Origin: Thermocrinis albus DSM 14484
GTDB taxonomy: Bacteria; Aquificota; Aquificia; Aquificales; Aquificaceae
Direction of reading: 5' to 3'
DNA: 64,000 nucleotides
Assembly: GCF_000025605.1 (NCBI RefSeq)
Contig: NC_013894.1
Location: 1,225,529 to 1,289,528, forward strand
The translations under genes and the position numbers were made by a program. Below, in pieces: positions 1-64,000 of this stretch. The notes under the pieces are model-generated. The model saw only the letters and a list, made by a program, of their open reading frames with translations. It was not told where the DNA came from and did not search any database. Within the stretch, counting starts at the first letter, position 1. Each line of letters begins with the position of its first letter.

Positions 1-324
1 ATAGAAGATAGGTAGCAGTAACACGTGAGACTTCTTTGTCAAGTAGACCGGCAAGGTAAACTGAAAGAGGGTGAGAAAAAGTACAAAAGGTACTACAAGA
101 GCGTAAGCGAGAGGCCAGCTGATGCCTCCATACTGGGTTACCGCTATGGTGGCACACTTAAGGGACAGAAGGAAGAACACAAAACCTGATATGGTCCAGA
201 AACGCACATTAATATCTTTCAGAAGTATGTAAAGGCCCAGAAGGGAGAAGTACCAGACAGCCATGTGGGAAAAAGGGAGGTAGAGGCAAAATCCCACCAA
301 AAGGCCCTTGAAAAAGTCCCTCAT
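1..324 (-). CDS. lnt: Apolipoprotein N-acyltransferase, N-terminal part (runs off window)
   Basis: The frame opens with ATG at 324 and is still open at base 1, giving about 108 residues. It shows several hydrophobic segments (about residues 5-34, 42-62 and 70-95) and a YGGISWPLA motif at residues 65-73, which matches the membrane part of Lnt, the inner-membrane enzyme that adds the third acyl chain to lipoproteins. The nitrilase-like catalytic domain would lie outside the window. The start overlaps the stop of the upstream DMT-family gene (ATGA), so the two are probably translationally coupled. The Lnt call rests on the N-terminal pattern alone. Confidence 0.65.
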   Translation of the reverse strand, partial: MRDFFKGLLVGFCLYLPFSHMAVWYFSLLGLYILLKDINVRFWTISGFVFFLLSLKCATIAVTQYGGISWPLAYALVVPFVLFLTLFQFTLPVYLTKKSHVLLLPIFY

Positions 325-743
325 CGCTTAGAAGACAGAGCCAAGAGGGCCGTACCCATCACTATAAGAAGAGCACCCAAAAGGCGTAAAACTGTTATCC
401 TTTCTCCCAGGAGTAAGGAGGCGAGGATAGAGGCCCACAGGGGAGAGATGGAAGCTATTGGAGCCACCACCGACACCTCTCCCTCCTTTACCGCGTGGAA
501 GAAAAAGAACATTCCCAAGAAACCTGAAAAGGCACCCCCCAACAGAAGGAACACAAGTTCTCTGGGAGCCACACTCCACGTGCCTGCCAGCAAAAGATAA
601 ATCAAAGATACTAGGAACGCAGAAAGATTATGAACTACCAGAGCAACCGCTATATCTGTCCTACCACCCAGTCCAGTTTTAAAAATAACAGGAGCCACAC
701 CCCACACAAAACTGGCCACAAGAGCTAAAAAGACAGCCTTCAT
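321..743 (-). CDS. EamA/DMT-family small membrane transporter
   Basis: A 140-residue protein with about five hydrophobic helices and the EamA-type pattern: AxxWG near residue 14, a central loop, and an SxxPLWASILA stretch followed by a GxLLIxxG helix. It is one EamA repeat, half the usual ten-helix transporter, so it may work as a homodimer or pair with another half. The ATG at 743 overlaps the xthA stop (ATGA) and is preferred to a GTG five codons upstream. Substrate cannot be predicted. Confidence 0.75.
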   Translation of the reverse strand: MKAVFLALVASFVWGVAPVIFKTGLGGRTDIAVALVVHNLSAFLVSLIYLLLAGTWSVAPRELVFLLLGGAFSGFLGMFFFFHAVKEGEVSVVAPIASISPLWASILASLLLGERITVLRLLGALLIVMGTALLALSSKR

Positions 744-1525
744 AGTTCCAACAGACACACCACAGGTGCATGATCCGAAGGTTTAGGCGATCTCCTCTTG
801 CGAGCCCACATATCTACATATACGTCCCTCACAGAAGGGAGGAGGGGTTTGGTAACCAGGATGTAGTCTATGCGCATACCCTGATCCTTCCACACAGCAC
901 CTCCTATGTAGTCCCACCACGTGAACTGAACTTTGTTGGGATACAGATATCTGAAGGTGTCCACAAAACCCCACTCCAGTATCTTCCTTAACGCGCTTCT
1001 TTCCTCTTCCATAGTTCCTATAGTATCTCTCAGAAGCACCGGATCATAAACATCTATATCTTCTAAAGCTACGTTCATATCACCTAATAGTATTATCTTA
1101 TCTTCTGGACTAAAATTTTCCGCAAGAAACTGGTAAAACTGCTGGTAGAAGGCGAGTTTGTAAGTAAACTTAGGTGTCCCGCGTAGATCTCCGTGAGGAA
1201 AGTACACGTTTATAAGCCATATATCCCCCAATCTTCCACCTATTATTCTGCTCTCTTTGTCTAAGATATCCATAGATGTATCTTTGAAAACATCTTGGAG
1301 AGGCAACTTACTGCATATAGCTACCCCGTTGTAAGTCCTTTGGCCTTTCACATAACAGTGATAACCTATTTTTTCAAAATCCGGGAATGGAAAAGCCCTT
1401 TCCTCTACTTTTGTTTCCTGAAGACAGATTACATCAACCTGAGATCTTTCTAACCACATAAAGAGGAGCTCTCTCCTGCTCCTTATAGAGTTGACATTGT
1501 AGGTACACACCCTAAACATAGCCAT
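740..1525 (-). CDS. xthA: Exodeoxyribonuclease III / AP endonuclease
   Basis: A 261-residue exonuclease III-family protein that acts in base-excision repair, cutting at abasic sites and trimming 3' ends. Family motifs are visible in order: YNVNSIR near the N-terminus, LQETK, NVYFPHG, LGDMNVA, a WWDY stretch, RIDYIL and the C-terminal SDHAPV that carries the catalytic Asp-His. Length is normal. Two in-frame ATGs (1525 and 1519) can serve as start. It is first in a minus-strand run with the DMT and lnt genes, overlapping the former by four bases. Confidence 0.93.
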   Translation of the reverse strand: MAMFRVCTYNVNSIRSRRELLFMWLERSQVDVICLQETKVEERAFPFPDFEKIGYHCYVKGQRTYNGVAICSKLPLQDVFKDTSMDILDKESRIIGGRLGDIWLINVYFPHGDLRGTPKFTYKLAFYQQFYQFLAENFSPEDKIILLGDMNVALEDIDVYDPVLLRDTIGTMEEERSALRKILEWGFVDTFRYLYPNKVQFTWWDYIGGAVWKDQGMRIDYILVTKPLLPSVRDVYVDMWARKRRSPKPSDHAPVVCLLEL

Positions 1526-1542
1526 CTATCTTAATTCAAAAC

Positions 1543-1571
1543 TTGCATTCAAAAGCAACCTGCTGTATATT
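1543..1571 (+). promoter_or_regulatory. Sigma-70-type promoter of hup
   Basis: TTGCAT (1543-1548) and TATATT (1566-1571) are separated by 17 bp, and the HU start lies about 37 bp downstream. A strong ribosome-binding site, AAGGAGGG, lies at 1594-1601. Confidence 0.6.
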
Positions 1572-1607
1572 ATAAGAGCGACAAAAACTTCATAAGGAGG
1601 GATTGCC

Positions 1608-1880
1608 ATGACGAAAGCTGAGCTTGTTTCCGCCATAGCCAAGGGGGCCGGTATAACCAAAAAGGAGGCAGATGCTGCCCTTAAAGCAGCTGTAGCTGCT
1701 GTGGCTGATGCCCTCAAGAAGGGTGAAAGGGTGGCCATACCCGGTTTTGGTATCTTTACCGTAAGGCAGAGGGCTGCCAGAAAGGGAAGGAATCCCAGAA
1801 CCGGTGCCGTTATCAACATCCCTGCCAGAAAGGTGGTGGTGTTCAGGCCCGCCAAGGATCTGAGAGAAGGCCTCAAGTAA
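1608..1880 (+). CDS. hup: HU-family DNA-binding protein
   Basis: A 90-residue histone-like protein of normal HU length that bends and compacts DNA as a dimer. It has the opening MTKAELV, the alanine-rich helical body (residues 20-45), the GFGIFTV turn, and the DNA-binding arm RNPRTGAVINIPA at about residues 61-73. It has its own promoter and a consensus ribosome-binding site seven bases before ATG. The gene is followed by a perfect GC hairpin and rsmE. Confidence 0.95.
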   Translation: MTKAELVSAIAKGAGITKKEADAALKAAVAAVADALKKGERVAIPGFGIFTVRQRAARKGRNPRTGAVINIPARKVVVFRPAKDLREGLK

Positions 1881-1888
1881 CATGTGAT

Positions 1889-1906
1889 GGGGGGACTTGT
1901 CCCCCC
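1889..1906 (+). other. GC-rich hairpin between hup and rsmE
   Basis: An 8-bp perfect stem, GGGGGGAC/GTCCCCCC, with a TT spacer ends five bases before the likely rsmE ATG. There is no T-tract, so it is not an obvious intrinsic terminator. It may protect the hup message or limit rsmE translation. Confidence 0.5.
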
Positions 1907-1910
1907 CGCT

Positions 1911-2630
1911 ATGCAGAGAACTGTAGCTACCTTCCGCAGAGGTGATCTTTTCAGAATAGAGGGGGAGGAGTTAAAACACATCTTTGCAAGAAGATGGAAG
2001 GTGGGACAAAAGGTGGAGGTTTTTTGGGAGGGAAGGCTCTTCCTCTGTGTTCTTGAGTCCATCAGTAAAAAAGGTGCCGTGTGTAGAATACTGGAGGAGA
2101 TAAGTACCCGACCTGCTGAGCCTTACGTGTATCTTTACCAGTGTGTTCCTGTAGAGATAGGTAAGATGGATTTTATAGTGGAGAAGGTGAGTGAAGTGGG
2201 AGCTTACCAACTTACACCCCTTCTGTCATCTCGGAGTTTTCAGAACCTACAGGCCCTAGAGAAAAGATACGAAAGGTGGAGGAGGATAGCTTTTTCCTCC
2301 TTTAAGCAGTGTGGCAGACCCATACCTTTGGAGATAGCACCTGTCACTCATCTCGAAGATCTGAAGTGTAGGGGAGGTGTGTGTATGGTGCTGGATAGCT
2401 TTGGAGGTGAGATTTGGTTGAGTGAGGTCAATCTAAAGGATGTAAAAGAGGTGCATTTAGTGGTGGGTCCAGAAGGTGGATTCTCTGAGAAAGAGGTACA
2501 ACTTTTGAGGGAAAAAGGTTTTCTACCTGTTCGTCTAAGACCCTACACACTGAGGTCAGAAACCGCTGCCGTACTGGCTGTAGGTTTGGTGATGAATTTC
2601 AGTAGTCCTCCTTCTCCCACATCTTCATAG
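1911..2630 (+). CDS. rsmE: 16S rRNA m3U1498 methyltransferase
   Basis: A 239-residue SPOUT-class methyltransferase that methylates U1498 of 16S rRNA. The N-terminal PUA-like half carries GEELKHIFARRW. The C-terminal SAM-binding knot shows VVGPEGGFSEKE and LRPYTLRSETAA, which are signatures of the family. I choose ATG 1911 because family proteins begin near this point; GTG 1884 and ATG 1887 are in frame but would translate the GC hairpin. No clear ribosome-binding site precedes 1911, which suggests coupling to hup or poor expression. Confidence 0.9.
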   Translation: MQRTVATFRRGDLFRIEGEELKHIFARRWKVGQKVEVFWEGRLFLCVLESISKKGAVCRILEEISTRPAEPYVYLYQCVPVEIGKMDFIVEKVSEVGAYQLTPLLSSRSFQNLQALEKRYERWRRIAFSSFKQCGRPIPLEIAPVTHLEDLKCRGGVCMVLDSFGGEIWLSEVNLKDVKEVHLVVGPEGGFSEKEVQLLREKGFLPVRLRPYTLRSETAAVLAVGLVMNFSSPPSPTSS

Positions 2631-2729
2631 ACTATCTGTAGTACGTTGTCCACCAACAGCATGGAAGTTTCTTATTCATAATTCCCCTCCCACATCTTCT
2701 TGGACATTTTATATTTTATTTCTGTATTA

Positions 2730-3076
2730 GGGGGCGAATGGATTCGACGGGGACGGCAGGCTGAGGGAAGCAGGCAGGGTGGCACCCTCAACAGCCACCG
2801 GGAAACACTTCCCGAAGCTGAACTCGCCCTCGCTGCCTAATTGAAGGCAGCGGCTCTCCGGTGACTGCACCGCTGGGTTGCCGGTAGGGTTCAGAGACAG
2901 CGGTGTAGGAAGGAGGTATGGGCACAGATACCTCCTTCCGAAAAGGAACTGTGCCCCGCCTCTCACCGCCTGCCGGTGGGCTGTGAGAGGAGAGGTAAGA
3001 AACACCGGCTAAGCCTGTAGAAGCCCTCCAGCTGGGCCGTTCTCGGACGAGGGTTCGATTCCCTCCGCCTCCACCA
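2730..3076 (+). ncRNA. ssrA: Transfer-messenger RNA (tmRNA)
   Basis: The 5' end GGGGGCG (2730-2736) pairs with CGCCTCC (3066-3072) as a 7-bp acceptor stem, followed by discriminator A and an encoded CCA at 3074-3076. A T-arm-like GGTTCGATTCC lies just before the acceptor strand. The tag frame ends at TAA 2838-2840 and reads PEAELALAA at its C-terminus, like the Aquifex tag. By comparison with Aquifex the resume codon is probably CTT at 2808, giving a ten-residue tag beginning Leu-Pro. About 347 nt long. Confidence 0.95.
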
Positions 3077-3079
3077 TAT

Positions 3080-3105
3080 GTAAACAAATTTACAAAATTG
3101 TTAAC
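3080..3105 (+). promoter_or_regulatory. Putative enhancer sites upstream of glnB
   Basis: GTAAACAAATTTAC (3080-3093) is an inverted-repeat motif, and ACAAAATTGTTAAC (3092-3105) is a second, weaker copy. They match the motif pair in the globin/nirBA divergent region and lie about 104-116 bp before the inferred sigma-54 start, as expected for an enhancer-binding protein. The factor is unknown. Confidence 0.55.
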
Positions 3106-3175
3106 AACTCCACCCCTTCTACATCTTCCCCCTTTGACAAAAGCGTATAAAATAAAGCTCCCGAAGGGATGCTTT

Positions 3176-3192
3176 TTGGTATCCTCTTTGCA
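3176..3192 (+). promoter_or_regulatory. Sigma-54 promoter of glnB-glnA-amtB
   Basis: TTGGTATCCTCTTTGCA contains GG (3178-3179), ten bases, then GC (3190-3191), the invariant spacing of sigma-54 (-24/-12) promoters. The expected start is near 3203, just before the glnB ribosome-binding site. Confidence 0.75.
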
Positions 3193-3213
3193 AAAATAAA
3201 GGTTAGGAGGTGA

Positions 3214-3555
<342 letters not shown>

Positions 3556-3578
3556 AAAACCAATAAAGGAGGTGCAAC

Positions 3579-4988
3579 ATGCCAAAGTACACGCCCGCAG
3601 AAGTTTTGAGCCTCATTGAACAGGAAGGCGTGCAGTACGTGGATCTGAGGTTCTCAGATCCCTACGGTCAGTGGCAGCATCTTACTATACCTGCCTACGA
3701 GCTTACGCTGGAAACCTTTGAAAACGGAAGGGGTTTTGACGGCTCCTCCATAAGGGGCTGGCAGTCTATCCACGAGTCGGACATGTTGGCTGTGCCTGAT
3801 CCTACCACCGCCTTCATTGATCCCTTTATGGAGCCCAAGACTCTGGTGATGATATGTGACATTTATGATCCCATCACCAGAGAAAGGTACGGTAGAGATA
3901 CCAGGTACATAGCCCAGAAAGCGGAGCAGTATCTTAAGCAGACAGGTATAGGTGACACCGCTTACTACGGACCTGAGGCTGAGTTCTTTATCTTTGACTC
4001 TGTAGAGTTCGGAACATCAGCCAACTACGCTTTCTGGAAGGTGGACTCAGAGGAAGGCTGGTGGAACAGAGAGATCACCTCTTCTGGTTACAAGATACCC
4101 CACAAGAGAGGATACTTCCCGGCGCCTCCCCTCGACAAGACTTACGCTCTCAGGAACGAGATGGTAACCATTCTTTCCCAACTGGGTATAGTAGTAGAAC
4201 TCCACCACCACGAAGTGGCTACAGCTGGTCAAGGTGAGATAGACATAAGGTACGACTCTCTCGTCAACCAGGCGGATAAGCTCTTTATCTATAAGTACGT
4301 AGTGAGAATGGTGGCTGCCAAATATGGCAAGTACGCCACCTTTATGCCGAAAGTTCTACCCAACGATAACGGTAACGGTATGCATACCCACTTCTCTATA
4401 TGGAAGAACGGAGAAAATCTGTTCGCAGGTTCTGAGTACGCAGGGGTTTCGGAAATATGCTTGTACGCCATAGGTGGTATACTGAAGCACGGACCTGCTC
4501 TGACAGCTTTCACCAACCCAACTGTTAACTCCTATCACCGACTGGTTCCCGGATTTGAGGCACCTGTAAGGCTCGCTTATTCTGCCCGTAACAGATCTGC
4601 AGCTATAAGGATACCTACCTACTCTCAGTCTCCTAAGGCAAAGAGGATAGAGATAAGGTTCCCTGATCCTACCTGCAACCCCTACTTAGCCTTCTCTGCC
4701 ATTCTCATGGCGGCCATAGACGGTATAGAGAACCGTATACATCCCGGAGAACCTCTGGACAAGGACATATACTCCTTACCCCCAGAGGAACTCAAGGACA
4801 TACCGCAACTTCCCGGATCCTTGGAAGAATCCCTGAAGGCTCTGGAGAACGACTACGAGTTCCTTCTAAAAGGAGGTGTCTTTACGGAGAGCTTCATAGA
4901 GGAGTGGATACAAGCAAAACGTAAGGAGATAGATGAGCTGAGGTTCATACCTCACCCTAAAGAGTTTGAGATGTACTTTGATATCTAA
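3579..4988 (+). CDS. glnA: Glutamine synthetase type I
   Basis: A 469-residue GSI subunit that makes glutamine from glutamate, ammonium and ATP as a dodecamer in the cytoplasm. It shows the FDGSSIRGW loop (residues 53-61), metal-binding glutamates in the EAEFF and HHHEVATAGQGE motifs, and NPTVNSYHRLVPG. Y398 in the IYSLPPEE segment matches the tyrosine adenylylated in GSI-beta enzymes, so covalent control is possible; no adenylyltransferase is in the window. It starts 23 bases after glnB with a strong ribosome-binding site. Confidence 0.97.
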   Translation: MPKYTPAEVLSLIEQEGVQYVDLRFSDPYGQWQHLTIPAYELTLETFENGRGFDGSSIRGWQSIHESDMLAVPDPTTAFIDPFMEPKTLVMICDIYDPITRERYGRDTRYIAQKAEQYLKQTGIGDTAYYGPEAEFFIFDSVEFGTSANYAFWKVDSEEGWWNREITSSGYKIPHKRGYFPAPPLDKTYALRNEMVTILSQLGIVVELHHHEVATAGQGEIDIRYDSLVNQADKLFIYKYVVRMVAAKYGKYATFMPKVLPNDNGNGMHTHFSIWKNGENLFAGSEYAGVSEICLYAIGGILKHGPALTAFTNPTVNSYHRLVPGFEAPVRLAYSARNRSAAIRIPTYSQSPKAKRIEIRFPDPTCNPYLAFSAILMAAIDGIENRIHPGEPLDKDIYSLPPEELKDIPQLPGSLEESLKALENDYEFLLKGGVFTESFIEEWIQAKRKEIDELRFIPHPKEFEMYFDI

Positions 4989-5015
4989 ATAAAAGAAAAG
5001 AAGTAAATAAAAAAT

Positions 5016-5033
5016 GCCCCGCACCCGCGGGGC
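5016..5033 (+). other. GC hairpin between glnA and amtB
   Basis: GCCCCGC (5016-5022), loop ACCC, then GCGGGGC (5027-5033) forms a perfect 7-bp stem directly before the GAGGAGGT ribosome-binding site of amtB. A-rich sequence precedes it and there is no T-tract after it. It may stabilise the glnA message or set the glnA:amtB ratio. Confidence 0.5.
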
Positions 5034-5048
5034 GAGGAGGTAGCTGTG

Positions 5049-6332
5049 ATGAAGCGCTGGATAGGTGGTATTATACCACTACTGCTGCCCTTAAGTTTTG
5101 CACTGGCAGAGGGTACACAACCCAAACTGGACACTGGTGACACGGCATGGATGCTCATGTCCACAGCTCTTGTCATGCTTATGACACTGCCTGGTCTTGC
5201 CATCTTTTACGGTGGCCTGTCCAAAAACAAGGACACCCTTAACACAATAGGCATGTCCTTTTTGGCATACTGTGTGGTCTCTTTCCTATGGGTGGTCTAC
5301 GGTTATTCTCTTGCCTTTGGAGAAGATATAGGTGGTATCATAGGTTCCGCCTCCAAGGTTTTCCTCAACGGCGTTACTGTGAACAGCTTACAGGGAACTA
5401 TACCGGAGATGCTCTTTGTGGCTTTTCAACTCACCTTTGCCGCCATCACGGTGGCTCTCATAAGTGGTTCTTACATAGAGAGGATGAAGTTTTCGGCGTG
5501 GTTGGTATTCAGTATTCTGTGGATGAGTCTTGTCTATGTACCTGTGGCCCACTGGGTATGGGGTGGTGGTTTTCTGGCTAAACTGGGTGCTTTGGACTTT
5601 GCGGGTGGTACCGTTGTACACATAAACGCAGGTATAGCCGGTCTCATAGGAGCTTTACTGCTGGGTAAAAGGAAGGACACCTCCCTTATTCCCAGTAACC
5701 TTCCTCTGGTGGTGATAGGGGCAGGTCTTCTGTGGTTCGGATGGTTCGGTTTCAATGCGGGATCTGCGGTAGGTGCTAACGGGTTGGCTGCTGCGGCCTT
5801 TCTCAACACCAACACAGCAACCGCTGTGGCTGCTCTCGCGTGGATGTTCACTGAATGGCTACATGCCAAAAAACCCACCGTCTTGGGACTGGCTTCAGGT
5901 GCCGTGGCCGGTCTTGTAGCCATAACTCCCGCAGCAGGTTTCGTCAACATATACGGCGCTATTGTGATAGGAGCTCTCGCAGGTATACTGCCCTACTTTG
6001 CCGTAGCGATGCTGAAACCAAAGCTGGGTTACGACGATGCCTTAGATGTGTTTGGTATTCACGGTGTGGCTGGAATTCTGGGAGCTATACTGACAGGTGT
6101 GTTTGCAGATCCCACCATAAACCAAGCTGGCAAGGGACTGCTTTACGGTAATCCCTCCCAGTTAACGGTACAGCTTATCAGTGTGGGGGTCGTGATAGTG
6201 TACGATGCCGTCATGACCGCCATAATCCTCTTTATAACCAAAGCGTTGGTGGGTCTTAGGGTCTTGCCAGAAGAAGAGATAACGGGACTGGACAGATCCC
6301 AGCACGGAGAGAGCGCCTACAACATCACATAA
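5049..6332 (+). CDS. amtB: Ammonium transporter
   Basis: A 427-residue Amt/Rh-family channel of the inner membrane with an N-terminal signal sequence (about residues 1-21) and eleven membrane helices. The twin pore histidines lie in [10 protein letters not shown] and [11 protein letters not shown]. Linkage to glnB and glnA is classical, because PII can block the channel when nitrogen is plentiful. ATG 5049 follows GAGGAGGT; a GTG sits one codon upstream. Confidence 0.97.
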
Positions 6333-6345
6333 GGAGGTGTGTACC

Positions 6346-7401
6346 ATGAAGAAGTACCTACTGCTGACAGCTCTCACTGGCTGTGTCTTTCAGGCAAGCG
6401 CTTTGGAACTGAAGACAGACTTCATGGGCTCCATCAACGTAAACGGTGCCCTCACAGGCTACATCCTCTACAGTAACAACAAAACCGACAACAAAAAGAC
6501 ACGTTACGACGTAGGATCCGCCATAATCCAGATATCAAAACCTGCGGAACCTTGGGGTTTTAACCTGATGGGTGGGGCCTACAGCCTGCCCGTTGTGGGT
6601 GTAGGTCTTTCTAAGACCGCTACCTATACTGATCTCTACAGTGCACTACCTGTTGCTTACTTAGAGCTGACTCCCGTTAAGGGGCTCTCCATAAAGGCAG
6701 GTAGACTTCCTACCATAATAGGGTACGAGTCTGCCTTTACTTATCTTAACAACTACATTCAGAGAGGTCTTGTATGGAATATGCAACCTGTTTTCCACCA
6801 GGGTGTCAGGGTAAGCTATTCTACAGATCTGTTAGGTGTAACCTTAGGTGTCAACGATGGCTTTTTCACCGCCTCCACCGCGCATGCTAAAGCCGCTCTT
6901 GAAGGAAGCATAGCACTAACACCCGTGAAGGACGGTTCCATAGCCTTTAACTTTCTTATACCCTCCAAGAGTTCAAGACCCAACAACACAGCCGCGCCGG
7001 CCAACAAGAGGGAGTATAACCTGGTTGCATCTTATTCCATAGGTAACTTAACAGCTGCGGTGGATGCCCTGTATGTGGAGGCTCCTGCAGACTCAGAGGC
7101 CCAAGTACCTTCAAAGGCCAAAGCGAGTGGAGTTGCTCTACACTTAGCTTACAATCTGAAACCCTTTAAAGTGGCCGGTAGGATAGAGTACGTCAAAGAT
7201 AACTCGGACGTAGGAGGAATAGACCTCGTAGGTCTTGGAGATGGAAACAAGGCATGGACATTCACTCTGACACCCTCCTACAGTAAAGGCCCTCTCTTCG
7301 TAAGAGGTGAGCTGTCCTATGTGGCTGCCGACAGGCCTTTTACTTCCAACAGTAAAAAGAACCAGACCAGACTGGGTGTAGAGGTGGGTTTCCTCTTCTG
7401 A
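6346..7401 (+). CDS. Outer-membrane beta-barrel porin (BBP2-like)
   Basis: A 351-residue exported protein with a cleavable signal (MKKYLLLTALTGCVFQASA). The body is rich in alternating beta-strand sequence and contains GRLPTIIGYES followed by a QGVRVSYS strand, a pattern of the OmpL-like beta-barrel porin-2 family. The last residue is Phe, as usual for outer-membrane proteins. It follows amtB by 13 bases with an AAGGAGG ribosome-binding site, so it may supply an outer-membrane pore for ammonium or other nitrogen compounds. Specificity is inference from context. Confidence 0.75.
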   Translation: MKKYLLLTALTGCVFQASALELKTDFMGSINVNGALTGYILYSNNKTDNKKTRYDVGSAIIQISKPAEPWGFNLMGGAYSLPVVGVGLSKTATYTDLYSALPVAYLELTPVKGLSIKAGRLPTIIGYESAFTYLNNYIQRGLVWNMQPVFHQGVRVSYSTDLLGVTLGVNDGFFTASTAHAKAALEGSIALTPVKDGSIAFNFLIPSKSSRPNNTAAPANKREYNLVASYSIGNLTAAVDALYVEAPADSEAQVPSKAKASGVALHLAYNLKPFKVAGRIEYVKDNSDVGGIDLVGLGDGNKAWTFTLTPSYSKGPLFVRGELSYVAADRPFTSNSKKNQTRLGVEVGFLF

Positions 7402-8156
7402 TGCCAAAGGCTGTTCTTTTAGATATAGATGGAGTGCTCATGGTGGGGGGTAGCCCTCTTCCGGGGGCTCCCCTCATTTTGGAAAAGCTAAAGGAACGCT
7501 TTAAGATAGCTCTTGTCAGTAACATCACACGTTCATCCTTTTCACAAACCTTGGAGAAGTTAAGAGGCGCGGGTTTCCATATAGGAGAAGAAGAGTTGTT
7601 CACACCTATCAAAGTGGCGGTAGACTACATAAAGACTGTGGGGGGTAAGGTGTTTGCTTTGACCACCGAGGAAGCTAAGGAAGATCTCAGAGAACTGGAG
7701 GGTGAACCTGTGACCCATGTACTGGTGGGTGATGCTTATACTAACTTTACCTACCATGCGCTCAACAAGGCTTTTAGATACCTTATAAAAGGTGCACGGC
7801 TCGTAGCGTTGGCCGAAAACAGGTACTTTAAGGATAAAGATGGGGAGCTTTCCCTAGACGCAGGTCCTTTCGTAAGAGCCCTTGAGTACGCCTCAGGACA
7901 AAGAGCCACTCTGTTGGGAAAACCTTCACCTACCTTTTTCTTAAAGGTTTTAGAAAAACTGGGTGTGAGCGCTGAGGAGGCTGTTATGGTAGGGGACGAC
8001 ATAGAGGCTGACGTGTTGGGTGCGCAGAGGGTGGGCATGAAGAGTGTTTTGGTAAAGACGGGAAAGTTCAGGGAGGAGGATCTACAGAAGTGTATAATAC
8101 CCCACTTAGTTATCCCAGACGTAACGCATCTTCTGGATGCTGTTGAGTATCTTTAA
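7401..8156 (+). CDS. HAD-family hydrolase (NagD/LHPP-like subfamily IIA)
   Basis: A 251-residue phosphatase-like protein. Motif I is LDIDGVL (D8, D10), motif II is the SN in ALVSNITR, and motif IV is VGDDIEAD in the C-terminal third; the cap between them is of the NagD/LHPP kind. Its ATG overlaps the porin stop (TGATG). The 3' end overlaps the convergent cobA gene by 47 bp. The natural substrate is unknown. Confidence 0.8.
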   Translation: MPKAVLLDIDGVLMVGGSPLPGAPLILEKLKERFKIALVSNITRSSFSQTLEKLRGAGFHIGEEELFTPIKVAVDYIKTVGGKVFALTTEEAKEDLRELEGEPVTHVLVGDAYTNFTYHALNKAFRYLIKGARLVALAENRYFKDKDGELSLDAGPFVRALEYASGQRATLLGKPSPTFFLKVLEKLGVSAEEAVMVGDDIEADVLGAQRVGMKSVLVKTGKFREEDLQKCIIPHLVIPDVTHLLDAVEYL

Positions 8157-8862
8157 GTTTTTTGTATAGTTCCACCACTTTACCCACCACCAGCAACGCA
8201 GGAGGTTCCACAGGTGGTGGATCACTGGCCAACCTACCTAAACTGGTCACCACAACCCTCTGTTTGGATGTGCATCCCCTCTCCACAAAGGCCACGGGTT
8301 CTTCAGCATCCCTCCCCAACTCCAACAGCTTCCTACCTATCTCCTGCCTCTTACCCACACCCATCACCACCACCAGAGTATCCACGTACCTGCTCAGCTC
8401 CCACCTCACACCGTAACAACCTTCCCCCTCGTGCCCAGTTACCACTCCAAAGGAGGAAGAAACACCCCTCATGGTGAGGGGTATCCCTACGTACGTAGGT
8501 ACACCAGTCACCGAACTGACACCAGGAACCACCTCAAACTCAACACCATTTTGAGCCAGATAGAGCGCTTCCTCCGCACCCCTTCCAAACACGAAAGGAT
8601 CCCCTCCCTTCAGTCTCACCACCCTTCTGTAAACTTTAGAAAGTTCCACCAACATCCTGTTGATACTGTCCTGTGGTGTGTGTTTACCCTCTTCCTTCCC
8701 TACGTAGATAATCTCACAGTCGGGTCTTGCCAACTGGAGTATGTCCTCACTGACCAATCTGTCGTAGAGGATAACATCCGCTTCCCTTATTATCCTCACA
8801 GCCTTTAACGTAAGAAGTTCCACATCTCCAGGTCCTGCTCCCACTATGTAGACTTTACCCAC
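8110..8862 (-). CDS. cobA: Uroporphyrinogen-III C-methyltransferase (SUMT)
   Basis: A 250-residue SAM-dependent enzyme that methylates uroporphyrinogen III to precorrin-2, the first step to siroheme. VGAGPGD at the N-terminus, RLKGGDPFVFGRG and VPGVSS-VPTYVGIPLT are family signatures. GTG 8862 sits behind AAGGG at good spacing; a TTG two codons upstream is possible. It is last in the nitrate operon, fitting supply of siroheme for the divergent nitrite reductase. No dehydrogenase/chelatase partner is in the window. Confidence 0.93.
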   Translation of the reverse strand: MGKVYIVGAGPGDVELLTLKAVRIIREADVILYDRLVSEDILQLARPDCEIIYVGKEEGKHTPQDSINRMLVELSKVYRRVVRLKGGDPFVFGRGAEEALYLAQNGVEFEVVPGVSSVTGVPTYVGIPLTMRGVSSSFGVVTGHEGEGCYGVRWELSRYVDTLVVVMGVGKRQEIGRKLLELGRDAEEPVAFVERGCTSKQRVVVTSLGRLASDPPPVEPPALLVVGKVVELYKKLKDTQQHPEDALRLG

Positions 8863-9607
8863 GGTCAAGACCCTTCAGTAACTCTCTCACAGCCAACGGG
8901 AATCTCTCCTTAGGTGGTTTTAACACTCTGAACACTCCCGCTTTATACAGCTCCTCCGCTGTCATGTGCCCCACCGCCACCACCAAAACCCTGTCTGTCA
9001 TAACATTCGCAAGATATCCTTCCATGCCGATATCCCTGGCCCTAGCAAAGGTGTACCTCACTTGGTAAGGAGATGTAAAGAGTACGCCGTGGTAGAAACC
9101 CTTCAGTAACTTTTCGATAAAAGCGTCCATCCTGTTGGTATCCATCTTATACCTGTAAACGGGAAGTACAAAGGCCCTACCCTTCAGTTCCTCTATCTCT
9201 TCACCGTAGGGTTGGACAGCGATCTTTACATCGTCCTTAAGGGTGTTAAGAAGATGGCTGGTACTTTCAGAGTAGGCAGCTATGGATAAGCCGTACTTGA
9301 GGAGTACACCCCTAGTTTTGTAACCTCTGCAGAGTATGACACAGTTCTTCAGGAGTTGGAGAAGGTGAGGTAGAACTCCGTATTCTTCAGCTACCTGAAA
9401 TAGTCTCTGGACTCCCTCACCCGTTGTGAAAAGGAAATGGCTTGGTTTTAAGGACAAAACCTCCTCCAGTTTTTTGGCTACTTCCTCTGCTGGCAGATAC
9501 TCTATTGTAACCACCTCTTCTACATAAGCCTCTATGTCAGTTTCCGCCATCATCTTAAGGAACTCCTCCTTCTTCCTGCTTCCGCACAGTGCAGCTCGTT
9601 TCTTCAT
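8855..9607 (-). CDS. hemD: Uroporphyrinogen-III synthase-like protein
   Basis: A 250-residue two-lobed protein of the HemD family, which closes hydroxymethylbilane to uroporphyrinogen III. HemD proteins have low sequence identity; the call rests on length, the alternating beta/alpha pattern, the LFTTGEGVQRL and VLFTSPYQVRY segments (matching the TSxxAV motifs), and its place directly before cobA. It overlaps nasA by 53 bases and cobA by a few, so the three are tightly coupled. Confidence 0.75.
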   Translation of the reverse strand: MKKRAALCGSRKKEEFLKMMAETDIEAYVEEVVTIEYLPAEEVAKKLEEVLSLKPSHFLFTTGEGVQRLFQVAEEYGVLPHLLQLLKNCVILCRGYKTRGVLLKYGLSIAAYSESTSHLLNTLKDDVKIAVQPYGEEIEELKGRAFVLPVYRYKMDTNRMDAFIEKLLKGFYHGVLFTSPYQVRYTFARARDIGMEGYLANVMTDRVLVVAVGHMTAEELYKAGVFRVLKPPKERFPLAVRELLKGLDRG

Positions 9608-11606
9608 AACACCCTAACACCTCCACAGGTGTAAACTTAAGTTCAGGTTGGAAAGATAAAGGATCCACTGTGTCCGTAGTGAGTAGGTTGATAGGATTAC
9701 CGAAGGATATACCGTAACCAAAGGGAGAAAAGAGGACCCCCTGTGGTACATGATGGCTCACTCTACACTTTATCCTGACGGCGTAACGCCCACGTTTGAG
9801 AACCACCGTATCTTGGTCCCTTAGGCCCAATCTGTCTGCATCGACAGGATTGATAGCCACGAAAGGTTCTTCCTCGCCTTTAAGGAGCTGTGGAACTTTG
9901 CCCGTACGTGTCATAGTGTGCCACTGGTTCTTTGTTCTACCTGTTATGAGAATCATCTGCCCTCCCGTTGTTTCTTTCTGAACTGGATCTATTGGGTACA
10001 TGCGAGCCTTTCCTGTAGGTGTGGGGAAGCTCCCGTTGGGATAAAGCCACCTTCCACCCCACCTTCTAGGTAGATCCCTGTAGGAAAACTCTGAGATGTC
10101 ACATACTCTGCCCTTGGTCAGTTGTTTAAGTTCATTAAAGATGTCTTCAGAGGAGGTGTAGGGAAAACTCTTGCCGAAGCCAAGCCTTTCAGCCAGCTGG
10201 GTAAAAATCTGCCAGTCAGGCCTTGCTTCCCCCGGTGGATGGGACCACCGTCTGCACAGGGTGATAGTTCTGTCGGAACCTGTCATGGTCCCTTCCTTCT
10301 CACCTAGCTGAGCTGCAGGTAGCACCAGGTTGGCAAAGCTCACTGTATCGTTAAAGTAAGCGTCTTGTACTACAAGAAAAACCTTTCTCAAAGCTTTCCA
10401 AACCTTGCCCAAAGAGGGAAGTGTTACTGCAGGATTCGTTGCTACAACCCAAAGGAACTTGATCTTACCTTCTAGAATAAGATCAACAGCTTCCATCACG
10501 GTGGGTCCGGGTTTATCCCTTATACTGCCTTCCGGTATACCCCAGAAGCTTTCCACCTGATGTCTGTGGTCCTTGTTCCTCACATCTCGGTAACCAGGCA
10601 ACGCATGCGATAGATACCCCATCTCTCTACCACCCATGGCGTTTGGCTGACCTGTAAGAGCAAAGGGAAAACCCTTTTCGCCCACCCTTCCCGTTGCTAA
10701 ATGAAGATTCATCAAAGCTATGTTAGTGGCAACCCCGGAGGACGATTGATTTATACCCTGACACCAAAAGCTTATAAGCTTCTTGGAAGTGGCGTAGAGT
10801 TCGGCAAGCTTTATGATTTGAGAAAGAGGTACGTTGCATAGAGAGGACACAAGAGAGGGAGCATACTTAGTTACTGTTGTTAAGGTTTCCTCGAAACCCT
10901 CCACGCAGTAGGATACAAAGTCTTTATCAATGCACCCTTCCTTGTAAAGAACGTAGAGCACGGCGTTAAAGAGAAAAGCGTCGGTGCCTGGCTTCAGTTG
11001 GATATGCATATCAGCGTGCTTAGCCGTTTCAGTTTTGAGAGGATCTATAACCACTACGTATGCTCCCGCATCGTGCTTCCTCTTGAGGACTCGTTTGTAA
11101 ATCACGGGGTGTGTCCAGGCAGCGTTGGATCCTACGAAAACAAAGGTATCTGAGTCATCTATATCATCGTAGCAACCAGGGGGACCGTCAGATCCAAAGA
11201 CCAATCGGTAAGCGGTGGCGGGCGTAGCCATACATAATCTAGAGTTGGCATCCATGTTGTTGGTTTTCAGAAAGCCCTTCACCAGCTTTACCATTACGTA
11301 TATATCTTCTGTCAGAAGCTGTCCAGAAAGGTAAAAGTAAACCTCCTCACCATCAAGGCTTTTGAGTATGGAGGAAAGAATGTCGTATGCTTTATCCCAG
11401 CTTATCTCCCTGAAGGGTCCATCCTTGTTTTCCCTATAGAGGGGTACTGTTATACGTCCACTGTCCATCATACGGGGGTAATAGACGGGTTTTTGGCAAA
11501 GGTCTCCCCGCGTAGCAGGATGTTTCTTATCTCCCCTCACCCTCCCCTCTTCCCACAGGAGGCCACATGCCACCCCGCAGAAGGGACATTGAAAAGGTAC
11601 ACTCAT
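9555..11606 (-). CDS. nasA: Assimilatory nitrate reductase, molybdopterin catalytic subunit
   Basis: A 683-residue Mo-bis-MGD oxidoreductase that reduces nitrate to nitrite in the cytoplasm. An N-terminal [4Fe-4S] site is formed by C7, C10, C14 and C37. The probable Mo ligand is C125 in NSRLCMATPA. The molybdopterin dinucleotide-binding domain ends the protein. No signal peptide is present, in keeping with the assimilatory type. It lacks an extra C-terminal [2Fe-2S] domain, so ferredoxin may be the donor. Its start overlaps the nrtD stop (ATGA). Confidence 0.93.
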   Translation of the reverse strand: MSVPFQCPFCGVACGLLWEEGRVRGDKKHPATRGDLCQKPVYYPRMMDSGRITVPLYRENKDGPFREISWDKAYDILSSILKSLDGEEVYFYLSGQLLTEDIYVMVKLVKGFLKTNNMDANSRLCMATPATAYRLVFGSDGPPGCYDDIDDSDTFVFVGSNAAWTHPVIYKRVLKRKHDAGAYVVVIDPLKTETAKHADMHIQLKPGTDAFLFNAVLYVLYKEGCIDKDFVSYCVEGFEETLTTVTKYAPSLVSSLCNVPLSQIIKLAELYATSKKLISFWCQGINQSSSGVATNIALMNLHLATGRVGEKGFPFALTGQPNAMGGREMGYLSHALPGYRDVRNKDHRHQVESFWGIPEGSIRDKPGPTVMEAVDLILEGKIKFLWVVATNPAVTLPSLGKVWKALRKVFLVVQDAYFNDTVSFANLVLPAAQLGEKEGTMTGSDRTITLCRRWSHPPGEARPDWQIFTQLAERLGFGKSFPYTSSEDIFNELKQLTKGRVCDISEFSYRDLPRRWGGRWLYPNGSFPTPTGKARMYPIDPVQKETTGGQMILITGRTKNQWHTMTRTGKVPQLLKGEEEPFVAINPVDADRLGLRDQDTVVLKRGRYAVRIKCRVSHHVPQGVLFSPFGYGISFGNPINLLTTDTVDPLSFQPELKFTPVEVLGCYEETSCTVRKQEEGGVP

Positions 11607-12376
11607 GCCACTTTCCTCAGTACGTTAGTCAGGTAATACAGCAATTTCTCTTTGAGCTGTGCATACTCAGCCGTTTTCACCATTTCCAGCCTGTTCCTTG
11701 GCCTCGGGAGTTTAACTTCCAGGATATCAAAGACGGTAGCCGCAGGACCGTTACTCATAACCACTATCCTGTCGGAGAGGTATATGGCTTCTTCTATATC
11801 GTGGGTCACCATAAGACAGGTGAGTCTTTTGTCTTCCCATATCTTCAGAAGCTCCTCCTGTATAACAGCTTTGGTTAGGGCATCCAGAGCTCCGAAAGGT
11901 TCATCCATGAGAAGGAGCTTAGGTTCCACTGCAAAGGCGCGCGCCAGCGCCACCCTCTGACGCATTCCCCCAGACAACTGAGGTGGTTTCTTGTAACGAT
12001 GCTCGTATAAACCTACCAAGCTCAAATAGTAGGCCACACGATCCTTTAGCTCCTTCTCACTGAGGTTAGGTAGGGCAGATCTCACCGCTACCTCTACGTT
12101 GTCCCAGACGCTCAGCCACGGTAAAAGGCTGTAGTTTTGAAATACCATAGCTCTGTCTGGACCAGGAGCATTTACCTCTCTTCCATCTAATATCACACTA
12201 CCTGACGTTGGGGGTAACAGTCCGGCCACTATAGAGAGGAGGGTGGACTTACCACATCCCGAGTGTCCCACCAGTGCCACAAACTCACCCCTGTTTACAA
12301 GGAGGTTTACATCTTTCAAGACCTGATAATTACCGAAAGATTTACTGACCTTAAAAACCTCAAGAAAGGCCCTCAT
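11603..12376 (-). CDS. nrtD: Nitrate/nitrite ABC transporter ATP-binding protein
   Basis: A 257-residue ABC ATPase with Walker A GHSGCGKST (residues 37-45), signature LSGGMRQR, Walker B LLLMDEPFG and the switch histidine in VTHDIEEA. It belongs to the NrtD/SsuB/TauB group. With NrtB and the NrtA binding protein it would import nitrate. It overlaps both neighbours by four bases, so the transporter is made as a coupled unit. Confidence 0.9.
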   Translation of the reverse strand: MRAFLEVFKVSKSFGNYQVLKDVNLLVNRGEFVALVGHSGCGKSTLLSIVAGLLPPTSGSVILDGREVNAPGPDRAMVFQNYSLLPWLSVWDNVEVAVRSALPNLSEKELKDRVAYYLSLVGLYEHRYKKPPQLSGGMRQRVALARAFAVEPKLLLMDEPFGALDALTKAVIQEELLKIWEDKRLTCLMVTHDIEEAIYLSDRIVVMSNGPAATVFDILEVKLPRPRNRLEMVKTAEYAQLKEKLLYYLTNVLRKVA

Positions 12377-13203
12377 GCCTGAAACCTCCTTTGAAGTTTA
12401 CCGAACACACTGTCCAGTACAAGGCCAACGATTCCTATGATCAGTAGAGCTGATATAACCTTCCTTAGGTCAAGGGCGTTCCACGAATCCCAGATGTAAA
12501 AACCTATCCCCGTCCCCCCAGCCAACATTTCGGCAGCTACTATAACCATCCAAGCTATACCCATACTTATCTTTAGACCTGTCAGTATGAAGGGTAAGGT
12601 ATAAGGTAACACTACGTATCTCAGGTAAGTCCACCTGGAGAAACCAAAGACCTTCGCCACGTTCCTGTAGTCTTCTGGTACAGAGGATGCGCCGTAGGCA
12701 GTGTTTATCAGCGTAGGCCAAAGGGAGGTGATAGCTATGGTAAACACAGCCGCCTGGTGCGATGCTTGGAAGATGGCGAGTCCTATGGGAAACCAAGCGA
12801 GGGGTGACACAGGCCTAAGGGTCTGTATGATGGGGTTGAACATGGTCTGTAGCTTGTTCCACATACCTAAGAACAATCCAAGAGGCACCGCCACCGAACT
12901 TCCTATAAGAAAACCCAAGAACACCCTCTTGAGGGAGTAAAGAAGTTGCCACCCTATGCCCTTATCGTTGGGTCCGTTGTCGTAAAAGGGATCCCTTAAA
13001 AGGTGATAAAGGGTCTGCAGGGTGGTAAAAGGTCCTGGGAGGTCCCTGACCACGAAGTGCGACAGGAACCACCACAGGATAAGGAAGGTAAACACGCCCA
13101 GCACGTAGAGGAACGCCTTCTGTAAACCATCGAAAACAACTCTAAACATAGGCTTTCCACTCCACCCAGTGCTCAGTTTTACCCTTCCTGTTTCCATAAT
13201 CAC
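12373..13203 (-). CDS. nrtB: Nitrate/nitrite ABC transporter permease
   Basis: A 276-residue inner-membrane permease with about six helices. The EAA-like loop that contacts the ATPase is visible near YRNVAKVFGFSRWTYLRYVVLP, split here into YRNVAKVFGFS and its continuation. It overlaps nrtA and nrtD by four bases each. Family members carry nitrate, sulfonates or taurine; nitrate is inferred from nasA and the NrtA homologue. Confidence 0.9.
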   Translation of the reverse strand: MIMETGRVKLSTGWSGKPMFRVVFDGLQKAFLYVLGVFTFLILWWFLSHFVVRDLPGPFTTLQTLYHLLRDPFYDNGPNDKGIGWQLLYSLKRVFLGFLIGSSVAVPLGLFLGMWNKLQTMFNPIIQTLRPVSPLAWFPIGLAIFQASHQAAVFTIAITSLWPTLINTAYGASSVPEDYRNVAKVFGFSRWTYLRYVVLPYTLPFILTGLKISMGIAWMVIVAAEMLAGGTGIGFYIWDSWNALDLRKVISALLIIGIVGLVLDSVFGKLQRRFQA

Positions 13204-14417
13204 ACCTCCCTTACCTTGTACTTTTTGATGGAACCCTCAGGATCATTGGGGTCAAACACCACACCATCTATGAAACCCTTAAGCGGTTTCATATCGTCTT
13301 TTGGAACAGGTATACCCATCTCCTGTGCTACCTTTACGTAAAAGTCCTGCATCACTATAGCATCTGCAACAGCTTTGTAGTTGATAGGTTCCTTCACCAT
13401 TCCCCATCTCCTGAACTGGGCTAAGAAGAAAATGGCGTGGGATTTCCTCGGAAAGGGTACCTCACCGTTTTTGAAGAAAAGCATGTAATCATCCTTGTAG
13501 ACATGCTTACCTATACCCAGATCGTAAACGCCCATAAGTCTGCTCTCTATGGCAGAGACAGGTGCGTTGACGTACTTCTGCTGACTCAATATCTTTGCCA
13601 ACTCCTTGCGGTTCCCCATATCGTCACACCATCTGGCAGCTTCCAGTACAGCCTTCATTATGGCCTTTACCTCTTCTGGATTTTGGCGCATAAACTCCCA
13701 GTTAAAGGCAAGTACCTTCTCAGGATGATGTTTCCATATATCCTGAGAAGCTATATGGGTGAAGCCCACGCCTTCCAACACCCCCACAGCGTTCCACGGT
13801 TCTCCTACACAATAGCCGTCCATCCTACCCACCTTCATGTTGGCTACCATCTGGGGAGGTGGGTTTGGGATCACCCTCACATCTCTGTTGGGATTTACAC
13901 CACACGCTCCTAACCAATACCTTAGCCATATATCGTGAGTTCCTCCCGGGAAGGTCATGGCGAAAGTGCATTCTCCTTCCTTTGCCTTTATCTCCTCTAT
14001 TGCGGCCTTCACTTTGTCCAGTTCCCTGAAACCTACCTTTCCCTTAAACTTGTTGGAAAGAGTTATACCTTGGCCGTTGAAGCTTAGCGTCATGGGGATC
14101 GGTATTATCTTGCCCTTCGGGCCTGATATACCCATGTAAACGGAGAGGGGTAGTGAAAAGAGAGTATGAGAAGCTTTCAGTTCCCCATTAAGCAACTTAT
14201 CCCTCACGTTGGGCCAACTGGCCTCCTTAGAAACCTCAACATCCACACCGTACTTTTTAAAGAACCCCAGTTCCTGTGCCACGACTACCGGAGCACAGTC
14301 CGTGAGAGGTATAAACCCTATCCTTATCTTGGTAGCACCACGGGATATGTAAGGACCTAATAGGGAAGCAGCAGTTCCGGCTAAGAAGCCTTTCAACACT
14401 TCTCTTCTGCTCGGCAT
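13200..14417 (-). CDS. nrtA: Nitrate-binding periplasmic protein (NrtA-like, Tat signal)
   Basis: A 405-residue solute-binding protein. The N-terminus SRREVLKGFLAG is a twin-arginine export signal with a hydrophobic stretch to about residue 26. The mature part has the NrtA-type RIGFIPLTDCAPVVVAQE opening, FPGGTHDIWLRYWL and MDGYCVGEPWNAVG, which are typical of nitrate-binding proteins. It would capture nitrate outside the membrane for NrtB/NrtD. It lies 14 bases after the cyanase-like gene. Confidence 0.92.
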   Translation of the reverse strand: MPSRREVLKGFLAGTAASLLGPYISRGATKIRIGFIPLTDCAPVVVAQELGFFKKYGVDVEVSKEASWPNVRDKLLNGELKASHTLFSLPLSVYMGISGPKGKIIPIPMTLSFNGQGITLSNKFKGKVGFRELDKVKAAIEEIKAKEGECTFAMTFPGGTHDIWLRYWLGACGVNPNRDVRVIPNPPPQMVANMKVGRMDGYCVGEPWNAVGVLEGVGFTHIASQDIWKHHPEKVLAFNWEFMRQNPEEVKAIMKAVLEAARWCDDMGNRKELAKILSQQKYVNAPVSAIESRLMGVYDLGIGKHVYKDDYMLFFKNGEVPFPRKSHAIFFLAQFRRWGMVKEPINYKAVADAIVMQDFYVKVAQEMGIPVPKDDMKPLKGFIDGVVFDPNDPEGSIKKYKVREV

Positions 14418-14431
14418 ACCTAAACCTCCTT

Positions 14432-14673
14432 TCAGAATTTTCTATACCTAAGCCATTTGCCGTTTATGGTAAGGAGCATGCGCTCTTGTCCGTCCTCTTC
14501 CACCTTCTGAAGATCCACCTTCATATCTATGGCACTCATGATGCCGTCACCAAACTTCTCGTGAGCTACATCGGCAAGGGCAGGTCCACGAGCTGCTTCG
14601 GCTTGTGTATAACCGTAAAACAACATGGCACAGTAAACTTCACTTCAGCAAGCTCCCGTATGTTTCTCCTCAT
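14432..14673 (-). pseudogene. Cyanase C-terminal-domain-like small gene, frameshifted
   Basis: The gene should start at ATG 14673, which overlaps the upstream PII stop (ATGA) and has GGGAGGTAAG in front. From there the frame ends after about 36 codons. A tandem GAAGT GAAGT (plus strand 14637-14646) shifts the frame; removing one copy gives a continuous 78-residue protein containing HEKFGDGIMSAID and ending LTINGKWLRYRKF, closely like the C-terminal part of cyanate hydratase CynS. The equivalents of cyanase Arg96 and Glu99 seem absent, while the Ser in GIMSAI is kept. Either a real 5-bp mutation, a slip-type switch, or a sequence error. Confidence 0.65.
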
Positions 14674-14993
14674 AATCTTACCTCCCTACTCTTGGTTCTT
14701 ATAGTCCACACTTCTTCCAGAGGACACACGAAGATCTTCCCATCCCCCACCATCCCTGTATGGGCATGTCTGCTTATCAAACTCACCACCTGCTGTACCT
14801 TATCGTCCTCCACCGCTACCATGAGAAGCACTTTTGCCACCTCGGGCCACCTTTTTTCTCCTACCTGTAACCCACCCTCCCTACCCCTCCCTACCACGTC
14901 TATAACTGTTATCCCTGTGAAGCCCTCTTTTTCTAAAGCCTCCATAACCTCATAAAGCAGCTCTGGCCTTATGACAGCCTTTATCATCTTCAT
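14670..14993 (-). CDS. PII-family protein, NifI1-like
   Basis: A 107-residue PII paralogue. It has IKAVIRPE at the start, GRGREGG in the T-loop base, TGMVGDGKIFV (B-loop) and a TIRT C-loop. The T-loop has no uridylylation tyrosine at the Y51 position and the VGEKRWPEVAKVLLMVAVED segment (about residues 44-63) resembles NifI1-type PII proteins. It forms a pair with the next upstream gene and is overlapped by four bases. It may regulate nitrate uptake or reduction; no nitrogenase genes are in the window. Confidence 0.85.
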   Translation of the reverse strand: MKMIKAVIRPELLYEVMEALEKEGFTGITVIDVVGRGREGGLQVGEKRWPEVAKVLLMVAVEDDKVQQVVSLISRHAHTGMVGDGKIFVCPLEEVWTIRTKSREVRL

Positions 14994-15280
14994 GACAAAC
15001 CCCTCACCACGAAGATCTTCCCATCACCGTAGTACCCCGTATGAGCAGATTCAACGACCTTCTCAATCACCTCTTGGTACAGGGTGTCCTCAACCCATGT
15101 TATGATCAGCGTTTTGGGAAGTAAAGATACGAGCAGTCCCTTTTTTGTTTTGTATCCTACCCCTCCCTCCTTCCCTCTTCCTTTCACCGTTTTTGATACG
15201 TAGCTAAGTCCCATACTTGACAGAGTGTTTTTAACATCCCCAGCTTTTTCCCTTCTAACAATAATAAGAAGCTCCTTCAT
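14990..15280 (-). CDS. PII-family protein, NifI2-like
   Basis: A 96-residue PII-like protein, shorter than GlnB. It keeps GRGKEGG and the TGYYGDGKIFV B-loop but lacks the C-terminal extension and T-loop tyrosine. Its sequence is of the NifI2 kind and it sits directly before the NifI1-like gene, so the two probably form a mixed complex. GGGGG serves as ribosome-binding site. Target unknown. Confidence 0.8.
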   Translation of the reverse strand: MKELLIIVRREKAGDVKNTLSSMGLSYVSKTVKGRGKEGGVGYKTKKGLLVSLLPKTLIITWVEDTLYQEVIEKVVESAHTGYYGDGKIFVVRGLS

Positions 15281-15298
15281 TAATGAACCCCCAATAAG

Positions 15299-15709
15299 TT
15301 ATTGGTTCAAACAGGCATAAAGCTTTTCTTCCCTTTTAATGAGATTATCGGCGAGAAGGTGGTAAACTTCTTTCCACGCTTCTATGATTTCATCTTCCAC
15401 TCCAAATTCAACCATAGCTTTATAGAGAGCCTTCCAAACTTTTTCGTAATGTTCAGGTTTTACACCAGCCCTCACATGAGATAGTGCTATCTTCTTAAAG
15501 GAAGTTTCTAATACATCAAGTCTTTCTAAGTTATGAGCGACCGCAAGAAGTGCACCTGCAAGCTTTTTTGAATTGTCACCTTCAAACATGTTTCTAAGTT
15601 CAGGATTTTCCTCAAAGAGGATCTCATACATCCTGGATGTTAGTTCCTCACCAGAAGACGAAAGAAAAGGTATACTCCTCTTGATCCTTAACTTCACTTG
15701 TTCATCCAT
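15299..15709 (-). CDS. Single-domain globin (thermoglobin/VHb-like)
   Basis: A 136-residue globin fold without a reductase domain, like the thermoglobin of Aquifex and Vitreoscilla haemoglobin. The proximal haem histidine is in IALSHVRAGV, followed by the HYEKV pattern typical of flavohaemoglobin-type globins. It has a strong GGAGGTG ribosome-binding site and is first in the nitrate operon behind a sigma-54 promoter, so it may remove NO or bind oxygen during nitrate/nitrite use. Role is inference from context. Confidence 0.88.
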   Translation of the reverse strand: MDEQVKLRIKRSIPFLSSSGEELTSRMYEILFEENPELRNMFEGDNSKKLAGALLAVAHNLERLDVLETSFKKIALSHVRAGVKPEHYEKVWKALYKAMVEFGVEDEIIEAWKEVYHLLADNLIKREEKLYACLNQ

Positions 15710-15735
15710 CTCTTACCACCTCCGTTCGTGTTTTT

Positions 15736-15752
15736 TGCAAAAACCTTGCCAA
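15736..15752 (-). promoter_or_regulatory. Sigma-54 promoter of the globin-nrt-nas operon
   Basis: Read on the minus strand, TTGGCAAGGTTTTTGCA has GG (15750-15749), ten bases and GC (15738-15737). The expected start is near 15725, 16 bases before the globin ATG. It faces away from a second sigma-54 promoter for nirBA. Confidence 0.75.
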
Positions 15753-15815
15753 TTCACCCTTAACGAAAAATCTACAGAAACGCAGACTAACCTGTGGAGG
15801 TGTTTCTACTTTGTA

Positions 15816-15849
15816 GTAAATTTGTTAACATTTTTGTAAGTTTGTTAAC
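15816..15849. promoter_or_regulatory. Shared enhancer motif pair between divergent sigma-54 promoters
   Basis: GTAAATTTGTTAAC (15816-15829) and GTAAGTTTGTTAAC (15836-15849) are repeated exactly 20 bp apart, two helical turns. Their centres lie about 95 and 115 bp before the nirBA start and 97 and 117 bp before the globin start. The same motif occurs upstream of glnB. Confidence 0.6.
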
Positions 15850-15910
15850 AATACTTCTACACACACCCTTTTCGGTCCATACATCATCTACACACCTGGA
15901 AGAGGGTATA

Positions 15911-15927
15911 TTGGCACACTTTTTGCA
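15911..15927 (+). promoter_or_regulatory. Sigma-54 promoter of nirBA fusion
   Basis: TTGGCACACTTTTTGCA is close to the sigma-54 consensus; GG (15913-15914) and GC (15925-15926) are ten bases apart. Start expected near 15938, with AGGAGGA ribosome-binding site following. Confidence 0.85.
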
Positions 15928-15952
15928 AAACAAGAAGGTAGGAGGATTAGGG

Positions 15953-18826
15953 ATGAGAGTGGCTGTGATAGGAGGAGGAATCGCCGGCAGTGCTATGGTG
16001 GAGGAGCTCCTCCGTCTTGATCCAGATACAGAAATACATCTCTTCTGTGGGGAAGGAGTTCTACCTTACAACAGGGTGCAGTTGGCGGATGTGCTTTCTG
16101 GAAAGAAACTCTTTACCCAGCTTGTGTTACACAGCTGGCAGTACTATGAAGAAAAAGGTGTGCGCTTACACTTTCAAAAGGTGGACAGGTTATATCCCCA
16201 CAGGAGGTTGCTGATCACCGAGAGGGGAGACGTTTACTCCTATGACAGAGCTGTTATAGCCACGGGTAGCGTGCCACTCCTTCCTCCCATCAAAAAAACA
16301 CACCTGAAGGGTGTTTTTGTTCTGCGAACAATAAAGGACGTGTACGGTATGCTGGATATGCTACCCCTGTCCCGTAGAGTTGTTGTGATAGGTGGAGGGC
16401 TGCTGGGAGTGGAGAGTGCCAGAGCAATCAGGGACTCAGGTGTTGATGTGTTTCTGATCCACATTATGGACACCCTCATGGAGCAATGGATAGATAGGCA
16501 ATGTAGCCAGCTGGTAAAAAATAAGCTGGAACGTCTAGGTATAAAAGTACTCCTTTCAAAAAGAGTGGAGGAACTGTTGGGAGAAAAAAGAGTTGAAGGT
16601 GTGCGCTTCTCCGATGGAGATACTTTAGAGGCGGATATGGTCTTACTGGCTACAGGGATAAGAGCCAACACGGATCTTGCGGTAAGATCAGGATTGAAGG
16701 TAGAAAGAGGAATCTTGGTGGACGACTATCTGGAAACATCGTCACAGTATGTATATGCTGTGGGAGAGTGTGCCCAGCACAGGGGCAAGATTTATGGTAT
16801 CGTAGCTCCTATCTTAGAACAGGTAAAGGTGTGTGCTAAGAACATCATCTACGGGAACGTGGAGAGATACGAAGGATCACCCTCTTACACTATTCTCAAA
16901 GTTCCTGAGATCCGTCTTGTATCGGGAGGACGCGTACATGAGGAGGAGGGGGATGAGGTGTTCGTGTATATGGATAACGATAACTACAGGAAGGTGGTGC
17001 TGAGGGAAGGTAAGCTGGAGGGCTTCGTACTTCTAGGAAACTTCTCAGGCTTATCCCAACTTCTTGATGTCATGAAGAAAGGTGTCAACGCCAAACACCT
17101 CTTTCCCAACATTCTCCTGTCGGATATACTCCGTCCATCTACCACGGAAGATCTAGTGGGAAAGACGGTGTGCAACTGTAACGCCGTCAGCTACGAAGAT
17201 ATTCTCAATGCCATAAAGTTGGGAGCCAAGTCTCTGGAAGATATACAGAGGATGACGCGCGCATCCACATCCTGTGGGAGCTGTATCCCTTTGGTGGAGA
17301 ACATATTGCAGCAGCATGTAAAGATTCAAAGAAAGGTGAACCGTGTTGAAGAGTACAAGAGAGAACGTCACCCCTTCTCGGTAAACCTCAGAAAAAGGCT
17401 GGAGGAATGGGCAGAGGAAGGGGATTGGCAAAAGGTACCTGAGGAAGACAGGGAGTACGGGTTGAAATGGTACGGAGTTTTTTACAGAAAGGCAACGCCT
17501 GGTTATTTCATGGTAAGGATCAGGATAACCAACGGTGTGCTTACAGCCCAACAAGCGAAGGTGATAGCTCATCTTGCCAAGAAGTTTGGGAGAAACGAAG
17601 TAGATATAACTTCTAGACAGCAGATACAGCTTCGTTGGATAGAACTAAGATACCTTCCGGAGGTTTTAGCAGCGCTGGAAACGGTAGGACTAACCACCCT
17701 TCAAACAGGAATGGATAATGTAAGAAACATCACCGGGGATCCCCTCTCAGGACTACATGAGGAGAATGTTATTGACACAGTATTCATAACCAGAAGAATG
17801 ACGGAGATATTTTTAGGTAAAATTCAGTACGCTAATCTTCCGAGAAAGTTCAACGTAGGTGTTCTTGGCTCTATTCGTGATATGATAAACTGTAAATTCA
17901 ATGACCTTTGTTTTTATCTTGCAAAAAAGAATGGCAAATATGGCTTCAATGTGTATGCCGGTGGTAAAATGGGTTCCGGTGGACCAAATGAGGCATGGAA
18001 TTTAGACATATTCGTAGAACCTTACGACGCTATATGGATCTTAAAAGCAGTTATCGAAATATACAATGATCTCGGAAACAGAGAAGACAGGAGTAAAAAC
18101 AGGCTACATTTCCTCATAAGAGAACTGGGAGTTGAGGGGTTCAGAGCAGAGTTGGAAAAAAGAATGGTAAAGAAGTTACCTGCTGCAGGTGAAGATATGG
18201 TAAGATGGTGCGGTGAGCGTGAAGGACTTATAAGGTTAAGAAACGGTCTATACGCTGTGCCCCTCATAGTACCTGCGGGTATATTCACCGGCGACGCACT
18301 ACAGAGAGCTGCGTGGCTGGCACAGAAGTACGGTAGTGGGGAGCTACGACTGTCTACGTATCAGCGCCTCTTTATAGTGAACGTTCCCCAAGAGAATCTA
18401 AATCAGCTCCTCAGTGACCCGTTGTTGGACAAGTATCCTATATCTACGTCTCCCTTCTTCACTGGTCTCATAGCGTGTCAGGGAAGCAGGACATGTGCCT
18501 TTGGCGTAATAGAAAATAAACCAGACGCCTTGAGACTTGCTGATTATCTTAGCAGAAAATACAATACCAGTATCCCTATCAGGATGCATTGGTCCGGTTG
18601 TGCCAAGGGTTGTGGTCTCCATGGTGCAGGAGACATAGGCTTTGTGGGTACAAAGATGAAAGTAGATGGTGAGGTAAAGCTGGCTGTGGACGTCTTCTTA
18701 AGAGGTAAGAAGATAGACACGGTACCTTTGGATTCTTTAGAAGCATATGTGGAAAAACTTTTTGTGGATAACTTCCTGCAGGAGGTGAAGGATGAAGGTT
18801 CTGGCCATCCGGCATGTCAGAGCTGA
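15953..18826 (+). CDS. Fusion nitrite reductase: NAD(P)H/FAD reductase + BFD [2Fe-2S] + NirA-type siroheme domains
   Basis: A 957-residue protein. Residues 1-400 are a flavoprotein reductase with two GxGxxG nucleotide sites (IGGGIAG at 6-12, IGGGLLG at 146-152). A BFD-like [2Fe-2S] site follows (C407, C409, C441, C444). Residues 475-950 are a complete two-repeat NirA-type nitrite/sulfite reductase with siroheme-[4Fe-4S] ligands C842, C848, C883, C887. It should reduce nitrite to ammonium using NAD(P)H. I start at ATG 15953 behind AGGAGGA; the upstream open frame runs through the sigma-54 promoter. NirB normally has only one half-repeat pair, so the architecture is unusual. Confidence 0.9.
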   Translation: MRVAVIGGGIAGSAMVEELLRLDPDTEIHLFCGEGVLPYNRVQLADVLSGKKLFTQLVLHSWQYYEEKGVRLHFQKVDRLYPHRRLLITERGDVYSYDRAVIATGSVPLLPPIKKTHLKGVFVLRTIKDVYGMLDMLPLSRRVVVIGGGLLGVESARAIRDSGVDVFLIHIMDTLMEQWIDRQCSQLVKNKLERLGIKVLLSKRVEELLGEKRVEGVRFSDGDTLEADMVLLATGIRANTDLAVRSGLKVERGILVDDYLETSSQYVYAVGECAQHRGKIYGIVAPILEQVKVCAKNIIYGNVERYEGSPSYTILKVPEIRLVSGGRVHEEEGDEVFVYMDNDNYRKVVLREGKLEGFVLLGNFSGLSQLLDVMKKGVNAKHLFPNILLSDILRPSTTEDLVGKTVCNCNAVSYEDILNAIKLGAKSLEDIQRMTRASTSCGSCIPLVENILQQHVKIQRKVNRVEEYKRERHPFSVNLRKRLEEWAEEGDWQKVPEEDREYGLKWYGVFYRKATPGYFMVRIRITNGVLTAQQAKVIAHLAKKFGRNEVDITSRQQIQLRWIELRYLPEVLAALETVGLTTLQTGMDNVRNITGDPLSGLHEENVIDTVFITRRMTEIFLGKIQYANLPRKFNVGVLGSIRDMINCKFNDLCFYLAKKNGKYGFNVYAGGKMGSGGPNEAWNLDIFVEPYDAIWILKAVIEIYNDLGNREDRSKNRLHFLIRELGVEGFRAELEKRMVKKLPAAGEDMVRWCGEREGLIRLRNGLYAVPLIVPAGIFTGDALQRAAWLAQKYGSGELRLSTYQRLFIVNVPQENLNQLLSDPLLDKYPISTSPFFTGLIACQGSRTCAFGVIENKPDALRLADYLSRKYNTSIPIRMHWSGCAKGCGLHGAGDIGFVGTKMKVDGEVKLAVDVFLRGKKIDTVPLDSLEAYVEKLFVDNFLQEVKDEGSGHPACQS

Positions 18827-19502
18827 ACACCTGGGACTTCTGGAGAAGGTACTGAAGAATATGAGTATGCAGATATTTTACGTGGACACTGCTGAGGGAC
18901 AGCGGGTACAAGGTGATCTCTCTGAGTACAGTATGGTGGTGGTGTTGGGAGGATACATGGGCGCTTACGAGGAGGATCTGTATCCCTTTCTTTCTTATGA
19001 GATGAGACTCATGGAGAGAGCTCTGAAGGAGGATGTGCCGTTATTGGGCATATGTTTGGGAAGTCAGATGCTGGCAAAAGTGTTGGGAGGGAAGGTGTAC
19101 AAAGGAGATAGGGGCAAGGAGATAGGATGGTACAGAGTGCACAAAGTGGGACATCATCCCTACTTCCAACACTTTCCTCAAGAAATGGTAGTTTTTCAGT
19201 GGCACGGTGATACCTTTGATTTACCTGAGGGTGCTCACCTTATCTACTCGTCAGATCTATACCCACACCAGGCCTTTGTGTACGGTAGAGCAGTGGGTTT
19301 GCAGTTCCACTTGGAAGTGGACATTCCTATGGTGAGGGAGTGGGTGAGTTTGTACAAAGATGAACTTGTTCAGGAAGGTGTAGATGCATCATCCCTCATA
19401 CAGGTGGACGAAGAGATAATAAAGACCAACACCTATCTGGCTGAAAGTCTCATAAGGGAGCTTTTAGGTGTTCCACACGGAGGTTGTAACGGGTCAGGAT
19501 AA
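18792..19502 (+). CDS. Class I glutamine amidotransferase-like protein
   Basis: A 236-residue stand-alone GATase. The catalytic triad is C88 in GICLGSQ, H173 and E175 in LQFHLEVD. Such proteins hydrolyse glutamine or gamma-glutamyl compounds; the substrate is unknown. It starts inside the last codons of the nitrite reductase fusion (35-bp overlap) with a CAGGAGGTG ribosome-binding site, so it is probably under the same nitrogen control. The 3' end overlaps the convergent mnmD-like gene by 53 bp. Confidence 0.85.
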   Translation: MKVLAIRHVRAEHLGLLEKVLKNMSMQIFYVDTAEGQRVQGDLSEYSMVVVLGGYMGAYEEDLYPFLSYEMRLMERALKEDVPLLGICLGSQMLAKVLGGKVYKGDRGKEIGWYRVHKVGHHPYFQHFPQEMVVFQWHGDTFDLPEGAHLIYSSDLYPHQAFVYGRAVGLQFHLEVDIPMVREWVSLYKDELVQEGVDASSLIQVDEEIIKTNTYLAESLIRELLGVPHGGCNGSG

Positions 19503-20238
19503 GGGAAGGATCATCTTCAAGGGTATGATCTTCCAGAGGTACAGAGAAAGGAGAGTGAAGTAGCTTGTGCATCTCCTGAGGAGAGAGTAGCGTAGGTATG
19601 CTTAGTCCCGCTTTGGTACCTCCCCTCCTTCTACCCACACTGGCCGTCGTCTGAAGGTTAAAGCCTAAAAGCCACAGACTCTTCCTCACTGCGAGAGAAG
19701 ACGTATAGGATATCCACACACCCTCTATATCCATAAGCCTTTTTACCTGCAGCAGAAACTGTAAAGTCCACAGTTCAGGGTTTTTCAGAGGAGAGAAAGC
19801 GTCGTGAAAAACCACATGAGCTTCAAAGGAACTCACCTCCGTTATCTTCTTCCTGGCGTCTCCCAAAAGAAGTTTGAAGGATATTCCTTCTTTTTCAAAA
19901 GCAGGTAGGTTTTCCCACAGGAGGCGCTGATAGTACCCGTATGGTTCTGGCAAAAGGGGAGGATTTTCCATCAGTTCTTTTTCAAAGGAAAGAACATATA
20001 TCTGAAGATGTCTGTTTTCATCTCTCAGATGCTTTATGGCTACCGCCACGTTGTAACCTAGTCCAAAACCTATATCCAGGATCCTGATCTCCCTCTTCTC
20101 CTTCGCCCGTTGCAAGATTCCCGAAGGGTAGAGAAACTTTTCAAGACATTCCGTGAGGGCACCAGCCGTTACACTGTGATAGGGTTCTCCATAAAGGGGA
20201 TGAAAAACGGTGAAAGTACCATCAGCGGTGAGGATCAT
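19450..20238 (-). CDS. mnmD: tRNA 5-methylaminomethyl-2-thiouridine methyltransferase domain protein (MnmD-like)
   Basis: A 262-residue SAM-dependent methyltransferase of the MnmC N-terminal (DUF752) type without the FAD oxidase domain, as known for Aquifex. Visible are YGEPYHS-GALTEC, the SAM motif ILDIGFGLGYN, VFHDAFSPLKNPELW and GRRRGGTKAGL. It modifies the wobble uridine of certain tRNAs. Start overlaps the ArsA-like stop (ATGA). Confidence 0.85.
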   Translation of the reverse strand: MILTADGTFTVFHPLYGEPYHSVTAGALTECLEKFLYPSGILQRAKEKREIRILDIGFGLGYNVAVAIKHLRDENRHLQIYVLSFEKELMENPPLLPEPYGYYQRLLWENLPAFEKEGISFKLLLGDARKKITEVSSFEAHVVFHDAFSPLKNPELWTLQFLLQVKRLMDIEGVWISYTSSLAVRKSLWLLGFNLQTTASVGRRRGGTKAGLSIPTLLSPQEMHKLLHSPFSVPLEDHTLEDDPSLILTRYNLRVEHLKAPL

Positions 20239-21050
20239 ACCGCCACTATCCTTAGGATATCCTCCACACTCACTTTACCCAATCCCTCCAAACCGTAAGG
20301 AGCCTCCACGTAGGGTACCGTAAGACTCTCTCTGAGAACCTCACCCTCCACTTTGTTTATCACTACATATACAGGAAGAAACTGGACCTCTTTGAGGAGT
20401 GTCTCAGCCTCCTGAAGGGAGAGGGGATCTCTGTTGGCCACTGCAAAGAGAACACCCCTACTCTTGAGGGTTTCAAGTAGGAAGGCCACCTCCTTTTTCC
20501 TCTCTTCCAAAGCGTTGACAAGGTCAGCTTTTCTTCCCATAAACCTGTCCACCCTCTCCTTCTCCGATGCCAGTGTGAGGATAAACCTAAACCACTCGTC
20601 AAGATATGTGAGACTGCTTACCCACCTCAGCAGCTGCCCTGTAGGAGCAAAGTCCAAAACCACGTAGGAGTAATGGGGGAGAAGCTGAGCCAACTTATGC
20701 ATACTGGCCGTTTCCAAAGCTGTCGGAGAGGAAGCTATGTAACCGGCCATTTTTTTAAGAGCCTTTATCACCTGTGGAGCTACCAGCTCCTCCATTAATC
20801 TCAAAACCCTTTGGGTATACTCCTCAGCTTCCCTTTTGGCGTCCAGCTCCAGAACCCACAGATCCTCATGTACTTCCCTAAGATGGGGTGCTGGTTCAAT
20901 TCCCAATATACCACTTATGGAGTGGGCCGGATCTAAAGAAACCAAAAGGGTTTTTCCTAAGGAAGATAACCTTAGGGCTACCGCGCAGGCGAGAGTACTC
21001 TTACCGGTACCCCCCTTTCCTCCAAAGAGAACAACTTTTCTTAGCAGCAC
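20235..21050 (-). CDS. ArsA/Get3-family ATPase
   Basis: A 271-residue P-loop ATPase with the deviant Walker A GGKGGTGKST (about residues 10-19), switch DPAHS, and VLDFAPTG. It is half the size of tandem ArsA proteins. ArsA relatives pump arsenite or insert tail-anchored proteins; no arsenic genes are near, so the role is open. The upstream neighbour is a small CC-ending protein that often accompanies such ATPases. Confidence 0.85.
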   Translation of the reverse strand: MLLRKVVLFGGKGGTGKSTLACAVALRLSSLGKTLLVSLDPAHSISGILGIEPAPHLREVHEDLWVLELDAKREAEEYTQRVLRLMEELVAPQVIKALKKMAGYIASSPTALETASMHKLAQLLPHYSYVVLDFAPTGQLLRWVSSLTYLDEWFRFILTLASEKERVDRFMGRKADLVNALEERKKEVAFLLETLKSRGVLFAVANRDPLSLQEAETLLKEVQFLPVYVVINKVEGEVLRESLTVPYVEAPYGLEGLGKVSVEDILRIVAV

Positions 21051-21295
21051 GGTATGAAACTGAAAGGAGATTTTTCCATACCTAAGGACCTGTGCCAGAG
21101 GTGAAACTCCTCCACCAGGAGAGGATAGAGATCTAAAGCGTACACACCAAGGGGGTTATCTAAACCAAAGTACTCCATAAAGACAGTAAGGAGGAGAGCG
21201 TCCCCCAAATGGCGGTAGGACGCCTCCACAGGTTTCTTAAAATGTAGCAGTATAAACTGATGAACTAAATCCTTCACTTGAGGGAGAGAATCCAC
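21041..21295 (-). CDS. Small protein ending in Cys-Cys, resembling the cory-CC-star family
   Basis: An 84-residue protein that ends in Pro-Cys-Cys just before the stop. It overlaps the start of the ArsA-like ATPase gene by ten bases and the end of cytochrome c-552 by 22 bases. I recall a conserved small family named for its terminal CC that is linked to ArsA-type ATPases; this gene fits by length, ending and context. The terminal cysteines could bind metal or be a client signal for the ATPase. Function unknown. Confidence 0.6.
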   Translation of the reverse strand: MDSLPQVKDLVHQFILLHFKKPVEASYRHLGDALLLTVFMEYFGLDNPLGVYALDLYPLLVEEFHLWHRSLGMEKSPFSFIPCC

Positions 21296-21570
21296 TTAAC
21301 CAGCTGTTTTGCTTCCTGATCCGTCACGTTCTGAGGGGGCATAGGTACGGATCCCCACACACCTGCACCACCCTTTTGGATCTTAGTTACCAGATGGGCT
21401 TCCGCATCGGGTTTCCCGGCGTACTTTTTAGCTATATCCTTGAAGGCAGGTCCCACCTTCTTGGTGTTCACGTCGTGACAGGCAAAGCAACCTTTCTGTC
21501 TGGCCAGCTGCTCGTTGGCCATGACAAAGCTTACGGCTCCTGCCAGCATCACCAACATCGCTTTCTTCAT
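21274..21570 (-). CDS. Cytochrome c-552 precursor
   Basis: A 98-residue protein: signal peptide of about 18 residues, then an 80-residue mature cytochrome beginning NEQLARQKG. The haem site is CFACH (mature residues 10-14) and the Met ligand is in VPMPPQNV. It is very like cytochrome c-552 of Hydrogenobacter thermophilus, a periplasmic electron carrier to the terminal oxidase. A TATAAT box lies in the divergent region with murI. Confidence 0.95.
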   Translation of the reverse strand: MKKAMLVMLAGAVSFVMANEQLARQKGCFACHDVNTKKVGPAFKDIAKKYAGKPDAEAHLVTKIQKGGAGVWGSVPMPPQNVTDQEAKQLVKWILSLK

Positions 21571-21629
21571 ACTTACACCTCCTTAAAAAGTTTCTGTTAT
21601 TATATTACACACAACAGGATGAAGATAGT

Positions 21630-22397
21630 ATGAAAATAGGTGTCTTTGATTCAGGTATAGGTGGTCTTACCGTACTGAAGGCCATAAGGGAAAGATACCC
21701 TAAGGTGGATCTTCTTTATCTGGGAGACACCGCCCGTGTGCCTTATGGAAGTAAATCTAAGGAGACGGTACAACGGTACAGTATAGAGTGTGCTGAGTTT
21801 TTGTTGGGACATGATGTGGATCTTGTGGTGGTGGCCTGTAACACTGCCAGTGCTTATGCTTTGGATCTCCTGAGGGAAAGATTACCTGTGGAAGTGTTCG
21901 GCGTTATAGAGCCGGGTGTAGAGGAGGCTCTCAGGGTATGTACATCGGGCAAGGTGGGGGTGATAGGAACACGAGGAACTATATCCAGTGGTGCTTACCA
22001 GAACCTTCTCCAAAAAAAGGGTGTTAAGGTGTTAGCTAAGGCTTGTCCCCTCTTTGTACCACTGGTGGAGGAAGGGATGGTAAGAGGGCCGGTGGCAGAA
22101 CTTCTTGTGGAGCATTATCTGAAGGATCTTAAAGAGTCTGGAATAGACACCCTCATATTGGGATGCACCCACTACCCTCTTTTGAAGGATGTAATACAGG
22201 CTTATATGGATGGTACCGTTATAGTGGATTCAGCTCACGCAACCGCCAGATGGATAGAACGTTACGTGAAGGATGAGGGAAACTCTTCCCTAAGCCTATA
22301 CTTTACCGATGACTCCCCCATCATACCCAACATGATAAGACTCATACTGGGAGAAGATCATCCCTACGAAGTGATATCTACTCTCTGTAGACTCTGA
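21630..22397 (+). CDS. murI: Glutamate racemase
   Basis: A 255-residue enzyme that makes D-glutamate for peptidoglycan. It begins IGVFDSGIGGLTV and has the two catalytic cysteines in VVACNTASA and LGCTHYPL. Only a weak ribosome-binding site precedes ATG 21630. The 3' end overlaps the convergent helicase gene by 20 bp. Confidence 0.95.
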   Translation: MKIGVFDSGIGGLTVLKAIRERYPKVDLLYLGDTARVPYGSKSKETVQRYSIECAEFLLGHDVDLVVVACNTASAYALDLLRERLPVEVFGVIEPGVEEALRVCTSGKVGVIGTRGTISSGAYQNLLQKKGVKVLAKACPLFVPLVEEGMVRGPVAELLVEHYLKDLKESGIDTLILGCTHYPLLKDVIQAYMDGTVIVDSAHATARWIERYVKDEGNSSLSLYFTDDSPIIPNMIRLILGEDHPYEVISTLCRL

Positions 22398-24624
22398 CCA
22401 ACTTTAGCATATCTCTCTTTGACATTCTTAAGGCACGTGGACCCTCTTGGAGAAAGGCGTACAGCATAAGTATCTTGTCATCAAAGAGATGACCCTCTTT
22501 GTTCCTCTCTAAAAGCTCTGTGAGTTTTTTCACCTCCTTGGTAGCTTTTTCCTTGTCCAGTCCTCTTTCCTCTACTAAGATCTCTAAAAGAGAGTTCTCT
22601 CTGTCCTTTATGGACTGGAGTAGATACTCTACCTTTTCTCCTAGGGGAGGTGCAGGTATTCCCTCCCTGTGTAAAAACCTTCTGAGAAGGTTGGCCCTTA
22701 TATGACCTATGCCCTTTACACCTGCTATAGAGGAGTACTCGGGTCTCACACCGTATTTGACAGAATGAACAAGCCTCAGTATCATTTCTTCTCCATAGTC
22801 ACACATCCCGTATCTCTGAAGGTCCAGCATAAGTCGCAACAGCCACAGAGCGTCTGTTCCCAGATAAGAGAACTCTCCCGGTGGATGGCTTATGTTGGGA
22901 TACTTGAAGGTAAGACCCTCTACGTAGAAGAAAAACTGATGAGTGTTGTCCTCAAAACATCTTTCACCACACGGAGTTATTTGAGTAAGCACGTAATGGA
23001 AGTCTTCTTCGAAACTTTCTCCTCCTTTCACAAAATCTAAAAGACCATCCAGCTTCTTGGTATAAAGAAGAGGCCTTATAGCTATAACGGGATCCAGATC
23101 CAAACGCTGTCTTCTGAGAAACTCCTCCAAGTAGGTAGGATATATCCCGGTTCTGACACACAGAAAACCCTTTGGTGTAGGCTTTCCCCCTGAGAGAAAA
23201 CCGTGGTTGTAGAGAAACTCTTCCACCTCCGAGAGGGTGTTTCTGTTTAGGTTTTTGCAAGCTCTGAAACGCATAAGAAACCTTACAAAATCCTTCCCGT
23301 GGTAAAGGTGTCCCAAAAGCACAAGAAAACTGAGGGTATCTTTGCCTATAGAGGTTTCCCAACTTTTACTGTCCTGGAGGGCGCACTGTAGATTTTCCTT
23401 CAGTATATCCTTCCTTCTTCCATAAACTAAAAGATCGCTAAACCCCTCCTCTCTGATACCAAGCCTCCCGGCTCTTCCTTCCATCTGGAGTATGTCTAAA
23501 AGATCTGGGAATATCTTCCATAACCCTCCTCTTTCGGGAAAGATGTTCACGTAAATCACCACCCTGTCGGCAGGAAGATTAACACCGTATGCCAAGGTTT
23601 GAGTGGCCACCAGGATATCCAAAGAACCGTCCCGAAAAGCTTTCTCTATAGCATCTCTCTCCTCCTTAGGAACATCGGCGTTGTGAAAGGCCACCTCAGG
23701 CTCTCTTTCCTCCTTCTCAAAGGGCACTGTTTCGTTGAAAACTCCTATCTTTTCTCTCTCGCAAATCTCCAGAAATTTCCAGCCGAGAGATTTTTTAGGT
23801 ACGAAGAGAATAACCTTCTCACCGGGTTTTTTAAGTTGGTAAAGGGTTTGGAGAAGTGCGTGTGCTACCTTTTCGTCATCACGAGTATTTATCTTTATAT
23901 CTTTGCCTAACAGTTCTTTTAGATCGTGTATTCTTCTATGAAGGGGTACAGGTCTCCATGCACTTTGTAAAAAGAGATCTACCTTCATCCAGCTGGCGAG
24001 TTCTTCCGCGCCGGGTACGGTAGCAGAAAGCCCCAGGAGAGGTATACCTCTGTCCAAAGCGTACACCATGAGTTCTTCCACCACCCACCTTTTGAGAATC
24101 TGGTGAACTTCGTCCACCACTACACCCACCACGTCCTCCGTCCAGTCTGACCTGTTGCGCAGAGCAGACACAAAGCTTTCGTAGGTAGCCACCACCACCC
24201 TACCCTTCACCTCCTTTATACTCTCTATTACTCTGTCTCCTGTCCTTACTTCCAGATCTTTCCCATAATACCTACGAAGTTCTCTGGCTTTTTCGTAAAC
24301 GAGAGACCTTGTAGGAGCGGTGTAAACGAGCCGACCTTCCTTCTGTCTCTTCATGAAAATAAGAGCCAGGAGGGACTTGCCGGCAGATGTAGGAGCACAT
24401 ACTAAAGCGGAGCCTCCTTCGTAGGTGTGGAAAAACACCGTTTGGAGGGGATTGAGGAGAGGATGCGGTACCCTTTCGTCCAGAAGGTAAGCGGGAAGAA
24501 GGGGAGAGATGTTCTTCTCCCAATAGGGTTCCTCCACCCATACCGCTTTTCCCTCCGGCGGAGATAGGCTGAAGTAACTCTCTGTGAGAAGTTTTATTTT
24601 CCGCATCAACTCATTTTCTCCCAA
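22378..24624 (-). CDS. Ski2/Hel308-like DEAD/DEAH-box helicase
   Basis: A 748-residue SF2 helicase. Motif I is APTSAGKS near residue 78, motif II is DEVH, motif III is LSATVPG, then TLAYGVNLPADRV and QMEGRAGRLG (motif VI). The C-terminal 250 residues include a GVKGIGHIRANLLRR segment that looks like a helix-hairpin-helix, as in Hel308. It may act at stalled replication forks or on RNA; I cannot decide. It overlaps rbfA by 19 bases. Confidence 0.85.
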   Translation of the reverse strand: MGENELMRKIKLLTESYFSLSPPEGKAVWVEEPYWEKNISPLLPAYLLDERVPHPLLNPLQTVFFHTYEGGSALVCAPTSAGKSLLALIFMKRQKEGRLVYTAPTRSLVYEKARELRRYYGKDLEVRTGDRVIESIKEVKGRVVVATYESFVSALRNRSDWTEDVVGVVVDEVHQILKRWVVEELMVYALDRGIPLLGLSATVPGAEELASWMKVDLFLQSAWRPVPLHRRIHDLKELLGKDIKINTRDDEKVAHALLQTLYQLKKPGEKVILFVPKKSLGWKFLEICEREKIGVFNETVPFEKEEREPEVAFHNADVPKEERDAIEKAFRDGSLDILVATQTLAYGVNLPADRVVIYVNIFPERGGLWKIFPDLLDILQMEGRAGRLGIREEGFSDLLVYGRRKDILKENLQCALQDSKSWETSIGKDTLSFLVLLGHLYHGKDFVRFLMRFRACKNLNRNTLSEVEEFLYNHGFLSGGKPTPKGFLCVRTGIYPTYLEEFLRRQRLDLDPVIAIRPLLYTKKLDGLLDFVKGGESFEEDFHYVLTQITPCGERCFEDNTHQFFFYVEGLTFKYPNISHPPGEFSYLGTDALWLLRLMLDLQRYGMCDYGEEMILRLVHSVKYGVRPEYSSIAGVKGIGHIRANLLRRFLHREGIPAPPLGEKVEYLLQSIKDRENSLLEILVEERGLDKEKATKEVKKLTELLERNKEGHLFDDKILMLYAFLQEGPRALRMSKRDMLKLVRVYRE

Positions 24625-24929
24625 AGCCTCTCCATCTGCTTGAGTTCTTTGTCAAACTTAAACCTCATGTTGGGTACGTACTTGATGTCAAGACTTTTCA
24701 TAAGTTGATGGCGTATGAAGCCTTTTGCCTGCTCCAGAGCCTTTTGAATCTTCTCCTCTTCCCCCTCCGTTAGAGTGGTGTAGTAGACCGTCATATCCTT
24801 CATGTCGGGCGAGAGTTCTATACGGGTTACGACAACCTCCTTGAGGCGCGGGTCCTTAAGGTGGTAAAGGATCAGATTGGCTATCTCCTGTTTGAGAAGT
24901 TCTCTTAGGCGCTCTTTTCTCCTTTCCAT
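24606..24929 (-). CDS. rbfA: Ribosome-binding factor A
   Basis: A 107-residue KH-like protein needed for 30S maturation. Typical features are the basic start RRKERLRELLKQEIANLI, KDPRL followed by VVVTRIELSPDMKDMTVYY, and RFKFD near the C-terminus. Length is normal for the family. Confidence 0.93.
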   Translation of the reverse strand: MERRKERLRELLKQEIANLILYHLKDPRLKEVVVTRIELSPDMKDMTVYYTTLTEGEEEKIQKALEQAKGFIRHQLMKSLDIKYVPNMRFKFDKELKQMERLWEKMS

Positions 24930-24947
24930 AGTATATTCAATAATATT

Positions 24948-26423
24948 ATGGCTTTCAGAGATCTGAGAGAGTTCATAAGAGCCTTGGAAAAGGAAGGTGA
25001 GCTCTTCAGGGTAAAGGAAACTCTGTCACCTATATTGGAGATAAGTGAGGTCATAGATAGAGTATCCAAACTCCCAGGGGGTGGAAAGGCTCTGCTTTTT
25101 GAAAAACCAGAAGGATACAGTATACCTGTACTCGCCAACATGCTGGGTTCCGAGAAGAGGATAAAAATGGCTCTGGGATACGAGAATCTGGAGGATATAG
25201 GTTGGAAGTTGTACAAACTCCTGAAACCTGAGATACCCGGTACCTTTCTAGAAAAGCTCAAGAAAATACCTGAACTAAAAAAACTCAACGACTCTTTGCC
25301 TAAAAAGGTGAAGGACGGACCTATAAGGGAGAATGTAAAGACCAAGAACATAGACATACTGGATTTCCCCATACTCAAGTGCTGGCCTTTGGACGGTGGT
25401 AGATACATTACCTTCGGTCAAGTGATAACCAAAGATCCCGAGAGTGGTATAAGAAACGTGGGACTTTACAGAGTACAGGTCCTATCGCCTACCGAACTGG
25501 CCCTCCATTGGCAGATTCACAAAGACGGGAACCATCACTACTGGAAGGCCAAGAAGCTGGGTAAAAAGCTGGAGGTGGCCATAGCCATAGGTGGAGATCC
25601 CGTTCTTTCTTATGTGGCCTCCGCTCCATTGCCACCGGAAGTGGACGAGTATCTCTTTGCAGGCATAATAAGAGAGGACGGTGTGGAGCTGATAAAAGGC
25701 GTCACAGTGGATCTTGAGTATCCCGCTCATGCGGAGATAGTGATAGAGGGTTATGTGGATCCTAACGAGCCTCTTGTGGATGAGGGGCCTTTCGGGGATC
25801 ATACGGGGTTTTACACACCTGTGGACAAGTATCCAAAGATGCATATAACCGCCGTACTGCATCGCAACAATCCTATATACCTCACCACCCTTGTGGGCAG
25901 ACCACCTCAGGAGGATAAGTACATAGGATGGGCCACCGAAAGGATATTCCTTCCCCTAATAAAGTTTCAACTTCCTGAAGTGGTGGACTATCACCTACCT
26001 GCCGAAGGCTGTTTTCACAACTTTTGCTTTGTGTCTATAAAGAAGCGTTTCCCCGGTCATGCCTACAAGGTGGCCTATGCTCTGTTGGGTTTAGGGCTAC
26101 TCTCCTTAGAGAAACACATCGTAGTGTTTGACGACTGGATCAACGTACACGACATAGGTGAGGTTCTGTGGGCATGGGGAAACAATGTGGATCCATTGAG
26201 GGATGTTCTCATCCTGAAGGGACCTATAGATGTGTTAGATCACAGCACCAACAGCGTAGGTTTTGGAGGAAAGATGATAGTGGATGCCACCACTAAGTGG
26301 AGGGAAGAAGGATACACACGCCAATGGCCATCTGTCGTAGAGATGATTAGAGAGGTTAAGGAGAAGATAGATAGACTTCTTGTTGATCCCAGAAGCTCTC
26401 TTAGAGAACTCTTCCGCACGTGA
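24948..26423 (+). CDS. ubiD: UbiD-family prenyl-FMN decarboxylase
   Basis: A 491-residue decarboxylase. It shows the RDLREFI start, GLYRVQVL, HWQIHKDG, and the E-P-LVDEGPFGDHTGFY motif with acidic catalytic residues. In quinone synthesis UbiD removes the carboxyl group of a polyprenyl hydroxybenzoate, but in this phylum it may act in menaquinone synthesis. No UbiX is in the window. No ribosome-binding site is visible; TATATT at 24932-24937 is ten bases before ATG, which suggests a nearly leaderless message. Confidence 0.88.
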   Translation: MAFRDLREFIRALEKEGELFRVKETLSPILEISEVIDRVSKLPGGGKALLFEKPEGYSIPVLANMLGSEKRIKMALGYENLEDIGWKLYKLLKPEIPGTFLEKLKKIPELKKLNDSLPKKVKDGPIRENVKTKNIDILDFPILKCWPLDGGRYITFGQVITKDPESGIRNVGLYRVQVLSPTELALHWQIHKDGNHHYWKAKKLGKKLEVAIAIGGDPVLSYVASAPLPPEVDEYLFAGIIREDGVELIKGVTVDLEYPAHAEIVIEGYVDPNEPLVDEGPFGDHTGFYTPVDKYPKMHITAVLHRNNPIYLTTLVGRPPQEDKYIGWATERIFLPLIKFQLPEVVDYHLPAEGCFHNFCFVSIKKRFPGHAYKVAYALLGLGLLSLEKHIVVFDDWINVHDIGEVLWAWGNNVDPLRDVLILKGPIDVLDHSTNSVGFGGKMIVDATTKWREEGYTRQWPSVVEMIREVKEKIDRLLVDPRSSLRELFRT

Positions 26424-26481
26424 GGATTTCATCTCCTTTTCATCTTTTCGGGTAAAAGATATTAGAGAAGGAGGTGATGTT

Positions 26482-26718
26482 ATGAAGAGGTTGAGCTTGT
26501 TACTCCTTCTGGGAAGCATGGCTGTCTCCTTTGCCCACGAAGAGATAAAGGCCTACATAGGTTTAGGCACACCTTACTGCTACGAAAGGAAAGTGGTGTA
26601 TATAGAAAGACCTCCCTACTATTACTATCCTGCACCTGCCAAGGTTATCATTATAGAGAAACACAAACACAAGCACAAACACTGGAAGAAAGTAAAAATA
26701 TGGGAAGAGGAGGACTAA
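26482..26718 (+). CDS. Small exported protein with Lys-His repeats
   Basis: A 78-residue protein with a signal peptide (MKRLSLLLLLGSMAVSFA). The short mature part has a Tyr/Pro run (RPPYYYYPAP) and alternating Lys-His (about residues 60-69), then an acidic C-terminus. The His-rich stretch could bind metal. Start ATG 26482 follows GGAGGTGATG. I do not recognise a family. The 3' end overlaps the convergent DUF2203 gene by four bases. Confidence 0.6.
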   Translation: MKRLSLLLLLGSMAVSFAHEEIKAYIGLGTPYCYERKVVYIERPPYYYYPAPAKVIIIEKHKHKHKHWKKVKIWEEED

Positions 26719-27104
26719 AGATCCTCTTCTAAGAGATCTATAGGCTTTCTACCTGCAAAACCTTCGTCCAGCTCGTGCCAGTACATGATGGTATCCTCTC
26801 CCTCTTTCCAACACAGCCATATGTATCTGTTCTTGTGAAAGGATAGAAAGTCTACCAGTATGGGATCTATACCCTTTATGACTCCACCTAAGGCTTCTAT
26901 CTTCTGGAAGAGGGACCGTATCTCAGAATCCAGATCCTCTACGTGACTTCTCAGGTACATTCTTTCCAGATCATCCTCCTCTTCCTCCAGTCTTGCGTAG
27001 CACTGGGCCAACTCCTCCCTCTTTATGTTTATCTCTTCCACTATAGGTTTTATAAGCACCAACGTTTCTCGAGCTGAGTCCAGATCAAAAACCTTCATCT
27101 CCAT
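26715..27104 (-). CDS. DUF2203 family protein
   Basis: A 129-residue cytoplasmic protein with an N-terminal helical part that can form a coiled coil (about residues 15-75) and a C-terminal motif: VDFLSFHKNRYIWLCWKEGE, here cited in part, then YWHELDEGFAGRKPI. This is the DUF2203 pattern; function unknown. The ATG at 27104 is six bases after the LipS-like stop, so it is probably the last gene of the sHdr operon. Confidence 0.75.
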   Translation of the reverse strand: MEMKVFDLDSARETLVLIKPIVEEINIKREELAQCYARLEEEEDDLERMYLRSHVEDLDSEIRSLFQKIEALGGVIKGIDPILVDFLSFHKNRYIWLCWKEGEDTIMYWHELDEGFAGRKPIDLLEEDL

Positions 27105-27109
27105 ACTAA

Positions 27110-28132
27110 CTAATTTAAAAGCATAAAGACGGTGGAGCAACAGTTAGGAGACACTACAGGTTCAATACCTAGCTGTCGCGCGTAAGTAACCACGCCTTCG
27201 GCAGGGAAGGTTATACCGTTAACCCCCGCATAGAGGGCGTACACATCTAACTTTACCCTCTCTTGACCTGCGGGCCGTGCACAACCTATAACCACAGGCC
27301 TGGTAGGTATCTGCTTACGGGCATAAAGTATAACCTTGGCACACTCTTCGGGAGATGGTGGTGGAAGGAGTTGAAATCTGGCCTTTCCATAGTAAGGCAT
27401 CACTACTACTAAAACAAGAGCATCAGGGTCGTAATGGGATATCATGTCTATAGCTCTGTACTCACCTTTTATCTTACCGTAATGCAGACCTATTATTACG
27501 TGAGGTACTATATGGTGCTGGTACTTTTTGAGAAAATACAGAGATCTGTCGTAGTCTGCCGTTGTTTTATGGGGTAACTTGTAAACCTGAGCTATCGTTT
27601 CATCATCACCTATTATGTCTATCAACACTGCGTCAACTTTTGCTTCCTTAAGACCCTTCGCCAGATCCTCATCCACCAAACCTACGTGGCATGTTACCAG
27701 CATCTGGAGATCTTCCTTTATGCGAGCCATGGTATCTAGGAAGGGGTAGAGTTCCACAACGCCATCTTTGTTGGAACCACCCGATATCAGCAGTCCTTCT
27801 ACTCCCTTCTCCTTAAGGTTCTGTGCTACCTGCATCAGCTCATGGGGTGTGGTGGCAGGTATCATGTGCCAGAGTATCTTTGAAGCACAGTGATCACACA
27901 TAAGCTCACACTGCTTTCCTGTTATAGATATGTCCACAAACTTAGGGCCACCTTTTACGGAAAAGTCATCCACCTCGTAGTGTTTAAAACCAGGACTGTG
28001 AAAGAAAACCCTATCACCGAAGTTTCTCTTCCTTATCTCCCACCCTTCCAAAAGTTCTTCCACTAACTGTTGATCCAGGGGTATATCTTCGAGGGAGGCG
28101 GGCAAAAACCCGCCTTTATCTTTTATCCACAT
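27110..28132 (-). CDS. Radical SAM lipoyl-synthase-like protein of the sHdr cluster (LipS type)
   Basis: A 340-residue radical SAM enzyme with the cluster ligands C75, C79, C82 (CELMCDHC), followed by an ISGGSNKDG segment. It is not canonical LipA. Radical SAM proteins LipS1/LipS2 are known to build lipoate on LbpA proteins in sHdr organisms, and this gene directly follows an lbpA gene, overlapping it by ten bases. Only one such enzyme is in the window, so the partner would have to be elsewhere. The exact subtype is inference. Confidence 0.7.
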   Translation of the reverse strand: MWIKDKGGFLPASLEDIPLDQQLVEELLEGWEIRKRNFGDRVFFHSPGFKHYEVDDFSVKGGPKFVDISITGKQCELMCDHCASKILWHMIPATTPHELMQVAQNLKEKGVEGLLISGGSNKDGVVELYPFLDTMARIKEDLQMLVTCHVGLVDEDLAKGLKEAKVDAVLIDIIGDDETIAQVYKLPHKTTADYDRSLYFLKKYQHHIVPHVIIGLHYGKIKGEYRAIDMISHYDPDALVLVVVMPYYGKARFQLLPPPSPEECAKVILYARKQIPTRPVVIGCARPAGQERVKLDVYALYAGVNGITFPAEGVVTYARQLGIEPVVSPNCCSTVFMLLN

Positions 28133-28569
28133 TTGATACCCTTCTCGTTGGCCACCTTAGAGAGGGCATCCACCGCTGCCTGTCCGGTAAGAAGTAGCTT
28201 CACTTCTTCCAAGTTGGTGGGTTTTATACGCGCTATCCAACCTTGCCCGTAAGGGTCATCGTTGACGAGAGCAGGGTTAGACTTCAGAGCTTCGTTAACT
28301 TCCACTATCTCACCTGTTAGAGGTGTAGGTACAGGGCCAACCCACTTACCGCTCTCTATAGTGGCAACGCTCTTCCTCCTCTCTACGGTTCTACCCGGCT
28401 TCTTGGGTGTGTAAGCCACCAACCTACCCGCCATAGCAGCTGCTACAGAGGTGAGGCCTATAGTCCACGTACCGTCACCGTTGTCCTTGGCCCACGTGAA
28501 GGCGTTGGCCTCGGCATCCACGTCGTAGTATAGGTCCTCAGGTATGAGGCATCCGTTAACTACCGCCAT
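28123..28569 (-). CDS. lbpA: Lipoate-binding protein of the sHdr system (LbpA, copy 1)
   Basis: A 148-residue GcvH-like protein. The lipoylated lysine is K75 in IESGKWVGP; GWIARIKPT and DPYGQ are also GcvH-like. In sulfur oxidizers with sHdr, LbpA carries sulfur intermediates on lipoamide to the Hdr complex. No glycine cleavage genes are here, which supports LbpA over GcvH. A second copy lies at 29240-29719. Confidence 0.88.
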   Translation of the reverse strand: MAVVNGCLIPEDLYYDVDAEANAFTWAKDNGDGTWTIGLTSVAAAMAGRLVAYTPKKPGRTVERRKSVATIESGKWVGPVPTPLTGEIVEVNEALKSNPALVNDDPYGQGWIARIKPTNLEEVKLLLTGQAAVDALSKVANEKGIKCG

Positions 28570-28594
28570 GCTGCTACCTCCCTTCTATAGGATT

Positions 28595-28984
28595 TTAAAA
28601 AACCAGCACTTTATCAGCCTCTAGAGCCCTGAGGGCAAACTCGCTGGCTGGCACTACACCATCCAGCTCAGGTATGAGATCTTCGGGCTTATAACCCAAA
28701 GAGTCTATAGCTTGCTTGCAAGAGAAGAACCTCACACCTGCCTGTTTAGCATCCTTCATAAAGTCATAGACCGTTTTCAGCTTCTTACCGTTAGGACTAA
28801 GACAGTTTGGTTCCGCCGGCAGCAAACGTTCGGCTACCCCTTTTTTCAGCAGTCTGGTACCATCCATGTTGAAAAACATCTCTACATCAGCTTCGTTGGC
28901 TGCCATAAGAGCAGCTATGTAAAAAGGAGAGGCACATCTCCAAGGGGTCCTCGGTCCGCTGGTCATCAAGATTATCACCTTCAT
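28595..28984 (-). CDS. DsrE-family sulfur-relay protein
   Basis: A 129-residue DsrE/DsrF-fold protein. C89 in RFFSCKQAI lies at the usual sulfur-carrying position. It would pass sulfane sulfur between TusA-type carriers and the sHdr/LbpA machinery. Start overlaps the stop of the thioredoxin-like gene (ATGA). Which DsrE subgroup it belongs to cannot be settled by eye. Confidence 0.8.
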   Translation of the reverse strand: MKVIILMTSGPRTPWRCASPFYIAALMAANEADVEMFFNMDGTRLLKKGVAERLLPAEPNCLSPNGKKLKTVYDFMKDAKQAGVRFFSCKQAIDSLGYKPEDLIPELDGVVPASEFALRALEADKVLVF

Positions 28985-29238
28985 GACTCTATAGCCTTCC
29001 TCGCTTCTGCCTCGTCAGGAACACCCACAAAGACCAGCTTCCCGTCTATTATGGTGGAAGGAACAGCCCTCACCACCAGCTTCTTTGCCCACATCCTACC
29101 TTCAGGCTGAGCTACGTCTAGCACTTCGTACTTAAAACCGTACTCCGCTTGTAGTTTCCTCCAAAGAGCATCGGCATCGGGGCATGTGGCACACCACTGT
29201 GATACTAAGAGTATCACATGCTTGTCCTTCGCCGCCAT
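28981..29238 (-). CDS. Thioredoxin/glutaredoxin-like small protein
   Basis: An 85-residue thioredoxin-fold protein with a WCATC active site (C16, C19) and the cis-Pro in RAVPSTIIDG. It sits between two lbpA genes and next to a DsrE gene, so it probably reduces disulfides or persulfides in this pathway. It lies one base from the lbpA2 stop. Confidence 0.8.
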   Translation of the reverse strand: MAAKDKHVILLVSQWCATCPDADALWRKLQAEYGFKYEVLDVAQPEGRMWAKKLVVRAVPSTIIDGKLVFVGVPDEAEARKAIES

Positions 29239-29239
29239 G

Positions 29240-29719
29240 TTATGTACACCTCATACAGATTATATCCCACTCATCTATGTACTCCTTCATCTTTTCTATG
29301 GCCTGTGGACCGAAGAGGAGATCCCTTAAATCCCTCTCCAGATCCACAGGCTTGAGTTTCACTATCCAACCCTCACCGTACGGATCATAGTTGATGATGT
29401 CGGGCTGTTCTAGAACCTTTTCGTTTCTTTCAACAACCTCACCTTCCACCACAGCGTTGATGGGACCCGCCCATTTGCCACTTTCTAAGGATGCCACCGG
29501 CTTACCCTTCTTTATAAACTTCCCGGGTTCTTTTATGCGGGCATGTAGAAGCCTACCTGCTCTCACTTGTCCTACATCAGTGAGACCCATGGTCACAGTA
29601 CCATCTTCGTTCACCTTAACCCATGTTTGAGTATCTATCTCGTAGTAGAGATCTAGGGGTATTATGCAACCGTTGTACTCCCACTCCTCTCTCTGGACAT
29701 GCCCGCCTTCCAGACCCAC
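29240..29719 (-). CDS. lbpA: Lipoate-binding protein of the sHdr system (LbpA, copy 2)
   Basis: A 159-residue GcvH-like protein with lipoyl lysine K82 in LESGKWAGP and DPYGEGWIVKLKP. It ends in CMRCT, giving two extra cysteines that copy 1 lacks in that form. I place the start at GTG 29719: the hdrB2 stop TAA runs straight into GGAGG and GTG follows at good spacing. A longer open frame upstream overlaps hdrB2 and shows no homology. Confidence 0.85.
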   Translation of the reverse strand: MGLEGGHVQREEWEYNGCIIPLDLYYEIDTQTWVKVNEDGTVTMGLTDVGQVRAGRLLHARIKEPGKFIKKGKPVASLESGKWAGPINAVVEGEVVERNEKVLEQPDIINYDPYGEGWIVKLKPVDLERDLRDLLFGPQAIEKMKEYIDEWDIICMRCT

Positions 29720-29730
29720 GCTTTTCCTCC

Positions 29731-30690
29731 TTACACTAGACCGAGTCTCTTCAGAACAGGGATAGGATCCGAGAGATTGTCTTTCAGTTTTACATCGTTG
29801 GCGCTGTAACCGAAGGCAAGCCCAAGGAGCTGTGTAAAGTACGCAGCGGGTATATCCACGTCGGGAACTCCCTTCATCATCAACCTGTGACGGTACATCT
29901 CCAAAGATGCGTGGCACAGAGGGCACTCGGTAGCTATGATGTCAGCACCGTTCCTTTTGGCTGTCTGAAGAATCATCATGACGAACTTCTCTGAGACCTG
30001 TTCGTCGGACAGGGAGTGAGGACCACCGCAACACTGAGTGTGCATAGGTTCAAAAGGCACACTGGTGGCTCCCGCAGCCTCCAAGAGGGCATTCATATAG
30101 TACGGATGTTCGTCATCGTCGGCTGTTTCTCTCTTACGGGGCCTGGCGTCTTCCTCCTGACCCCCTGCGTGAGCGTAGGTCCTAGCATAAAAGTGAGGTC
30201 TGGTGTAGAGACAACCATAATAGTTGGCCACTTTAAGACCCTTCAAGGGTTTTCTTGTCTTCTCCCTGACTTTTTCCGGACCTGCCTCGTGGTAGAACCA
30301 CTCCAGTATGTGATAGGTGTGGGGTATCTTGTCTAGGGGGTCCAAACCAGCCTCTCTCAGAAGGCTGTTTACTCTCTCGTATACTTTCTGATCTGTCTCC
30401 AGGAAGTACTCGGCTCTCTGAAGGGAGAAAGAACAACCGTTGCAGGGAGCCACTATGACGTCGTGCCCTTGCCTGCGTGCCAGTACCATGTTTCTGGCAT
30501 TGAGGAGCATAGTCCCCATAAAGGTTACGTTTTTGGATTCCATGGCACCGCAGCAGTTGTAGTCTTCCAGATAGTCCAACTCAAGTCCCAACTCCTTCGC
30601 CACTATCCTTGTGGAAACATCGTAGGCTCTTGCAGCACCCTCCAAGGAACATCCAGGATAGTACGCCACTCTCTTTCCTATTACACCCAT
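29731..30690 (-). CDS. hdrB2: Heterodisulfide reductase-like subunit B2 (sHdrB2)
   Basis: A 319-residue CCG-domain protein. Cysteine motifs include YYPGCS, C46-C47 in NCCGAM, CNGCS, YYGC, QCCGGPH and CPLCHA. These ligate non-cubane [4Fe-4S] clusters in HdrB. Together with HdrC2 it forms part of the cytoplasmic complex that oxidises lipoamide-bound sulfur to sulfite. A copy of the six-member leader element fills the gap before it. Confidence 0.9.
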   Translation of the reverse strand: MGVIGKRVAYYPGCSLEGAARAYDVSTRIVAKELGLELDYLEDYNCCGAMESKNVTFMGTMLLNARNMVLARRQGHDVIVAPCNGCSFSLQRAEYFLETDQKVYERVNSLLREAGLDPLDKIPHTYHILEWFYHEAGPEKVREKTRKPLKGLKVANYYGCLYTRPHFYARTYAHAGGQEEDARPRKRETADDDEHPYYMNALLEAAGATSVPFEPMHTQCCGGPHSLSDEQVSEKFVMMILQTAKRNGADIIATECPLCHASLEMYRHRLMMKGVPDVDIPAAYFTQLLGLAFGYSANDVKLKDNLSDPIPVLKRLGLV

Positions 30691-30702
30691 ACTAAGATCC
30701 TG

Positions 30703-30796
30703 TTACCCGAGCACGTGTGTTGGCTCGGGTGCCGGGCTATTTGTAACGCGCCCTTTATGGGTGTCCAGAGACCCGGCAGGCGCCATTTGGACACCC
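30703..30796 (-). repeat. Structured leader element, copy 1 (upstream of hdrB2)
   Basis: Helix pairs on plus coordinates: P1 30759-30766/30789-30796 (GGGTGTCC/GGACACCC), P2 30731-30736/30772-30777 (GCCGGG/CCCGGC), P3 30748-30752/30779-30783 (GCGCC/GGCGC). All three cross each other. A terminal hairpin (30705-30730, ACCCGAGC/GCTCGGGT) lies 15 bases from the hdrB2 ATG. In the sense of hdrB2 it starts six bases after the hdrC2 stop. Confidence 0.8.
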
Positions 30797-30802
30797 TTTT
30801 TC

Positions 30803-31561
30803 TCATGTCAATGCTCCTTCTTCCTGCATAACTTTTCTCAAAACTTGTTTGAACCTGTTCCAGTTCTTGGTTCTAGGGTGGAACAGCATATGCTTAGCGT
30901 TCAGAACAAGGAAGCCTATGTTCATAGACTTGATGGGTTTTACAGTAAGTTGTTTGAGCCATTCGGGAGTCTCACCTATGAAGGGTATAGGCTTCTTAAG
31001 GATGGGATCCTTCACCACTTTGTAACCTTGTTTCTCAATCCAGCCAAACAGCAGCTCTCCATCTTCTATTCTACCGTACTCCAACACAGTTTCTGTAAAG
31101 AACTTATCGAACTTTTTAGAAGGATACTCATCTATCAGTCCTTTCTTGGCCATAACACGCAGTATGACCTTTAAGACCTCTTCCACGAGAACACCTTTGG
31201 GACATCTGTGAGTACACTTGTGACAGGAAACACACCTCCACATTACGTCTGCTCTCTTTTGAAGCTCATCTACCATTCCCAAACGAGCCAAATAGATGAA
31301 ATGTCTAGGATTGTAACGTTCGTCCCAGTAGTTGTGTACAGGACAGGATGCCGTACAGTAGGAACACTGATAGCAGTTAACTATCGTTTTACCATCGGGA
31401 GCGTTCATTACCTCCTTTGCAAAATCTAGATCGTAATCGTCTATAACCCTAGGTAGTATGATGAGGTTCCAATCACCTGAAACGTCCACACCGTCTATAA
31501 CCAACCTATCTTTTCTTAAGATCCTCTCAGGTTCTACCAAGCTCCTTTCGTGAATAGCCAT
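30803..31561 (-). CDS. hdrC2: Heterodisulfide reductase-like subunit C2 (sHdrC2)
   Basis: A 252-residue iron-sulfur protein with two [4Fe-4S] motifs: C63, C66, C69, C73 and C110, C113, C116, C120. It links electron flow between HdrA and HdrB2. An element copy precedes it and another follows it, so it can be expressed differently from its neighbours. Ribosome-binding site AAGGTG. Confidence 0.9.
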   Translation of the reverse strand: MAIHERSLVEPERILRKDRLVIDGVDVSGDWNLIILPRVIDDYDLDFAKEVMNAPDGKTIVNCYQCSYCTASCPVHNYWDERYNPRHFIYLARLGMVDELQKRADVMWRCVSCHKCTHRCPKGVLVEEVLKVILRVMAKKGLIDEYPSKKFDKFFTETVLEYGRIEDGELLFGWIEKQGYKVVKDPILKKPIPFIGETPEWLKQLTVKPIKSMNIGFLVLNAKHMLFHPRTKNWNRFKQVLRKVMQEEGALT

Positions 31562-31574
31562 GTCTCACACCTTA

Positions 31575-31669
31575 TTACCCGAGCACGTGTGTTGGCTCGG
31601 GTGCCGGGCTATTTGTAACGCGCCCTTTAATGGGTGTCCAGAGACCCGGCAGGCGCCATTTGGACACCC
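31575..31669 (-). repeat. Structured leader element, copy 2 (upstream of hdrC2)
   Basis: Nearly identical to copy 1 with one extra A in the linker before P1. P1 is 31632-31639/31662-31669. The terminal hairpin ends about 15 bases before the hdrC2 ATG. In sense orientation it begins six bases after the stop of the Hyp gene. Confidence 0.8.
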
Positions 31670-31675
31670 TTTTTC

Positions 31676-32416
31676 TCATGAGCCTACCTCCATAATCTCA
31701 TCCTTCCTCTGTACTCCCAGTAATCTTCTGGCCATAACTCCCGCAGGAGGGAAAAAGCCTTTAGCGCTGTGCATAGTAGAGAGTGTCATATAATCTACGT
31801 AAGTGGCGTATATCATAGCCAGGAATATGTCCACAAAGAGATAACCTCTTACCTTTATACCAAAGTCCTGAAGCTTTTCTTGTATCTGTCTGTATATCTG
31901 TTGAAACTCTTCGTAAGTTTCACCGTACATATGTCTTTTGGGAGGCTCTTCCTTAAGGAACACCACAGCACCACTCTCACTTTCAGGATCCCATATCCAA
32001 CTGGTCCACAGCACGTATTCCTCCGGGAAGGTGAAGTGAAGGAGCTCGGAAGCTAAGTCTCTCGCAGCTCTCCTATCTACCCCCCTTATCTCCTTCACAA
32101 ACTTCTCTACGCGCTCTTCCCAGCTGTCAGCTTTGCCATACAAGAGATCCGCAATGGCCTTCTTTAGTTTTTCTACACCAGTCTCCTCTAACAGTTTCTC
32201 CTTCTTTCTACGTACCGAGAATACCTTCTCCAGAACCTCCTTGAGTTCTTCCTCCGTAAGAGAAGGTAATTTCTCCCGCGCCAAGAGTTTCTGAAAGAGA
32301 AGGGACTTGGCGAGGAGGTCCTTGTAGAAGTTTTGAACGAACTCCTCGCCTTCTCCTAAGATCTTTATGAGGTAATCTCTCACCAAAAAGTCATCCAGTG
32401 TTGTTACTTTCTTCAT
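31676..32416 (-). CDS. sHdr-cluster conserved protein (Hyp)
   Basis: A 246-residue protein with no cofactor motif that I can see, mostly helical and charged, with a C-terminal hydrophobic stretch around VDIFLAMIYATYVDYM. Published sHdr clusters have a conserved gene called hyp between hdrA and hdrC2, and this has the same position. Start overlaps the hdrA stop (ATGA). Function unknown. Confidence 0.7.
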   Translation of the reverse strand: MKKVTTLDDFLVRDYLIKILGEGEEFVQNFYKDLLAKSLLFQKLLAREKLPSLTEEELKEVLEKVFSVRRKKEKLLEETGVEKLKKAIADLLYGKADSWEERVEKFVKEIRGVDRRAARDLASELLHFTFPEEYVLWTSWIWDPESESGAVVFLKEEPPKRHMYGETYEEFQQIYRQIQEKLQDFGIKVRGYLFVDIFLAMIYATYVDYMTLSTMHSAKGFFPPAGVMARRLLGVQRKDEIMEVGS

Positions 32417-33471
32417 ACCGTCACCTTTGCTCCTATGAAAGTGGCAGCTTCTGCCGCAGCAGCCTCACCTTCTGATAGAGAGGACTCTATATCTATGGGA
32501 CCTTTACATGCCCCTGCAATGAAGACTCCGGGTTTGTTGGATATTATGTTGGAACCTGATTCCTCAGAAGGTATGAGGAACTTGCTATCGGGATCCTGTG
32601 CAAGACCCAGTATCTTGGCCACCTTTTTGGTACCTTCGGATGGTTCCATACCCAGAACAAGTACCACCAGATCCATAGGCACTTCTGCGGGTCTCTGCAC
32701 TATGGTATCCTCGTGCTTCACTCTCAGTCTTCCGTCCGCCGGGCTATAGGTTATCTCCGCTATTCTACCTCTTACGTACCTTACACCGTACTTTTCTTGA
32801 GGAGCCCAGTAGAAGGGATACTCCCAAGTACCGTAGGTTCTTACGTCCATATAGTAGCAGAAGACTTCTACATCGGGATAGTGTTCCTTGATTTCAGAAC
32901 CTTGCAGACCGGAGAGAGCACAACCGTATCTGCAGCAGTGCACGTTGGTAACACCCAACTGCCTGTCTCTGGAGCCTACGCAGAAGACAAAGGCCACTCT
33001 CTTGGGAAGCTGTCCGTTGGAAGGTCTGTAAAGCCTACCTTCCCTAGAGAACATCTGCTCCAGCTCTAGGTTTGTGATAACGTCCGGATATATGCCGTAA
33101 CCTAACTCACCCTTTCTCCTAGGGTCAAAGTGCTGAAAACCGGTAGCCACTATTATGGCAGCCACTTCATGGGTTTCGCCGTTGGAGAGTCTTACCTTGT
33201 AAGCGCCGGGCTCTCCTTCACAGGCCTCCAGTTCCGTCTTGAGCTTTACCTGCACGTTGGGGTTGCTTTCCACTTCCTTGATGTAAGGTCCCAAGACCTG
33301 TGACGGTTTCAGCTTACGAGGTATGAGGGTGTGGTAATCTTCCAGGATGGGCCTTCCACCCAGTCTGTCCTCCTTCTCCACCAGGATGGTGGGAACGCCC
33401 AACCTTCCTAGGGTTCTCGCCGCAGCGAGACCAGCAGGACCACCACCTACCACTAGCACACTCTTAGCCAT
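32413..33471 (-). CDS. hdrA: Heterodisulfide reductase-like subunit A (sHdrA)
   Basis: A 352-residue flavoprotein with VVGGGPAGLAA (residues 7-17) for FAD and a CVGSRDRQ...HCCRYGC cysteine region for an iron-sulfur cluster. It is shorter than methanogen HdrA, as usual for sHdrA, and is the electron-handling core of the sulfur-oxidizing complex. A ribosome-binding site (AGGAGGTTAG) follows a hairpin at 33497-33513. Confidence 0.92.
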   Translation of the reverse strand: MAKSVLVVGGGPAGLAAARTLGRLGVPTILVEKEDRLGGRPILEDYHTLIPRKLKPSQVLGPYIKEVESNPNVQVKLKTELEACEGEPGAYKVRLSNGETHEVAAIIVATGFQHFDPRRKGELGYGIYPDVITNLELEQMFSREGRLYRPSNGQLPKRVAFVFCVGSRDRQLGVTNVHCCRYGCALSGLQGSEIKEHYPDVEVFCYYMDVRTYGTWEYPFYWAPQEKYGVRYVRGRIAEITYSPADGRLRVKHEDTIVQRPAEVPMDLVVLVLGMEPSEGTKKVAKILGLAQDPDSKFLIPSEESGSNIISNKPGVFIAGACKGPIDIESSLSEGEAAAAEAATFIGAKVTV

Positions 33472-33496
33472 ATCTAACCTCCTTTAGTGGTGTTAA

Positions 33497-33513
33497 GGGG
33501 CGCAGAGCGCCCC
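33497..33513 (-). other. Hairpin between hdrB1 and hdrA
   Basis: GGGGCGC, loop AGA, GCGCCCC gives a 7-bp perfect stem in the 49-bp gap. There is no T-tract on the coding strand, so it is more likely a message-stability or processing hairpin than a terminator. Confidence 0.45.
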
Positions 33514-33520
33514 AACCTTA

Positions 33521-34885
33521 TTACGACTTGAAGAGAGGCATGTTGGCTGTTGCCGAAGCCTTTGGCTTACCTGTGGAAGTTCTGCTGTAAGGTTCATACA
33601 GGTCGTACTCTTTGAAGAACTCCATCAGCTGGTCGTATTTACCGGCCTTTTCCAATTCAGCTATGTACTTAACAGTGTCTTCCCATTCCTTCTTCAGTTC
33701 TCTCCAGTTGGTTATACCCATCTTTTCCAGGAGAGGTTCATAAGAAGAGCAGTTCCAGTAAAGTTGGACCACTTTGAAGGGATGTGCACCACATGCCAAA
33801 GCAGCAAACATAACGTCAGACATGACAGCCACAGGATAGTACATGCCGTGGGCCTTACCTATCCACTGGTTCTTTTCAAAGGTGGTGGTGCAACCGGTGT
33901 CGTGGGTTATTATCACATCCGCCTTCACCTCTTCGTAGATGACCTTCAGCTTCCTCTGTATAGCAAAGGACCTTGTAAACTCACGCTCGGTGAGGATGTG
34001 TCTGAAACCAAAACCACAGCAGTCGTACCAGGTAGAGTAGTCTACTACCTGTGCACCCAGGGCTTGCATAACAGCCGTGGATGCAGCGGGTCTTTGACCG
34101 TTGAACACCTCAGGATCGTAGGGGTAGTCATCAGCTATCATCTTGTAAGTGTGGCATGCGTTGTGGATGGCCACCCTCACGTTAGAGACATCTATTCCTT
34201 TGGCCTTACCTTCCTTTTGATAGAGTTCCGCTATCCTGTATCTCATAGCGTGGACCCACTCGGAGTAGTGGACTATTTCTTGGGGTATGACAATCCTTCC
34301 ATCCTCCGTAAGTCTACCCAACTTCTTCAAAATAGGTTTTACGGCATCCCTAAGTTCCTTGTTCATTATGAGCTGTTCCCTCGTCTCTTTGTAGGAACCG
34401 AAGGAAGTTCCGCAGTGGATCAGAGGATAGTAACCTGTCTTCCAAGCTTGGTGCATGTTTCTCAGCCACACAGCTGCTAAAGCTACCGGGTTTGAAGTTC
34501 CTGATCCGTGATAGTTCCAAGCTGTACAAGAAGTTTGGTGAGGTTCGTTCAGGTAATCCAGACCGAACTTGTTCATGAACCAGAAGACGGATGCAGGATA
34601 GCCGGGTATGTTACCACACTGTCCACAGGACTTGTGATGCCACAGCTTGTTGGTGGGTATCAGCTTTATTCTACCCGTACGCGTGTACACGGGAACAGGT
34701 TGATGCTCCTCCGTTATCCTGTGAATGAGAATTTCACCCTTTGCTTCCAGCTCCTCCATCATTTCAAAGATGTGGTCGTAGTGGGCATCGTACTCCTTAA
34801 CGGGGAAGGGTGGTTCTTCAGGGTACCTCAGCAAGCCTCCGGGGCTCGTGTAACCCCATTTTGAATCTAACTTAGCGTGTCCCAT
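33521..34885 (-). CDS. hdrB1: Heterodisulfide reductase-like subunit B1 (sHdrB1)
   Basis: A 454-residue HdrB-type protein, longer than HdrB2 by an N-terminal extension of about 80 residues. Cysteine motifs include KSCGQCGN, HNACHTYK, YDCCGFGF, DTGCTT and WNCSSYEP. It should carry a non-cubane cluster and work with HdrC1. AGGAGGTG lies just upstream of ATG 34885. Confidence 0.88.
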   Translation of the reverse strand: MGHAKLDSKWGYTSPGGLLRYPEEPPFPVKEYDAHYDHIFEMMEELEAKGEILIHRITEEHQPVPVYTRTGRIKLIPTNKLWHHKSCGQCGNIPGYPASVFWFMNKFGLDYLNEPHQTSCTAWNYHGSGTSNPVALAAVWLRNMHQAWKTGYYPLIHCGTSFGSYKETREQLIMNKELRDAVKPILKKLGRLTEDGRIVIPQEIVHYSEWVHAMRYRIAELYQKEGKAKGIDVSNVRVAIHNACHTYKMIADDYPYDPEVFNGQRPAASTAVMQALGAQVVDYSTWYDCCGFGFRHILTEREFTRSFAIQRKLKVIYEEVKADVIITHDTGCTTTFEKNQWIGKAHGMYYPVAVMSDVMFAALACGAHPFKVVQLYWNCSSYEPLLEKMGITNWRELKKEWEDTVKYIAELEKAGKYDQLMEFFKEYDLYEPYSRTSTGKPKASATANMPLFKS

Positions 34886-34933
34886 GGTAACACCTCCTTA
34901 GTTTTTTTTGGGGCTTCAACCCCCTTCATAAGC

Positions 34934-35662
34934 TCACTCCTCTTCCGCATACAGCTCTTGGTATCTCTCTTCGTTCTCTTCCACTATGTCCATTATCACG
35001 TTGTAAAGGTTAGGATCCAGTTTTTCCAACATCTCAAATATTCCGGTCTCTCTCCATATGGTGTACATCTCTATAGCGGTTTCCAGAGAAACTTCCCATG
35101 CGGTCTTTACCGATTTACCCACGTCAAAGGGGATGGCCATACGTTTTGCCCTTAGGTTTTCCATGTTGTCGGCCATCTTTGGACCCCAGTCAGGGAAGAA
35201 GTCAGGCTGAAGCATGTCAGCGGAGAGCTGGTTACCCGTTGTCATCACCTTAAGGAGAACTCTTCCGTAAGGTTTCAGAAGGTCCTTGGTAGCTTCAAAG
35301 GCGTTCCTTACAGCCACTTCCCGCATTATGGCCACAAGACCACCGGGGTTATTAACGAAGGGACACCTTATCCAACAGGTGAAACACTGGGAACAGGCCC
35401 ATATGTATTCGTGCATCATATCGTAGAGGACCTCTACGTCCTCCTCCAGGAACCTCTGAACTATCTCTCTGGGAGAGTAGTCAAAAAACCTGTTGGATGG
35501 ACATGAGGCTGTACAAACACCGCAGTTGAGACATCCAAACAGGTACTCCTTAAACCGGAAGTCCGACTTTACTTCCTCTATGACCCTTACCTTCTCTTCC
35601 CAAGGCACCGCCTTGGTTTTCTCTGATATAGGTATGTTATACCCATAAGGGTGTCCTTCCAT
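34934..35662 (-). CDS. hdrC1: Heterodisulfide reductase-like subunit C1 (sHdrC1)
   Basis: A 242-residue iron-sulfur protein with two [4Fe-4S] motifs: C44, C47, C50, C54 and C90, C93, C96, C100. ATG 35662 follows GGAGGTTTAGCC and is preferred over an in-frame start ten codons upstream. It opens the C1-B1-A-Hyp-C2-B2 order known from other sHdr clusters. Confidence 0.9.
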   Translation of the reverse strand: MEGHPYGYNIPISEKTKAVPWEEKVRVIEEVKSDFRFKEYLFGCLNCGVCTASCPSNRFFDYSPREIVQRFLEEDVEVLYDMMHEYIWACSQCFTCWIRCPFVNNPGGLVAIMREVAVRNAFEATKDLLKPYGRVLLKVMTTGNQLSADMLQPDFFPDWGPKMADNMENLRAKRMAIPFDVGKSVKTAWEVSLETAIEMYTIWRETGIFEMLEKLDPNLYNVIMDIVEENEERYQELYAEEE

Positions 35663-35778
35663 GGCTAAACCTCCTACAAGTTCCTGTTTCACAATTTATG
35701 CACTTCCTCATAAAAGAACTTAAATTTTTCTTATGTATATATAAGCATGAGCTTATAAAGGACCACCAAAAGAGGGCT
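35663..35778 (-). other. 116-bp spacer between dsrE-like gene and hdrC1
   Basis: AT-rich. It contains CTTATGTATATATAAG (plus 35729-35744), an inverted repeat CTTAT/ATAAG. This could be an operator or part of an internal promoter for hdrC1, but I see no convincing -35/-10 pair. Confidence 0.35.
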
Positions 35779-36195
35779 TCAGAGGGTAATAACAGCATAC
35801 TCACCACTCATAAGCTTATCCAAGAAAGCGGCACCACCTATGATACCGTCACAGAGTTCCGGGTTCACATCCTCTTTCTTATACACGTCAGTAAGGTCCA
35901 AAGATGGCACGCAGAGGTATATCTTCACACCGGCCTCCTTAGCCATCTTAATAAAGTCATAAACCGTCTGCTCTACACCTGGCCTCACTTTCACCTTTTT
36001 GGCGTTGTCCCTCATGAGCAGGAATCCTGCCTCTGAAGTTATGACCATCTCCACCTCGTAATCCATAGTGGTGGCTGCTGTGGCTAAAAAGAAGGGTGCA
36101 CCTGCCTGAGGGTTTATGAGCTCTCCTGTTGTGGGTTCTGCTCGCTCAAAGAAAGGTACCGTGAGGATGTAAAAGAGCAGCTTTTCGTACGCCAT
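35779..36195 (-). CDS. DsrE-like protein of the sHdr cluster
   Basis: A 138-residue protein of DsrE-like fold. C95 in KIYLCVPSLD is at the usual active position. It has an unusual proline-rich N-terminal segment (FFERAEPTTGELINPQAGAP). Start: ATG 36195, placed by the same AGGTG-to-ATG spacing seen before hfq; GTG 36204 is an alternative. It is preceded by a structured leader element. Confidence 0.7.
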   Translation of the reverse strand: MAYEKLLFYILTVPFFERAEPTTGELINPQAGAPFFLATAATTMDYEVEMVITSEAGFLLMRDNAKKVKVRPGVEQTVYDFIKMAKEAGVKIYLCVPSLDLTDVYKKEDVNPELCDGIIGGAAFLDKLMSGEYAVITL

Positions 36196-36208
36196 ACCTC
36201 CCACCTGT

Positions 36209-36309
36209 GTTACCCAAGCTGTGCAAACTCACACAGCTCAGGTGCGGGGGTATTTGTATACCGCCTTTTTAGGGTGTCCATGGCCCCCGCAGGCGGTATT
36301 TGGACACCC
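36209..36309 (-). repeat. Structured leader element, copy 3 (upstream of dsrE-like gene)
   Basis: P1 GGGTGTCC/GGACACCC (second strand 36302-36309) is kept, but P2 is GCGGGGG/CCCCCGC and P3 is TACCGCCT/AGGCGGTA, both changed in a paired way from copies 1 and 2. The terminal hairpin has 12 pairs only if read as RNA in the sense of the downstream gene, where two positions become G-U. It begins one base after the upstream stop. Confidence 0.8.
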
Positions 36310-36310
36310 T

Positions 36311-36844
36311 TCAAACGAAGATTACCATCGGCTTATCAGCTTCCAATACGTAATTGATAAAGGTGGCTGCTCCTGCCGGAGGCTCCAAACCGTCTATGAG
36401 GTCCTCGTACTTGTATCCGAAGAGTTCCATAGTCATTTGGCAGGGGATGAGCTTTACATCAGCCTCCTTGCAAGCTTCTAAGAGCTCTGGTATGCTGGCA
36501 ACACCGTGTTCTTTTAAGGTTTTCTTCATCATGTAAGTCATAAGATCCGTCATTCCCGGTATCACACCCATTATCTGTGGAGGTCCGGGAAACACCGAAG
36601 AGATGAGGTTGGTAACAGAATTCTGCATGGAGGGTGGGAAGGCCATGGGCATGGCAGGGTTTCCAAGGGGCGCTATCTTAAGTTCGTGCATCTTCTTCTT
36701 GTGGATTATGTTGAGACCGTAGAAGGTGAAGAATATGGCCGTCTCGATACCTAGGGATGCCGCTGTGGAAGCCAATATGAGGGGCGGATAGGCCATGTCC
36801 AGCGTTCCTTTAGTGGCTATTATGGCGAGCCTTTCGGTGGCCAT
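36311..36844 (-). CDS. dsrE3A: DsrE/DsrF/DrsH-like protein (DsrE3A type)
   Basis: A 177-residue protein of the DsrE3 group: start RLAIIATKGTLDMAYPPLIL, a Pro/Met-rich middle, and C135 in KLIPCQMTMELFG. DsrE3A works with TusA to move sulfane sulfur toward sHdr. It lies 12 bases after tusA. Confidence 0.87.
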   Translation of the reverse strand: MATERLAIIATKGTLDMAYPPLILASTAASLGIETAIFFTFYGLNIIHKKKMHELKIAPLGNPAMPMAFPPSMQNSVTNLISSVFPGPPQIMGVIPGMTDLMTYMMKKTLKEHGVASIPELLEACKEADVKLIPCQMTMELFGYKYEDLIDGLEPPAGAATFINYVLEADKPMVIFV

Positions 36845-36856
36845 TTCTCTCCTCCC

Positions 36857-37093
36857 TCACTTTTTCTGAATATAGAATATTATCTTACCTCCCTCTTCCA
36901 CCACTTCCAGAAGTTGATGACCTGTTCTGTTGCAGAAGGCGGGTATGTCCGCTTTAGCTCCTGGGTCTGTGGTTATCACCTCCAGCACCTGTCCGGACTG
37001 CAGCTCCTCCAGCGCTTTTTTGGTCTTCAAAACAGGAAGAGGACAGTTAAGACCTGAAGCGTCCAGTGTCTTGTGGGGTGTTACAGTAGCCAT
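36857..37093 (-). CDS. tusA: TusA sulfur carrier protein
   Basis: A 78-residue protein with the TusA motif DASGLNCPLPVLKTKKAL; C17 carries the persulfide. Length is normal. It is the first gene of the sHdr operon, with AAAGGAGGTAGAGCG before ATG and a good promoter upstream. It would receive sulfur from a rhodanese or transferase and hand it to DsrE3A. Confidence 0.93.
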   Translation of the reverse strand: MATVTPHKTLDASGLNCPLPVLKTKKALEELQSGQVLEVITTDPGAKADIPAFCNRTGHQLLEVVEEGGKIIFYIQKK

Positions 37094-37129
37094 CGCTCTA
37101 CCTCCTTTAAAAGTTCCTAAGCAATTCTT

Positions 37130-37158
37130 ATTATATCCTCCTACCTGTTCTATGTCAT
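37130..37158 (-). promoter_or_regulatory. Promoter of the sHdr operon
   Basis: On the minus strand ATGACA (37158-37153) and TATAAT (37135-37130) are 17 bp apart. The start would be near 37123, about 30 bases before tusA. Confidence 0.65.
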
Positions 37159-37210
37159 TAATTTTCTTTATAGCTTTTTAAGATATCCTTATATAATAGT
37201 GGGAGGTACC

Positions 37211-38140
37211 ATGCGTACAGGTTTCCTCTATGACGACATTTATCTGGAACATAACAACAGAGGCCATCCGGAAAACAAAGATAGGTTAATAGCTATAATG
37301 CAAGGATTGGAAAGTAGGAGGCTGTTCCAGAAGGTGGTGAAAGTAAGACCCCGTAGGGCCACCGTTCAGGAGGTCTCTCTAAACCATGACCTCGCATACA
37401 TTCAGGAGATACACGATTTTTGTGCAGCGGGGGGCGGGTATCTGGATCCTGACACCTACGCTAACGCCATGTCTTACGAGGTAGCGTTATACGCCGTAGG
37501 CGGTGTTTTGGAGGGTATAGATAGGTTGCTGAATGGTGAACTGGAGGCGGTTTTCTGTGCCGTAAGACCTCCCGGACATCACGCGGAACGTTCAAAAGCT
37601 ATGGGTTTCTGCATATTTAACAACGTGGCGGTGGGAGCTCACTATCTTATCAACAGGGGTATTAAGAAGGTGTTCATCATAGACTTTGATGCCCACCACG
37701 GTAACGGAACTCAGCGCAGTTTTTATGAAGATGATAGGGTGTTTTACTTTTCCACTCACGAGTATCCCTTCTATCCAGGGACTGGCTCAGCAGATGAAAG
37801 AGGTGCCGGTAGGGGGTACGGTTTTACTTACAACGTTCCCATGAAGGCCGGTGCCGGAGACGAAGAGTATCTTAGGGTGTACAAGGAAATCTTACCTGCC
37901 TTGGTAAAGGACTTCAAACCGGAGTTTCTCTTAGTTTCCGCCGGATACGATCTACACAAAGATGACCCTCTCACTTACCTTGATGTCACCACAGAGGGAA
38001 TAAGGGAGATAGTGAGTAGCATAGTGAATGTATCTAAAGCCCTCTCCATACCGTTGCTACTGGCTTTGGAGGGTGGTTATAACCTCAGAGTGCTGTCAGA
38101 ATGCGTAGCAGATACACTGGAGATACTACTGGAGGCCTGA
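37211..38140 (+). CDS. Histone deacetylase/AcuC-family hydrolase
   Basis: A 309-residue Zn-dependent deacylase. Zn and catalytic motifs: RPPGHHAE, FNNVAVGA, DFDAHHGNGTQ and SAGYDLHKDDPL. Bacterial relatives deacetylate acetyl-CoA synthetase, polyamines or other small molecules. ATG 37211 follows GGGAGGT; the TATAAT at 37192-37197 would give a leader of only a few bases. Target unknown. Confidence 0.9.
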   Translation: MRTGFLYDDIYLEHNNRGHPENKDRLIAIMQGLESRRLFQKVVKVRPRRATVQEVSLNHDLAYIQEIHDFCAAGGGYLDPDTYANAMSYEVALYAVGGVLEGIDRLLNGELEAVFCAVRPPGHHAERSKAMGFCIFNNVAVGAHYLINRGIKKVFIIDFDAHHGNGTQRSFYEDDRVFYFSTHEYPFYPGTGSADERGAGRGYGFTYNVPMKAGAGDEEYLRVYKEILPALVKDFKPEFLLVSAGYDLHKDDPLTYLDVTTEGIREIVSSIVNVSKALSIPLLLALEGGYNLRVLSECVADTLEILLEA

Positions 38141-38141
38141 T

Positions 38142-38345
38142 GTGGGCAAGATAAAACATTACCTTTGGCAGTTTTTCAGCTTTCTGTTAGCAGCGTACGG
38201 TTTCTATCTATTGTTCCTGCTTCTGTGGGATACCTTCTTACGCATAAACAGAACCATGGCCCTACCACTATCTTTGGGAATAACTCTGTCACTGGTACTG
38301 GCAACCCTAGTTTACTATTTGAAGAAGGGTAAGCTTCCTCTTTAG
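38142..38345 (+). CDS. Small membrane protein, two helices
   Basis: A 67-residue protein with two hydrophobic segments (about residues 9-29 and 39-59), short basic ends and a GTG start one base after the HDAC-like stop. I do not recognise it. Confidence 0.55.
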   Translation: MGKIKHYLWQFFSFLLAAYGFYLLFLLLWDTFLRINRTMALPLSLGITLSLVLATLVYYLKKGKLPL

Positions 38346-38346
38346 T

Positions 38347-38355
38347 TGGTATAAT
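38347..38355 (+). promoter_or_regulatory. Extended -10 promoter of rpsU
   Basis: TGGTATAAT is an extended -10 box without a clear -35. The start is expected at about 38362, which coincides with the 5' end of the structured leader element. Confidence 0.55.
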
Positions 38356-38363
38356 AAGTATGT

Positions 38364-38458
38364 GGGTACCCAAATGCCGCCTGCTGGGGACTGGGTACCT
38401 TTAAAAAGGCGGGATACAAATACCCCAGCCCCGAGCTGTGCTTTAACAGTGGCTCGGG
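38364..38458 (+). repeat. Structured leader element, copy 4 (upstream of rpsU)
   Basis: P1 here is GGTACCCA (38365-38372)/TGGGTACC (38392-38399), different in sequence from the other five copies but still paired. P2 is GCTGGGG/CCCCAGC and P3 is CCGCCT/AGGCGG. The terminal hairpin CCCGAGC/GCTCGGG ends at 38458, followed by AAGGTGAG. This copy is on the plus strand because rpsU is. Confidence 0.8.
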
Positions 38459-38473
38459 AAGAAGGTGAGTGCT

Positions 38474-38674
38474 TTGGCTATAGTAGTAGTAGGAGATAAC
38501 GAGTCCTTCGAGAAGGTTCTTAAGAAGTTTAAGAGAGTGGTGGAGAAAGAGGGTATACTGACGGAGGTAAGGAGAAGGCAGTTCTACGAAAAGCCCAGCG
38601 AGAAGAGAAAGAGGAAGGAGAGGGCTGCCCGTAAGAGGATAATTAAGGCCCTCAAGAAGCGGAACCTTCTTTAA
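38474..38674 (+). CDS. rpsU: Ribosomal protein bS21
   Basis: A 66-residue S21 protein starting [13 protein letters not shown], with a very basic C-terminal half ([12 protein letters not shown]). I choose TTG 38474, which fits S21 N-termini and follows AAGGTGAG; GTG 38465 is within that ribosome-binding site. The end overlaps the convergent PilZ gene by 23 bp. Confidence 0.9.
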
Positions 38675-39701
38675 GCTCTCCCAGTTTATAGAGCCTTAAC
38701 ACCTCCCTCTGTTCCTCTATTATGAGTTTCCTTATCAAATCCTGAAGTTCTGTGTTTACATTCACCCATTGAATGCCGACACACGTACGGTCTGCAGAGC
38801 CACGCACGTGTTTCACTATGCCTCTCACATCCCGGAAAGAGTATCCCTTCCACTCAAAGGTTACCGACACCTCCTGTCCTTCAGTTAAGTCCAGGAAGGA
38901 TTCCTTGCAAGCACGTAGACCTCCCGGACTTATATCCTCTACTATTACCTCCACGGATCTGGGAAGGCCGGCTACCCAAAGCAAAGCTGGTATGCGAACC
39001 TTCCATCTAACGGTTTCTCTCAGCTGAATCTTCCCCAGCTTGTCTACGTGGGGTAAGACTAAAACGAGTCTGTTCCTATCTCTATAACTTCTCAACACCG
39101 GAGCCGTCATGTGGTAGCGACCGTCATCCTCCCGCGTAAAGATAAACTTCACAGTATCCCCTACACCTACGCCCCTGCATCCCTCTTCCAGAAGGGCTAT
39201 GTGGATCTCTTCCTCCGTTTTCTCCCACACAGCGGCACCATACATACCTCCCTCACAACTTACGAAACCTGTTTGGTAAAGATCTATCTCCCTAGAGGTG
39301 GTAAGAGGTATGAACCATGGCAGATAATCGAAGCGAAGTTTACGTCTTATAACTGGTATAAACTCCACACTGTCCGGTTTTTCCCTTACGAGGTGCGACA
39401 CACAGCGCTCAAAAACCACCTTGCTGTTTAGCACTTTCAACGGTTCCTTTAACCTCTTGGCACAGGAGTAAAGAATGTAGGCTTCCTTATCCTCCAGGCC
39501 CATCTGTCGTGCGTAAAGCAGAAATTCCTCTCTCCTTCTCCTTCCAAGAACATATCTGGAGTAAAGATATGGTATTAGCAACAGGAGTAAAACTGAAAGT
39601 AAGAGGATCAGTATAACGCCCAACACGTCAGTAAGAGTAGGTTTCTGAAACATGTACCTGGTAGCTTCTCTGAAGGTTTCAAACCCCCCCTGATACTCCA
39701 T
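38652..39701 (-). CDS. Membrane-anchored PilZ-domain protein
   Basis: A 349-residue protein with one membrane helix (about residues 25-50) and a C-terminal PilZ domain. The c-di-GMP motifs RWKVR and DISPGG are present about 20 residues apart. The middle (residues 75-225) resembles the YcgR N-terminal-like domain in size. It may control motility or attachment in response to c-di-GMP. Confidence 0.85.
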
Positions 39702-39712
39702 TTAACTTAAAT

Positions 39713-40645
39713 TTAGCCCTCTAGATACTTTTCTACTTCAAGAGCTGCCAAACATCCTTCACCTACAGCCACAGCCACCTGTCCTGTAGATCCGCTCCTG
39801 CAGTCTCCCGCAGCAAAAACTCCCTCCATACTGGTTCTCAGCTTACTGTCTGTTATAACGTACCCCCTCTCATCAAGATCCACCACACCCCTCAAGAATC
39901 CCGTATTAGGTTCAAGTCCTATAAATATGAAAACGCCTTCTACGGGAAGTTCTGACAACTCACCCGTTTTTGTATCCTGAAGGATTATCTTCTCCACAGC
40001 TTCCGATCCTTTTATCTCCACTACCACTTTGTTGGGAAGGAACTTTACCTTGGGGTGGGAAAGTATCTTCTCCTGCAGATGCTTCTGAGCTCTGAGTTGA
40101 TCCCTCCTGTGAATCAGATAAACTACACTGCCGAATCTGGTGAGAAAAAGCCCTTCCTGACAGGCGGAGTCTCCCCCTCCTACCACCGCTATGGGAACAC
40201 CCTCAAAGAGAGGTCCATCACAGGTAGCGCAGTAAGAGACACCTCTGTTTATAAACTCCTCCTCGCCAGGGACTCCCAAACGCCTCGGGCTTGCCCCTGA
40301 AGCCACTATAACCGCCTTACTCCTCACCACCTCACCTGTTCTTAGGTGAAGATGGATCTCCTTTCCATTCTTGGACAGACCGGTAACCTCTTTACGCACT
40401 ATCTGAAGTCCGAATCTCTCCGCTTGTGACTTAAAGCGCTGGATCAGTTCCTTACCACTTATGCCATCGGGGAAACCAGGGTAGTTCTCCACAAGATCCG
40501 TTATGGCTATTTGTCCACCCAAAGTTCCCTTCTCTAAAAGGACAGTGTTCAGTTTGGCTCTAGCACAGTAAAGACCTGCCGTCAGACCGGCAGGCCCACC
40601 ACCTACTATCACGCAGTCGTAGAGGATGTCCTCACTTACCCCCAT
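39713..40645 (-). CDS. trxB: Thioredoxin reductase
   Basis: A 310-residue flavoenzyme with FAD motif IVGGGPAGLTAG, redox centre CATC (in SYCATCDG), NAD(P) motif VVGGGDSA and the C-terminal FAAGDCR. Its ATG overlaps the trxA stop (TGATG). It recycles thioredoxin, which in this genome may also serve sulfur metabolism. Confidence 0.95.
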   Translation of the reverse strand: MGVSEDILYDCVIVGGGPAGLTAGLYCARAKLNTVLLEKGTLGGQIAITDLVENYPGFPDGISGKELIQRFKSQAERFGLQIVRKEVTGLSKNGKEIHLHLRTGEVVRSKAVIVASGASPRRLGVPGEEEFINRGVSYCATCDGPLFEGVPIAVVGGGDSACQEGLFLTRFGSVVYLIHRRDQLRAQKHLQEKILSHPKVKFLPNKVVVEIKGSEAVEKIILQDTKTGELSELPVEGVFIFIGLEPNTGFLRGVVDLDERGYVITDSKLRTSMEGVFAAGDCRSGSTGQVAVAVGEGCLAALEVEKYLEG

Positions 40646-40971
40646 CACAGATGACTGAGTATCATCTGTTTCAGAGCTTCCTTAGGCTGGACGCCTATAC
40701 GGGTGTCCACCACCTCACCGTTCTTGAAGAGCATAATAGTAGGTATGGCTCTTATGCCGTACTGCATGGCGATGTTGGGATTCTCATCGGTGTTAAGCTT
40801 ACCAAATTTGACTTTCCCTTCCAGCTCAGCCGCCAGTTCCTCTATTATGGGTGCTATTATCCTACACGGTCCGCACCAAGGTGCCCAAAAGTCCACTACA
40901 ACGGGTATGGACGAGTTAATAACCTCAGAGTGCCAGTTGCTCTCAGTAAGCGTTATCACATGCCCTGCCAT
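40645..40971 (-). CDS. trxA: Thioredoxin
   Basis: A 108-residue thioredoxin with WCGPC (C33, C36) and cis-Pro in IRAIPT. It sits between an ArsR regulator and trxB, and is preceded by leader element copy 5 and AGGGTGAG. Confidence 0.96.
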   Translation of the reverse strand: MAGHVITLTESNWHSEVINSSIPVVVDFWAPWCGPCRIIAPIIEELAAELEGKVKFGKLNTDENPNIAMQYGIRAIPTIMLFKNGEVVDTRIGVQPKEALKQMILSHL

Positions 40972-40983
40972 AATCTCACCCTG

Positions 40984-41075
40984 TTACCCGAACCATCCAT
41001 GTTCGGGTGCCGGGCTATTTGTAACGCGCCCTTCAATGGGTGTCCAGATACCCGGCAGGCGCCATTTGGACACCC
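40984..41075 (-). repeat. Structured leader element, copy 5 (upstream of trxA)
   Basis: Core as copies 1 and 2 (P1 41038-41045/41068-41075). The terminal hairpin is ACCCGAAC/GTTCGGGT instead of ACCCGAGC/GCTCGGGT, a compensatory change. It lies between the arsR stop and trxA. Confidence 0.8.
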
Positions 41076-41083
41076 CTACGAGC

Positions 41084-41389
41084 TTAACTTTCTTTACCTG
41101 CAACGGATGCTGTCCCCGTTAGTATTCTGTAAACCTGTACAGCGCGCTCGTCCTTAATGAAGTAACACATTATGGAGCCTTCCCTCCTGCACCCCACTAT
41201 ACCTTTGTTACGGAGCACACCCAAGTGTTGGGATACATTAGGTTGGGACGTTTGAAGGAGGTCGCTGAGATTCTTGACACACTGTCTGCCCTCGAGAAGT
41301 ACGGCCAGGATCTTCAGTCTTATGGGATGAGCGAGGGCTTTGAGAAACTCAGCCAACTCCTCCAATCTCTCCTCACTGATATGTTCCAT
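41084..41389 (-). CDS. ArsR/SmtB-family transcriptional regulator
   Basis: A 101-residue winged-helix repressor: LKALAHPIRLKIL, recognition helix TSQPNVSQHLGVLR, then beta-wing VGCRREGSIMCYFI. Cysteines are C37, C67 and C75. ArsR-type redox or sulfane-sulfur sensors control sHdr and sox genes in other bacteria, and this gene precedes trxA-trxB, so thiol sensing is plausible. GGGGTGAT precedes ATG 41389. Confidence 0.85.
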   Translation of the reverse strand: MEHISEERLEELAEFLKALAHPIRLKILAVLLEGRQCVKNLSDLLQTSQPNVSQHLGVLRNKGIVGCRREGSIMCYFIKDERAVQVYRILTGTASVAGKES

Positions 41390-41463
41390 GTTTATCACCC
41401 CATAAGGATATTCTATCATAAAAATTTAACTCACGAAGACTTTTGAACCTCTAAAAAGAGTTA

Positions 41464-41469
41464 TATTAT
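41464..41469 (+). promoter_or_regulatory. -10 box of hemA, nearly leaderless
   Basis: TATTAT with TTTTGA (41441-41446) 17 bp upstream. ATG 41478 is only eight bases after the -10 box, and no ribosome-binding site is visible. Confidence 0.45.
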
Positions 41470-41477
41470 TTGTTCTG

Positions 41478-42707
41478 ATGGACATTTTGGTTTGGGGGAT
41501 AAACTTCAAAACAGCTCCCGTAGAACTTAGAGAAAAGTTGGCCTGTGGTCAGGAAGAAACACCCCATATCCTCAAGCTGTTGGCATCTGCCAGTGGTCTT
41601 AAGGAACTCATGATACTGAGTACCTGTAACAGGGTGGAGCTCTATATGGTGGGTTCGGCCCAGGATGCTAAGAGAGCTGTGGAAGTTTACACAGATATAA
41701 AGGGTGCAGATGTAGGGAAGAACATATCCTTCTTCTTAGAGAAAGAGAGAGCAGTGGCCCACATTTTTATGGTGGCTTCTAGCTTAGACTCTATGGTGGT
41801 GGGTGAGCCTCAGATAGTTCGCCAGTTTAAGGATGCCTATCTCTTGGCAAGGCAGGCATCTACCGTAGGTAAGATCTTGAACAGGTTGTATCAACATGCT
41901 CTAAAGACCGCTAAGAGGGTGAGGACCGAGACGGCTATCGCCAGAAACGCTGTGTCTGTCAGTTACGTAGCTGTTGATCTTGCGAGAAGGATATTTGGGG
42001 ATCTCAGGAAGGCACGTGTACTACTGGTGGGTGCTGGGGAGATGGCGCAGCTGGCTGCACGATACTTCAGAAAAATGGGAGCCAGTATCTTTATCTCCAA
42101 CAGAACCTATGAGAAGGCTGTTGACGTGGCCAAGAGCTTGGATGGTAATGTTATAAGGTTTGAAGAGTTAGGTGAGCATCTTCATACCTTTGATATAGTC
42201 CTTGTTTCCACAGGTTCTAAAGACTATGTGATAAGGAAGGACACGATAAAGAACGCCATAAAGCGGAGGGAGTACAGACCTATGTTCATCATAGATATAT
42301 CGGTGCCCAGAAACGTGGATCCTGAAGTGAACCAGTTGGATGAAGTTTTTTTATACGATATAGATGATCTTAGGACAGTGGCGGAAAGTAATCTGAGGGA
42401 CAGACTGAAGGAGAAGGAAAAGGGTGAGATAATAGTATGGGATGAGGTTCGTAAATTCATGAAATGGCTGGACCTTCTAAAACTGGAGGATAAAATCGTA
42501 AAGCTTTTAGAGACATGGCGGGATGTGGCGGAGAGGGAGCCTAAAGTACGCAAACTTCTACACACCGTCTTGGAAGAGATAAGAAAGGATCCTTCTTCTG
42601 CTGACAGATGGTTTAAAATACTGCTACAGGAGGAGGTGCTAGATTATGGAAACTCGTTCAGAAGGATACCCTATGTCCATAACAGAACTGATGGAACTGG
42701 AGTCTGA
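41478..42707 (+). CDS. hemA: Glutamyl-tRNA reductase
   Basis: A 409-residue enzyme that starts the C5 route to haem and siroheme. The catalytic cysteine is C50 in LSTCNRVE; a GEPQIVRQ motif and an NADPH domain with VLLVGAGEMAQLAARY follow. It starts close to its -10 box and its last 62 bases overlap the next gene. Confidence 0.95.
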   Translation: MDILVWGINFKTAPVELREKLACGQEETPHILKLLASASGLKELMILSTCNRVELYMVGSAQDAKRAVEVYTDIKGADVGKNISFFLEKERAVAHIFMVASSLDSMVVGEPQIVRQFKDAYLLARQASTVGKILNRLYQHALKTAKRVRTETAIARNAVSVSYVAVDLARRIFGDLRKARVLLVGAGEMAQLAARYFRKMGASIFISNRTYEKAVDVAKSLDGNVIRFEELGEHLHTFDIVLVSTGSKDYVIRKDTIKNAIKRREYRPMFIIDISVPRNVDPEVNQLDEVFLYDIDDLRTVAESNLRDRLKEKEKGEIIVWDEVRKFMKWLDLLKLEDKIVKLLETWRDVAEREPKVRKLLHTVLEEIRKDPSSADRWFKILLQEEVLDYGNSFRRIPYVHNRTDGTGV

Positions 42708-42941
42708 GTATTCCATAAAGGCCTACATACTGATAAAGGCAGACCCAAGAGAGATACCGTCCATAATGCTAGCCTTGTCCACCTTTGAGGGAGTTAGGAC
42801 CGCCGATGTGGTTACTGGACCTTACGACATAATAGTCTTCGCTGAGGTGAAGAACCAGGACGAACTAGGTAGGCTCGTTATCAACAAGATCCATTCCTTG
42901 GAGGGAGTAAAGGAGGCTCTCACCTGCGTGGTGGTGAGAAT

Positions 42942-42945
<4 letters not shown>
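42646..42945 (+). CDS. Stand-alone Lrp/AsnC ligand-binding (RAM) domain protein
   Basis: A 99-residue protein without a DNA-binding helix-turn-helix. The region from about residue 25 carries the RAM pattern with VTGPYDIIVFAEV and HSLEGVKEALTCVVV. Such stand-alone domains sense amino acids. It begins inside hemA with GGAGGTG upstream. Confidence 0.82.
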
Positions 42946-44370
<1,425 letters not shown>

Positions 44371-44372
44371 CT

Positions 44373-44807
44373 TTACGCTATTTGGATCTTGGTTTCTTTG
44401 GCAGTCTGTGTCTTCGGAAGTCTTATCTCTAGAACGCCGTCTTTGAACTCAGCCTTCACACCTTCCGTTTTCACTTCTGCAGGAAGAGCTATCACTCTTT
44501 CAAAACGTCCGTAAACCCTCTCTACCCTATGTACTGTCTCCGTTTTTTCCTCTCTCTCTTCCTTTTTCTCACCCTTTATGATGAGGTGATTGTCTTTTAG
44601 AGTTACGTCAACATCCTCCTTCTTTACACCCGGAAGTTCTGCCTTTACTACCACTTCACTGTCCGTCTCATAAACTTCCACCGCCGGAGCAAACACGCGT
44701 TCCACAGCTTCTTCCTTAGGCATAAGTTCCTCCAAAAGTCTGTCAAACTCCCTCCTTATTCTCTCCAGCTCTGCAAAAGGGTTCCACACCATCAACCCTC
44801 TCCTCAT
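44373..44807 (-). CDS. Hsp20-family small heat-shock protein
   Basis: A 144-residue alpha-crystallin domain protein. It has WNPFAELERIRREFDRL, KAELPGVKKEDVDV, and the C-terminal LEIRLPKTQ with an I-x-L motif that holds oligomers. It is an ATP-independent holdase. GGAGGTGATAGCC precedes ATG 44807. Confidence 0.92.
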   Translation of the reverse strand: MRRGLMVWNPFAELERIRREFDRLLEELMPKEEAVERVFAPAVEVYETDSEVVVKAELPGVKKEDVDVTLKDNHLIIKGEKKEEREEKTETVHRVERVYGRFERVIALPAEVKTEGVKAEFKDGVLEIRLPKTQTAKETKIQIA

Positions 44808-44842
44808 GGCTATCACCTCCTTATAAGGTTTTCTATTAAGAA

Positions 44843-44871
44843 AATTTAGTGTTTCATTATCAAATTGTCAA
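44843..44871 (-). promoter_or_regulatory. Promoter of hsp20 inside the end of pncA
   Basis: On the minus strand TTGACA (44871-44866) and TAAATT (44848-44843) are 17 bp apart. The -35 lies in the last codons of pncA. The start would be near 44836. CCTTATAAGG just before the AGGTG could mask the ribosome-binding site weakly. Confidence 0.65.
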
Positions 44872-45435
44872 GTCCCCTCTTTCCACCAGTACGGTACCGG
44901 CCTCCTGCATCTCCTCTATGGCTCTTGTAGATCCTTCTAAGCCTCTTACAGCATCATGCAGTAAGAAGACCTGGTATCCAAGATGGAGACCACCCAGCAC
45001 CGTGTTTTTCACACAGTAATCGGTGGCCACTCCTCCCACAAAGATGCGCTTTACTCCCCTTTCCCTCAGAAGCTGGTCCAGGAAGGTTCCCTGAAAGCCG
45101 GAGTAAGCATCGAAGTCTCTACTGGTTCCTTTAGAAATGATGAATTTGTTGTCGGGAGGGATGAAAAGATCCTTGTGAAACATAGCACCTTCTGTGTCCT
45201 GTACGCAGTGAGGTGGCCATATACCGCCGTGACCTTTGAAAGATATATGATCCGGTGGGTGCCAGTCTCTTGTGAAGAACACCGGCAGACCCTTCCTGTG
45301 AAAGATATCTATGTACTGGTTAAGAGGTTCAACCACTTTGTCACCTTCTGGTACAGGTAGAGCTCCCCACGGCATAAAATCATTTTGTACATCTACCACT
45401 ATAAGGGCGTCATGAGGACAGAGCTTGACCTTCAT
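44860..45435 (-). CDS. pncA: Nicotinamidase/isochorismatase-family hydrolase
   Basis: A 191-residue cysteine hydrolase. Catalytic triad: D15 in VVDVQNDF, K102 and C141 in VATDYCVKNT. Metal ligands D57, H59, H63 in RDWHPPDHISF. This pattern is that of nicotinamidase, which recycles nicotinamide into NAD. It overlaps the rimI-like gene by 26 bases. Confidence 0.88.
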   Translation of the reverse strand: MKVKLCPHDALIVVDVQNDFMPWGALPVPEGDKVVEPLNQYIDIFHRKGLPVFFTRDWHPPDHISFKGHGGIWPPHCVQDTEGAMFHKDLFIPPDNKFIISKGTSRDFDAYSGFQGTFLDQLLRERGVKRIFVGGVATDYCVKNTVLGGLHLGYQVFLLHDAVRGLEGSTRAIEEMQEAGTVLVERGDLTI

Positions 45436-45877
45436 GACTTACCTCCTCAGTGTAAAGATATTCCATCAGAAGAGCGTTTTCACCGTCCGAATAGTACCCA
45501 GGTCTTTCTCCCACTATGCGAAAGCCAAACCTCTGATACAGTCTTATCGCTCTGACATTACTCTTCCTTACATCTAGGAGAACCTTCTTCACCTTACCTC
45601 TGAGAAACTTCAACAAGAACCTCATGAGCTCCTTTCCTACTCCTTTCCCCCACATGGATCTGTCTACAGCCAACGTCATTATAGTGCCTTCGTCGTAGAG
45701 GATCCATACCACTACGTAACCTACCACTTTCTGGTTTACCACAGCTACGAAGGGATGAGAGTGAGGAGAGGTCAGCTCCCTCCTAAAGGCAGCTTCTCCC
45801 CACGCCTCGGTGGAAAAGTTCTCCTCACTTATTCTCACTACATCCGGTATATCCTCCTCCCTCATCCTTCTCACCAT
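45410..45877 (-). CDS. rimI: GNAT N-acetyltransferase (RimI-like)
   Basis: A 155-residue acetyltransferase with acetyl-CoA motif RSMWGKGVGKELM and the RimI-type DVRKSNVRAIRLYQRFGF. It probably acetylates the N-terminus of a ribosomal or other protein. ATG 45877 overlaps the stop of the upstream gene (TGATG); a longer frame upstream runs over that gene. Confidence 0.85.
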   Translation of the reverse strand: MVRRMREEDIPDVVRISEENFSTEAWGEAAFRRELTSPHSHPFVAVVNQKVVGYVVVWILYDEGTIMTLAVDRSMWGKGVGKELMRFLLKFLRGKVKKVLLDVRKSNVRAIRLYQRFGFRIVGERPGYYSDGENALLMEYLYTEEVSHEGQALSS

Positions 45878-46245
45878 CACCTGGGATAGGCCAACCTCCC
45901 ACCTGTTATGATGCTCCATATTAGGTAAGCCACCGGCTCGGGTACTAGGACTGTCTTGGTGTTGCCTGTAGACGCCAGTATCTCCTGTAGTTCCGTATGT
46001 ACTACAGCATCCCCTGTAAGATCAAAGAGTACGTCTATGTAATCTTCCAGAGCTCTCAGCATGTCTCTAGCGTCTTTGAAGTAGGCTATACCTGCCTCTT
46101 TGGCCCTTTTAACACTCTCGGTATCCTCCCTTTTCTCTGCCACAGCCACCACCTTGACGTTTTCGGTAGGTACCGCCAGCAAAGCCTCCAGAAACTGGCT
46201 TCCCACCCTTCCCAAACCTGCTATAGCTACGTGGACTCTGCGCAT
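45877..46245 (-). CDS. Short NAD(P)-binding Rossmann protein
   Basis: A 122-residue protein consisting of one Rossmann fold: VHVAIAGLGRVGSQ at the start, then an FDLTGDAVVH segment like homoserine or aspartate dehydrogenases. There is no catalytic domain, so it may be a sensor or a reduced enzyme. Divergent from prfB. Confidence 0.7.
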   Translation of the reverse strand: MRRVHVAIAGLGRVGSQFLEALLAVPTENVKVVAVAEKREDTESVKRAKEAGIAYFKDARDMLRALEDYIDVLFDLTGDAVVHTELQEILASTGNTKTVLVPEPVAYLIWSIITGGRLAYPR

Positions 46246-46266
46246 GACACCCTCCGGAAAAAGAAG

Positions 46267-46272
46267 TATATT
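46267..46272 (+). promoter_or_regulatory. -10 box of prfB, nearly leaderless
   Basis: TATATT ends eight bases before the prfB ATG. No ribosome-binding site can be seen between them and no clear -35. Confidence 0.4.
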
Positions 46273-46280
46273 TAAATTTT

Positions 46281-47399
46281 ATGCTGAACGAGATAAGAAC
46301 AAAGCTGGAGGAACTTACGGAGAGGTTCGAGGAGGTAAAGGAGAGTCTAAAACTGGACAGTATGAAGGAGGAGCTGAAGGAGTTAGACAATCTGATGGCC
46401 TCTTCCCACATATGGAACCAACAGGAGAAAGCCAAGAAGATACTACAGAGACGTAAGTGGCTTGAGGAAAACATACAGCAACTGGAAGCTACCGAGAAAG
46501 TTCTGTCGGATATAAGAGAACTGCTGCATATCACGGAGGAGGAAGATCTTGAGACCCAAACTCTCCTGAAGGAAGAACTTGAGAAGGCGGAGCAGATGAT
46601 AAAGGATATGGAGATAAGAGCCTTTCTGTCAGGGGAGATGGATGCCAAGAACGCCTACCTCACCATACAGGCGGGTGCCGGTGGTGTGGAAGCCTGCGAT
46701 TGGGCTCAGATGTTGCTGCGTATGTACAGGAGATGGGCTGAGAAACACGGCTACGAAGTGGAAGTGGTGGACATAACACCTGATGATGTGGCCGGTATAA
46801 AGAGTGCCACCCTTCTCATCAAGGGTCCTTACGCTTACGGGTATCTGAAGGGAGAGAGTGGTGTTCACAGACTGGTGAGAATATCTCCCTTTGATGCCAA
46901 CGCACGGAGACACACATCCTTTGCATCTGTGACGGTGGTTCCTCAGATAGACGAGAGCATAAACATAGAGATAAGGGAAGAGGATATAGAGATGGAGACC
47001 TTCAGGGCCAGCGGTGCTGGAGGGCAGTATGTTAACAAAACGGACACGGCCGTAAGGATCCGCCACAAACCCACAGGTATAGTGGTCACATGTCAGCAGG
47101 AAAGATCCCAGTACCAGAACAGAATGAAGGCTCTGGAGCTCCTTAAAGCAAAACTGTATCAACTGAAACTTCAGGAACTGGAAGAAAAAAAGAGGGCTCT
47201 TGAGGGGGAAAAGACCGAGATAGGTTGGGGTCATCAGATAAGATCTTATGTGTTTCAACCTTACCAGTTGGTGAAAGATCTACGCACCGGAGTGGAGATA
47301 GGAGATGTGGAGTCTGTTATGGACGGTGAGATAGATCCCTTCATAGAGGCCTACCTAAGATGGAAGGCAAAACAAGAGGCTCAGGCCAGTAAGACATGA
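46281..47399 (+). CDS. prfB: Peptide chain release factor 2
   Basis: A 372-residue class I release factor. It has the GGQ loop in [16 protein letters not shown] and SPF in [12 protein letters not shown], the tripeptide that reads UGA/UAA. It is uninterrupted from ATG, so the programmed +1 frameshift known in many bacteria is absent. Its message appears to have almost no leader. Confidence 0.96.
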
Positions 47400-47815
47400 A
47401 ACTTTTAGGTTTTCTCTCAGGCATATCCTGCGCCTTCGGCGCCGCCTTCTGTATAAAGACAGAAACCACTTACCCAGATCCCTATCTGTACCAAACAGTT
47501 CTAAGGACGGTGGAGAGGGCTGTTTTGGAAAGTGGGGAAAGTTTGAGCTGTGGTGAAGGCTCTCAACCGATGAGAGTGTCCGTGCTGGAGTTTCAGGATA
47601 TACCAGTAGGGTACTCTCCCTTTCAGAGGGTGAACGCCTACACTCTTAAGCTTACTTTACTTTTAGAAACCAAAGATATGAAGAGGGCCTTTTCTGCCGT
47701 GACCACTTACAGTCTACCCGATGGTTCCAGGGGGGACCTGCCCCGCAGGAGCGCGTTAGACAGTCTTATGACTATAATATATCCTGATATTCTAAACTCC
47801 CTTATAAGGAGGTAG
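47396..47815 (+). CDS. Hypothetical exported protein (possibly LptE-like)
   Basis: A 139-residue protein with a short hydrophobic N-terminus ([17 protein letters not shown]) that could be a signal or lipoprotein signal. The middle has a beta-rich stretch [20 protein letters not shown] resembling the LPS-assembly lipoprotein LptE in pattern only. It overlaps prfB by four bases. Confidence 0.5.
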
Positions 47816-47818
47816 ACC

Positions 47819-48199
47819 ATGCTGATAAATTACGAAACCACCAAAAGCGTGGAAGATGTGGTCAAAGTGTTGGAGGAGAAGGCCAAGAGCTTAGGTTTTG
47901 GTGTTATGGCGGTGCATCATGTGTCTCAGATTCTCAGCAACAAGGGTGTTCCCATAGATTACCAGTGTGTGATAGTGGAGGTGTGTTCTCCTCGTCACGC
48001 CAGTCAGGTTCTTACCAAGAACCCCTACATATCCACAGCCATGCCCTGTAGGATCTCCGTGTTCCAAAAGGACGGAAAAACGGTTATCAGTACAATGGCT
48101 CCCACCGCCATGCTGGAGGTGTTTAATGAACCGGAACTTAAGCCCGTGGCAGAAGAAGTAGAAAAACTGATGAAAGAGATCCTGGAAGCTGCGGTGTGA
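47819..48199 (+). CDS. DUF302 family protein
   Basis: A 126-residue protein with the DUF302 pattern: KSVEDVVKVLEEKAKSLGFGV, abridged here to KSVEDVVKVLEE, then EVCSPRHASQVL and MPCRISVFQKDG. Some members bind metals or are linked to sulfur metabolism; function unknown. AAGGAGGTAGACC precedes ATG. Confidence 0.8.
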   Translation: MLINYETTKSVEDVVKVLEEKAKSLGFGVMAVHHVSQILSNKGVPIDYQCVIVEVCSPRHASQVLTKNPYISTAMPCRISVFQKDGKTVISTMAPTAMLEVFNEPELKPVAEEVEKLMKEILEAAV

Positions 48200-49284
48200 T
48201 ATCCTATCGGGATATCTATTTTATGGGCCGGGCCTTGGAACTGGCTCGGCTTAGGAAAGGACTCACACACCCTAACCCTACTGTGGGTTGTGTTGTTGTC
48301 AAAGATGGTAAGATAATCTCAGAAGGTTATCACGAGAGAGCCGGAGCTCCTCATGCGGAGGTGGTTGCTCTCAGTAAAGCCGGGCAGAACGCAAAAGACT
48401 CCACTCTCTATGTCACCCTTGAACCTTGTTCCCACTACGGTAGAACTCCACCCTGTACCAACGCTATCATAGAAGCAGGCGTGAAACGGGTGGTGGTGGC
48501 TACCCTCGATCCTAACCCGAAAGTGATGGGGTCAGGTATAGAAAGACTGAGGGCTGCAGGCATACAGGTGGACGTAGGTGTCCTTGAAGAAGAGGCAAGA
48601 CAACTAAACGAGGACTTCTTTGTTTACATAACTCAGAACAGACCTTACATAACCCTCAAGTGGGCTCAGAGCATAGATGGTTCTTTGGCTACAAAAACGG
48701 GAGATAGTAAGTGGATCACTTCAAGAGAAAGCAGAGAGTTTGCTCACAGACTGCGAGCGGAGGCCACCGCTATACTGGTGGGGGTAAACACTGTCGTAAA
48801 GGATGACCCTCTGCTGACGGTGAGGGCCTTTCTGTGGGAGAGACAACCCATACGTGTAGTTCTTGACCCTTACTTGAGAACACCTCTTCAGGCCAACTTG
48901 ATGGTGGATACTTCTGCAAAGACTATCCTTGTTACATGCTCTCAAAAGGAGGATAAGGTCAAAAAGCTGGAAGATATGGGTGTAAGTGTTGTAAAGGCTG
49001 AGTGTGTGAAGGGCAGGGTAGATCTACGGTGGCTGATGAGATGGATGCACCAACAGGAGATCATGCATCTGATGGTAGAAGGAGGGGCAAGAACCCTGGA
49101 AGGTTTCATAGAAGAGGGTCTCTGGGACAGGATAGTGGTGTTTTTGGGACCACTCCTGATAGGTAACGGGATTAGAGTGAGATCTCCCGGTGCGGAAAAA
49201 CTGATGGATGCTATCCCTTTACGAAAGAGAAGGCTGTGGCAGTTGGGGGAGGACGTGGCCATAGAGTACACAAGAGCCTACTGA
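48196..49284 (+). CDS. ribD: Riboflavin biosynthesis deaminase/reductase
   Basis: A 362-residue bifunctional enzyme. The N-terminal deaminase has APHAEVVAL and EPCSHYGRTPPC (Zn site). The C-terminal reductase has TLKWAQSIDGSLATKTG and MVEGGARTLEGF. It makes the pyrimidine precursor of riboflavin. GTG start overlaps the DUF302 stop (GTGA). Confidence 0.94.
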   Translation: MISYRDIYFMGRALELARLRKGLTHPNPTVGCVVVKDGKIISEGYHERAGAPHAEVVALSKAGQNAKDSTLYVTLEPCSHYGRTPPCTNAIIEAGVKRVVVATLDPNPKVMGSGIERLRAAGIQVDVGVLEEEARQLNEDFFVYITQNRPYITLKWAQSIDGSLATKTGDSKWITSRESREFAHRLRAEATAILVGVNTVVKDDPLLTVRAFLWERQPIRVVLDPYLRTPLQANLMVDTSAKTILVTCSQKEDKVKKLEDMGVSVVKAECVKGRVDLRWLMRWMHQQEIMHLMVEGGARTLEGFIEEGLWDRIVVFLGPLLIGNGIRVRSPGAEKLMDAIPLRKRRLWQLGEDVAIEYTRAY

Positions 49285-51047
49285 AGCTCCTTGTGTATAC
49301 CCGCTATGTAGATACCTTCTACGATACGGCGAGCTATAGGGGCTGCAGCAGATCCTCCCGATGCACCGTGCTCCACCAGAACACCCACTATGAAGAGAGG
49401 GTCTCTGTAAGGAGCAAAACCTACAAACCAAGCGTGATCTCTCAGATGATAAGGAACGTTTTTTCGGCCTCTCGTATAGGGAGAAACCTGGGCTGTGCCT
49501 GTCTTACCTGCTATCTCTGCTATAGATGAGTTGGCTGATACAGCGGTACCTGATCTTACCACTTCCCTCATAGCCTCTCTCACCACCGCAAACACTTCCG
49601 GTCTCATCTTTACCACTTTGTAGACGGTCCTCTTATTACTCCAAAGTACTCTCCCGTTTACATCCCTCACCTCTTTAAGGAGAGTGGGTTTGTAAATGAC
49701 ACCATCGTTGGCCACAGCCATCACCATAAGACACTGTTGTAGAAGAGTAGCCCGCATAAAACCTTGACCTATGGACATGTTGATGGTATCACCTCCGTAC
49801 CACGGCTCACCCATCTTTCTCTTCTTCCACTGGGGAGAAGGAATAAAACCCGTAGCGTTGGGGAGCTCAAAGGGAACCCTTTCACCTAGAGAGAAATCTC
49901 TCAGAATTCTCTCCATTTTGTTAGGTCCCAAAGTGTAGTAACCATGGTGGTAAAAGAATACGTCACATGAATCTCTCACGGCGCGTACCACGTTCTCCCA
50001 ACCGTGTCCGTGCCTGTTCCAGCAGTAAAAGTCCCTGTCTCCAAGATGAAATTTCCCCTTACACAGAACACCCTCTCTGAGAGAGAGCCCCTCCTCCAAA
50101 AGGCCACAGGCGTAAGCCACCTTGATAACGGAGGCAGGAGGATAAGCAGCCATCAGAGCTCTGTTAAACATAGGTTTAAGAGGATCCTTAGCATAATCCT
50201 CCCACTTCTCCGAAACGAGGTTAGGATCGTAAGAGGGCATGCTTACGAGGGCCAACACCTCTCCCGTTCTGGCGTTGAGAACTAATACGGCTCCAGCTTT
50301 GTGCCCAGATTCCTTGAAGGTGTTATAGGCTATCTCCTGTATCCGGCTGTCTATAGTGAGAACCAAGGTGTTGCCGGGTACAGGCTCCACATCCCTTATT
50401 TTTCCTAGAACCTTACCTACCGCGTTCACCATCACATCCTCTCTCCCTACGTATCCCAGCAGGATACTCTCCATACTTCTCTCTAACCCGCTTTTACCCA
50501 CCAAGCTCTGTGGTCCTATTCTGTCGGCATAACGTTTCATTTCCTCCTCGGAAGGGTATCCCACATAACCCAGAAGGTGGGCGGCCATCTCACCGAAAGG
50601 GTAATATCTCTGAGGTACAGTGTTGACAAAAACACCCGGTAGTCTAAAGCTGTTGTTGTAAAAGGAGTTAAGTTCCTCAGGGGTCAGTTTCTTAATGTAA
50701 ATAGGTTGAGCACCACCTCTTCTCTTAAGGAGATTCTCTTCTTCTATATCAAGCTGGAAGATCTCTTTGAGGTTCCTCACCAGCTCCCGTAGTGTGTCTC
50801 TCTCATCCAGAACCTGAGGGTCAATAAACATAACGTACTGAGGTAGATCGTAAGCCAGTTTTACCCCATTTCTGTCCAGTATGTCCCCTCTTCTGGCGTA
50901 TACGATCCTTGATCTGACGTAGTTTCTATGAGAGAGCTCCCTGTAGTAGGTACCCTTTATCAGCTGAAGGTACAACAGACGGCCCAGTATGGTTATGTAC
51001 AGGATGATGCTCAGCATAGCAAACAGGAACGTCCTACGTCTCACCAC
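49278..51047 (-). CDS. mrdA: Penicillin-binding protein 2
   Basis: A 589-residue elongation transpeptidase with an N-terminal membrane helix, a dimer domain and a transpeptidase domain. Active-site motifs: SVIK in PPASVIKVAY, SCD in VRDSCDVFF, and KTG in AGKTGTAQV. It is last in mreB-mreC-mreD-mrdA, the rod-shape operon. Confidence 0.95.
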   Translation of the reverse strand: MVRRRTFLFAMLSIILYITILGRLLYLQLIKGTYYRELSHRNYVRSRIVYARRGDILDRNGVKLAYDLPQYVMFIDPQVLDERDTLRELVRNLKEIFQLDIEEENLLKRRGGAQPIYIKKLTPEELNSFYNNSFRLPGVFVNTVPQRYYPFGEMAAHLLGYVGYPSEEEMKRYADRIGPQSLVGKSGLERSMESILLGYVGREDVMVNAVGKVLGKIRDVEPVPGNTLVLTIDSRIQEIAYNTFKESGHKAGAVLVLNARTGEVLALVSMPSYDPNLVSEKWEDYAKDPLKPMFNRALMAAYPPASVIKVAYACGLLEEGLSLREGVLCKGKFHLGDRDFYCWNRHGHGWENVVRAVRDSCDVFFYHHGYYTLGPNKMERILRDFSLGERVPFELPNATGFIPSPQWKKRKMGEPWYGGDTINMSIGQGFMRATLLQQCLMVMAVANDGVIYKPTLLKEVRDVNGRVLWSNKRTVYKVVKMRPEVFAVVREAMREVVRSGTAVSANSSIAEIAGKTGTAQVSPYTRGRKNVPYHLRDHAWFVGFAPYRDPLFIVGVLVEHGASGGSAAAPIARRIVEGIYIAGIHKELQ

Positions 51048-51486
51048 GGTAGGAGATATAACGATAAGTGTAAAGGAGGAATAACATTTCCAGGCCTATC
51101 TGCAAAGCTATTCGGGATAAGCTGAGAGGATAGTAATACTTTATGCGGAACAGAGAGAGGCGAAGGAAGTGCTCCATGAGACTCATCATAAGATAAACTA
51201 GTATAAAAGTATACCTGTCCAAAAGGAACACCCTACTCTTGACTACATCTATCATCATAAGGAAGAAGGTCTTCCCTGCTATGTGCCAACCGAGGGAGTC
51301 CTGAAGAATGTCCAAAAAAAGACCGGACATGATGCCCTTCCTGTACTCTACTCTTTCCAAAAAAACTGTATGGGTATACAGAACAACCAGCACAAAATCC
51401 GGAACGTAAAGATAACTACCCATCAGGGGTACCATAACAGAACTCTGAAGGAAAGCGATAAGAAAAACTACCCAATAAAACTTCAT
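51034..51486 (-). CDS. mreD: Rod shape-determining protein MreD
   Basis: A 150-residue inner-membrane protein with about five helices. MreD proteins vary, so the call rests on size, topology, the GLFLDILQD segment and its place between mreC and mrdA. It overlaps both. Confidence 0.85.
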   Translation of the reverse strand: MKFYWVVFLIAFLQSSVMVPLMGSYLYVPDFVLVVLYTHTVFLERVEYRKGIMSGLFLDILQDSLGWHIAGKTFFLMMIDVVKSRVFLLDRYTFILVYLMMSLMEHFLRLSLFRIKYYYPLSLSRIALQIGLEMLFLLYTYRYISYRGET

Positions 51487-52274
51487 GGTCTTACCTTTAT
51501 CACTACCACGTAGTCTATGGATTTTATTCTGGCGTAAGGTTTCACGTAAACTTTTCTAAAAAACTGTCCAGAAGGTGGACCTACTTGGTTTATCACTCCT
51601 ATTCTCAGGGCTGGTGTCTGGGCATCGCTTCCTCTGAGCAGTACCTCCTGTCCTGTCTGTAGATTGTCCTCCTGCCTCACGTGTAGTAACTCTCCTATAG
51701 GAAACCCACCTTTGTAAGGGTAGTTGGTATCACCTACCGTAGCACTGAGGGTAAAGTCTCCCGAATAAACGGTTCTTACACGGGCACTACTGGTATAAAC
51801 TTTGTCCAGAAAGCCCACCAGTAGGTCCTGGTATGCTACAATATAACCTTCCTCTAGACCATCGGCTTTCCCTTTGTCAAGCACCAAGAAGGTGTCCATA
51901 CCAGAAGGATCGTATGCCACTACATGTGCGTACACTAAGCCATGACGGGAGTAATCTACGTTATTGATCTTTAGTAAAGAGGCAAGTTGGTGGTAATCTT
52001 TTAAACAACTACGCAGAGCAGCTCTGTCTAAGTATAGTTCCGTTATCTCCTTTCTGAGTTTTTGGTTCTCCTTCTTCACATCCACGAGATTTAAGTAAGT
52101 GTTCCAGATATCTTCTACACCTTTTTCCACACGAGCCTTAAGCTGGAGAAGAGGTACAAGAAGGGGGTCGGTAATGTAGTGTACGTATCTACCAACGGAA
52201 GCTCCCAAAAGATAAAGGGCCAACGATGAAAGAAAAAAAGAAAAACAGCTAGATATCTCCTCATTCCATGGCAA
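51483..52274 (-). CDS. mreC: Rod shape-determining protein MreC
   Basis: A 263-residue protein with one N-terminal membrane helix, a coiled coil (about residues 55-85) and two beta-barrel domains with ARVRTVYSGDFTLSATVG. It links cytoplasmic MreB to PBP2. It overlaps mreB by 14 bases. Confidence 0.9.
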   Translation of the reverse strand: MPWNEEISSCFSFFLSSLALYLLGASVGRYVHYITDPLLVPLLQLKARVEKGVEDIWNTYLNLVDVKKENQKLRKEITELYLDRAALRSCLKDYHQLASLLKINNVDYSRHGLVYAHVVAYDPSGMDTFLVLDKGKADGLEEGYIVAYQDLLVGFLDKVYTSSARVRTVYSGDFTLSATVGDTNYPYKGGFPIGELLHVRQEDNLQTGQEVLLRGSDAQTPALRIGVINQVGPPSGQFFRKVYVKPYARIKSIDYVVVIKVRP

Positions 52275-53277
52275 CCTTCCTTATCAGATCCAGTTTATCC
52301 AGCACGAGACCCACACCTCTGGCCACCGCGGTGAGGGGATCCTCACAGTATCTTGCATCTATACCTGTTTCCCTTTTTACACGCACGTCCATGTTTCGGA
52401 GGAGAGAACCACCCCCCGCCAGTACTATACCCCTGTCCGCTATATCAGAAGCCAACTCCGGTGGCGTTTTCTCCAACGTGCCTCTTATAGCGTTTATTAT
52501 GGCATTGATGACATCCTCAAGAGCTTCTGTAATATCCCTGTTGGTGACACGTATAGTCTTCGGAAGGCCCGTCATATCCCTTCCCCTTATTTCCATCTCT
52601 CTCTCATCATCCTCCATTATGGCACTTCCTAGTTCAACCTTAATTTTTTCAGCGGTCTGCTCTCCTATCAGAAGGTGAAACCTCTTCTTTATGTACTGTA
52701 TTATCGCCTCTGTCATCTCGTCCCCCGCTATCCTTATGGAAGTGGATACCACTATTCCCGCCAGTGATATAACAGCTATCTCGGTAGTTCCACCCCCTAT
52801 GTCCACTATCATGTTACCTACCGGTTCCTCTACTGGAAGGCCAGCTCCCAGAGCTGCAGCCATAGGCTCCGCGATGAGGAAGACCTCCCTAGCGCCTGCG
52901 CTTTTTGCAGCATCCAGAACGGCCCTTTTCTCCACTTGCGTAACGCCAGAAGGCACACCTATCACCACCCGTGGTTTTGGTTTCAATATACCACTCCCCA
53001 AAGCCTTCCTTATAAAGTAAGACAGCATGACCTTTGTGGCCTCAAAATCGGTGATGACACCGTCCTTGAGAGGCCTTATGGTCTGAATGTGTTCGGGCGT
53101 CTTACCCAGCATCTCCTTGGCTTCTTTCCCTACCGCCAGCACCTTTCCGGTGCGAGTGTCTATAGACACTATGGAAGGTTCGTAAAGAACTATGCCCTTA
53201 CCTTCCATATACACAACGGTGTTGGCGGTACCCAAGTCTATACCGAGGTTGTTGGAGAATATTCCCAACAGCTTCAT
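52261..53277 (-). CDS. mreB: Rod shape-determining protein MreB
   Basis: A 338-residue bacterial actin. It shows NLGIDLGTANT at the N-terminus, IGVPSGVT, DIGGGTTEIAVIS and LAGGGSLL phosphate-binding motifs. ATG 53277 follows AAAGGGG; two upstream in-frame ATGs are less likely. A TATAAT lies upstream. Confidence 0.95.
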   Translation of the reverse strand: MKLLGIFSNNLGIDLGTANTVVYMEGKGIVLYEPSIVSIDTRTGKVLAVGKEAKEMLGKTPEHIQTIRPLKDGVITDFEATKVMLSYFIRKALGSGILKPKPRVVIGVPSGVTQVEKRAVLDAAKSAGAREVFLIAEPMAAALGAGLPVEEPVGNMIVDIGGGTTEIAVISLAGIVVSTSIRIAGDEMTEAIIQYIKKRFHLLIGEQTAEKIKVELGSAIMEDDEREMEIRGRDMTGLPKTIRVTNRDITEALEDVINAIINAIRGTLEKTPPELASDIADRGIVLAGGGSLLRNMDVRVKRETGIDARYCEDPLTAVARGVGLVLDKLDLIRKVAME

Positions 53278-53390
53278 TATCCCCTTTAACATAACAGGTA
53301 TTATAATGCCTTTGACCTGTATCATAGAAGCTTTCGGCTTTGTTTGGTAGAATTGTATGAGACAAAGACAAAGAAAAGGAGGTGTGAAGG

Positions 53391-53723
53391 ATGCAGTTTA
53401 GACACGTGTTTGTGTGTGTACAGCAGAGACCCCCAGGACATCCTATGGGATCCTGTTCCGACAGAGGCAGCAGGGATGTTCTTCAGCGCCTTATGGAGAA
53501 GGTACAGTTTGATCCCGAACTCTTTATGAGCACCATGGTCACACCTACAGGTTGTCTGAACGCCTGTGGTGCTGGACCTATTGTGGTGGTATACCCAGAG
53601 GGAGTGTGGTACGGCAACGTGAGACCTGAGGACGTGGATGAGATAGTGGAGAAACACCTTAAGGGTAATGAACCTGTAGAAAGGCTTGTTCTTTCAAAGG
53701 GAAAGCCACCGGGTATGTTTTAA
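53391..53723 (+). CDS. Thioredoxin-like [2Fe-2S] ferredoxin
   Basis: A 110-residue protein with cluster ligands C9, C22, C55 and C59, the spacing I recall for the structurally known Aquifex ferredoxin. It belongs to the thioredoxin-fold ferredoxins related to the NuoE subunit. AAAGGAGG precedes ATG, and TGGTAGAAT at about 53346-53354 may be its -10. Confidence 0.93.
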   Translation: MQFRHVFVCVQQRPPGHPMGSCSDRGSRDVLQRLMEKVQFDPELFMSTMVTPTGCLNACGAGPIVVVYPEGVWYGNVRPEDVDEIVEKHLKGNEPVERLVLSKGKPPGMF

Positions 53724-53735
53724 AAGGGCAGGGTT

Positions 53736-53978
53736 TCACGCCTGCCCCGGTACTCCTTCCTCTTCGAACTCTATCTCCATACGCTCCGCTGGGATTATAG
53801 TGCTTATGGCGTGTTTGTACACAAGGATCTGCTGTCTTCCGTCCTCCAGCAGTATGGTGTATATGTCGAAGGACCTTACTCTTCCCTGTAACCTCACGCC
53901 ATTTATTAGATACACAGTGAGTTTGATCCTCCTCTTTCTCGCAGTGTTAAGGAAGGCTTCCTGCAGTTTGTAAGGCAT
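53736..53978 (-). CDS. hfq: RNA chaperone Hfq
   Basis: An 80-residue Sm-like hexamer protein. Sm1 motif is [21 protein letters not shown] in short form [10 protein letters not shown], and Sm2 is YKHAIST. Start ATG 53978 follows AGGTGAGG; an open frame seven codons longer would use the leader element. It binds small RNAs and A-rich RNA. Confidence 0.94.
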
Positions 53979-53992
53979 CCTCCTCACCTGAT

Positions 53993-54085
53993 AACCCAAG
54001 CTGCTTTACACAGCTCGGGGCTGGGGTATTTATATCCCGCCTTTTGTGGGTGTCCACATCCCCAGCAGGCGGCATTTGGACACCC
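53993..54085 (-). repeat. Structured leader element, copy 6 (upstream of hfq)
   Basis: P1 GGGTGTCC/GGACACCC (second strand 54078-54085), P2 GCTGGGG/CCCCAGC, P3 CCGCCT/AGGCGG. The terminal hairpin CCCGAGCTG/CAGCTTGGG has one G-U when read as RNA in the hfq sense. It begins exactly at the stop codon of the upstream ADP-ribosylglycohydrolase gene. Confidence 0.8.
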
Positions 54086-55045
54086 TCATATATTCAGCTG
54101 ATTAAGGGTAAGTTGGTAAAGAGCACGTGCGCTATTAATATAATAGCTGAGATCTTTTAGGTTTTCAACAAGATGCCGTGGGAAGATCTCGTCACCGTGG
54201 AGAGCTCCCAAGTAAGATCCCACCAAATACCCCACCGCATCGGTATCTCCTCCAAAGGGTCCATAGCAGTTTACCGCATCGTACAGTGCTTCCAAGGGTT
54301 CCCCTATCCTCCTCACGAAGATGAAAAGGGAGAGAGGAAAGGCCTCTAACACGTGGGTGGAATTACCCAGAGTCTTTATGGCATCTTCTAGATCAGCACC
54401 TTCTGAAAGAAGATCTACCACCCTGTCTATCACCTTAGCGTGCTGGGGATAACGGGCAAAGCTTTTGATCTCATGAAGGAGAGATAAAGCCTCCTCCCAA
54501 GAAAGAGAACAGGAGTCCTGAGACACCAAGTAAGAAACAAAGGCGGACAGCATAGCTGATGTATCGTAAATCTCCTTGCTTCTGTGAGTTATGAGAGATA
54601 CGAGCCTACCACCTTCTGCGGCCACGTAGGGCGAGTTGAAATGGTATAGTCCCACCACGGTACATCTTAGGATACCTTCTACGGAGCATGAGTAAAAGCC
54701 TGCCTCTGTAAGACTCACCCCTGCGGAAAGAAGATCTATGGCTGTGAGAAGAGCTGGATCGGGGTATCTGTGCTTTTCCTCCTGTAGCCTCCAGCTGTAA
54801 AGCCTCTGAAAGAAGTCGTAAGGATCTATTCTCTTCCTACTGAGTATACTCTCCAGGAGGAGGAGGCTGATGGTGGTTTCATCGGAGGTTTCCCCCGGAT
54901 TTGGTCCCACGTAGTTCTCTATCCTACCTCCGTAAAGGTCACGCACCTCCTCCTCTGTTAGATCTTCCACATCTTTACCAAGAGCGTCTCCTATGGCCCC
55001 ACCTAAAAGAGTACCTACGAACTTACTTTCTAGGAGGGTACTCAT
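54086..55045 (-). CDS. ADP-ribosylglycohydrolase family protein
   Basis: A 319-residue all-helical protein. Mg sites: GGAIGDALG, SDETTISLLLLE and GGDTDAVG. DraG in this family reverses ADP-ribosylation of nitrogenase; others act on other proteins or small molecules. No DraT or nitrogenase is in the window. ATG 55045 overlaps the htpX stop (TGATG). Confidence 0.85.
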   Translation of the reverse strand: MSTLLESKFVGTLLGGAIGDALGKDVEDLTEEEVRDLYGGRIENYVGPNPGETSDETTISLLLLESILSRKRIDPYDFFQRLYSWRLQEEKHRYPDPALLTAIDLLSAGVSLTEAGFYSCSVEGILRCTVVGLYHFNSPYVAAEGGRLVSLITHRSKEIYDTSAMLSAFVSYLVSQDSCSLSWEEALSLLHEIKSFARYPQHAKVIDRVVDLLSEGADLEDAIKTLGNSTHVLEAFPLSLFIFVRRIGEPLEALYDAVNCYGPFGGDTDAVGYLVGSYLGALHGDEIFPRHLVENLKDLSYYINSARALYQLTLNQLNI

Positions 55046-55914
55046 CAAGAGTAAACACCCATACGTCTGGCCAGTTCATGGAGACGCTCTATGCGTTTCT
55101 CGGTGGAGGGGTGTGTGGAGAAGAGTTCCCATATACCTTGTCCAGAAAGGGGATTTTCTATAAAGAGGTGTGCTGTTCCTTGATTTACCTCGGCAGGTAT
55201 GCTATAAACGTAGTTGTGTATCTTTTCAAGGGCTCGTGCAAGAGCAAGAGGACACCCGCATATCTTGGCACCTGTCTCGTCAGCCAGATACTCTCTGGAG
55301 CGCGATATGGCCAGCTGAATGATGGTGGCTATTATGGGCGTTACTATTATCATCAGAATGGCGGGAAGTATACCTAAGGCACCGGAGTTATTCTCGTTCT
55401 CCCTGCTATGACCCAGTAAGAGGGACCACTGGAGCATGTTCACTAGGTAAGATATGGCTCCCGCTATAGTGGCGGCCATAGTGGCTACAAGAACGTCCCT
55501 GTTTTTAATATGACCTATCTCGTGAGCTAAGACTCCCCTCAGCTCCTCTTCATCTAAAAGCTGTAGTATGCCTGAGGTGACAGCTACAGCGGAAGAAGAC
55601 GGACCCCTACCTGTGGCGAAGGCGTTGGGTTGTTCCATAGGAACCAAATACACCTTAGGCTTGGGAATTCCGGCTCTCTGAGCTAAATCCTCCACTATCC
55701 TGTGAAGCCACGGCGCTTCCTCAGGAGTTATCTCCCTCGCTCCGTACATGGCCAGTACTATTTTGTCGGAGAACCAATAAGCTATGAAGTTCATAACGCC
55801 AGCTAGCAGTAAGGCTATCAACATACCAGTTTTACCCGCTATCAGATGACCCACAGCCAGGAATATACCGGTAAGAAGACCTAGCAGTATAACACTCCTT
55901 ACCATGTAACCCAT
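55045..55914 (-). CDS. htpX: Heat-shock membrane protease HtpX
   Basis: A 289-residue membrane Zn protease. Two N-terminal helices, then HEIGH (catalytic), two further helices, and the third Zn ligand in SREYLADE. It degrades damaged membrane proteins. GGGAGGTAAAGC precedes ATG. Confidence 0.94.
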   Translation of the reverse strand: MGYMVRSVILLGLLTGIFLAVGHLIAGKTGMLIALLLAGVMNFIAYWFSDKIVLAMYGAREITPEEAPWLHRIVEDLAQRAGIPKPKVYLVPMEQPNAFATGRGPSSSAVAVTSGILQLLDEEELRGVLAHEIGHIKNRDVLVATMAATIAGAISYLVNMLQWSLLLGHSRENENNSGALGILPAILMIIVTPIIATIIQLAISRSREYLADETGAKICGCPLALARALEKIHNYVYSIPAEVNQGTAHLFIENPLSGQGIWELFSTHPSTEKRIERLHELARRMGVYS

Positions 55915-56041
55915 GCTTTACCTCCCGAGAGTCTTGTGGTGGGTGTTCTAAAATTTATGCGGTCTTAAAGGTTTCGTCAAGGCGACACTTTTCATAGGTA
56001 GGGTGTTATAATATAGCCATAACCTTTGTTGGAGGAAGAGA

Positions 56042-56332
56042 ATGGCGGTGACGGTGAGGATACCCACACCTCTTCGCAGGATAACCAACGGACAAGGAGA
56101 GGTACAGGTCTCTGCCAACAGTATAAAGGAGGCTATAGAGAAACTGGAGGAGCTGTATCCGGGTATCAAGGAGAGACTTTTGGACGAAAAGGGGGAGTTG
56201 CGTAGATTCGTGAACCTTTATCTTAACGATGAGGATATACGCTTCCTGAAGGGATTGGACACGGAGCTAAAGGACGGTGATGTCCTGTCTATAGTGCCAG
56301 CTATCGCAGGTGGCAGTCTTCGGGAAACATAG
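56042..56332 (+). CDS. MoaD/ThiS-family sulfur carrier
   Basis: A 96-residue ubiquitin-like protein with FVNLYLNDEDIR and SIVPAIAGGS. The di-glycine is followed by Ser-Leu-Arg-Glu-Thr rather than being terminal, so the tail may be cut to expose GG, as known for some sulfur carriers for cysteine or molybdopterin synthesis. TGTTATAAT (56004-56012) is an extended -10. Confidence 0.85.
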   Translation: MAVTVRIPTPLRRITNGQGEVQVSANSIKEAIEKLEELYPGIKERLLDEKGELRRFVNLYLNDEDIRFLKGLDTELKDGDVLSIVPAIAGGSLRET

Positions 56333-56894
56333 CGTAAAAACCGAAAGCGTAAGGTGAGACTTCTATAACCCTACCTACCCTCAATCCTGCCTCTTCCAAA
56401 AGCAAGCCAACCTCCCACTCTGAATAAACCTCCTCTGGGGGAGGACCTTTGTCTCTCTCCTCTTTCTTCCAGTCTATGAGGGCAAGGTAGGCGTTGGGCT
56501 TGGCTACGCGGCAGAGTTCTTTAAGAAACCTCACCGGATCATCCAGTTCGTGGAACACAAAGGCCATAAACACAAAGTCTACCGAGTTGTCAGGTAGAGG
56601 GACACTGTTCTCCTCTGACTTTAAAACTTCCACGTTCTTTAGTCCCAGATCTCTAACCTTGTCTGCAGCGTATCTGACAGCCTCCTCGGCTATGTCTATA
56701 GCATAGACTTTGCCTTTTTCTCCTACCGCCTCAGAGAGGTAAGGGATGTAAAAGCCTGCTCCTGTCCCTACATCCAGTACCACCATACCGGCTCGCAGAC
56801 CAAACTCTTTCAGCTTTGTGGATGCGTCAAAAACCTTTAACCTTTCTGGATCATCCAGCTTCTTGAGTTTGTTCATATCAAACTTGTGTCCCAT
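56301..56894 (-). CDS. SAM-dependent methyltransferase (UbiE/class I)
   Basis: A 197-residue class I methyltransferase. SAM motif VVLDVGTGAGFYIP, acidic D in YAIDIAEEAV, and FVFHELDDPVRFLKEL. It is shorter than UbiE. Its start lies in a tandem 44-bp duplication, and it seems to have a leaderless promoter (TGGTATAAT ten bases before ATG). The 3' end overlaps the MoaD-like gene. Confidence 0.85.
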   Translation of the reverse strand: MGHKFDMNKLKKLDDPERLKVFDASTKLKEFGLRAGMVVLDVGTGAGFYIPYLSEAVGEKGKVYAIDIAEEAVRYAADKVRDLGLKNVEVLKSEENSVPLPDNSVDFVFMAFVFHELDDPVRFLKELCRVAKPNAYLALIDWKKEERDKGPPPEEVYSEWEVGLLLEEAGLRVGRVIEVSPYAFGFYAMFPEDCHLR

Positions 56895-56961
56895 GTTGAT
56901 TTCATTATACCAGATTTCATATCAAACTTGTGTCCCATGTTGATTTCATTATACCAGATTT
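56874..56961 (-). repeat. Perfect 44-bp tandem duplication over a promoter and start codon
   Basis: Unit 56874-56917 is repeated base for base at 56918-56961. Each unit carries TGGTATAAT, then ATG ten bases later. The second ATG (56938) is out of frame with the first (56894), because 44 is not a multiple of three. The uvrB stop codon is inside the outer -10 box. Confidence 0.95.
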
Positions 56962-58940
56962 AATAGATCCCTCAGTTTCTTTATCTCGTCCCTAAGCTGG
57001 GCAGCTTTCTCAAACTCCCACCTTTTTGCACATTCCCACATCTCTTTTTCCAGCTTCGCTATCTTCTCCAGAATATCCTCCTCTGTCTTAATACCCTTAG
57101 GTAGATGGGTAGGAAGTTTTACGTAGTCCAACTCCTCTATGGCAAGGAGTTCTTTCACAGGTTTGGTAATGCTTTTAGGTGTTATGCCGTGCTCTTGGTT
57201 ATACTGCTGTTGTATGCGTCTACGTCTGTTGGTCTCCTCTATAGCTCTCTGCATGGATGGTGTTATTCTGTCAGCATAGAGGATGGCCTTACCGTTTATG
57301 TTTCTCGCAGCCCGCCCTATAGTCTGTATGAGGGACGTGTAACTTCTCAGAAAGCCCTCCTTATCGGCTTCCAGTATGGCCACTAAGGAAACCTCCGGAA
57401 GGTCTAAACCTTCTCTCAAGAGGTTTACACCCACTATAGCGTCTATGCTACCTTCCCTCAGCTCCTTTATTATCTTGGCTCTCTCTATGGCATCCTGATC
57501 AGAATGCATGTACTTGGCCTTTATCTTTCTATCGTTGAGGTACTCAGCCACTTCTTCTGCCAGTCTTTTGGTGGTAGTCAGAACAAGAGCTCTCTCTCCC
57601 CTCTTCTTCCGTATCTGGATCTCCTTCACCAGATCCTCCAGTTGACCCTGAGTGCTTCTTACTTCTACTTCAGGATCCAACAGACCCGTTGGCCTCACTA
57701 TCTGTTCCACCACAGCGCCCTTACTTCTTTCCAACTCCCACTCACCTGGTGTTGCGGAAACGTATATCACCTGGTTTATCCTCTCCAAAAACTCCTGAAA
57801 GGTGAGAGGTCTGTTGTCAAGAGCGGAGGGAAGTCTCCATCCGTACTCCACCAGTTTTTCCTTTCTGGACCTGTCTCCGTTGTACATAGCCCTTATTTGG
57901 GGTAAGGTAACATGAGACTCGTCTATAATGAGGAGAAAGTCCTTGGGGAAGTAGTCCAGTAAGGTGAAGGGAGGTTCACCAGGTTTTCTTCCGTCAAAGT
58001 AACGGGAGTAGTTCTCTATGCCTTTGCAATGTCCGAGTTCTCTTATCATCTCTATGTCATGCATGGTTCTCTGGTAGAGGCGTTGAGCCTCTACATGCCT
58101 GCCTCTCTTCCTGAACCACTCTACCCTCTCGTGTAGGTCCTTTTCTATCTCCTTCAAGGCTTCCTCTATTCTGTCCCGTGGAGCTACGTAGTGGGATGCA
58201 GGGAACAGTACCACTCTGTTGACACTATCAATAACGTGTCTGTTGATGGCGTCCAGGATCTTGATACTTTCCACTTCGTCGTCCCAGAACTCTATGCGTA
58301 CAAGCCTGTCTTCCGCGTCAGAGGGTATGATCTCAAGAGCGTTGCCTTTTACAGAGAACACAGCTCTCTTTATGGAGTAATCGTTGCGCTGGTAACCTAT
58401 CTCCACCAATTTTCTGGTGAGCTTAGTGATACTTATTCTGTCCCCCACCTCTATGGGTATGCGCATAGAGTAGTAAGAGTCAGGTGATCCCAAACCGTAT
58501 ATGCAAGAAACGGAAGCCACCACTATCACGTCCCTTCTTTCCAGAACTGACACGGTGGCGGAGTGCCGGTATCTTTCCAAAATCTCGTTGATGGAGGCAT
58601 CTTTCTCTATGTAAAGATCTTTTTCAGGTATGTAGGCCTCAGGTTGGTAGTAGTCGTAGTAAGATATAAAGTACTCGACGGCGTTATCAGGAAAGAGCTC
58701 CTTTAACTCCCTGTAGAGCTGTGCTGCAAGGATCTTGTTGTGGACTACTATAAGGGTAGGTTTGTTATACTGAGCTATCACGTTGGCTATAGTGAAGGTT
58801 TTACCGGTTCCGGTAGCTCCCAGAAGTACTTGTTCCTTTACACCCTTCTCCAAGTTTTCCAGAAGCTGTTTTATGGCCTTAGGTTGATCACCAGCCGGTT
58901 TGAGATCTGTTTTCAGGAGGAACCCTTCCTTTACCTTCAT
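56949..58940 (-). CDS. uvrB: Excinuclease ABC subunit B
   Basis: A 663-residue helicase-like protein of nucleotide excision repair. [10 protein letters not shown], Walker [14 protein letters not shown], the beta-hairpin region YYQPEAYIP, and a C-terminal UVR domain ([21 protein letters not shown], cited in part) are visible. Its ATG is only seven bases from an IS605-like right end; only AGG adjoins the ATG. Confidence 0.96.
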
Positions 58941-58944
58941 CCTA

Positions 58945-59250
58945 GTGAACTACCCCGCATCAAAGAAGCGGAGCTTCGCGGTGGGTCTGGACACTTAACG
59001 TGTCCCTTACCACCACGGGCGGGTTCACACCGCCCCTACTCCTGCCTATACCGCTATATAGCGGTTTAGCGGAGCTACTTTTAGCTCTTCTACTTCACCT
59101 ATACCCCACCTTAAAGCCTTTGGTCTCCCTCTCAGAGCGGCGGGGTATTTAGCTGTTTACTAATTTACTCGGCAAACGCTTCTTTGTCAACCCTTTCGGG
59201 GCGGGCTGTATCCCCGCATCACATATACGAGGTTTTAGCCCGCAAGTTTT
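58945..59250 (-). mobile_element. IS200/IS605-like remnant with many hairpins
   Basis: A ~305-bp gene-free stretch between uvrB and tkt. On the minus strand a frame ending at 58960 reads NPPVVVRDTLSVQTHREAP and stops, which resembles TnpB C-terminal tails. Perfect hairpins: 58965-58977, 58989-59005 (inside 58980-59014), 59017-59035, 59051-59064, 59072-59087, and ATACCCC/GGGGTAT at 59101-59148. The end TTCAC adjoins uvrB. It looks like a decayed IS605 right end or guide-RNA segment; transposase genes are missing. Confidence 0.5.
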
Positions 59251-59261
59251 TCTATAAAACT

Positions 59262-59267
59262 TATAAT
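59262..59267 (+). promoter_or_regulatory. -10 box of tkt, leaderless
   Basis: TATAAT ends eight bases before the tkt ATG, with no ribosome-binding site and no clear -35. Transcription should begin within about two bases of the start codon. Confidence 0.5.
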
Positions 59268-59275
59268 AGTTCCGT

Positions 59276-61261
59276 ATGAGTAGGGATGAGATTATCATAA
59301 ACACCATACGATTTCTTAGTGTAGATCAGGTGGAGAAGGCAAAGTCAGGACATCCGGGAATGCCTTTGGGTGCAAGTCACATACTCTTTCTTATATACGA
59401 TAGGTTCATGAAGTTTAACCCTAAGAATCCTCAATGGATCAACAGGGATAGGTTCGTTCTCTCTGCAGGGCACGGTAGTGCCATGCTTTACTCTCTCCTT
59501 TTTGTGATGGGATACGATCTTACACTGGAAGACTTAAAAAGCTTCAGGCAGCTTAACAGTAAGACTCCCGGTCACCCGGAGAGTTTTCTGACACCCGGCG
59601 TGGAGGCTACCACGGGACCTCTGGGACAGGGTATAGGTAATGCGGTGGGTATGGCTCTGGCGGAACGTTATCTTGCCTCCCTCTTCAACAGAGAAGGTTT
59701 CCCCATAATAGACCACTACACCTTTGCGGTGGTGAGTGACGGAGATTTGATGGAGGGTGTTTCTTGCGAAGTAGGGCAGTTGGCGGGTCATCTTGGACTG
59801 CACAAACTGGTGGTTATATGGGACAACAACGGAGTGTCCATAGATGGTCCCACATCTCTTGCTTGGTCCGAAAATGTTCTGAAGAGGTTCGAAGCTTTTG
59901 GTTGGTATGTGGATCATGTGGAAGAGGGTTACGATCTGGAAAAACTGGAACAGGCTATAAGGAGAGCTCTATCCCAGAAAGACAAACCTTCCTTCATATC
60001 TGTAAGGACCCACTTAGCTTATGGAAGCCCCAAACAGGACGATGCTTCCGCTCACGGAGCTCCCCTCGGAAGGGAGGCTGTGCTGGAAACCAAGAGGAGG
60101 TTCAACTGGCCACAGGAGGAGTTTTACGTACCGGAGGAGGTCTGGCACTACAGGGAGGAACGAATCCGACTGGGAGAAAAGCAAGAGGAGGAGTGGAGAA
60201 AACTCTGGAACCAGTATAGGGAGAATTATCCTCAGTTAGCACAACAGCTAGAGAGAGCCTTCAGGAAGGACTGGGATACCTCTTATCTGGAAAAGCTCCC
60301 TGTCTTTACGGAAAGCATGGCCACAAGACAGGCCAGCGGTAAAACTCTGCAGGTGCTGGCCGAGTATATACCCACCATGCTGGGCGGCTCTGCAGACCTC
60401 TCTGAGTCCAACAACACTTATCTCTACGGTAAGGGTGATATGGCACGGGACAATCCTACGGGAAGGAACATACACTACGGAGTCAGAGAACACGCTATGG
60501 GCACCGTAATGAACGGTATGGCTTACCACGGTGGTATACTGCCTTACGGTGGGACGTTTCTCGTGTTCTCCGACTACATGAGACCTTCCATAAGGATGGC
60601 TGCCCTGTCTAAGCTTCAGGTGATATATGTCTTTACTCACGACTCTATAGGTTTAGGTGAAGATGGTCCCACACATCAACCTGTGGAACACCTCTCCTCT
60701 TTAAGGCTCATACCAAACCTTTGGGTTATAAGGCCTGCCGATGCCAACGAAGTTCCCGTAGCGTGGGACATGGCCATTAACAGGAAGGATGGTCCTACAG
60801 CCATAATTCTCAGCCGGCAGAAACTACCTATAATAGACAGAACCAAGTATGCATCTGTGGAAGGCGTGAGAAGGGGCGCCTACGTCCTTGCCGATACGGA
60901 AGGTGAGCCGGACATACTGCTGATGGCATCCGGTTCCGAAGTTCACCCATGCCTGGAAGCCAAGGAGCTGTTGGAAAAGGAAGGTATAAAGGTTAGGGTG
61001 ATCAACATGGTCAGCTTTGAAGTTTTTGAGGAACAGCCTATCTCATACAAGGAGGAGGTTCTTCCTCCTTCGGTGAAGAAGAGGGTGGCGGTGGAAGCCG
61101 GAAGCCCTCACCTGTGGTACAGGTATGTGGGTGAGGAAGGTCTGGTGATAGGTATGGTCAGTTTTGGTAAATCCGCTCCCGGAGATGTCCTGATGAGAGA
61201 GTTCGGTTTTACTGGAGAGGCCATAGCCAACAGGGTGAAGAAATTTCTGGTAGGGGTGTGA
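59276..61261 (+). CDS. tkt: Transketolase
   Basis: A 661-residue thiamine-diphosphate enzyme. [10 protein letters not shown] near the N-terminus, [11 protein letters not shown] with N in the ThDP motif, [12 protein letters not shown] and a C-terminal domain with SFG are present. It works in the non-oxidative pentose phosphate pathway. Its message looks leaderless. Confidence 0.96.
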
Positions 61262-61263
61262 GT

Positions 61264-62667
61264 ATGAGGGGTTTAGTGCTGGCTGCAGGTCTCGGCACGA
61301 GGTTTAAAAGTGAAAAACCTAAGGTTCTTTATCCCATCTTGGGAAAACCTATGGTGTGGTATGCGGTAAGCGCCTTGGAAGATGCAGGTATAAAGGAGAT
61401 AGCTCTCGTGGTAAGCGATGTATCCCGTGAGGTGATGAACCTCTTAGGAAATAATTACCGTTACTTTATGCAGAGCAATCCTAAAGGTGGTACCGCCGAT
61501 GCGGTTATCTCCGCCCTAGATTTCTGGAGAGACTACGACGGTTATCTTCTGGTTATAAACGGAGACACACCCGCCGTTAAGGCCAGCACTCTGAAAAGCA
61601 TGGTGCGTTACCTCAATTTGGTGAAAGAGTACGAAGGTGTTAGGTTGAGCGCTCTCCTTCTTTCCTCCTTTCTACCGGATCCTACGGGTTATGGAAGAGT
61701 GATAAAGGACGAAAAGGGTAACGTTATAAAGGTAGTGGAGGAGAAAGATGCTTCCGCAGAGGAGAAGTTAGTGAACGAGATAAACGGAGGTGTTTACCTC
61801 TTTTACTGTCCGCACCTTTTGGAGGTTATCTTTCACATAAAACCCAGCCGGATGACGGGAGAGCTTTACCTTACTGAGGTCTTTCACCTCATGTATCAGA
61901 AGGGATATGTGGTGAGGAGTTTTATGGCAGAGGACCCATCGGAGATAATGGGAGTAAACGACAGGTGGGACCTGGCGGTGGTGGAAAACGTCCTAAGACT
62001 TAGGATCCTCCAAAAGTGGGCTAAGGAAGGAAACACCGTTCATCAACCGGAGAGCGTTTATATAGAGCCTGATGTGAAGTTAGAGGGGGATGTGGAGATA
62101 GAGGCTCTTGTGTCCCTCAAGGGTAACACTGTTTTAAAGAGGGGATGCAAGGTGGGAAAGGGCTCCGTCATAGAAAACTCCATTTTGGAAGAGAACGTGG
62201 TTGTGGAACCCTACTCCGTCATTAAAAACTCCCATATCAAGAAAGGTGCCATCGTGGGACCCTTTGCTCACGTGAGGGATAACAGTGTGATAGGTGAAGC
62301 CTCCCACATAGGTAACTTTGTGGAGGTGAAAAAGTCCAGTATAGGGAAGGAGGTAAAAGCTAAACATCTTGCCTACATAGGAGATGCCTTCGTGGGAGAC
62401 CTCACCAACATAGGGGCAGGTGTGGTGTTTGCCAACTATGACGGAAAGAGGAAGTATGAGACCTATGTAGGAAAAGGTGCTTTTATCGGCAGCAACTCTC
62501 TTCTCATAGCACCCATCAAATTGGGTGACTATAGCTACGTGGCGGGTGGATCTGTTATAAACAAGAATGTGGAGGAAGGAGATCTCGCCATAGGAAGAGC
62601 GCGTATGAGGGTGATAAAGGGTAAGGGAAAGGAGAAACTTCTTGACGATCAGCTAAAGGAAAGGTAA
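61264..62667 (+). CDS. glmU: Bifunctional GlcNAc-1-P uridyltransferase/acetyltransferase
   Basis: A 467-residue enzyme that makes UDP-GlcNAc. N-terminal pyrophosphorylase: LAAGLGTRFKSEKPK. C-terminal left-handed beta helix with hexapeptide repeats and the active histidine region AHVRDNS, plus GNFVEVKKS and NYDGKRKY. ATG 61264 follows GGGGTGTGAG; GTG 61258 overlapping the tkt stop is an alternative. Confidence 0.95.
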   Translation: MRGLVLAAGLGTRFKSEKPKVLYPILGKPMVWYAVSALEDAGIKEIALVVSDVSREVMNLLGNNYRYFMQSNPKGGTADAVISALDFWRDYDGYLLVINGDTPAVKASTLKSMVRYLNLVKEYEGVRLSALLLSSFLPDPTGYGRVIKDEKGNVIKVVEEKDASAEEKLVNEINGGVYLFYCPHLLEVIFHIKPSRMTGELYLTEVFHLMYQKGYVVRSFMAEDPSEIMGVNDRWDLAVVENVLRLRILQKWAKEGNTVHQPESVYIEPDVKLEGDVEIEALVSLKGNTVLKRGCKVGKGSVIENSILEENVVVEPYSVIKNSHIKKGAIVGPFAHVRDNSVIGEASHIGNFVEVKKSSIGKEVKAKHLAYIGDAFVGDLTNIGAGVVFANYDGKRKYETYVGKGAFIGSNSLLIAPIKLGDYSYVAGGSVINKNVEEGDLAIGRARMRVIKGKGKEKLLDDQLKER

Positions 62668-62682
62668 AATATTTAAGCTATA

Positions 62683-62756
62683 GAGCCGGTAGCTCAGTCT
62701 GGTAGAGCAACGGACTTTTAATCCGTGGGTCGCGGGTTCAAATCCCGCCCGGCTCA
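62683..62756 (+). tRNA. tRNA-Lys (anticodon TTT)
   Basis: 74 bases fold as a tRNA: acceptor GAGCCGG/CCGGCTC, D-arm GCTC/GAGC, anticodon stem ACGGA/TCCGT with loop CTTTTAA (anticodon TTT), T-arm GCGGG-TTCAAAT-CCCGC. Discriminator A at 62756; CCA is not encoded. The convergent Crp/Fnr stop codon uses the last three bases. Confidence 0.97.
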
Positions 62757-63473
62757 TACCGCTAACTTTTCCAACTCCCTCCTTTTGAGGATCTCTATGT
62801 ATCCCCTGTCGGTGTTTATTATGCCCATCCTCTTCCACTTACTCATCACCCTTATTGTTGTCTCTACAGTGGTGCCGGTCATCTCCGCTATGTCGTTTCT
62901 GGTAAGGGGTGCTTCTATCACTATCACGTCATCCAGCTTTTTACCTATCCTGTCTGCTATCTCCAGAAGTACCTTGGCTATCCTCTCCTCCACCTTACCT
63001 CCCGCGATACTCTTTAGGGTTTCGTAAGTTTGAAGGAGGTTGGCGGTAGCCTCACAGGTCATTTTGACAGCTATGGCGGGATGTTTTATGGCGAGGTTTA
63101 TAAAATCCCTGTTGGATATGTAAAGAGTCGTGGACTCTACCATAGCCTTGGCGGTATAAGTGTTTTTTGGTGCCCTCTTTCCCCACTCTATCCATCCAAA
63201 GACATCACCGGGATAAACCAGTCTCACTATAACTATGCGAGCGTCGTGGGTTTCCTTGAGGAGTTTTATGAGCCCCTCCAGGAGAATGTATATGCCTGGC
63301 TCTCCCTCCTCTTCGAAGAAAAGGTATTCGTTCCTGCGGAAGGTACGTACCTGCATGTAGCGTAAAGTGTCCTTCAGTTCTTCTTCTGACAGGTCCTCAA
63401 AGAGATGAAGTTTTTTTAACTGATCCAGCTTTATGTCCTTAACCTGCCCTTCTCTAAAAGCCTCTTTTGCCAT
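62754..63473 (-). CDS. Crp/Fnr-family transcriptional regulator
   Basis: A 239-residue regulator: cyclic-nucleotide-like sensor domain (about residues 20-130) with YLFFEEEGEPGIYILLEG cited in short as EEGEPGIYILLEG, a dimer helix, and a winged helix with LTRNDIAEMTGTTVETTIRVMSKW, short form AEMTGTTVETTIRVM. No FNR-type N-terminal cysteine cluster is seen. Ligand unknown. It overlaps the M29 gene upstream by 43 bases. Confidence 0.9.
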   Translation of the reverse strand: MAKEAFREGQVKDIKLDQLKKLHLFEDLSEEELKDTLRYMQVRTFRRNEYLFFEEEGEPGIYILLEGLIKLLKETHDARIVIVRLVYPGDVFGWIEWGKRAPKNTYTAKAMVESTTLYISNRDFINLAIKHPAIAVKMTCEATANLLQTYETLKSIAGGKVEERIAKVLLEIADRIGKKLDDVIVIEAPLTRNDIAEMTGTTVETTIRVMSKWKRMGIINTDRGYIEILKRRELEKLAV

Positions 63474-64000
63474 CCCTTACCTCCTACCGTTACTTCCGGT
63501 TTAAATACTACGTAATCGGTGTGAAAGGGCACCCTGTTGACACCACCGAAGGTGTGGTTGTCTCCTATAGCTATGTGTATAGTACCCAATATCTTCTCGG
63601 CCTCCAGTACGTTGTCGGGACGCTTGGCACCCGGGTTGGTGCCCACACCGAACTCCGCTATGAAACGAGCCTTATCATGCTCCCGAAAAACCCTCTCCAG
63701 ATAGTACCTGTAATCTTCAAAGCCTTCTATCTCCTCAACGGCACCATCTTTAAACACTAAGGTGAGAGGCCTCTGAAGAGGTCTGTCGGGTCCATAAGTG
63801 ATGGTGAGTCGGCCAAAGGCAGAGTCTTCCACTGGAGCTATAAAGGCTTCGCCTGCCGGTAGGTTTCCGTAATCACCTGGATTGTGAAAGATGCCTGTAT
63901 CCCTGAGAGCCTTCCTTCCCTGAAGGGAAAACTCTATATCGGTACCCTCCGCCCTCACATGAACCCACTCAGCCTCGTCCAGTATATCGGCCACATCCTC
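63431..64000 (-). CDS. M29-family aminopeptidase, C-terminal part (runs off window)
   Basis: About 190 residues of the C-terminal half. Motifs: GTDIEFSLQGR, PGDYGNLPAGEAFIAPVE, FGVGTNPGAKRP and ILGTIHIAIGDNHTFGG, with metal-binding Glu and His, which fit the thermophilic M29 metallo-aminopeptidases. Codons continue open to base 64000; the ATG at 63994 is probably internal because family proteins have 350-410 residues. Confidence 0.82.
   Translation of the reverse strand, partial: EDVADILDEAEWVHVRAEGTDIEFSLQGRKALRDTGIFHNPGDYGNLPAGEAFIAPVEDSAFGRLTITYGPDRPLQRPLTLVFKDGAVEEIEGFEDYRYYLERVFREHDKARFIAEFGVGTNPGAKRPDNVLEAEKILGTIHIAIGDNHTFGGVNRVPFHTDYVVFKPEVTVGGKGWQKRLLEKGRLRT

Follow-up and report, generated by a model that had tools for sequence, protein, structure and literature searches.

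In the window, the whole 64,000-nucleotide stretch of Thermocrinis albus DNA that we analysed, a probable pseudogene of the cyanase gene cynS occupies positions 14432–14673 of the minus strand, running from what was presumably the ancestral start codon through to the stop codon; it is syntenic and homologous with the intact cynS genes of four related genomes (G001, G029, G039, and G047). Directly upstream is a gene for a P-II family protein (14670–14993, minus strand; PF00543), which also stands beside cynS in G001, G029, and G047. Directly downstream is a gene for an NrtA-type substrate-binding protein (13200–14417, minus strand; PF13379), which follows cynS in G047 and has its own strong ribosome-binding site here (AAAGGAGG).

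The presumed start codon, ATG 14673, overlaps the P-II stop codon as ATGA and is preceded by a strong ribosome-binding site (GGGAGGT), as the initial annotation had described. Its frame opens with ATG and about nine codons (MRRNIRELA; 14645–14673, minus strand), and stops after 35 codons, close to the 36 or so first estimated. The cyanase-matching frame, two bases on, encodes the cyanase C-terminus and runs uninterrupted from AGT 14644 until its stop codon at 14432. Its longest product would be 64 aa from ATG 14626, with about 70 CynS residues missing from the locus, and no evident ribosome-binding site precedes that codon. The leading and cyanase-matching frames part at TGAAGTGAAGT (14637–14647, minus strand), where a TGA blocks the downstream frame and where a GAAGT GAAGT repeat is found. 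Read with one repeat copy, the locus has a single open frame whose 78-residue product ends in the cyanase C-terminus, also as first described. Programmed −1 frameshifting was considered and rejected, as the slippery heptamer X XXY YYZ is absent from the overlap of the two frames.

We searched for PF02560 in 112 genomes of the order and found it in six. Four carry intact cynS genes of 147–159 aa (G001, G029, G039, and G047, the last with two copies), and the other two are G040, with a broken copy, and T. albus, with the fragment at this locus. Aligned to the intact CynS proteins, the T. albus locus falls into three blocks in the correct order: MRRNIRELA; SEVYCAMLFYGYTQAE; and GPALADVAHEKFGDG...YRKF. 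The first block is short and weakly similar to its counterparts (MTREEVRDLS in G029 and MRSDIGRLS in G001), and together with its position this is suggestive of the cynS 5′ end. The second (14597–14644, minus strand) is what is left of the N-terminal domain of CynS, S-E-V-Y-C-A-M-L-F-Y-G-Y-T-Q-A-E, within which 12 of the 13 residues of VYCAMLFYGYTQA are identical to G001 CynS. The N-terminal part of the protein had been thought missing altogether, and a piece of it persists. The third (14432–14587, minus strand) is the C-terminal domain.

Two deletions separate these blocks. Deletion 1 fuses the first nine or so codons to S-E-V-Y-C-A-M and measures 61–82 nt, depending on the relative compared (67 nt against G001); it breaks the frame, since the missing length is always 1 mod 3. 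Deletion 2, with its junction at approximately 14579–14596 (minus strand), amounts to 141 nt (47 codons) against four of the five homologues and 153 nt against G039, and is in frame. Judged from this alignment, the locus is a full-length cynS minus two internal segments and not the C-terminal mini-gene first proposed; a search of relatives for an intact mini-gene found none, the intact genes all being full-length cynS. Intact homologues in the same genomic slot keep the frame that is broken here, and such a disruption is what marks a cynS pseudogene. A conserved family of mini-cyanases was also considered and rejected, as the homologue loci that we fetched are nearly all full length; among the short loci inspected, L023 and L064 are contig ends and L038 is a metagenome copy with a frameshift.

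The homology to cyanase is far beyond chance: the remnant scores 70.4 bits against PF02560 (gathering cut-off 25; E = 1.1e-19), covering profile positions 19–69 of 69, with the start of the domain deleted. Against the NCBIfam cynS equivalog model TIGR00673 it reaches 81.8 bits, below the cut-off of 113.3, and it falls short of a full-length CynS, which has about 147–160 aa with an N-terminal helical and a C-terminal domain. The catalytic residues of CynS are Arg96, Glu99, and Ser122 in E. coli numbering; the C-terminal block of the E. coli sequence used for this numbering agrees with PDB chains over residues 101–155. Arg96 and Glu99 both fall inside the 47-codon deletion 2, and of the catalytic trio only the Ser122 equivalent is kept; as had been suspected, joining the frame would still not yield a cyanase. 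Furthermore, the remnant has Ala in place of Lys109, a residue found in every one of 86 homologues.

The repeat itself, GAAGTGAAGT on the minus strand (ACTTCACTTC on the plus strand), is found at 14637–14646, where the initial annotation placed it, and nowhere else in the window. Taken alone it is unremarkable and within chance expectation: chance predicts 0.14 occurrences of this 10-mer per window, 11 of 100 shuffles contained at least one, and perfect 5-bp tandem duplications number 75 in the window, or about 0.3 per 242 bp. It was first read as a tandem duplication that shifted the frame. Its position is exactly the join of deletion 1, and in the downstream frame it reads AGT GAA GTT, or S-E-V. 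The AGT agrees with a Ser conserved in all five of the intact Aquificaceae CynS aligned. These have S-P-V/I/L-Y at the site, and other homologues have S-E-V-Y/W, D-E-V-W, and similar, so that S-E-V is a normal CynS motif. A single deletion fusing ...CTTGCTGA to AGTGAAGTTTAC would yield the present sequence with no need of a duplication. Most simply, then, the repeat is probably the junction, or scar, of deletion 1. A different history, in which the two deletions first left a short in-frame cynS and a later 5-bp duplication of GAAGT broke its frame, would also end in a pseudogene. The repeat is perfect within an 11-bp span and one copy opens a 78-codon frame, as that history predicts. In addition, the residue before V-Y in Aquificaceae CynS is P and not E, so a CCN codon would have to change at two or more positions to give S-E-V. 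Against it, an extra event is needed, repeats of this kind are common in the window, this one sits precisely on the deletion join, and its AGT matches the conserved Ser in a motif that is normal elsewhere; we consider a later duplication possible but unlikely.

Two further explanations would leave a real protein at the locus. One is that a sequencing or assembly error has disrupted an intact gene, and 454 data are indeed prone to indel errors. A 5-bp difference outside a homopolymer is atypical for 454, however, and base-calling cannot produce a deletion of 141 nt or of 61–82 nt; with the repeat removed, the protein would still be without Arg96 and Glu99. The locus is sampled in one T. albus genome, that of strain HI 11/12T (DSM 14484), a finished chromosome of 1,500,577 bp built from 52.9x 454 and 298x Illumina data, for which an error rate of less than 1 in 100,000 is reported and 10 pseudogenes are annotated (PMC3035279). 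Given a finished genome with so low an error rate, we regard this explanation as scarcely credible. The other is that the 64-aa C-terminal cyanase-domain protein is still made from ATG 14626 and does something other than break down cyanate. Its frame is open, it keeps the block EKFGDGIMSAID, and its protein divergence does not exceed that of intact genes. But the start codon is without a ribosome-binding site, the invariant Lys is lost, the PF02560 domain start is deleted, and no family of short homologues turned up among the loci fetched. Continued production is improbable on this evidence, and a new role for such a short non-catalytic protein in the P-II/nitrate operon is very doubtful.

The comparison with intact genes thus argues that 14432–14673 (minus strand) is, very probably, an ordinary cynS pseudogene formed by two-deletion decay of a full-length gene. 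The ancestor would have carried a full-length cyanase gene between a P-II gene and nrtA in a nitrate-assimilation operon, and this lineage would have lost some 61–82 nt near the cynS 5′ end, breaking the frame, and 141 nt mid-gene, in frame, along with the catalytic Arg96/Glu99 segment. Translation initiated at ATG 14673 would yield 35 out-of-frame residues and then terminate. The flanking operon genes stay open. We infer the order of these events, as well as the absence of expression and function of the remnant. Counting against this reading, the C-terminal 51 codons have 78% identity to G001, are no more diverged in protein than intact homologues, and have a pN/pS of 0.16–0.31, like the flanking genes, in a comparison where dS is saturated, leaving pN and amino-acid identity as the usable measures. 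This therefore points to recent decay or to continuing selection on the C-terminal piece, and inactivation was probably recent relative to the split of these genera. A search of the T. albus genome for a second cyanase gave neither a profile match nor a second DNA copy; because there is no other cynS, the simplest reading is that cyanase activity has been lost.

The slot P-II/cynS/nrtA is common to the T. albus remnant and the intact G047 cynS, where the order is P-II, P-II, cynS, nrtA, nrtB, nrtD, nasA; in G029 it is globin, P-II, P-II, cynS, a narK-like gene, nasA. Two divergent tandem P-II genes stand in the T. albus operon (14670–14993 and 14990–15280, minus strand), and their G001 counterpart (L008, 10545–11162, plus strand) is a single 205-aa ORF that matches P-II twice, apparently a fusion of the tandem pair. 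Next to them is a globin of a single domain, akin to the globin domain of flavohemoproteins (15299–15709, minus strand), and a globin is beside the P-II pair in the nitrate operons of G029 and G039 as well. In one ORF (15794–18826, plus strand), a NirB-type FAD/NAD module (about residues 57–512) is fused to a NirA-type module (about 507–974) of the ferredoxin-nitrite-reductase type; ORFs of similar length in G001, G029, G039, G047, and G052 match this fusion over about 945 residues. In G047, a second cynS stands ahead of a diverged nrtABD-like ABC set (L011, 11911–15244, minus strand), perhaps as a dedicated cyanate (cynABD-S) cluster; the adjoining nitrate operon has a cynS of its own.

We also examined the cynS slot where the gene is missing or decayed. 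In G037 its place is taken by a different short gene that looks hemerythrin-like by eye. G052, the one sister genome of the same genus with nrtA, has no cynS beside that gene, and the other genomes of the genus have no cynS at E ≤ 0.001. The G040 cynS (L006; L012, about 6821–7250) has an in-frame TAG, a frameshift, and a scrambled 5′ part. It belongs to a decaying nitrate-assimilation cluster (L012, about 5383–9213) with nrtA in pieces and a broken nitrite reductase ORF, in which nasA and nrtBD were not seen. Loss of cynS from the nitrate operon has thus occurred more than once in the family.

The importance of the locus beyond annotation is small: a cyanate lyase annotation at this locus should be changed to pseudogene, and the T. 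albus genome should not be taken to encode cyanate use. Among the papers searched, none links cyanase with Thermocrinis. The locus is a clear case of cynS loss from the Aquificaceae nitrate-assimilation operon, and the remnant is not a new mini-enzyme. Like CynS (TIGR00673, PF02560; PDB 1DW9), it has the C-terminal 51 residues, Ser122 equivalent included, as well as a short N-terminal stretch, and its operon position is that of the CynS genes in related Aquificaceae. Unlike CynS, it has lost some 20–27 codons close to the 5′ end and another 47 from the middle, its frame is broken, and the equivalents of Arg96, Glu99, and Lys109 are absent. The decayed G040 gene resembles it as a non-functional member of the same family in the same operon, beside nrtA, but differs in that its damage is independent and nrtA is broken too.

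Follow-up and report, generated by a model that had tools for sequence, protein, structure and literature searches.

What is the structured RNA that precedes six genes in a 64,000-nucleotide stretch of the Thermocrinis albus chromosome, and where did it come from? This window (G000:C1:1225529-1289528, in a chromosome of 1,500,577 bp) was described in an earlier note as holding six copies of a leader with three mutually crossing helices, P1, P3 and P2, arranged A-B-C-A'-B'-C'. All six copies lie at the sites given there, each in sense orientation ahead of a gene, five on the minus strand and one on the plus strand. Copy 1 (core 30731..30796, minus strand) opens with P1a at 30796..30789, continues with P3 and P2, and ends with P2b at 30731. 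It is followed by a terminal hairpin, P4 (30705..30730), by an AACAGG ribosome-binding region, and by an hdrB-like gene (CoB-CoM heterodisulfide reductase B-like) starting at 30690 on the same strand. Copy 2 (31603..31669, minus strand; P4 31577..31602, with AATAAGG next) is the leader of an hdrC-like gene starting at 31561, and copy 3 (36244..36309, minus strand; P4 36212..36243) that of a DsrE-like gene with its ATG at about 36195. Copy 4 (38364..38429, plus strand; P4 38430..38458), in which P1 has the variant form GGGTACCC, precedes rpsU, the gene of ribosomal protein S21 (ORF 38465-38674, plus strand). Because a TATAAT box (38350..38355, plus strand) lies 8 nt upstream of its P1a, the transcript is predicted to start approximately at P1a. 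Copy 5 (41009..41075, minus strand; P4 40986..41008, with AACAGG next) precedes trxA (thioredoxin), starting at 40971, and copy 6 (54020..54085, minus strand; P4 53995..54019) precedes hfq, whose ATG is at about 53978. The order P1a-AAAT-P3a-(1 nt)-P2a-loop-P1b-loop-P3b-TAYAAATA-P2b-hairpin P4-RBS holds in all six, and the motif P1a-AAAT-P3a-T-P2a is observed six times where 0.01 occurrences are expected from shuffled sequence.

These six are a sample. A covariance model finds 35 copies in the T. albus genome, each in sense orientation just 5' of a start codon. An open frame in the sense direction follows every one of them, with a median gap of 14 nt between P4 and the start codon. Besides hdrC, hdrB, the DsrE-like gene, rpsU, trxA and hfq (two genes), the targets include the translation genes rpsK, rpsR, rpsT, rplY, rpmF, tsf and infC, as well as rpoA, rho, ftsH, ppa, ndk, nuoB, glyA, ilvC, metE and others; several are named from sequence only. 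One reading of such an arrangement is a riboswitch or feedback leader, whose three helices would be alternative states switched by a metabolite, an ion or a protein that controls translation. The core does sit just upstream of the ribosome-binding site, the linkers AAAT and TAYAARTA are strongly conserved, and translation genes are numerous among the targets. However, no pathway common to the 35 downstream genes was found, which leaves metabolite sensing without support, and the Shine-Dalgarno (SD) sequence falls outside every core helix. The same core is, moreover, found in a transposon end (see below), and its near-fixed linkers suit helices that form simultaneously. A switch of this kind is therefore improbable.

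The three crossing helices are backed by covariation. In an alignment of 125 unique copies with 2,628 column pairs, every one of the ten highest-scoring pairs belongs to a helix (seven in P1, two in P2 and one in P3), and these scores were reached by none of 100 tree-aware nulls. When 64 of the 125 were aligned, 87.7% of the paired cells held standard pairs, as against 40-49% with the partners slid by 1-3 columns. The earlier claim of paired changes in all three helices holds strongly for P1 and P2, and for P3 mainly through one swapping pair. This fifth P3 pair exchanges C-G for G-C (93 versus 32 sequences) with zero exceptions, while the inner CGCC/GGCG is invariant. The invariance of CGCC, GGCG and parts of P2 is partly by construction, since the sequence selection pattern fixed them. 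CGCC/GGCG stays unchanged even in matches from a model without P2 or P3 structure, and support for P3 therefore consists of the fifth pair and weaker outer pairs. P2, on the other hand, is compensated at several positions in matches found without imposing P2 or P3 as structure: GTTGGGG/CCCCAAC, GTCAGGG/CCCTGAC, GCCGTGG/CCACGG, GCTGGAG/CTCCAGC and GGTGGGT/GCCCACC. A covariation check of the kind that had been proposed thus places pairs of P2 and P3 above the nulls, in P3 mainly one pair.

The spacing of the helices is nearly fixed, with about 1 nt between P3a and P2a, 8 nt between P3b and P2b, and 0 nt between P2b and P4. P4, directly 3' of P2b, varies in sequence between copies but stays a hairpin; some copies in other genomes are without it, and the start codon then mostly lies 17-20 nt past P2b. 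Taken singly, the helices add up to about -36 to -41 kcal/mol at 37°C, loop costs not counted, and the most stable nested structure of the core, at -22 to -29 kcal/mol, is weaker than this uncorrected sum. As far as sequence can settle the matter, one compact fold is to be favoured over a three-state switch, because the linkers are near-fixed and because all three helices are kept both in transposon-linked and in solo copies (74 and 159 unique sequences, respectively).

The covariance model that gives the 35 T. albus copies contained P1 alone as structure, and it was also run on other genomes. Matches occur in 100 of 136 Aquificota genomes and in 27 of 30 genera, and the leader is present across the Aquificaceae. 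Other Thermocrinis species have 0 or 1 copy each. IS607-family TnpB elements also carry the core, as part of their right end, at least in those of Aquificota, thermophilic Firmicutes and other phyla; among the matches listed, such right ends are present in Thermoanaerobacter, Caldanaerobacter, Thermovorax, Fervidicola and others. A few single matches, in Demequina and Pimelobacter, look like chance.

TnpB is a nuclease ancestral to CRISPR nucleases. In many genomes other than T. albus, a module ending in CYTGG-NN-YRGG-RN-CTATG precedes the core. The module hairpin has about 73 matches in Aquificota, and all but four run directly into the core; of these four, one is a copy with the core deleted and three appear unrelated. 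The module is a C-terminal extension of TnpB, whose reading frame continues through the core, so that the 72-nt core is part of the right end of the element, in frame with the tail of tnpB. The linked copies lie directly downstream of an IS607-type tnpB or overlap it. The core-linked nuclease matches TIGR01765 and TIGR01766 above cut-off, and the neighbouring tnpA, found upstream of some modules, is an IS607 transposase (NF033518, 223.7 bits; cut-off 110). This location at a TnpB-element right end makes it most probable that the leader is transposon-derived. The core is not indispensable for the element, since it is missing from elements of this TnpB family in sister Thermocrinis species and from one such element in genome G012. 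P4 and the TGACC(A/T)GG end are present in these coreless right ends as well, which marks that part of the leader as transposon-native. A search of the T. albus genome for TnpB returned no member of this family, against 35 cores.

Three other readings of the association were discarded. T. albus has five other OrfB genes, but the core was rejected as their guide RNA, since their 3' ends are without it. An intron or IStron interpretation of the 5' module was abandoned once this stretch turned out to be tnpB coding sequence. The idea that a complete transposon had inserted 5' of a leader already in place was likewise set aside, as the module hardly ever occurs apart from the core; the plain SD sequences of sister genomes also speak against it.

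The intact right end has the order expected of a guide RNA. First comes the C-terminal extension of tnpB, which contains a stem-loop with C(C/T)TGG in its loop; the core, P4 and T(A/G/T)ACCAGG follow, and host sequence begins at the guide position immediately afterwards. In TnpB guide RNAs, the loop of a stem-loop pairs with the bases flanking the guide (PMC10097598, PMC10711439), and this pseudoknot is required in IS607 TnpB guide RNA (PMC10711439, PMC11061315). Here, the loop CYTGG is complementary to the terminal CCAGG in 48 of 49 copies. In the coreless elements L280 and L281 the loop reads CCAGG and the end CCTGG, a reciprocal, compensatory change. The core thus occupies, between the CYTGG stem-loop and P4, the place of the omegaRNA/reRNA scaffold. 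Since CCAGG can pair with the loop as TnpB guide RNAs require, the core of the linked elements most likely belongs to the guide-RNA scaffold. Of the linked copies, 88 of 96 have the loop motif ahead of P1a, as against 3 of 167 solo copies and 1 of 34 T. albus copies. With this pseudoknot partner in a single T. albus copy, and with no TnpB of this family returned by the genome search, the window copies are derived from IS607 TnpB right-end RNA and are not working guide RNAs.

How the core came to lie in front of host genes is indicated by the insertion sites. The left ends of the elements read GGAGG or GGTGG followed by AACAGTTG, and by motif the G-rich pentamer stands ahead of the left end in 14 of 21 cases. 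IS607 elements recombine at GG, and the TAMs of related TnpB proteins are G-rich, e.g. AGGAG (PMC10711439, PMC11061315). At the GAPDH gene, the empty site of two sister genomes reads AAGGAGG (or CAGGAGG)-AATATTT-ATG and the filled site of genome G110 reads element...CCAGG-AATATTT-ATG; the terminal CCAGG therefore stands in place of the SD sequence. At hdrC, relatives carry a plain SD sequence in 10 of 10 genomes and none has a core at either hdrC or hdrB, so that both leaders are acquisitions of the T. albus lineage.

The opposite direction of descent has also been considered, namely that an ancient structured host leader, binding a protein or a ligand, was later captured by IS607 TnpB elements. 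Solo copies are indeed more numerous than linked ones among those sampled (167 versus 96), they are spread over several phyla with compensated structure kept where the family TnpB is absent, and the sister TnpB elements can be coreless. However, coreless right ends already contain P4 and the terminal motif, the hdrC and hdrB leaders are a gain specific to T. albus, and conservation of the linked form extends across both Firmicutes and Aquificota. Capture of a host leader is accordingly unlikely, and we favour descent from transposon to leader. The descent of the solo copies from complete elements is indirect, since a left end is seen in 1 of 165 solos and TAACCAGG is mostly eroded in them (present in 12 of 159 under a strict match). 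The one left-end remnant among the T. albus copies belongs to L020, where GGAGG, a left-end-like stretch and the core follow one another within about 40 nt; the stretch alone could be chance. All helices are still paired in the solo copies, an indication that these have a function independent of the nuclease.

L020, with its SD sequence, left-end-like stretch and core, could also be taken as a sign that the solo units can still move, each being a small non-autonomous element mobilized in trans, and some 12 T. albus copies do share a near-identical core. Yet identical cores carry differing hairpins and flanks, a left end is present in no more than 1 of 165 solos, and a search of the genome for TnpB yielded no member of the family. 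It is thus hard to credit that the units still move.

The leaders are probably the guide-RNA domain of IS607 TnpB elements, exapted as a leader of housekeeping genes. According to this model, the element inserts into an SD sequence and its terminal CCAGG would serve as the replacement, so that essential host genes would survive the insertion. T. albus would then have lost the nuclease gene and the 5' part of the element, and about 35 minimal units, made of core, P4 and SD sequence, would remain as 5' leaders of housekeeping genes. Indeed, its copies keep the core, P4 and the ribosome-binding site. With the pairing partner lost, the SD sequence would be free, and the compact knot and hairpin would probably protect or insulate the 5' end and present the ribosome-binding site at high temperature. 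Most likely the unit supplies its gene with a 5' end that is folded and a ribosome-binding site that is free. We advance more tentatively the further idea that, in the SD-targeting transposon, the 3' pairing strand of the knotted guide-RNA domain doubles as the new ribosome-binding site, such that folding competes with host-gene translation, and that loss of the nuclease turned this domain into a general leader that controls dozens of essential genes, as a host 5' UTR throughout the genome.

A part in transcript protection or regulation is possible. For protection, the knot would lie at the 5' end of the mRNA, or become its 5' end after an intercistronic cut, and block 5'-to-3' decay in the manner of exoribonuclease-resistant RNAs. 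A -10-like box lies no more than 21 nt ahead of P1a in ten T. albus copies; most of the others, many of them in operons, start about 20 nt or less after the preceding stop codon. With a promoter box or a stop codon so near P1a, the leader fills nearly the whole untranslated stretch, and a compact multi-helix knot at the 5' end would suit such a role. That the knot blocks decay in this way is doubtful; it would be a role of the exapted leader rather than a rival origin.

The linked elements resemble the IS607 TnpB right-end RNAs, i.e. the ISXfa1 reRNA and the RAGATH-18 reRNA of ISFba1, in lying downstream of tnpB at the right end, in the pseudoknot between loop and guide flank, in the terminal hairpin before the guide and in the G-rich target (PMC10711439, PMC11061315). 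Unlike these, they have a 72-nt triple-crossing core without a match in Rfam, which overlaps the tnpB frame, and solo copies without tnpB act as leaders. The omegaRNA of ISDra2 TnpB similarly has a stem 1 with a pseudoknot loop, inner stems, a terminal stem 4, a pseudoknot strand and the guide (PMC10097598), but its stems 2 and 3 are nested where the present element has three mutually crossing helices. TldR proteins are related to TnpB. TldR systems, RNA-guided transcription factors, are described as reusing TnpB-type guide machinery for gene control (PMC13418256); they keep protein and guide, whereas T. albus keeps the RNA and has lost the protein. The present RNA would extend the TnpB/Cas12 lineage by an undescribed type of right-end RNA whose knot topology is rare, and the replacement ribosome-binding site that it supplies is the likely reason why such elements can precede essential genes. 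The series from complete transposon to stripped leader offers natural material for testing host reuse of a guide-RNA domain. The helix compensation is good enough for direct mutational tests, and the thermophilic forms suit structural work.

As the earlier note supposed, the element matches no family in Rfam 15, at either gathering or relaxed thresholds, and the main text of Lechner et al. 2014 on Aquificales ncRNAs does not describe it. The topology itself, which that note took to be undescribed, was already known. RNAs of the ABCABC type share the A-B-C-A'-B'-C' order with the core, a likeness of topology; they are termed 'triple knot' in PMC4885603 and 'pseudotrefoil' in PMC3390330, where 51 RNA STRAND sequences are assigned to the type.

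Within the T. albus genome, the 72-nt core with its crossing helices P1, P3 and P2 is near-identical in about 12 of the genome's own copies (loci L001-L011), including P1 and the loops, which are free to vary; the P4 hairpins that follow the core and the flanks of these copies differ. This sameness may reflect homogenisation restricted to the core or recent spread. The genome has two hfq genes (L015 and L022), and both carry the leader.

In the hdrB leader (window 30680-30810, - strand), a short open frame, ATGAGAAAAAGG..., begins just 5' of P1a (the 5' strand of P1), crosses the core and extends beyond the gene start. It is possibly a leader peptide or a chance occurrence. The hdrC leader (window 31560-31690, - strand) has the same 5' end. 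A sub-threshold preQ1-riboswitch-like match at window 34892-34929 (- strand; 21.7 bits against a cut-off of 39, E 0.92) is probably due to chance.

In one copy, L234 (genome G110), the tnpB frame is cut off at NPAYTW and the core is joined on directly. Three TnpB elements of the same family are coreless (L279-L281, in G006, G003 and G012, respectively), and in two of them, L280 and L281, the loop and end bases are swapped (CCAGG/CCTGG). Five intact, near-identical OrfB/TnpB genes of the T. albus chromosome (331302, 350955, 638641, 725205 and 796737) share a short conserved 3' end, GGGGTAGTTCAC, and belong to a family other than the core-bearing TnpB.
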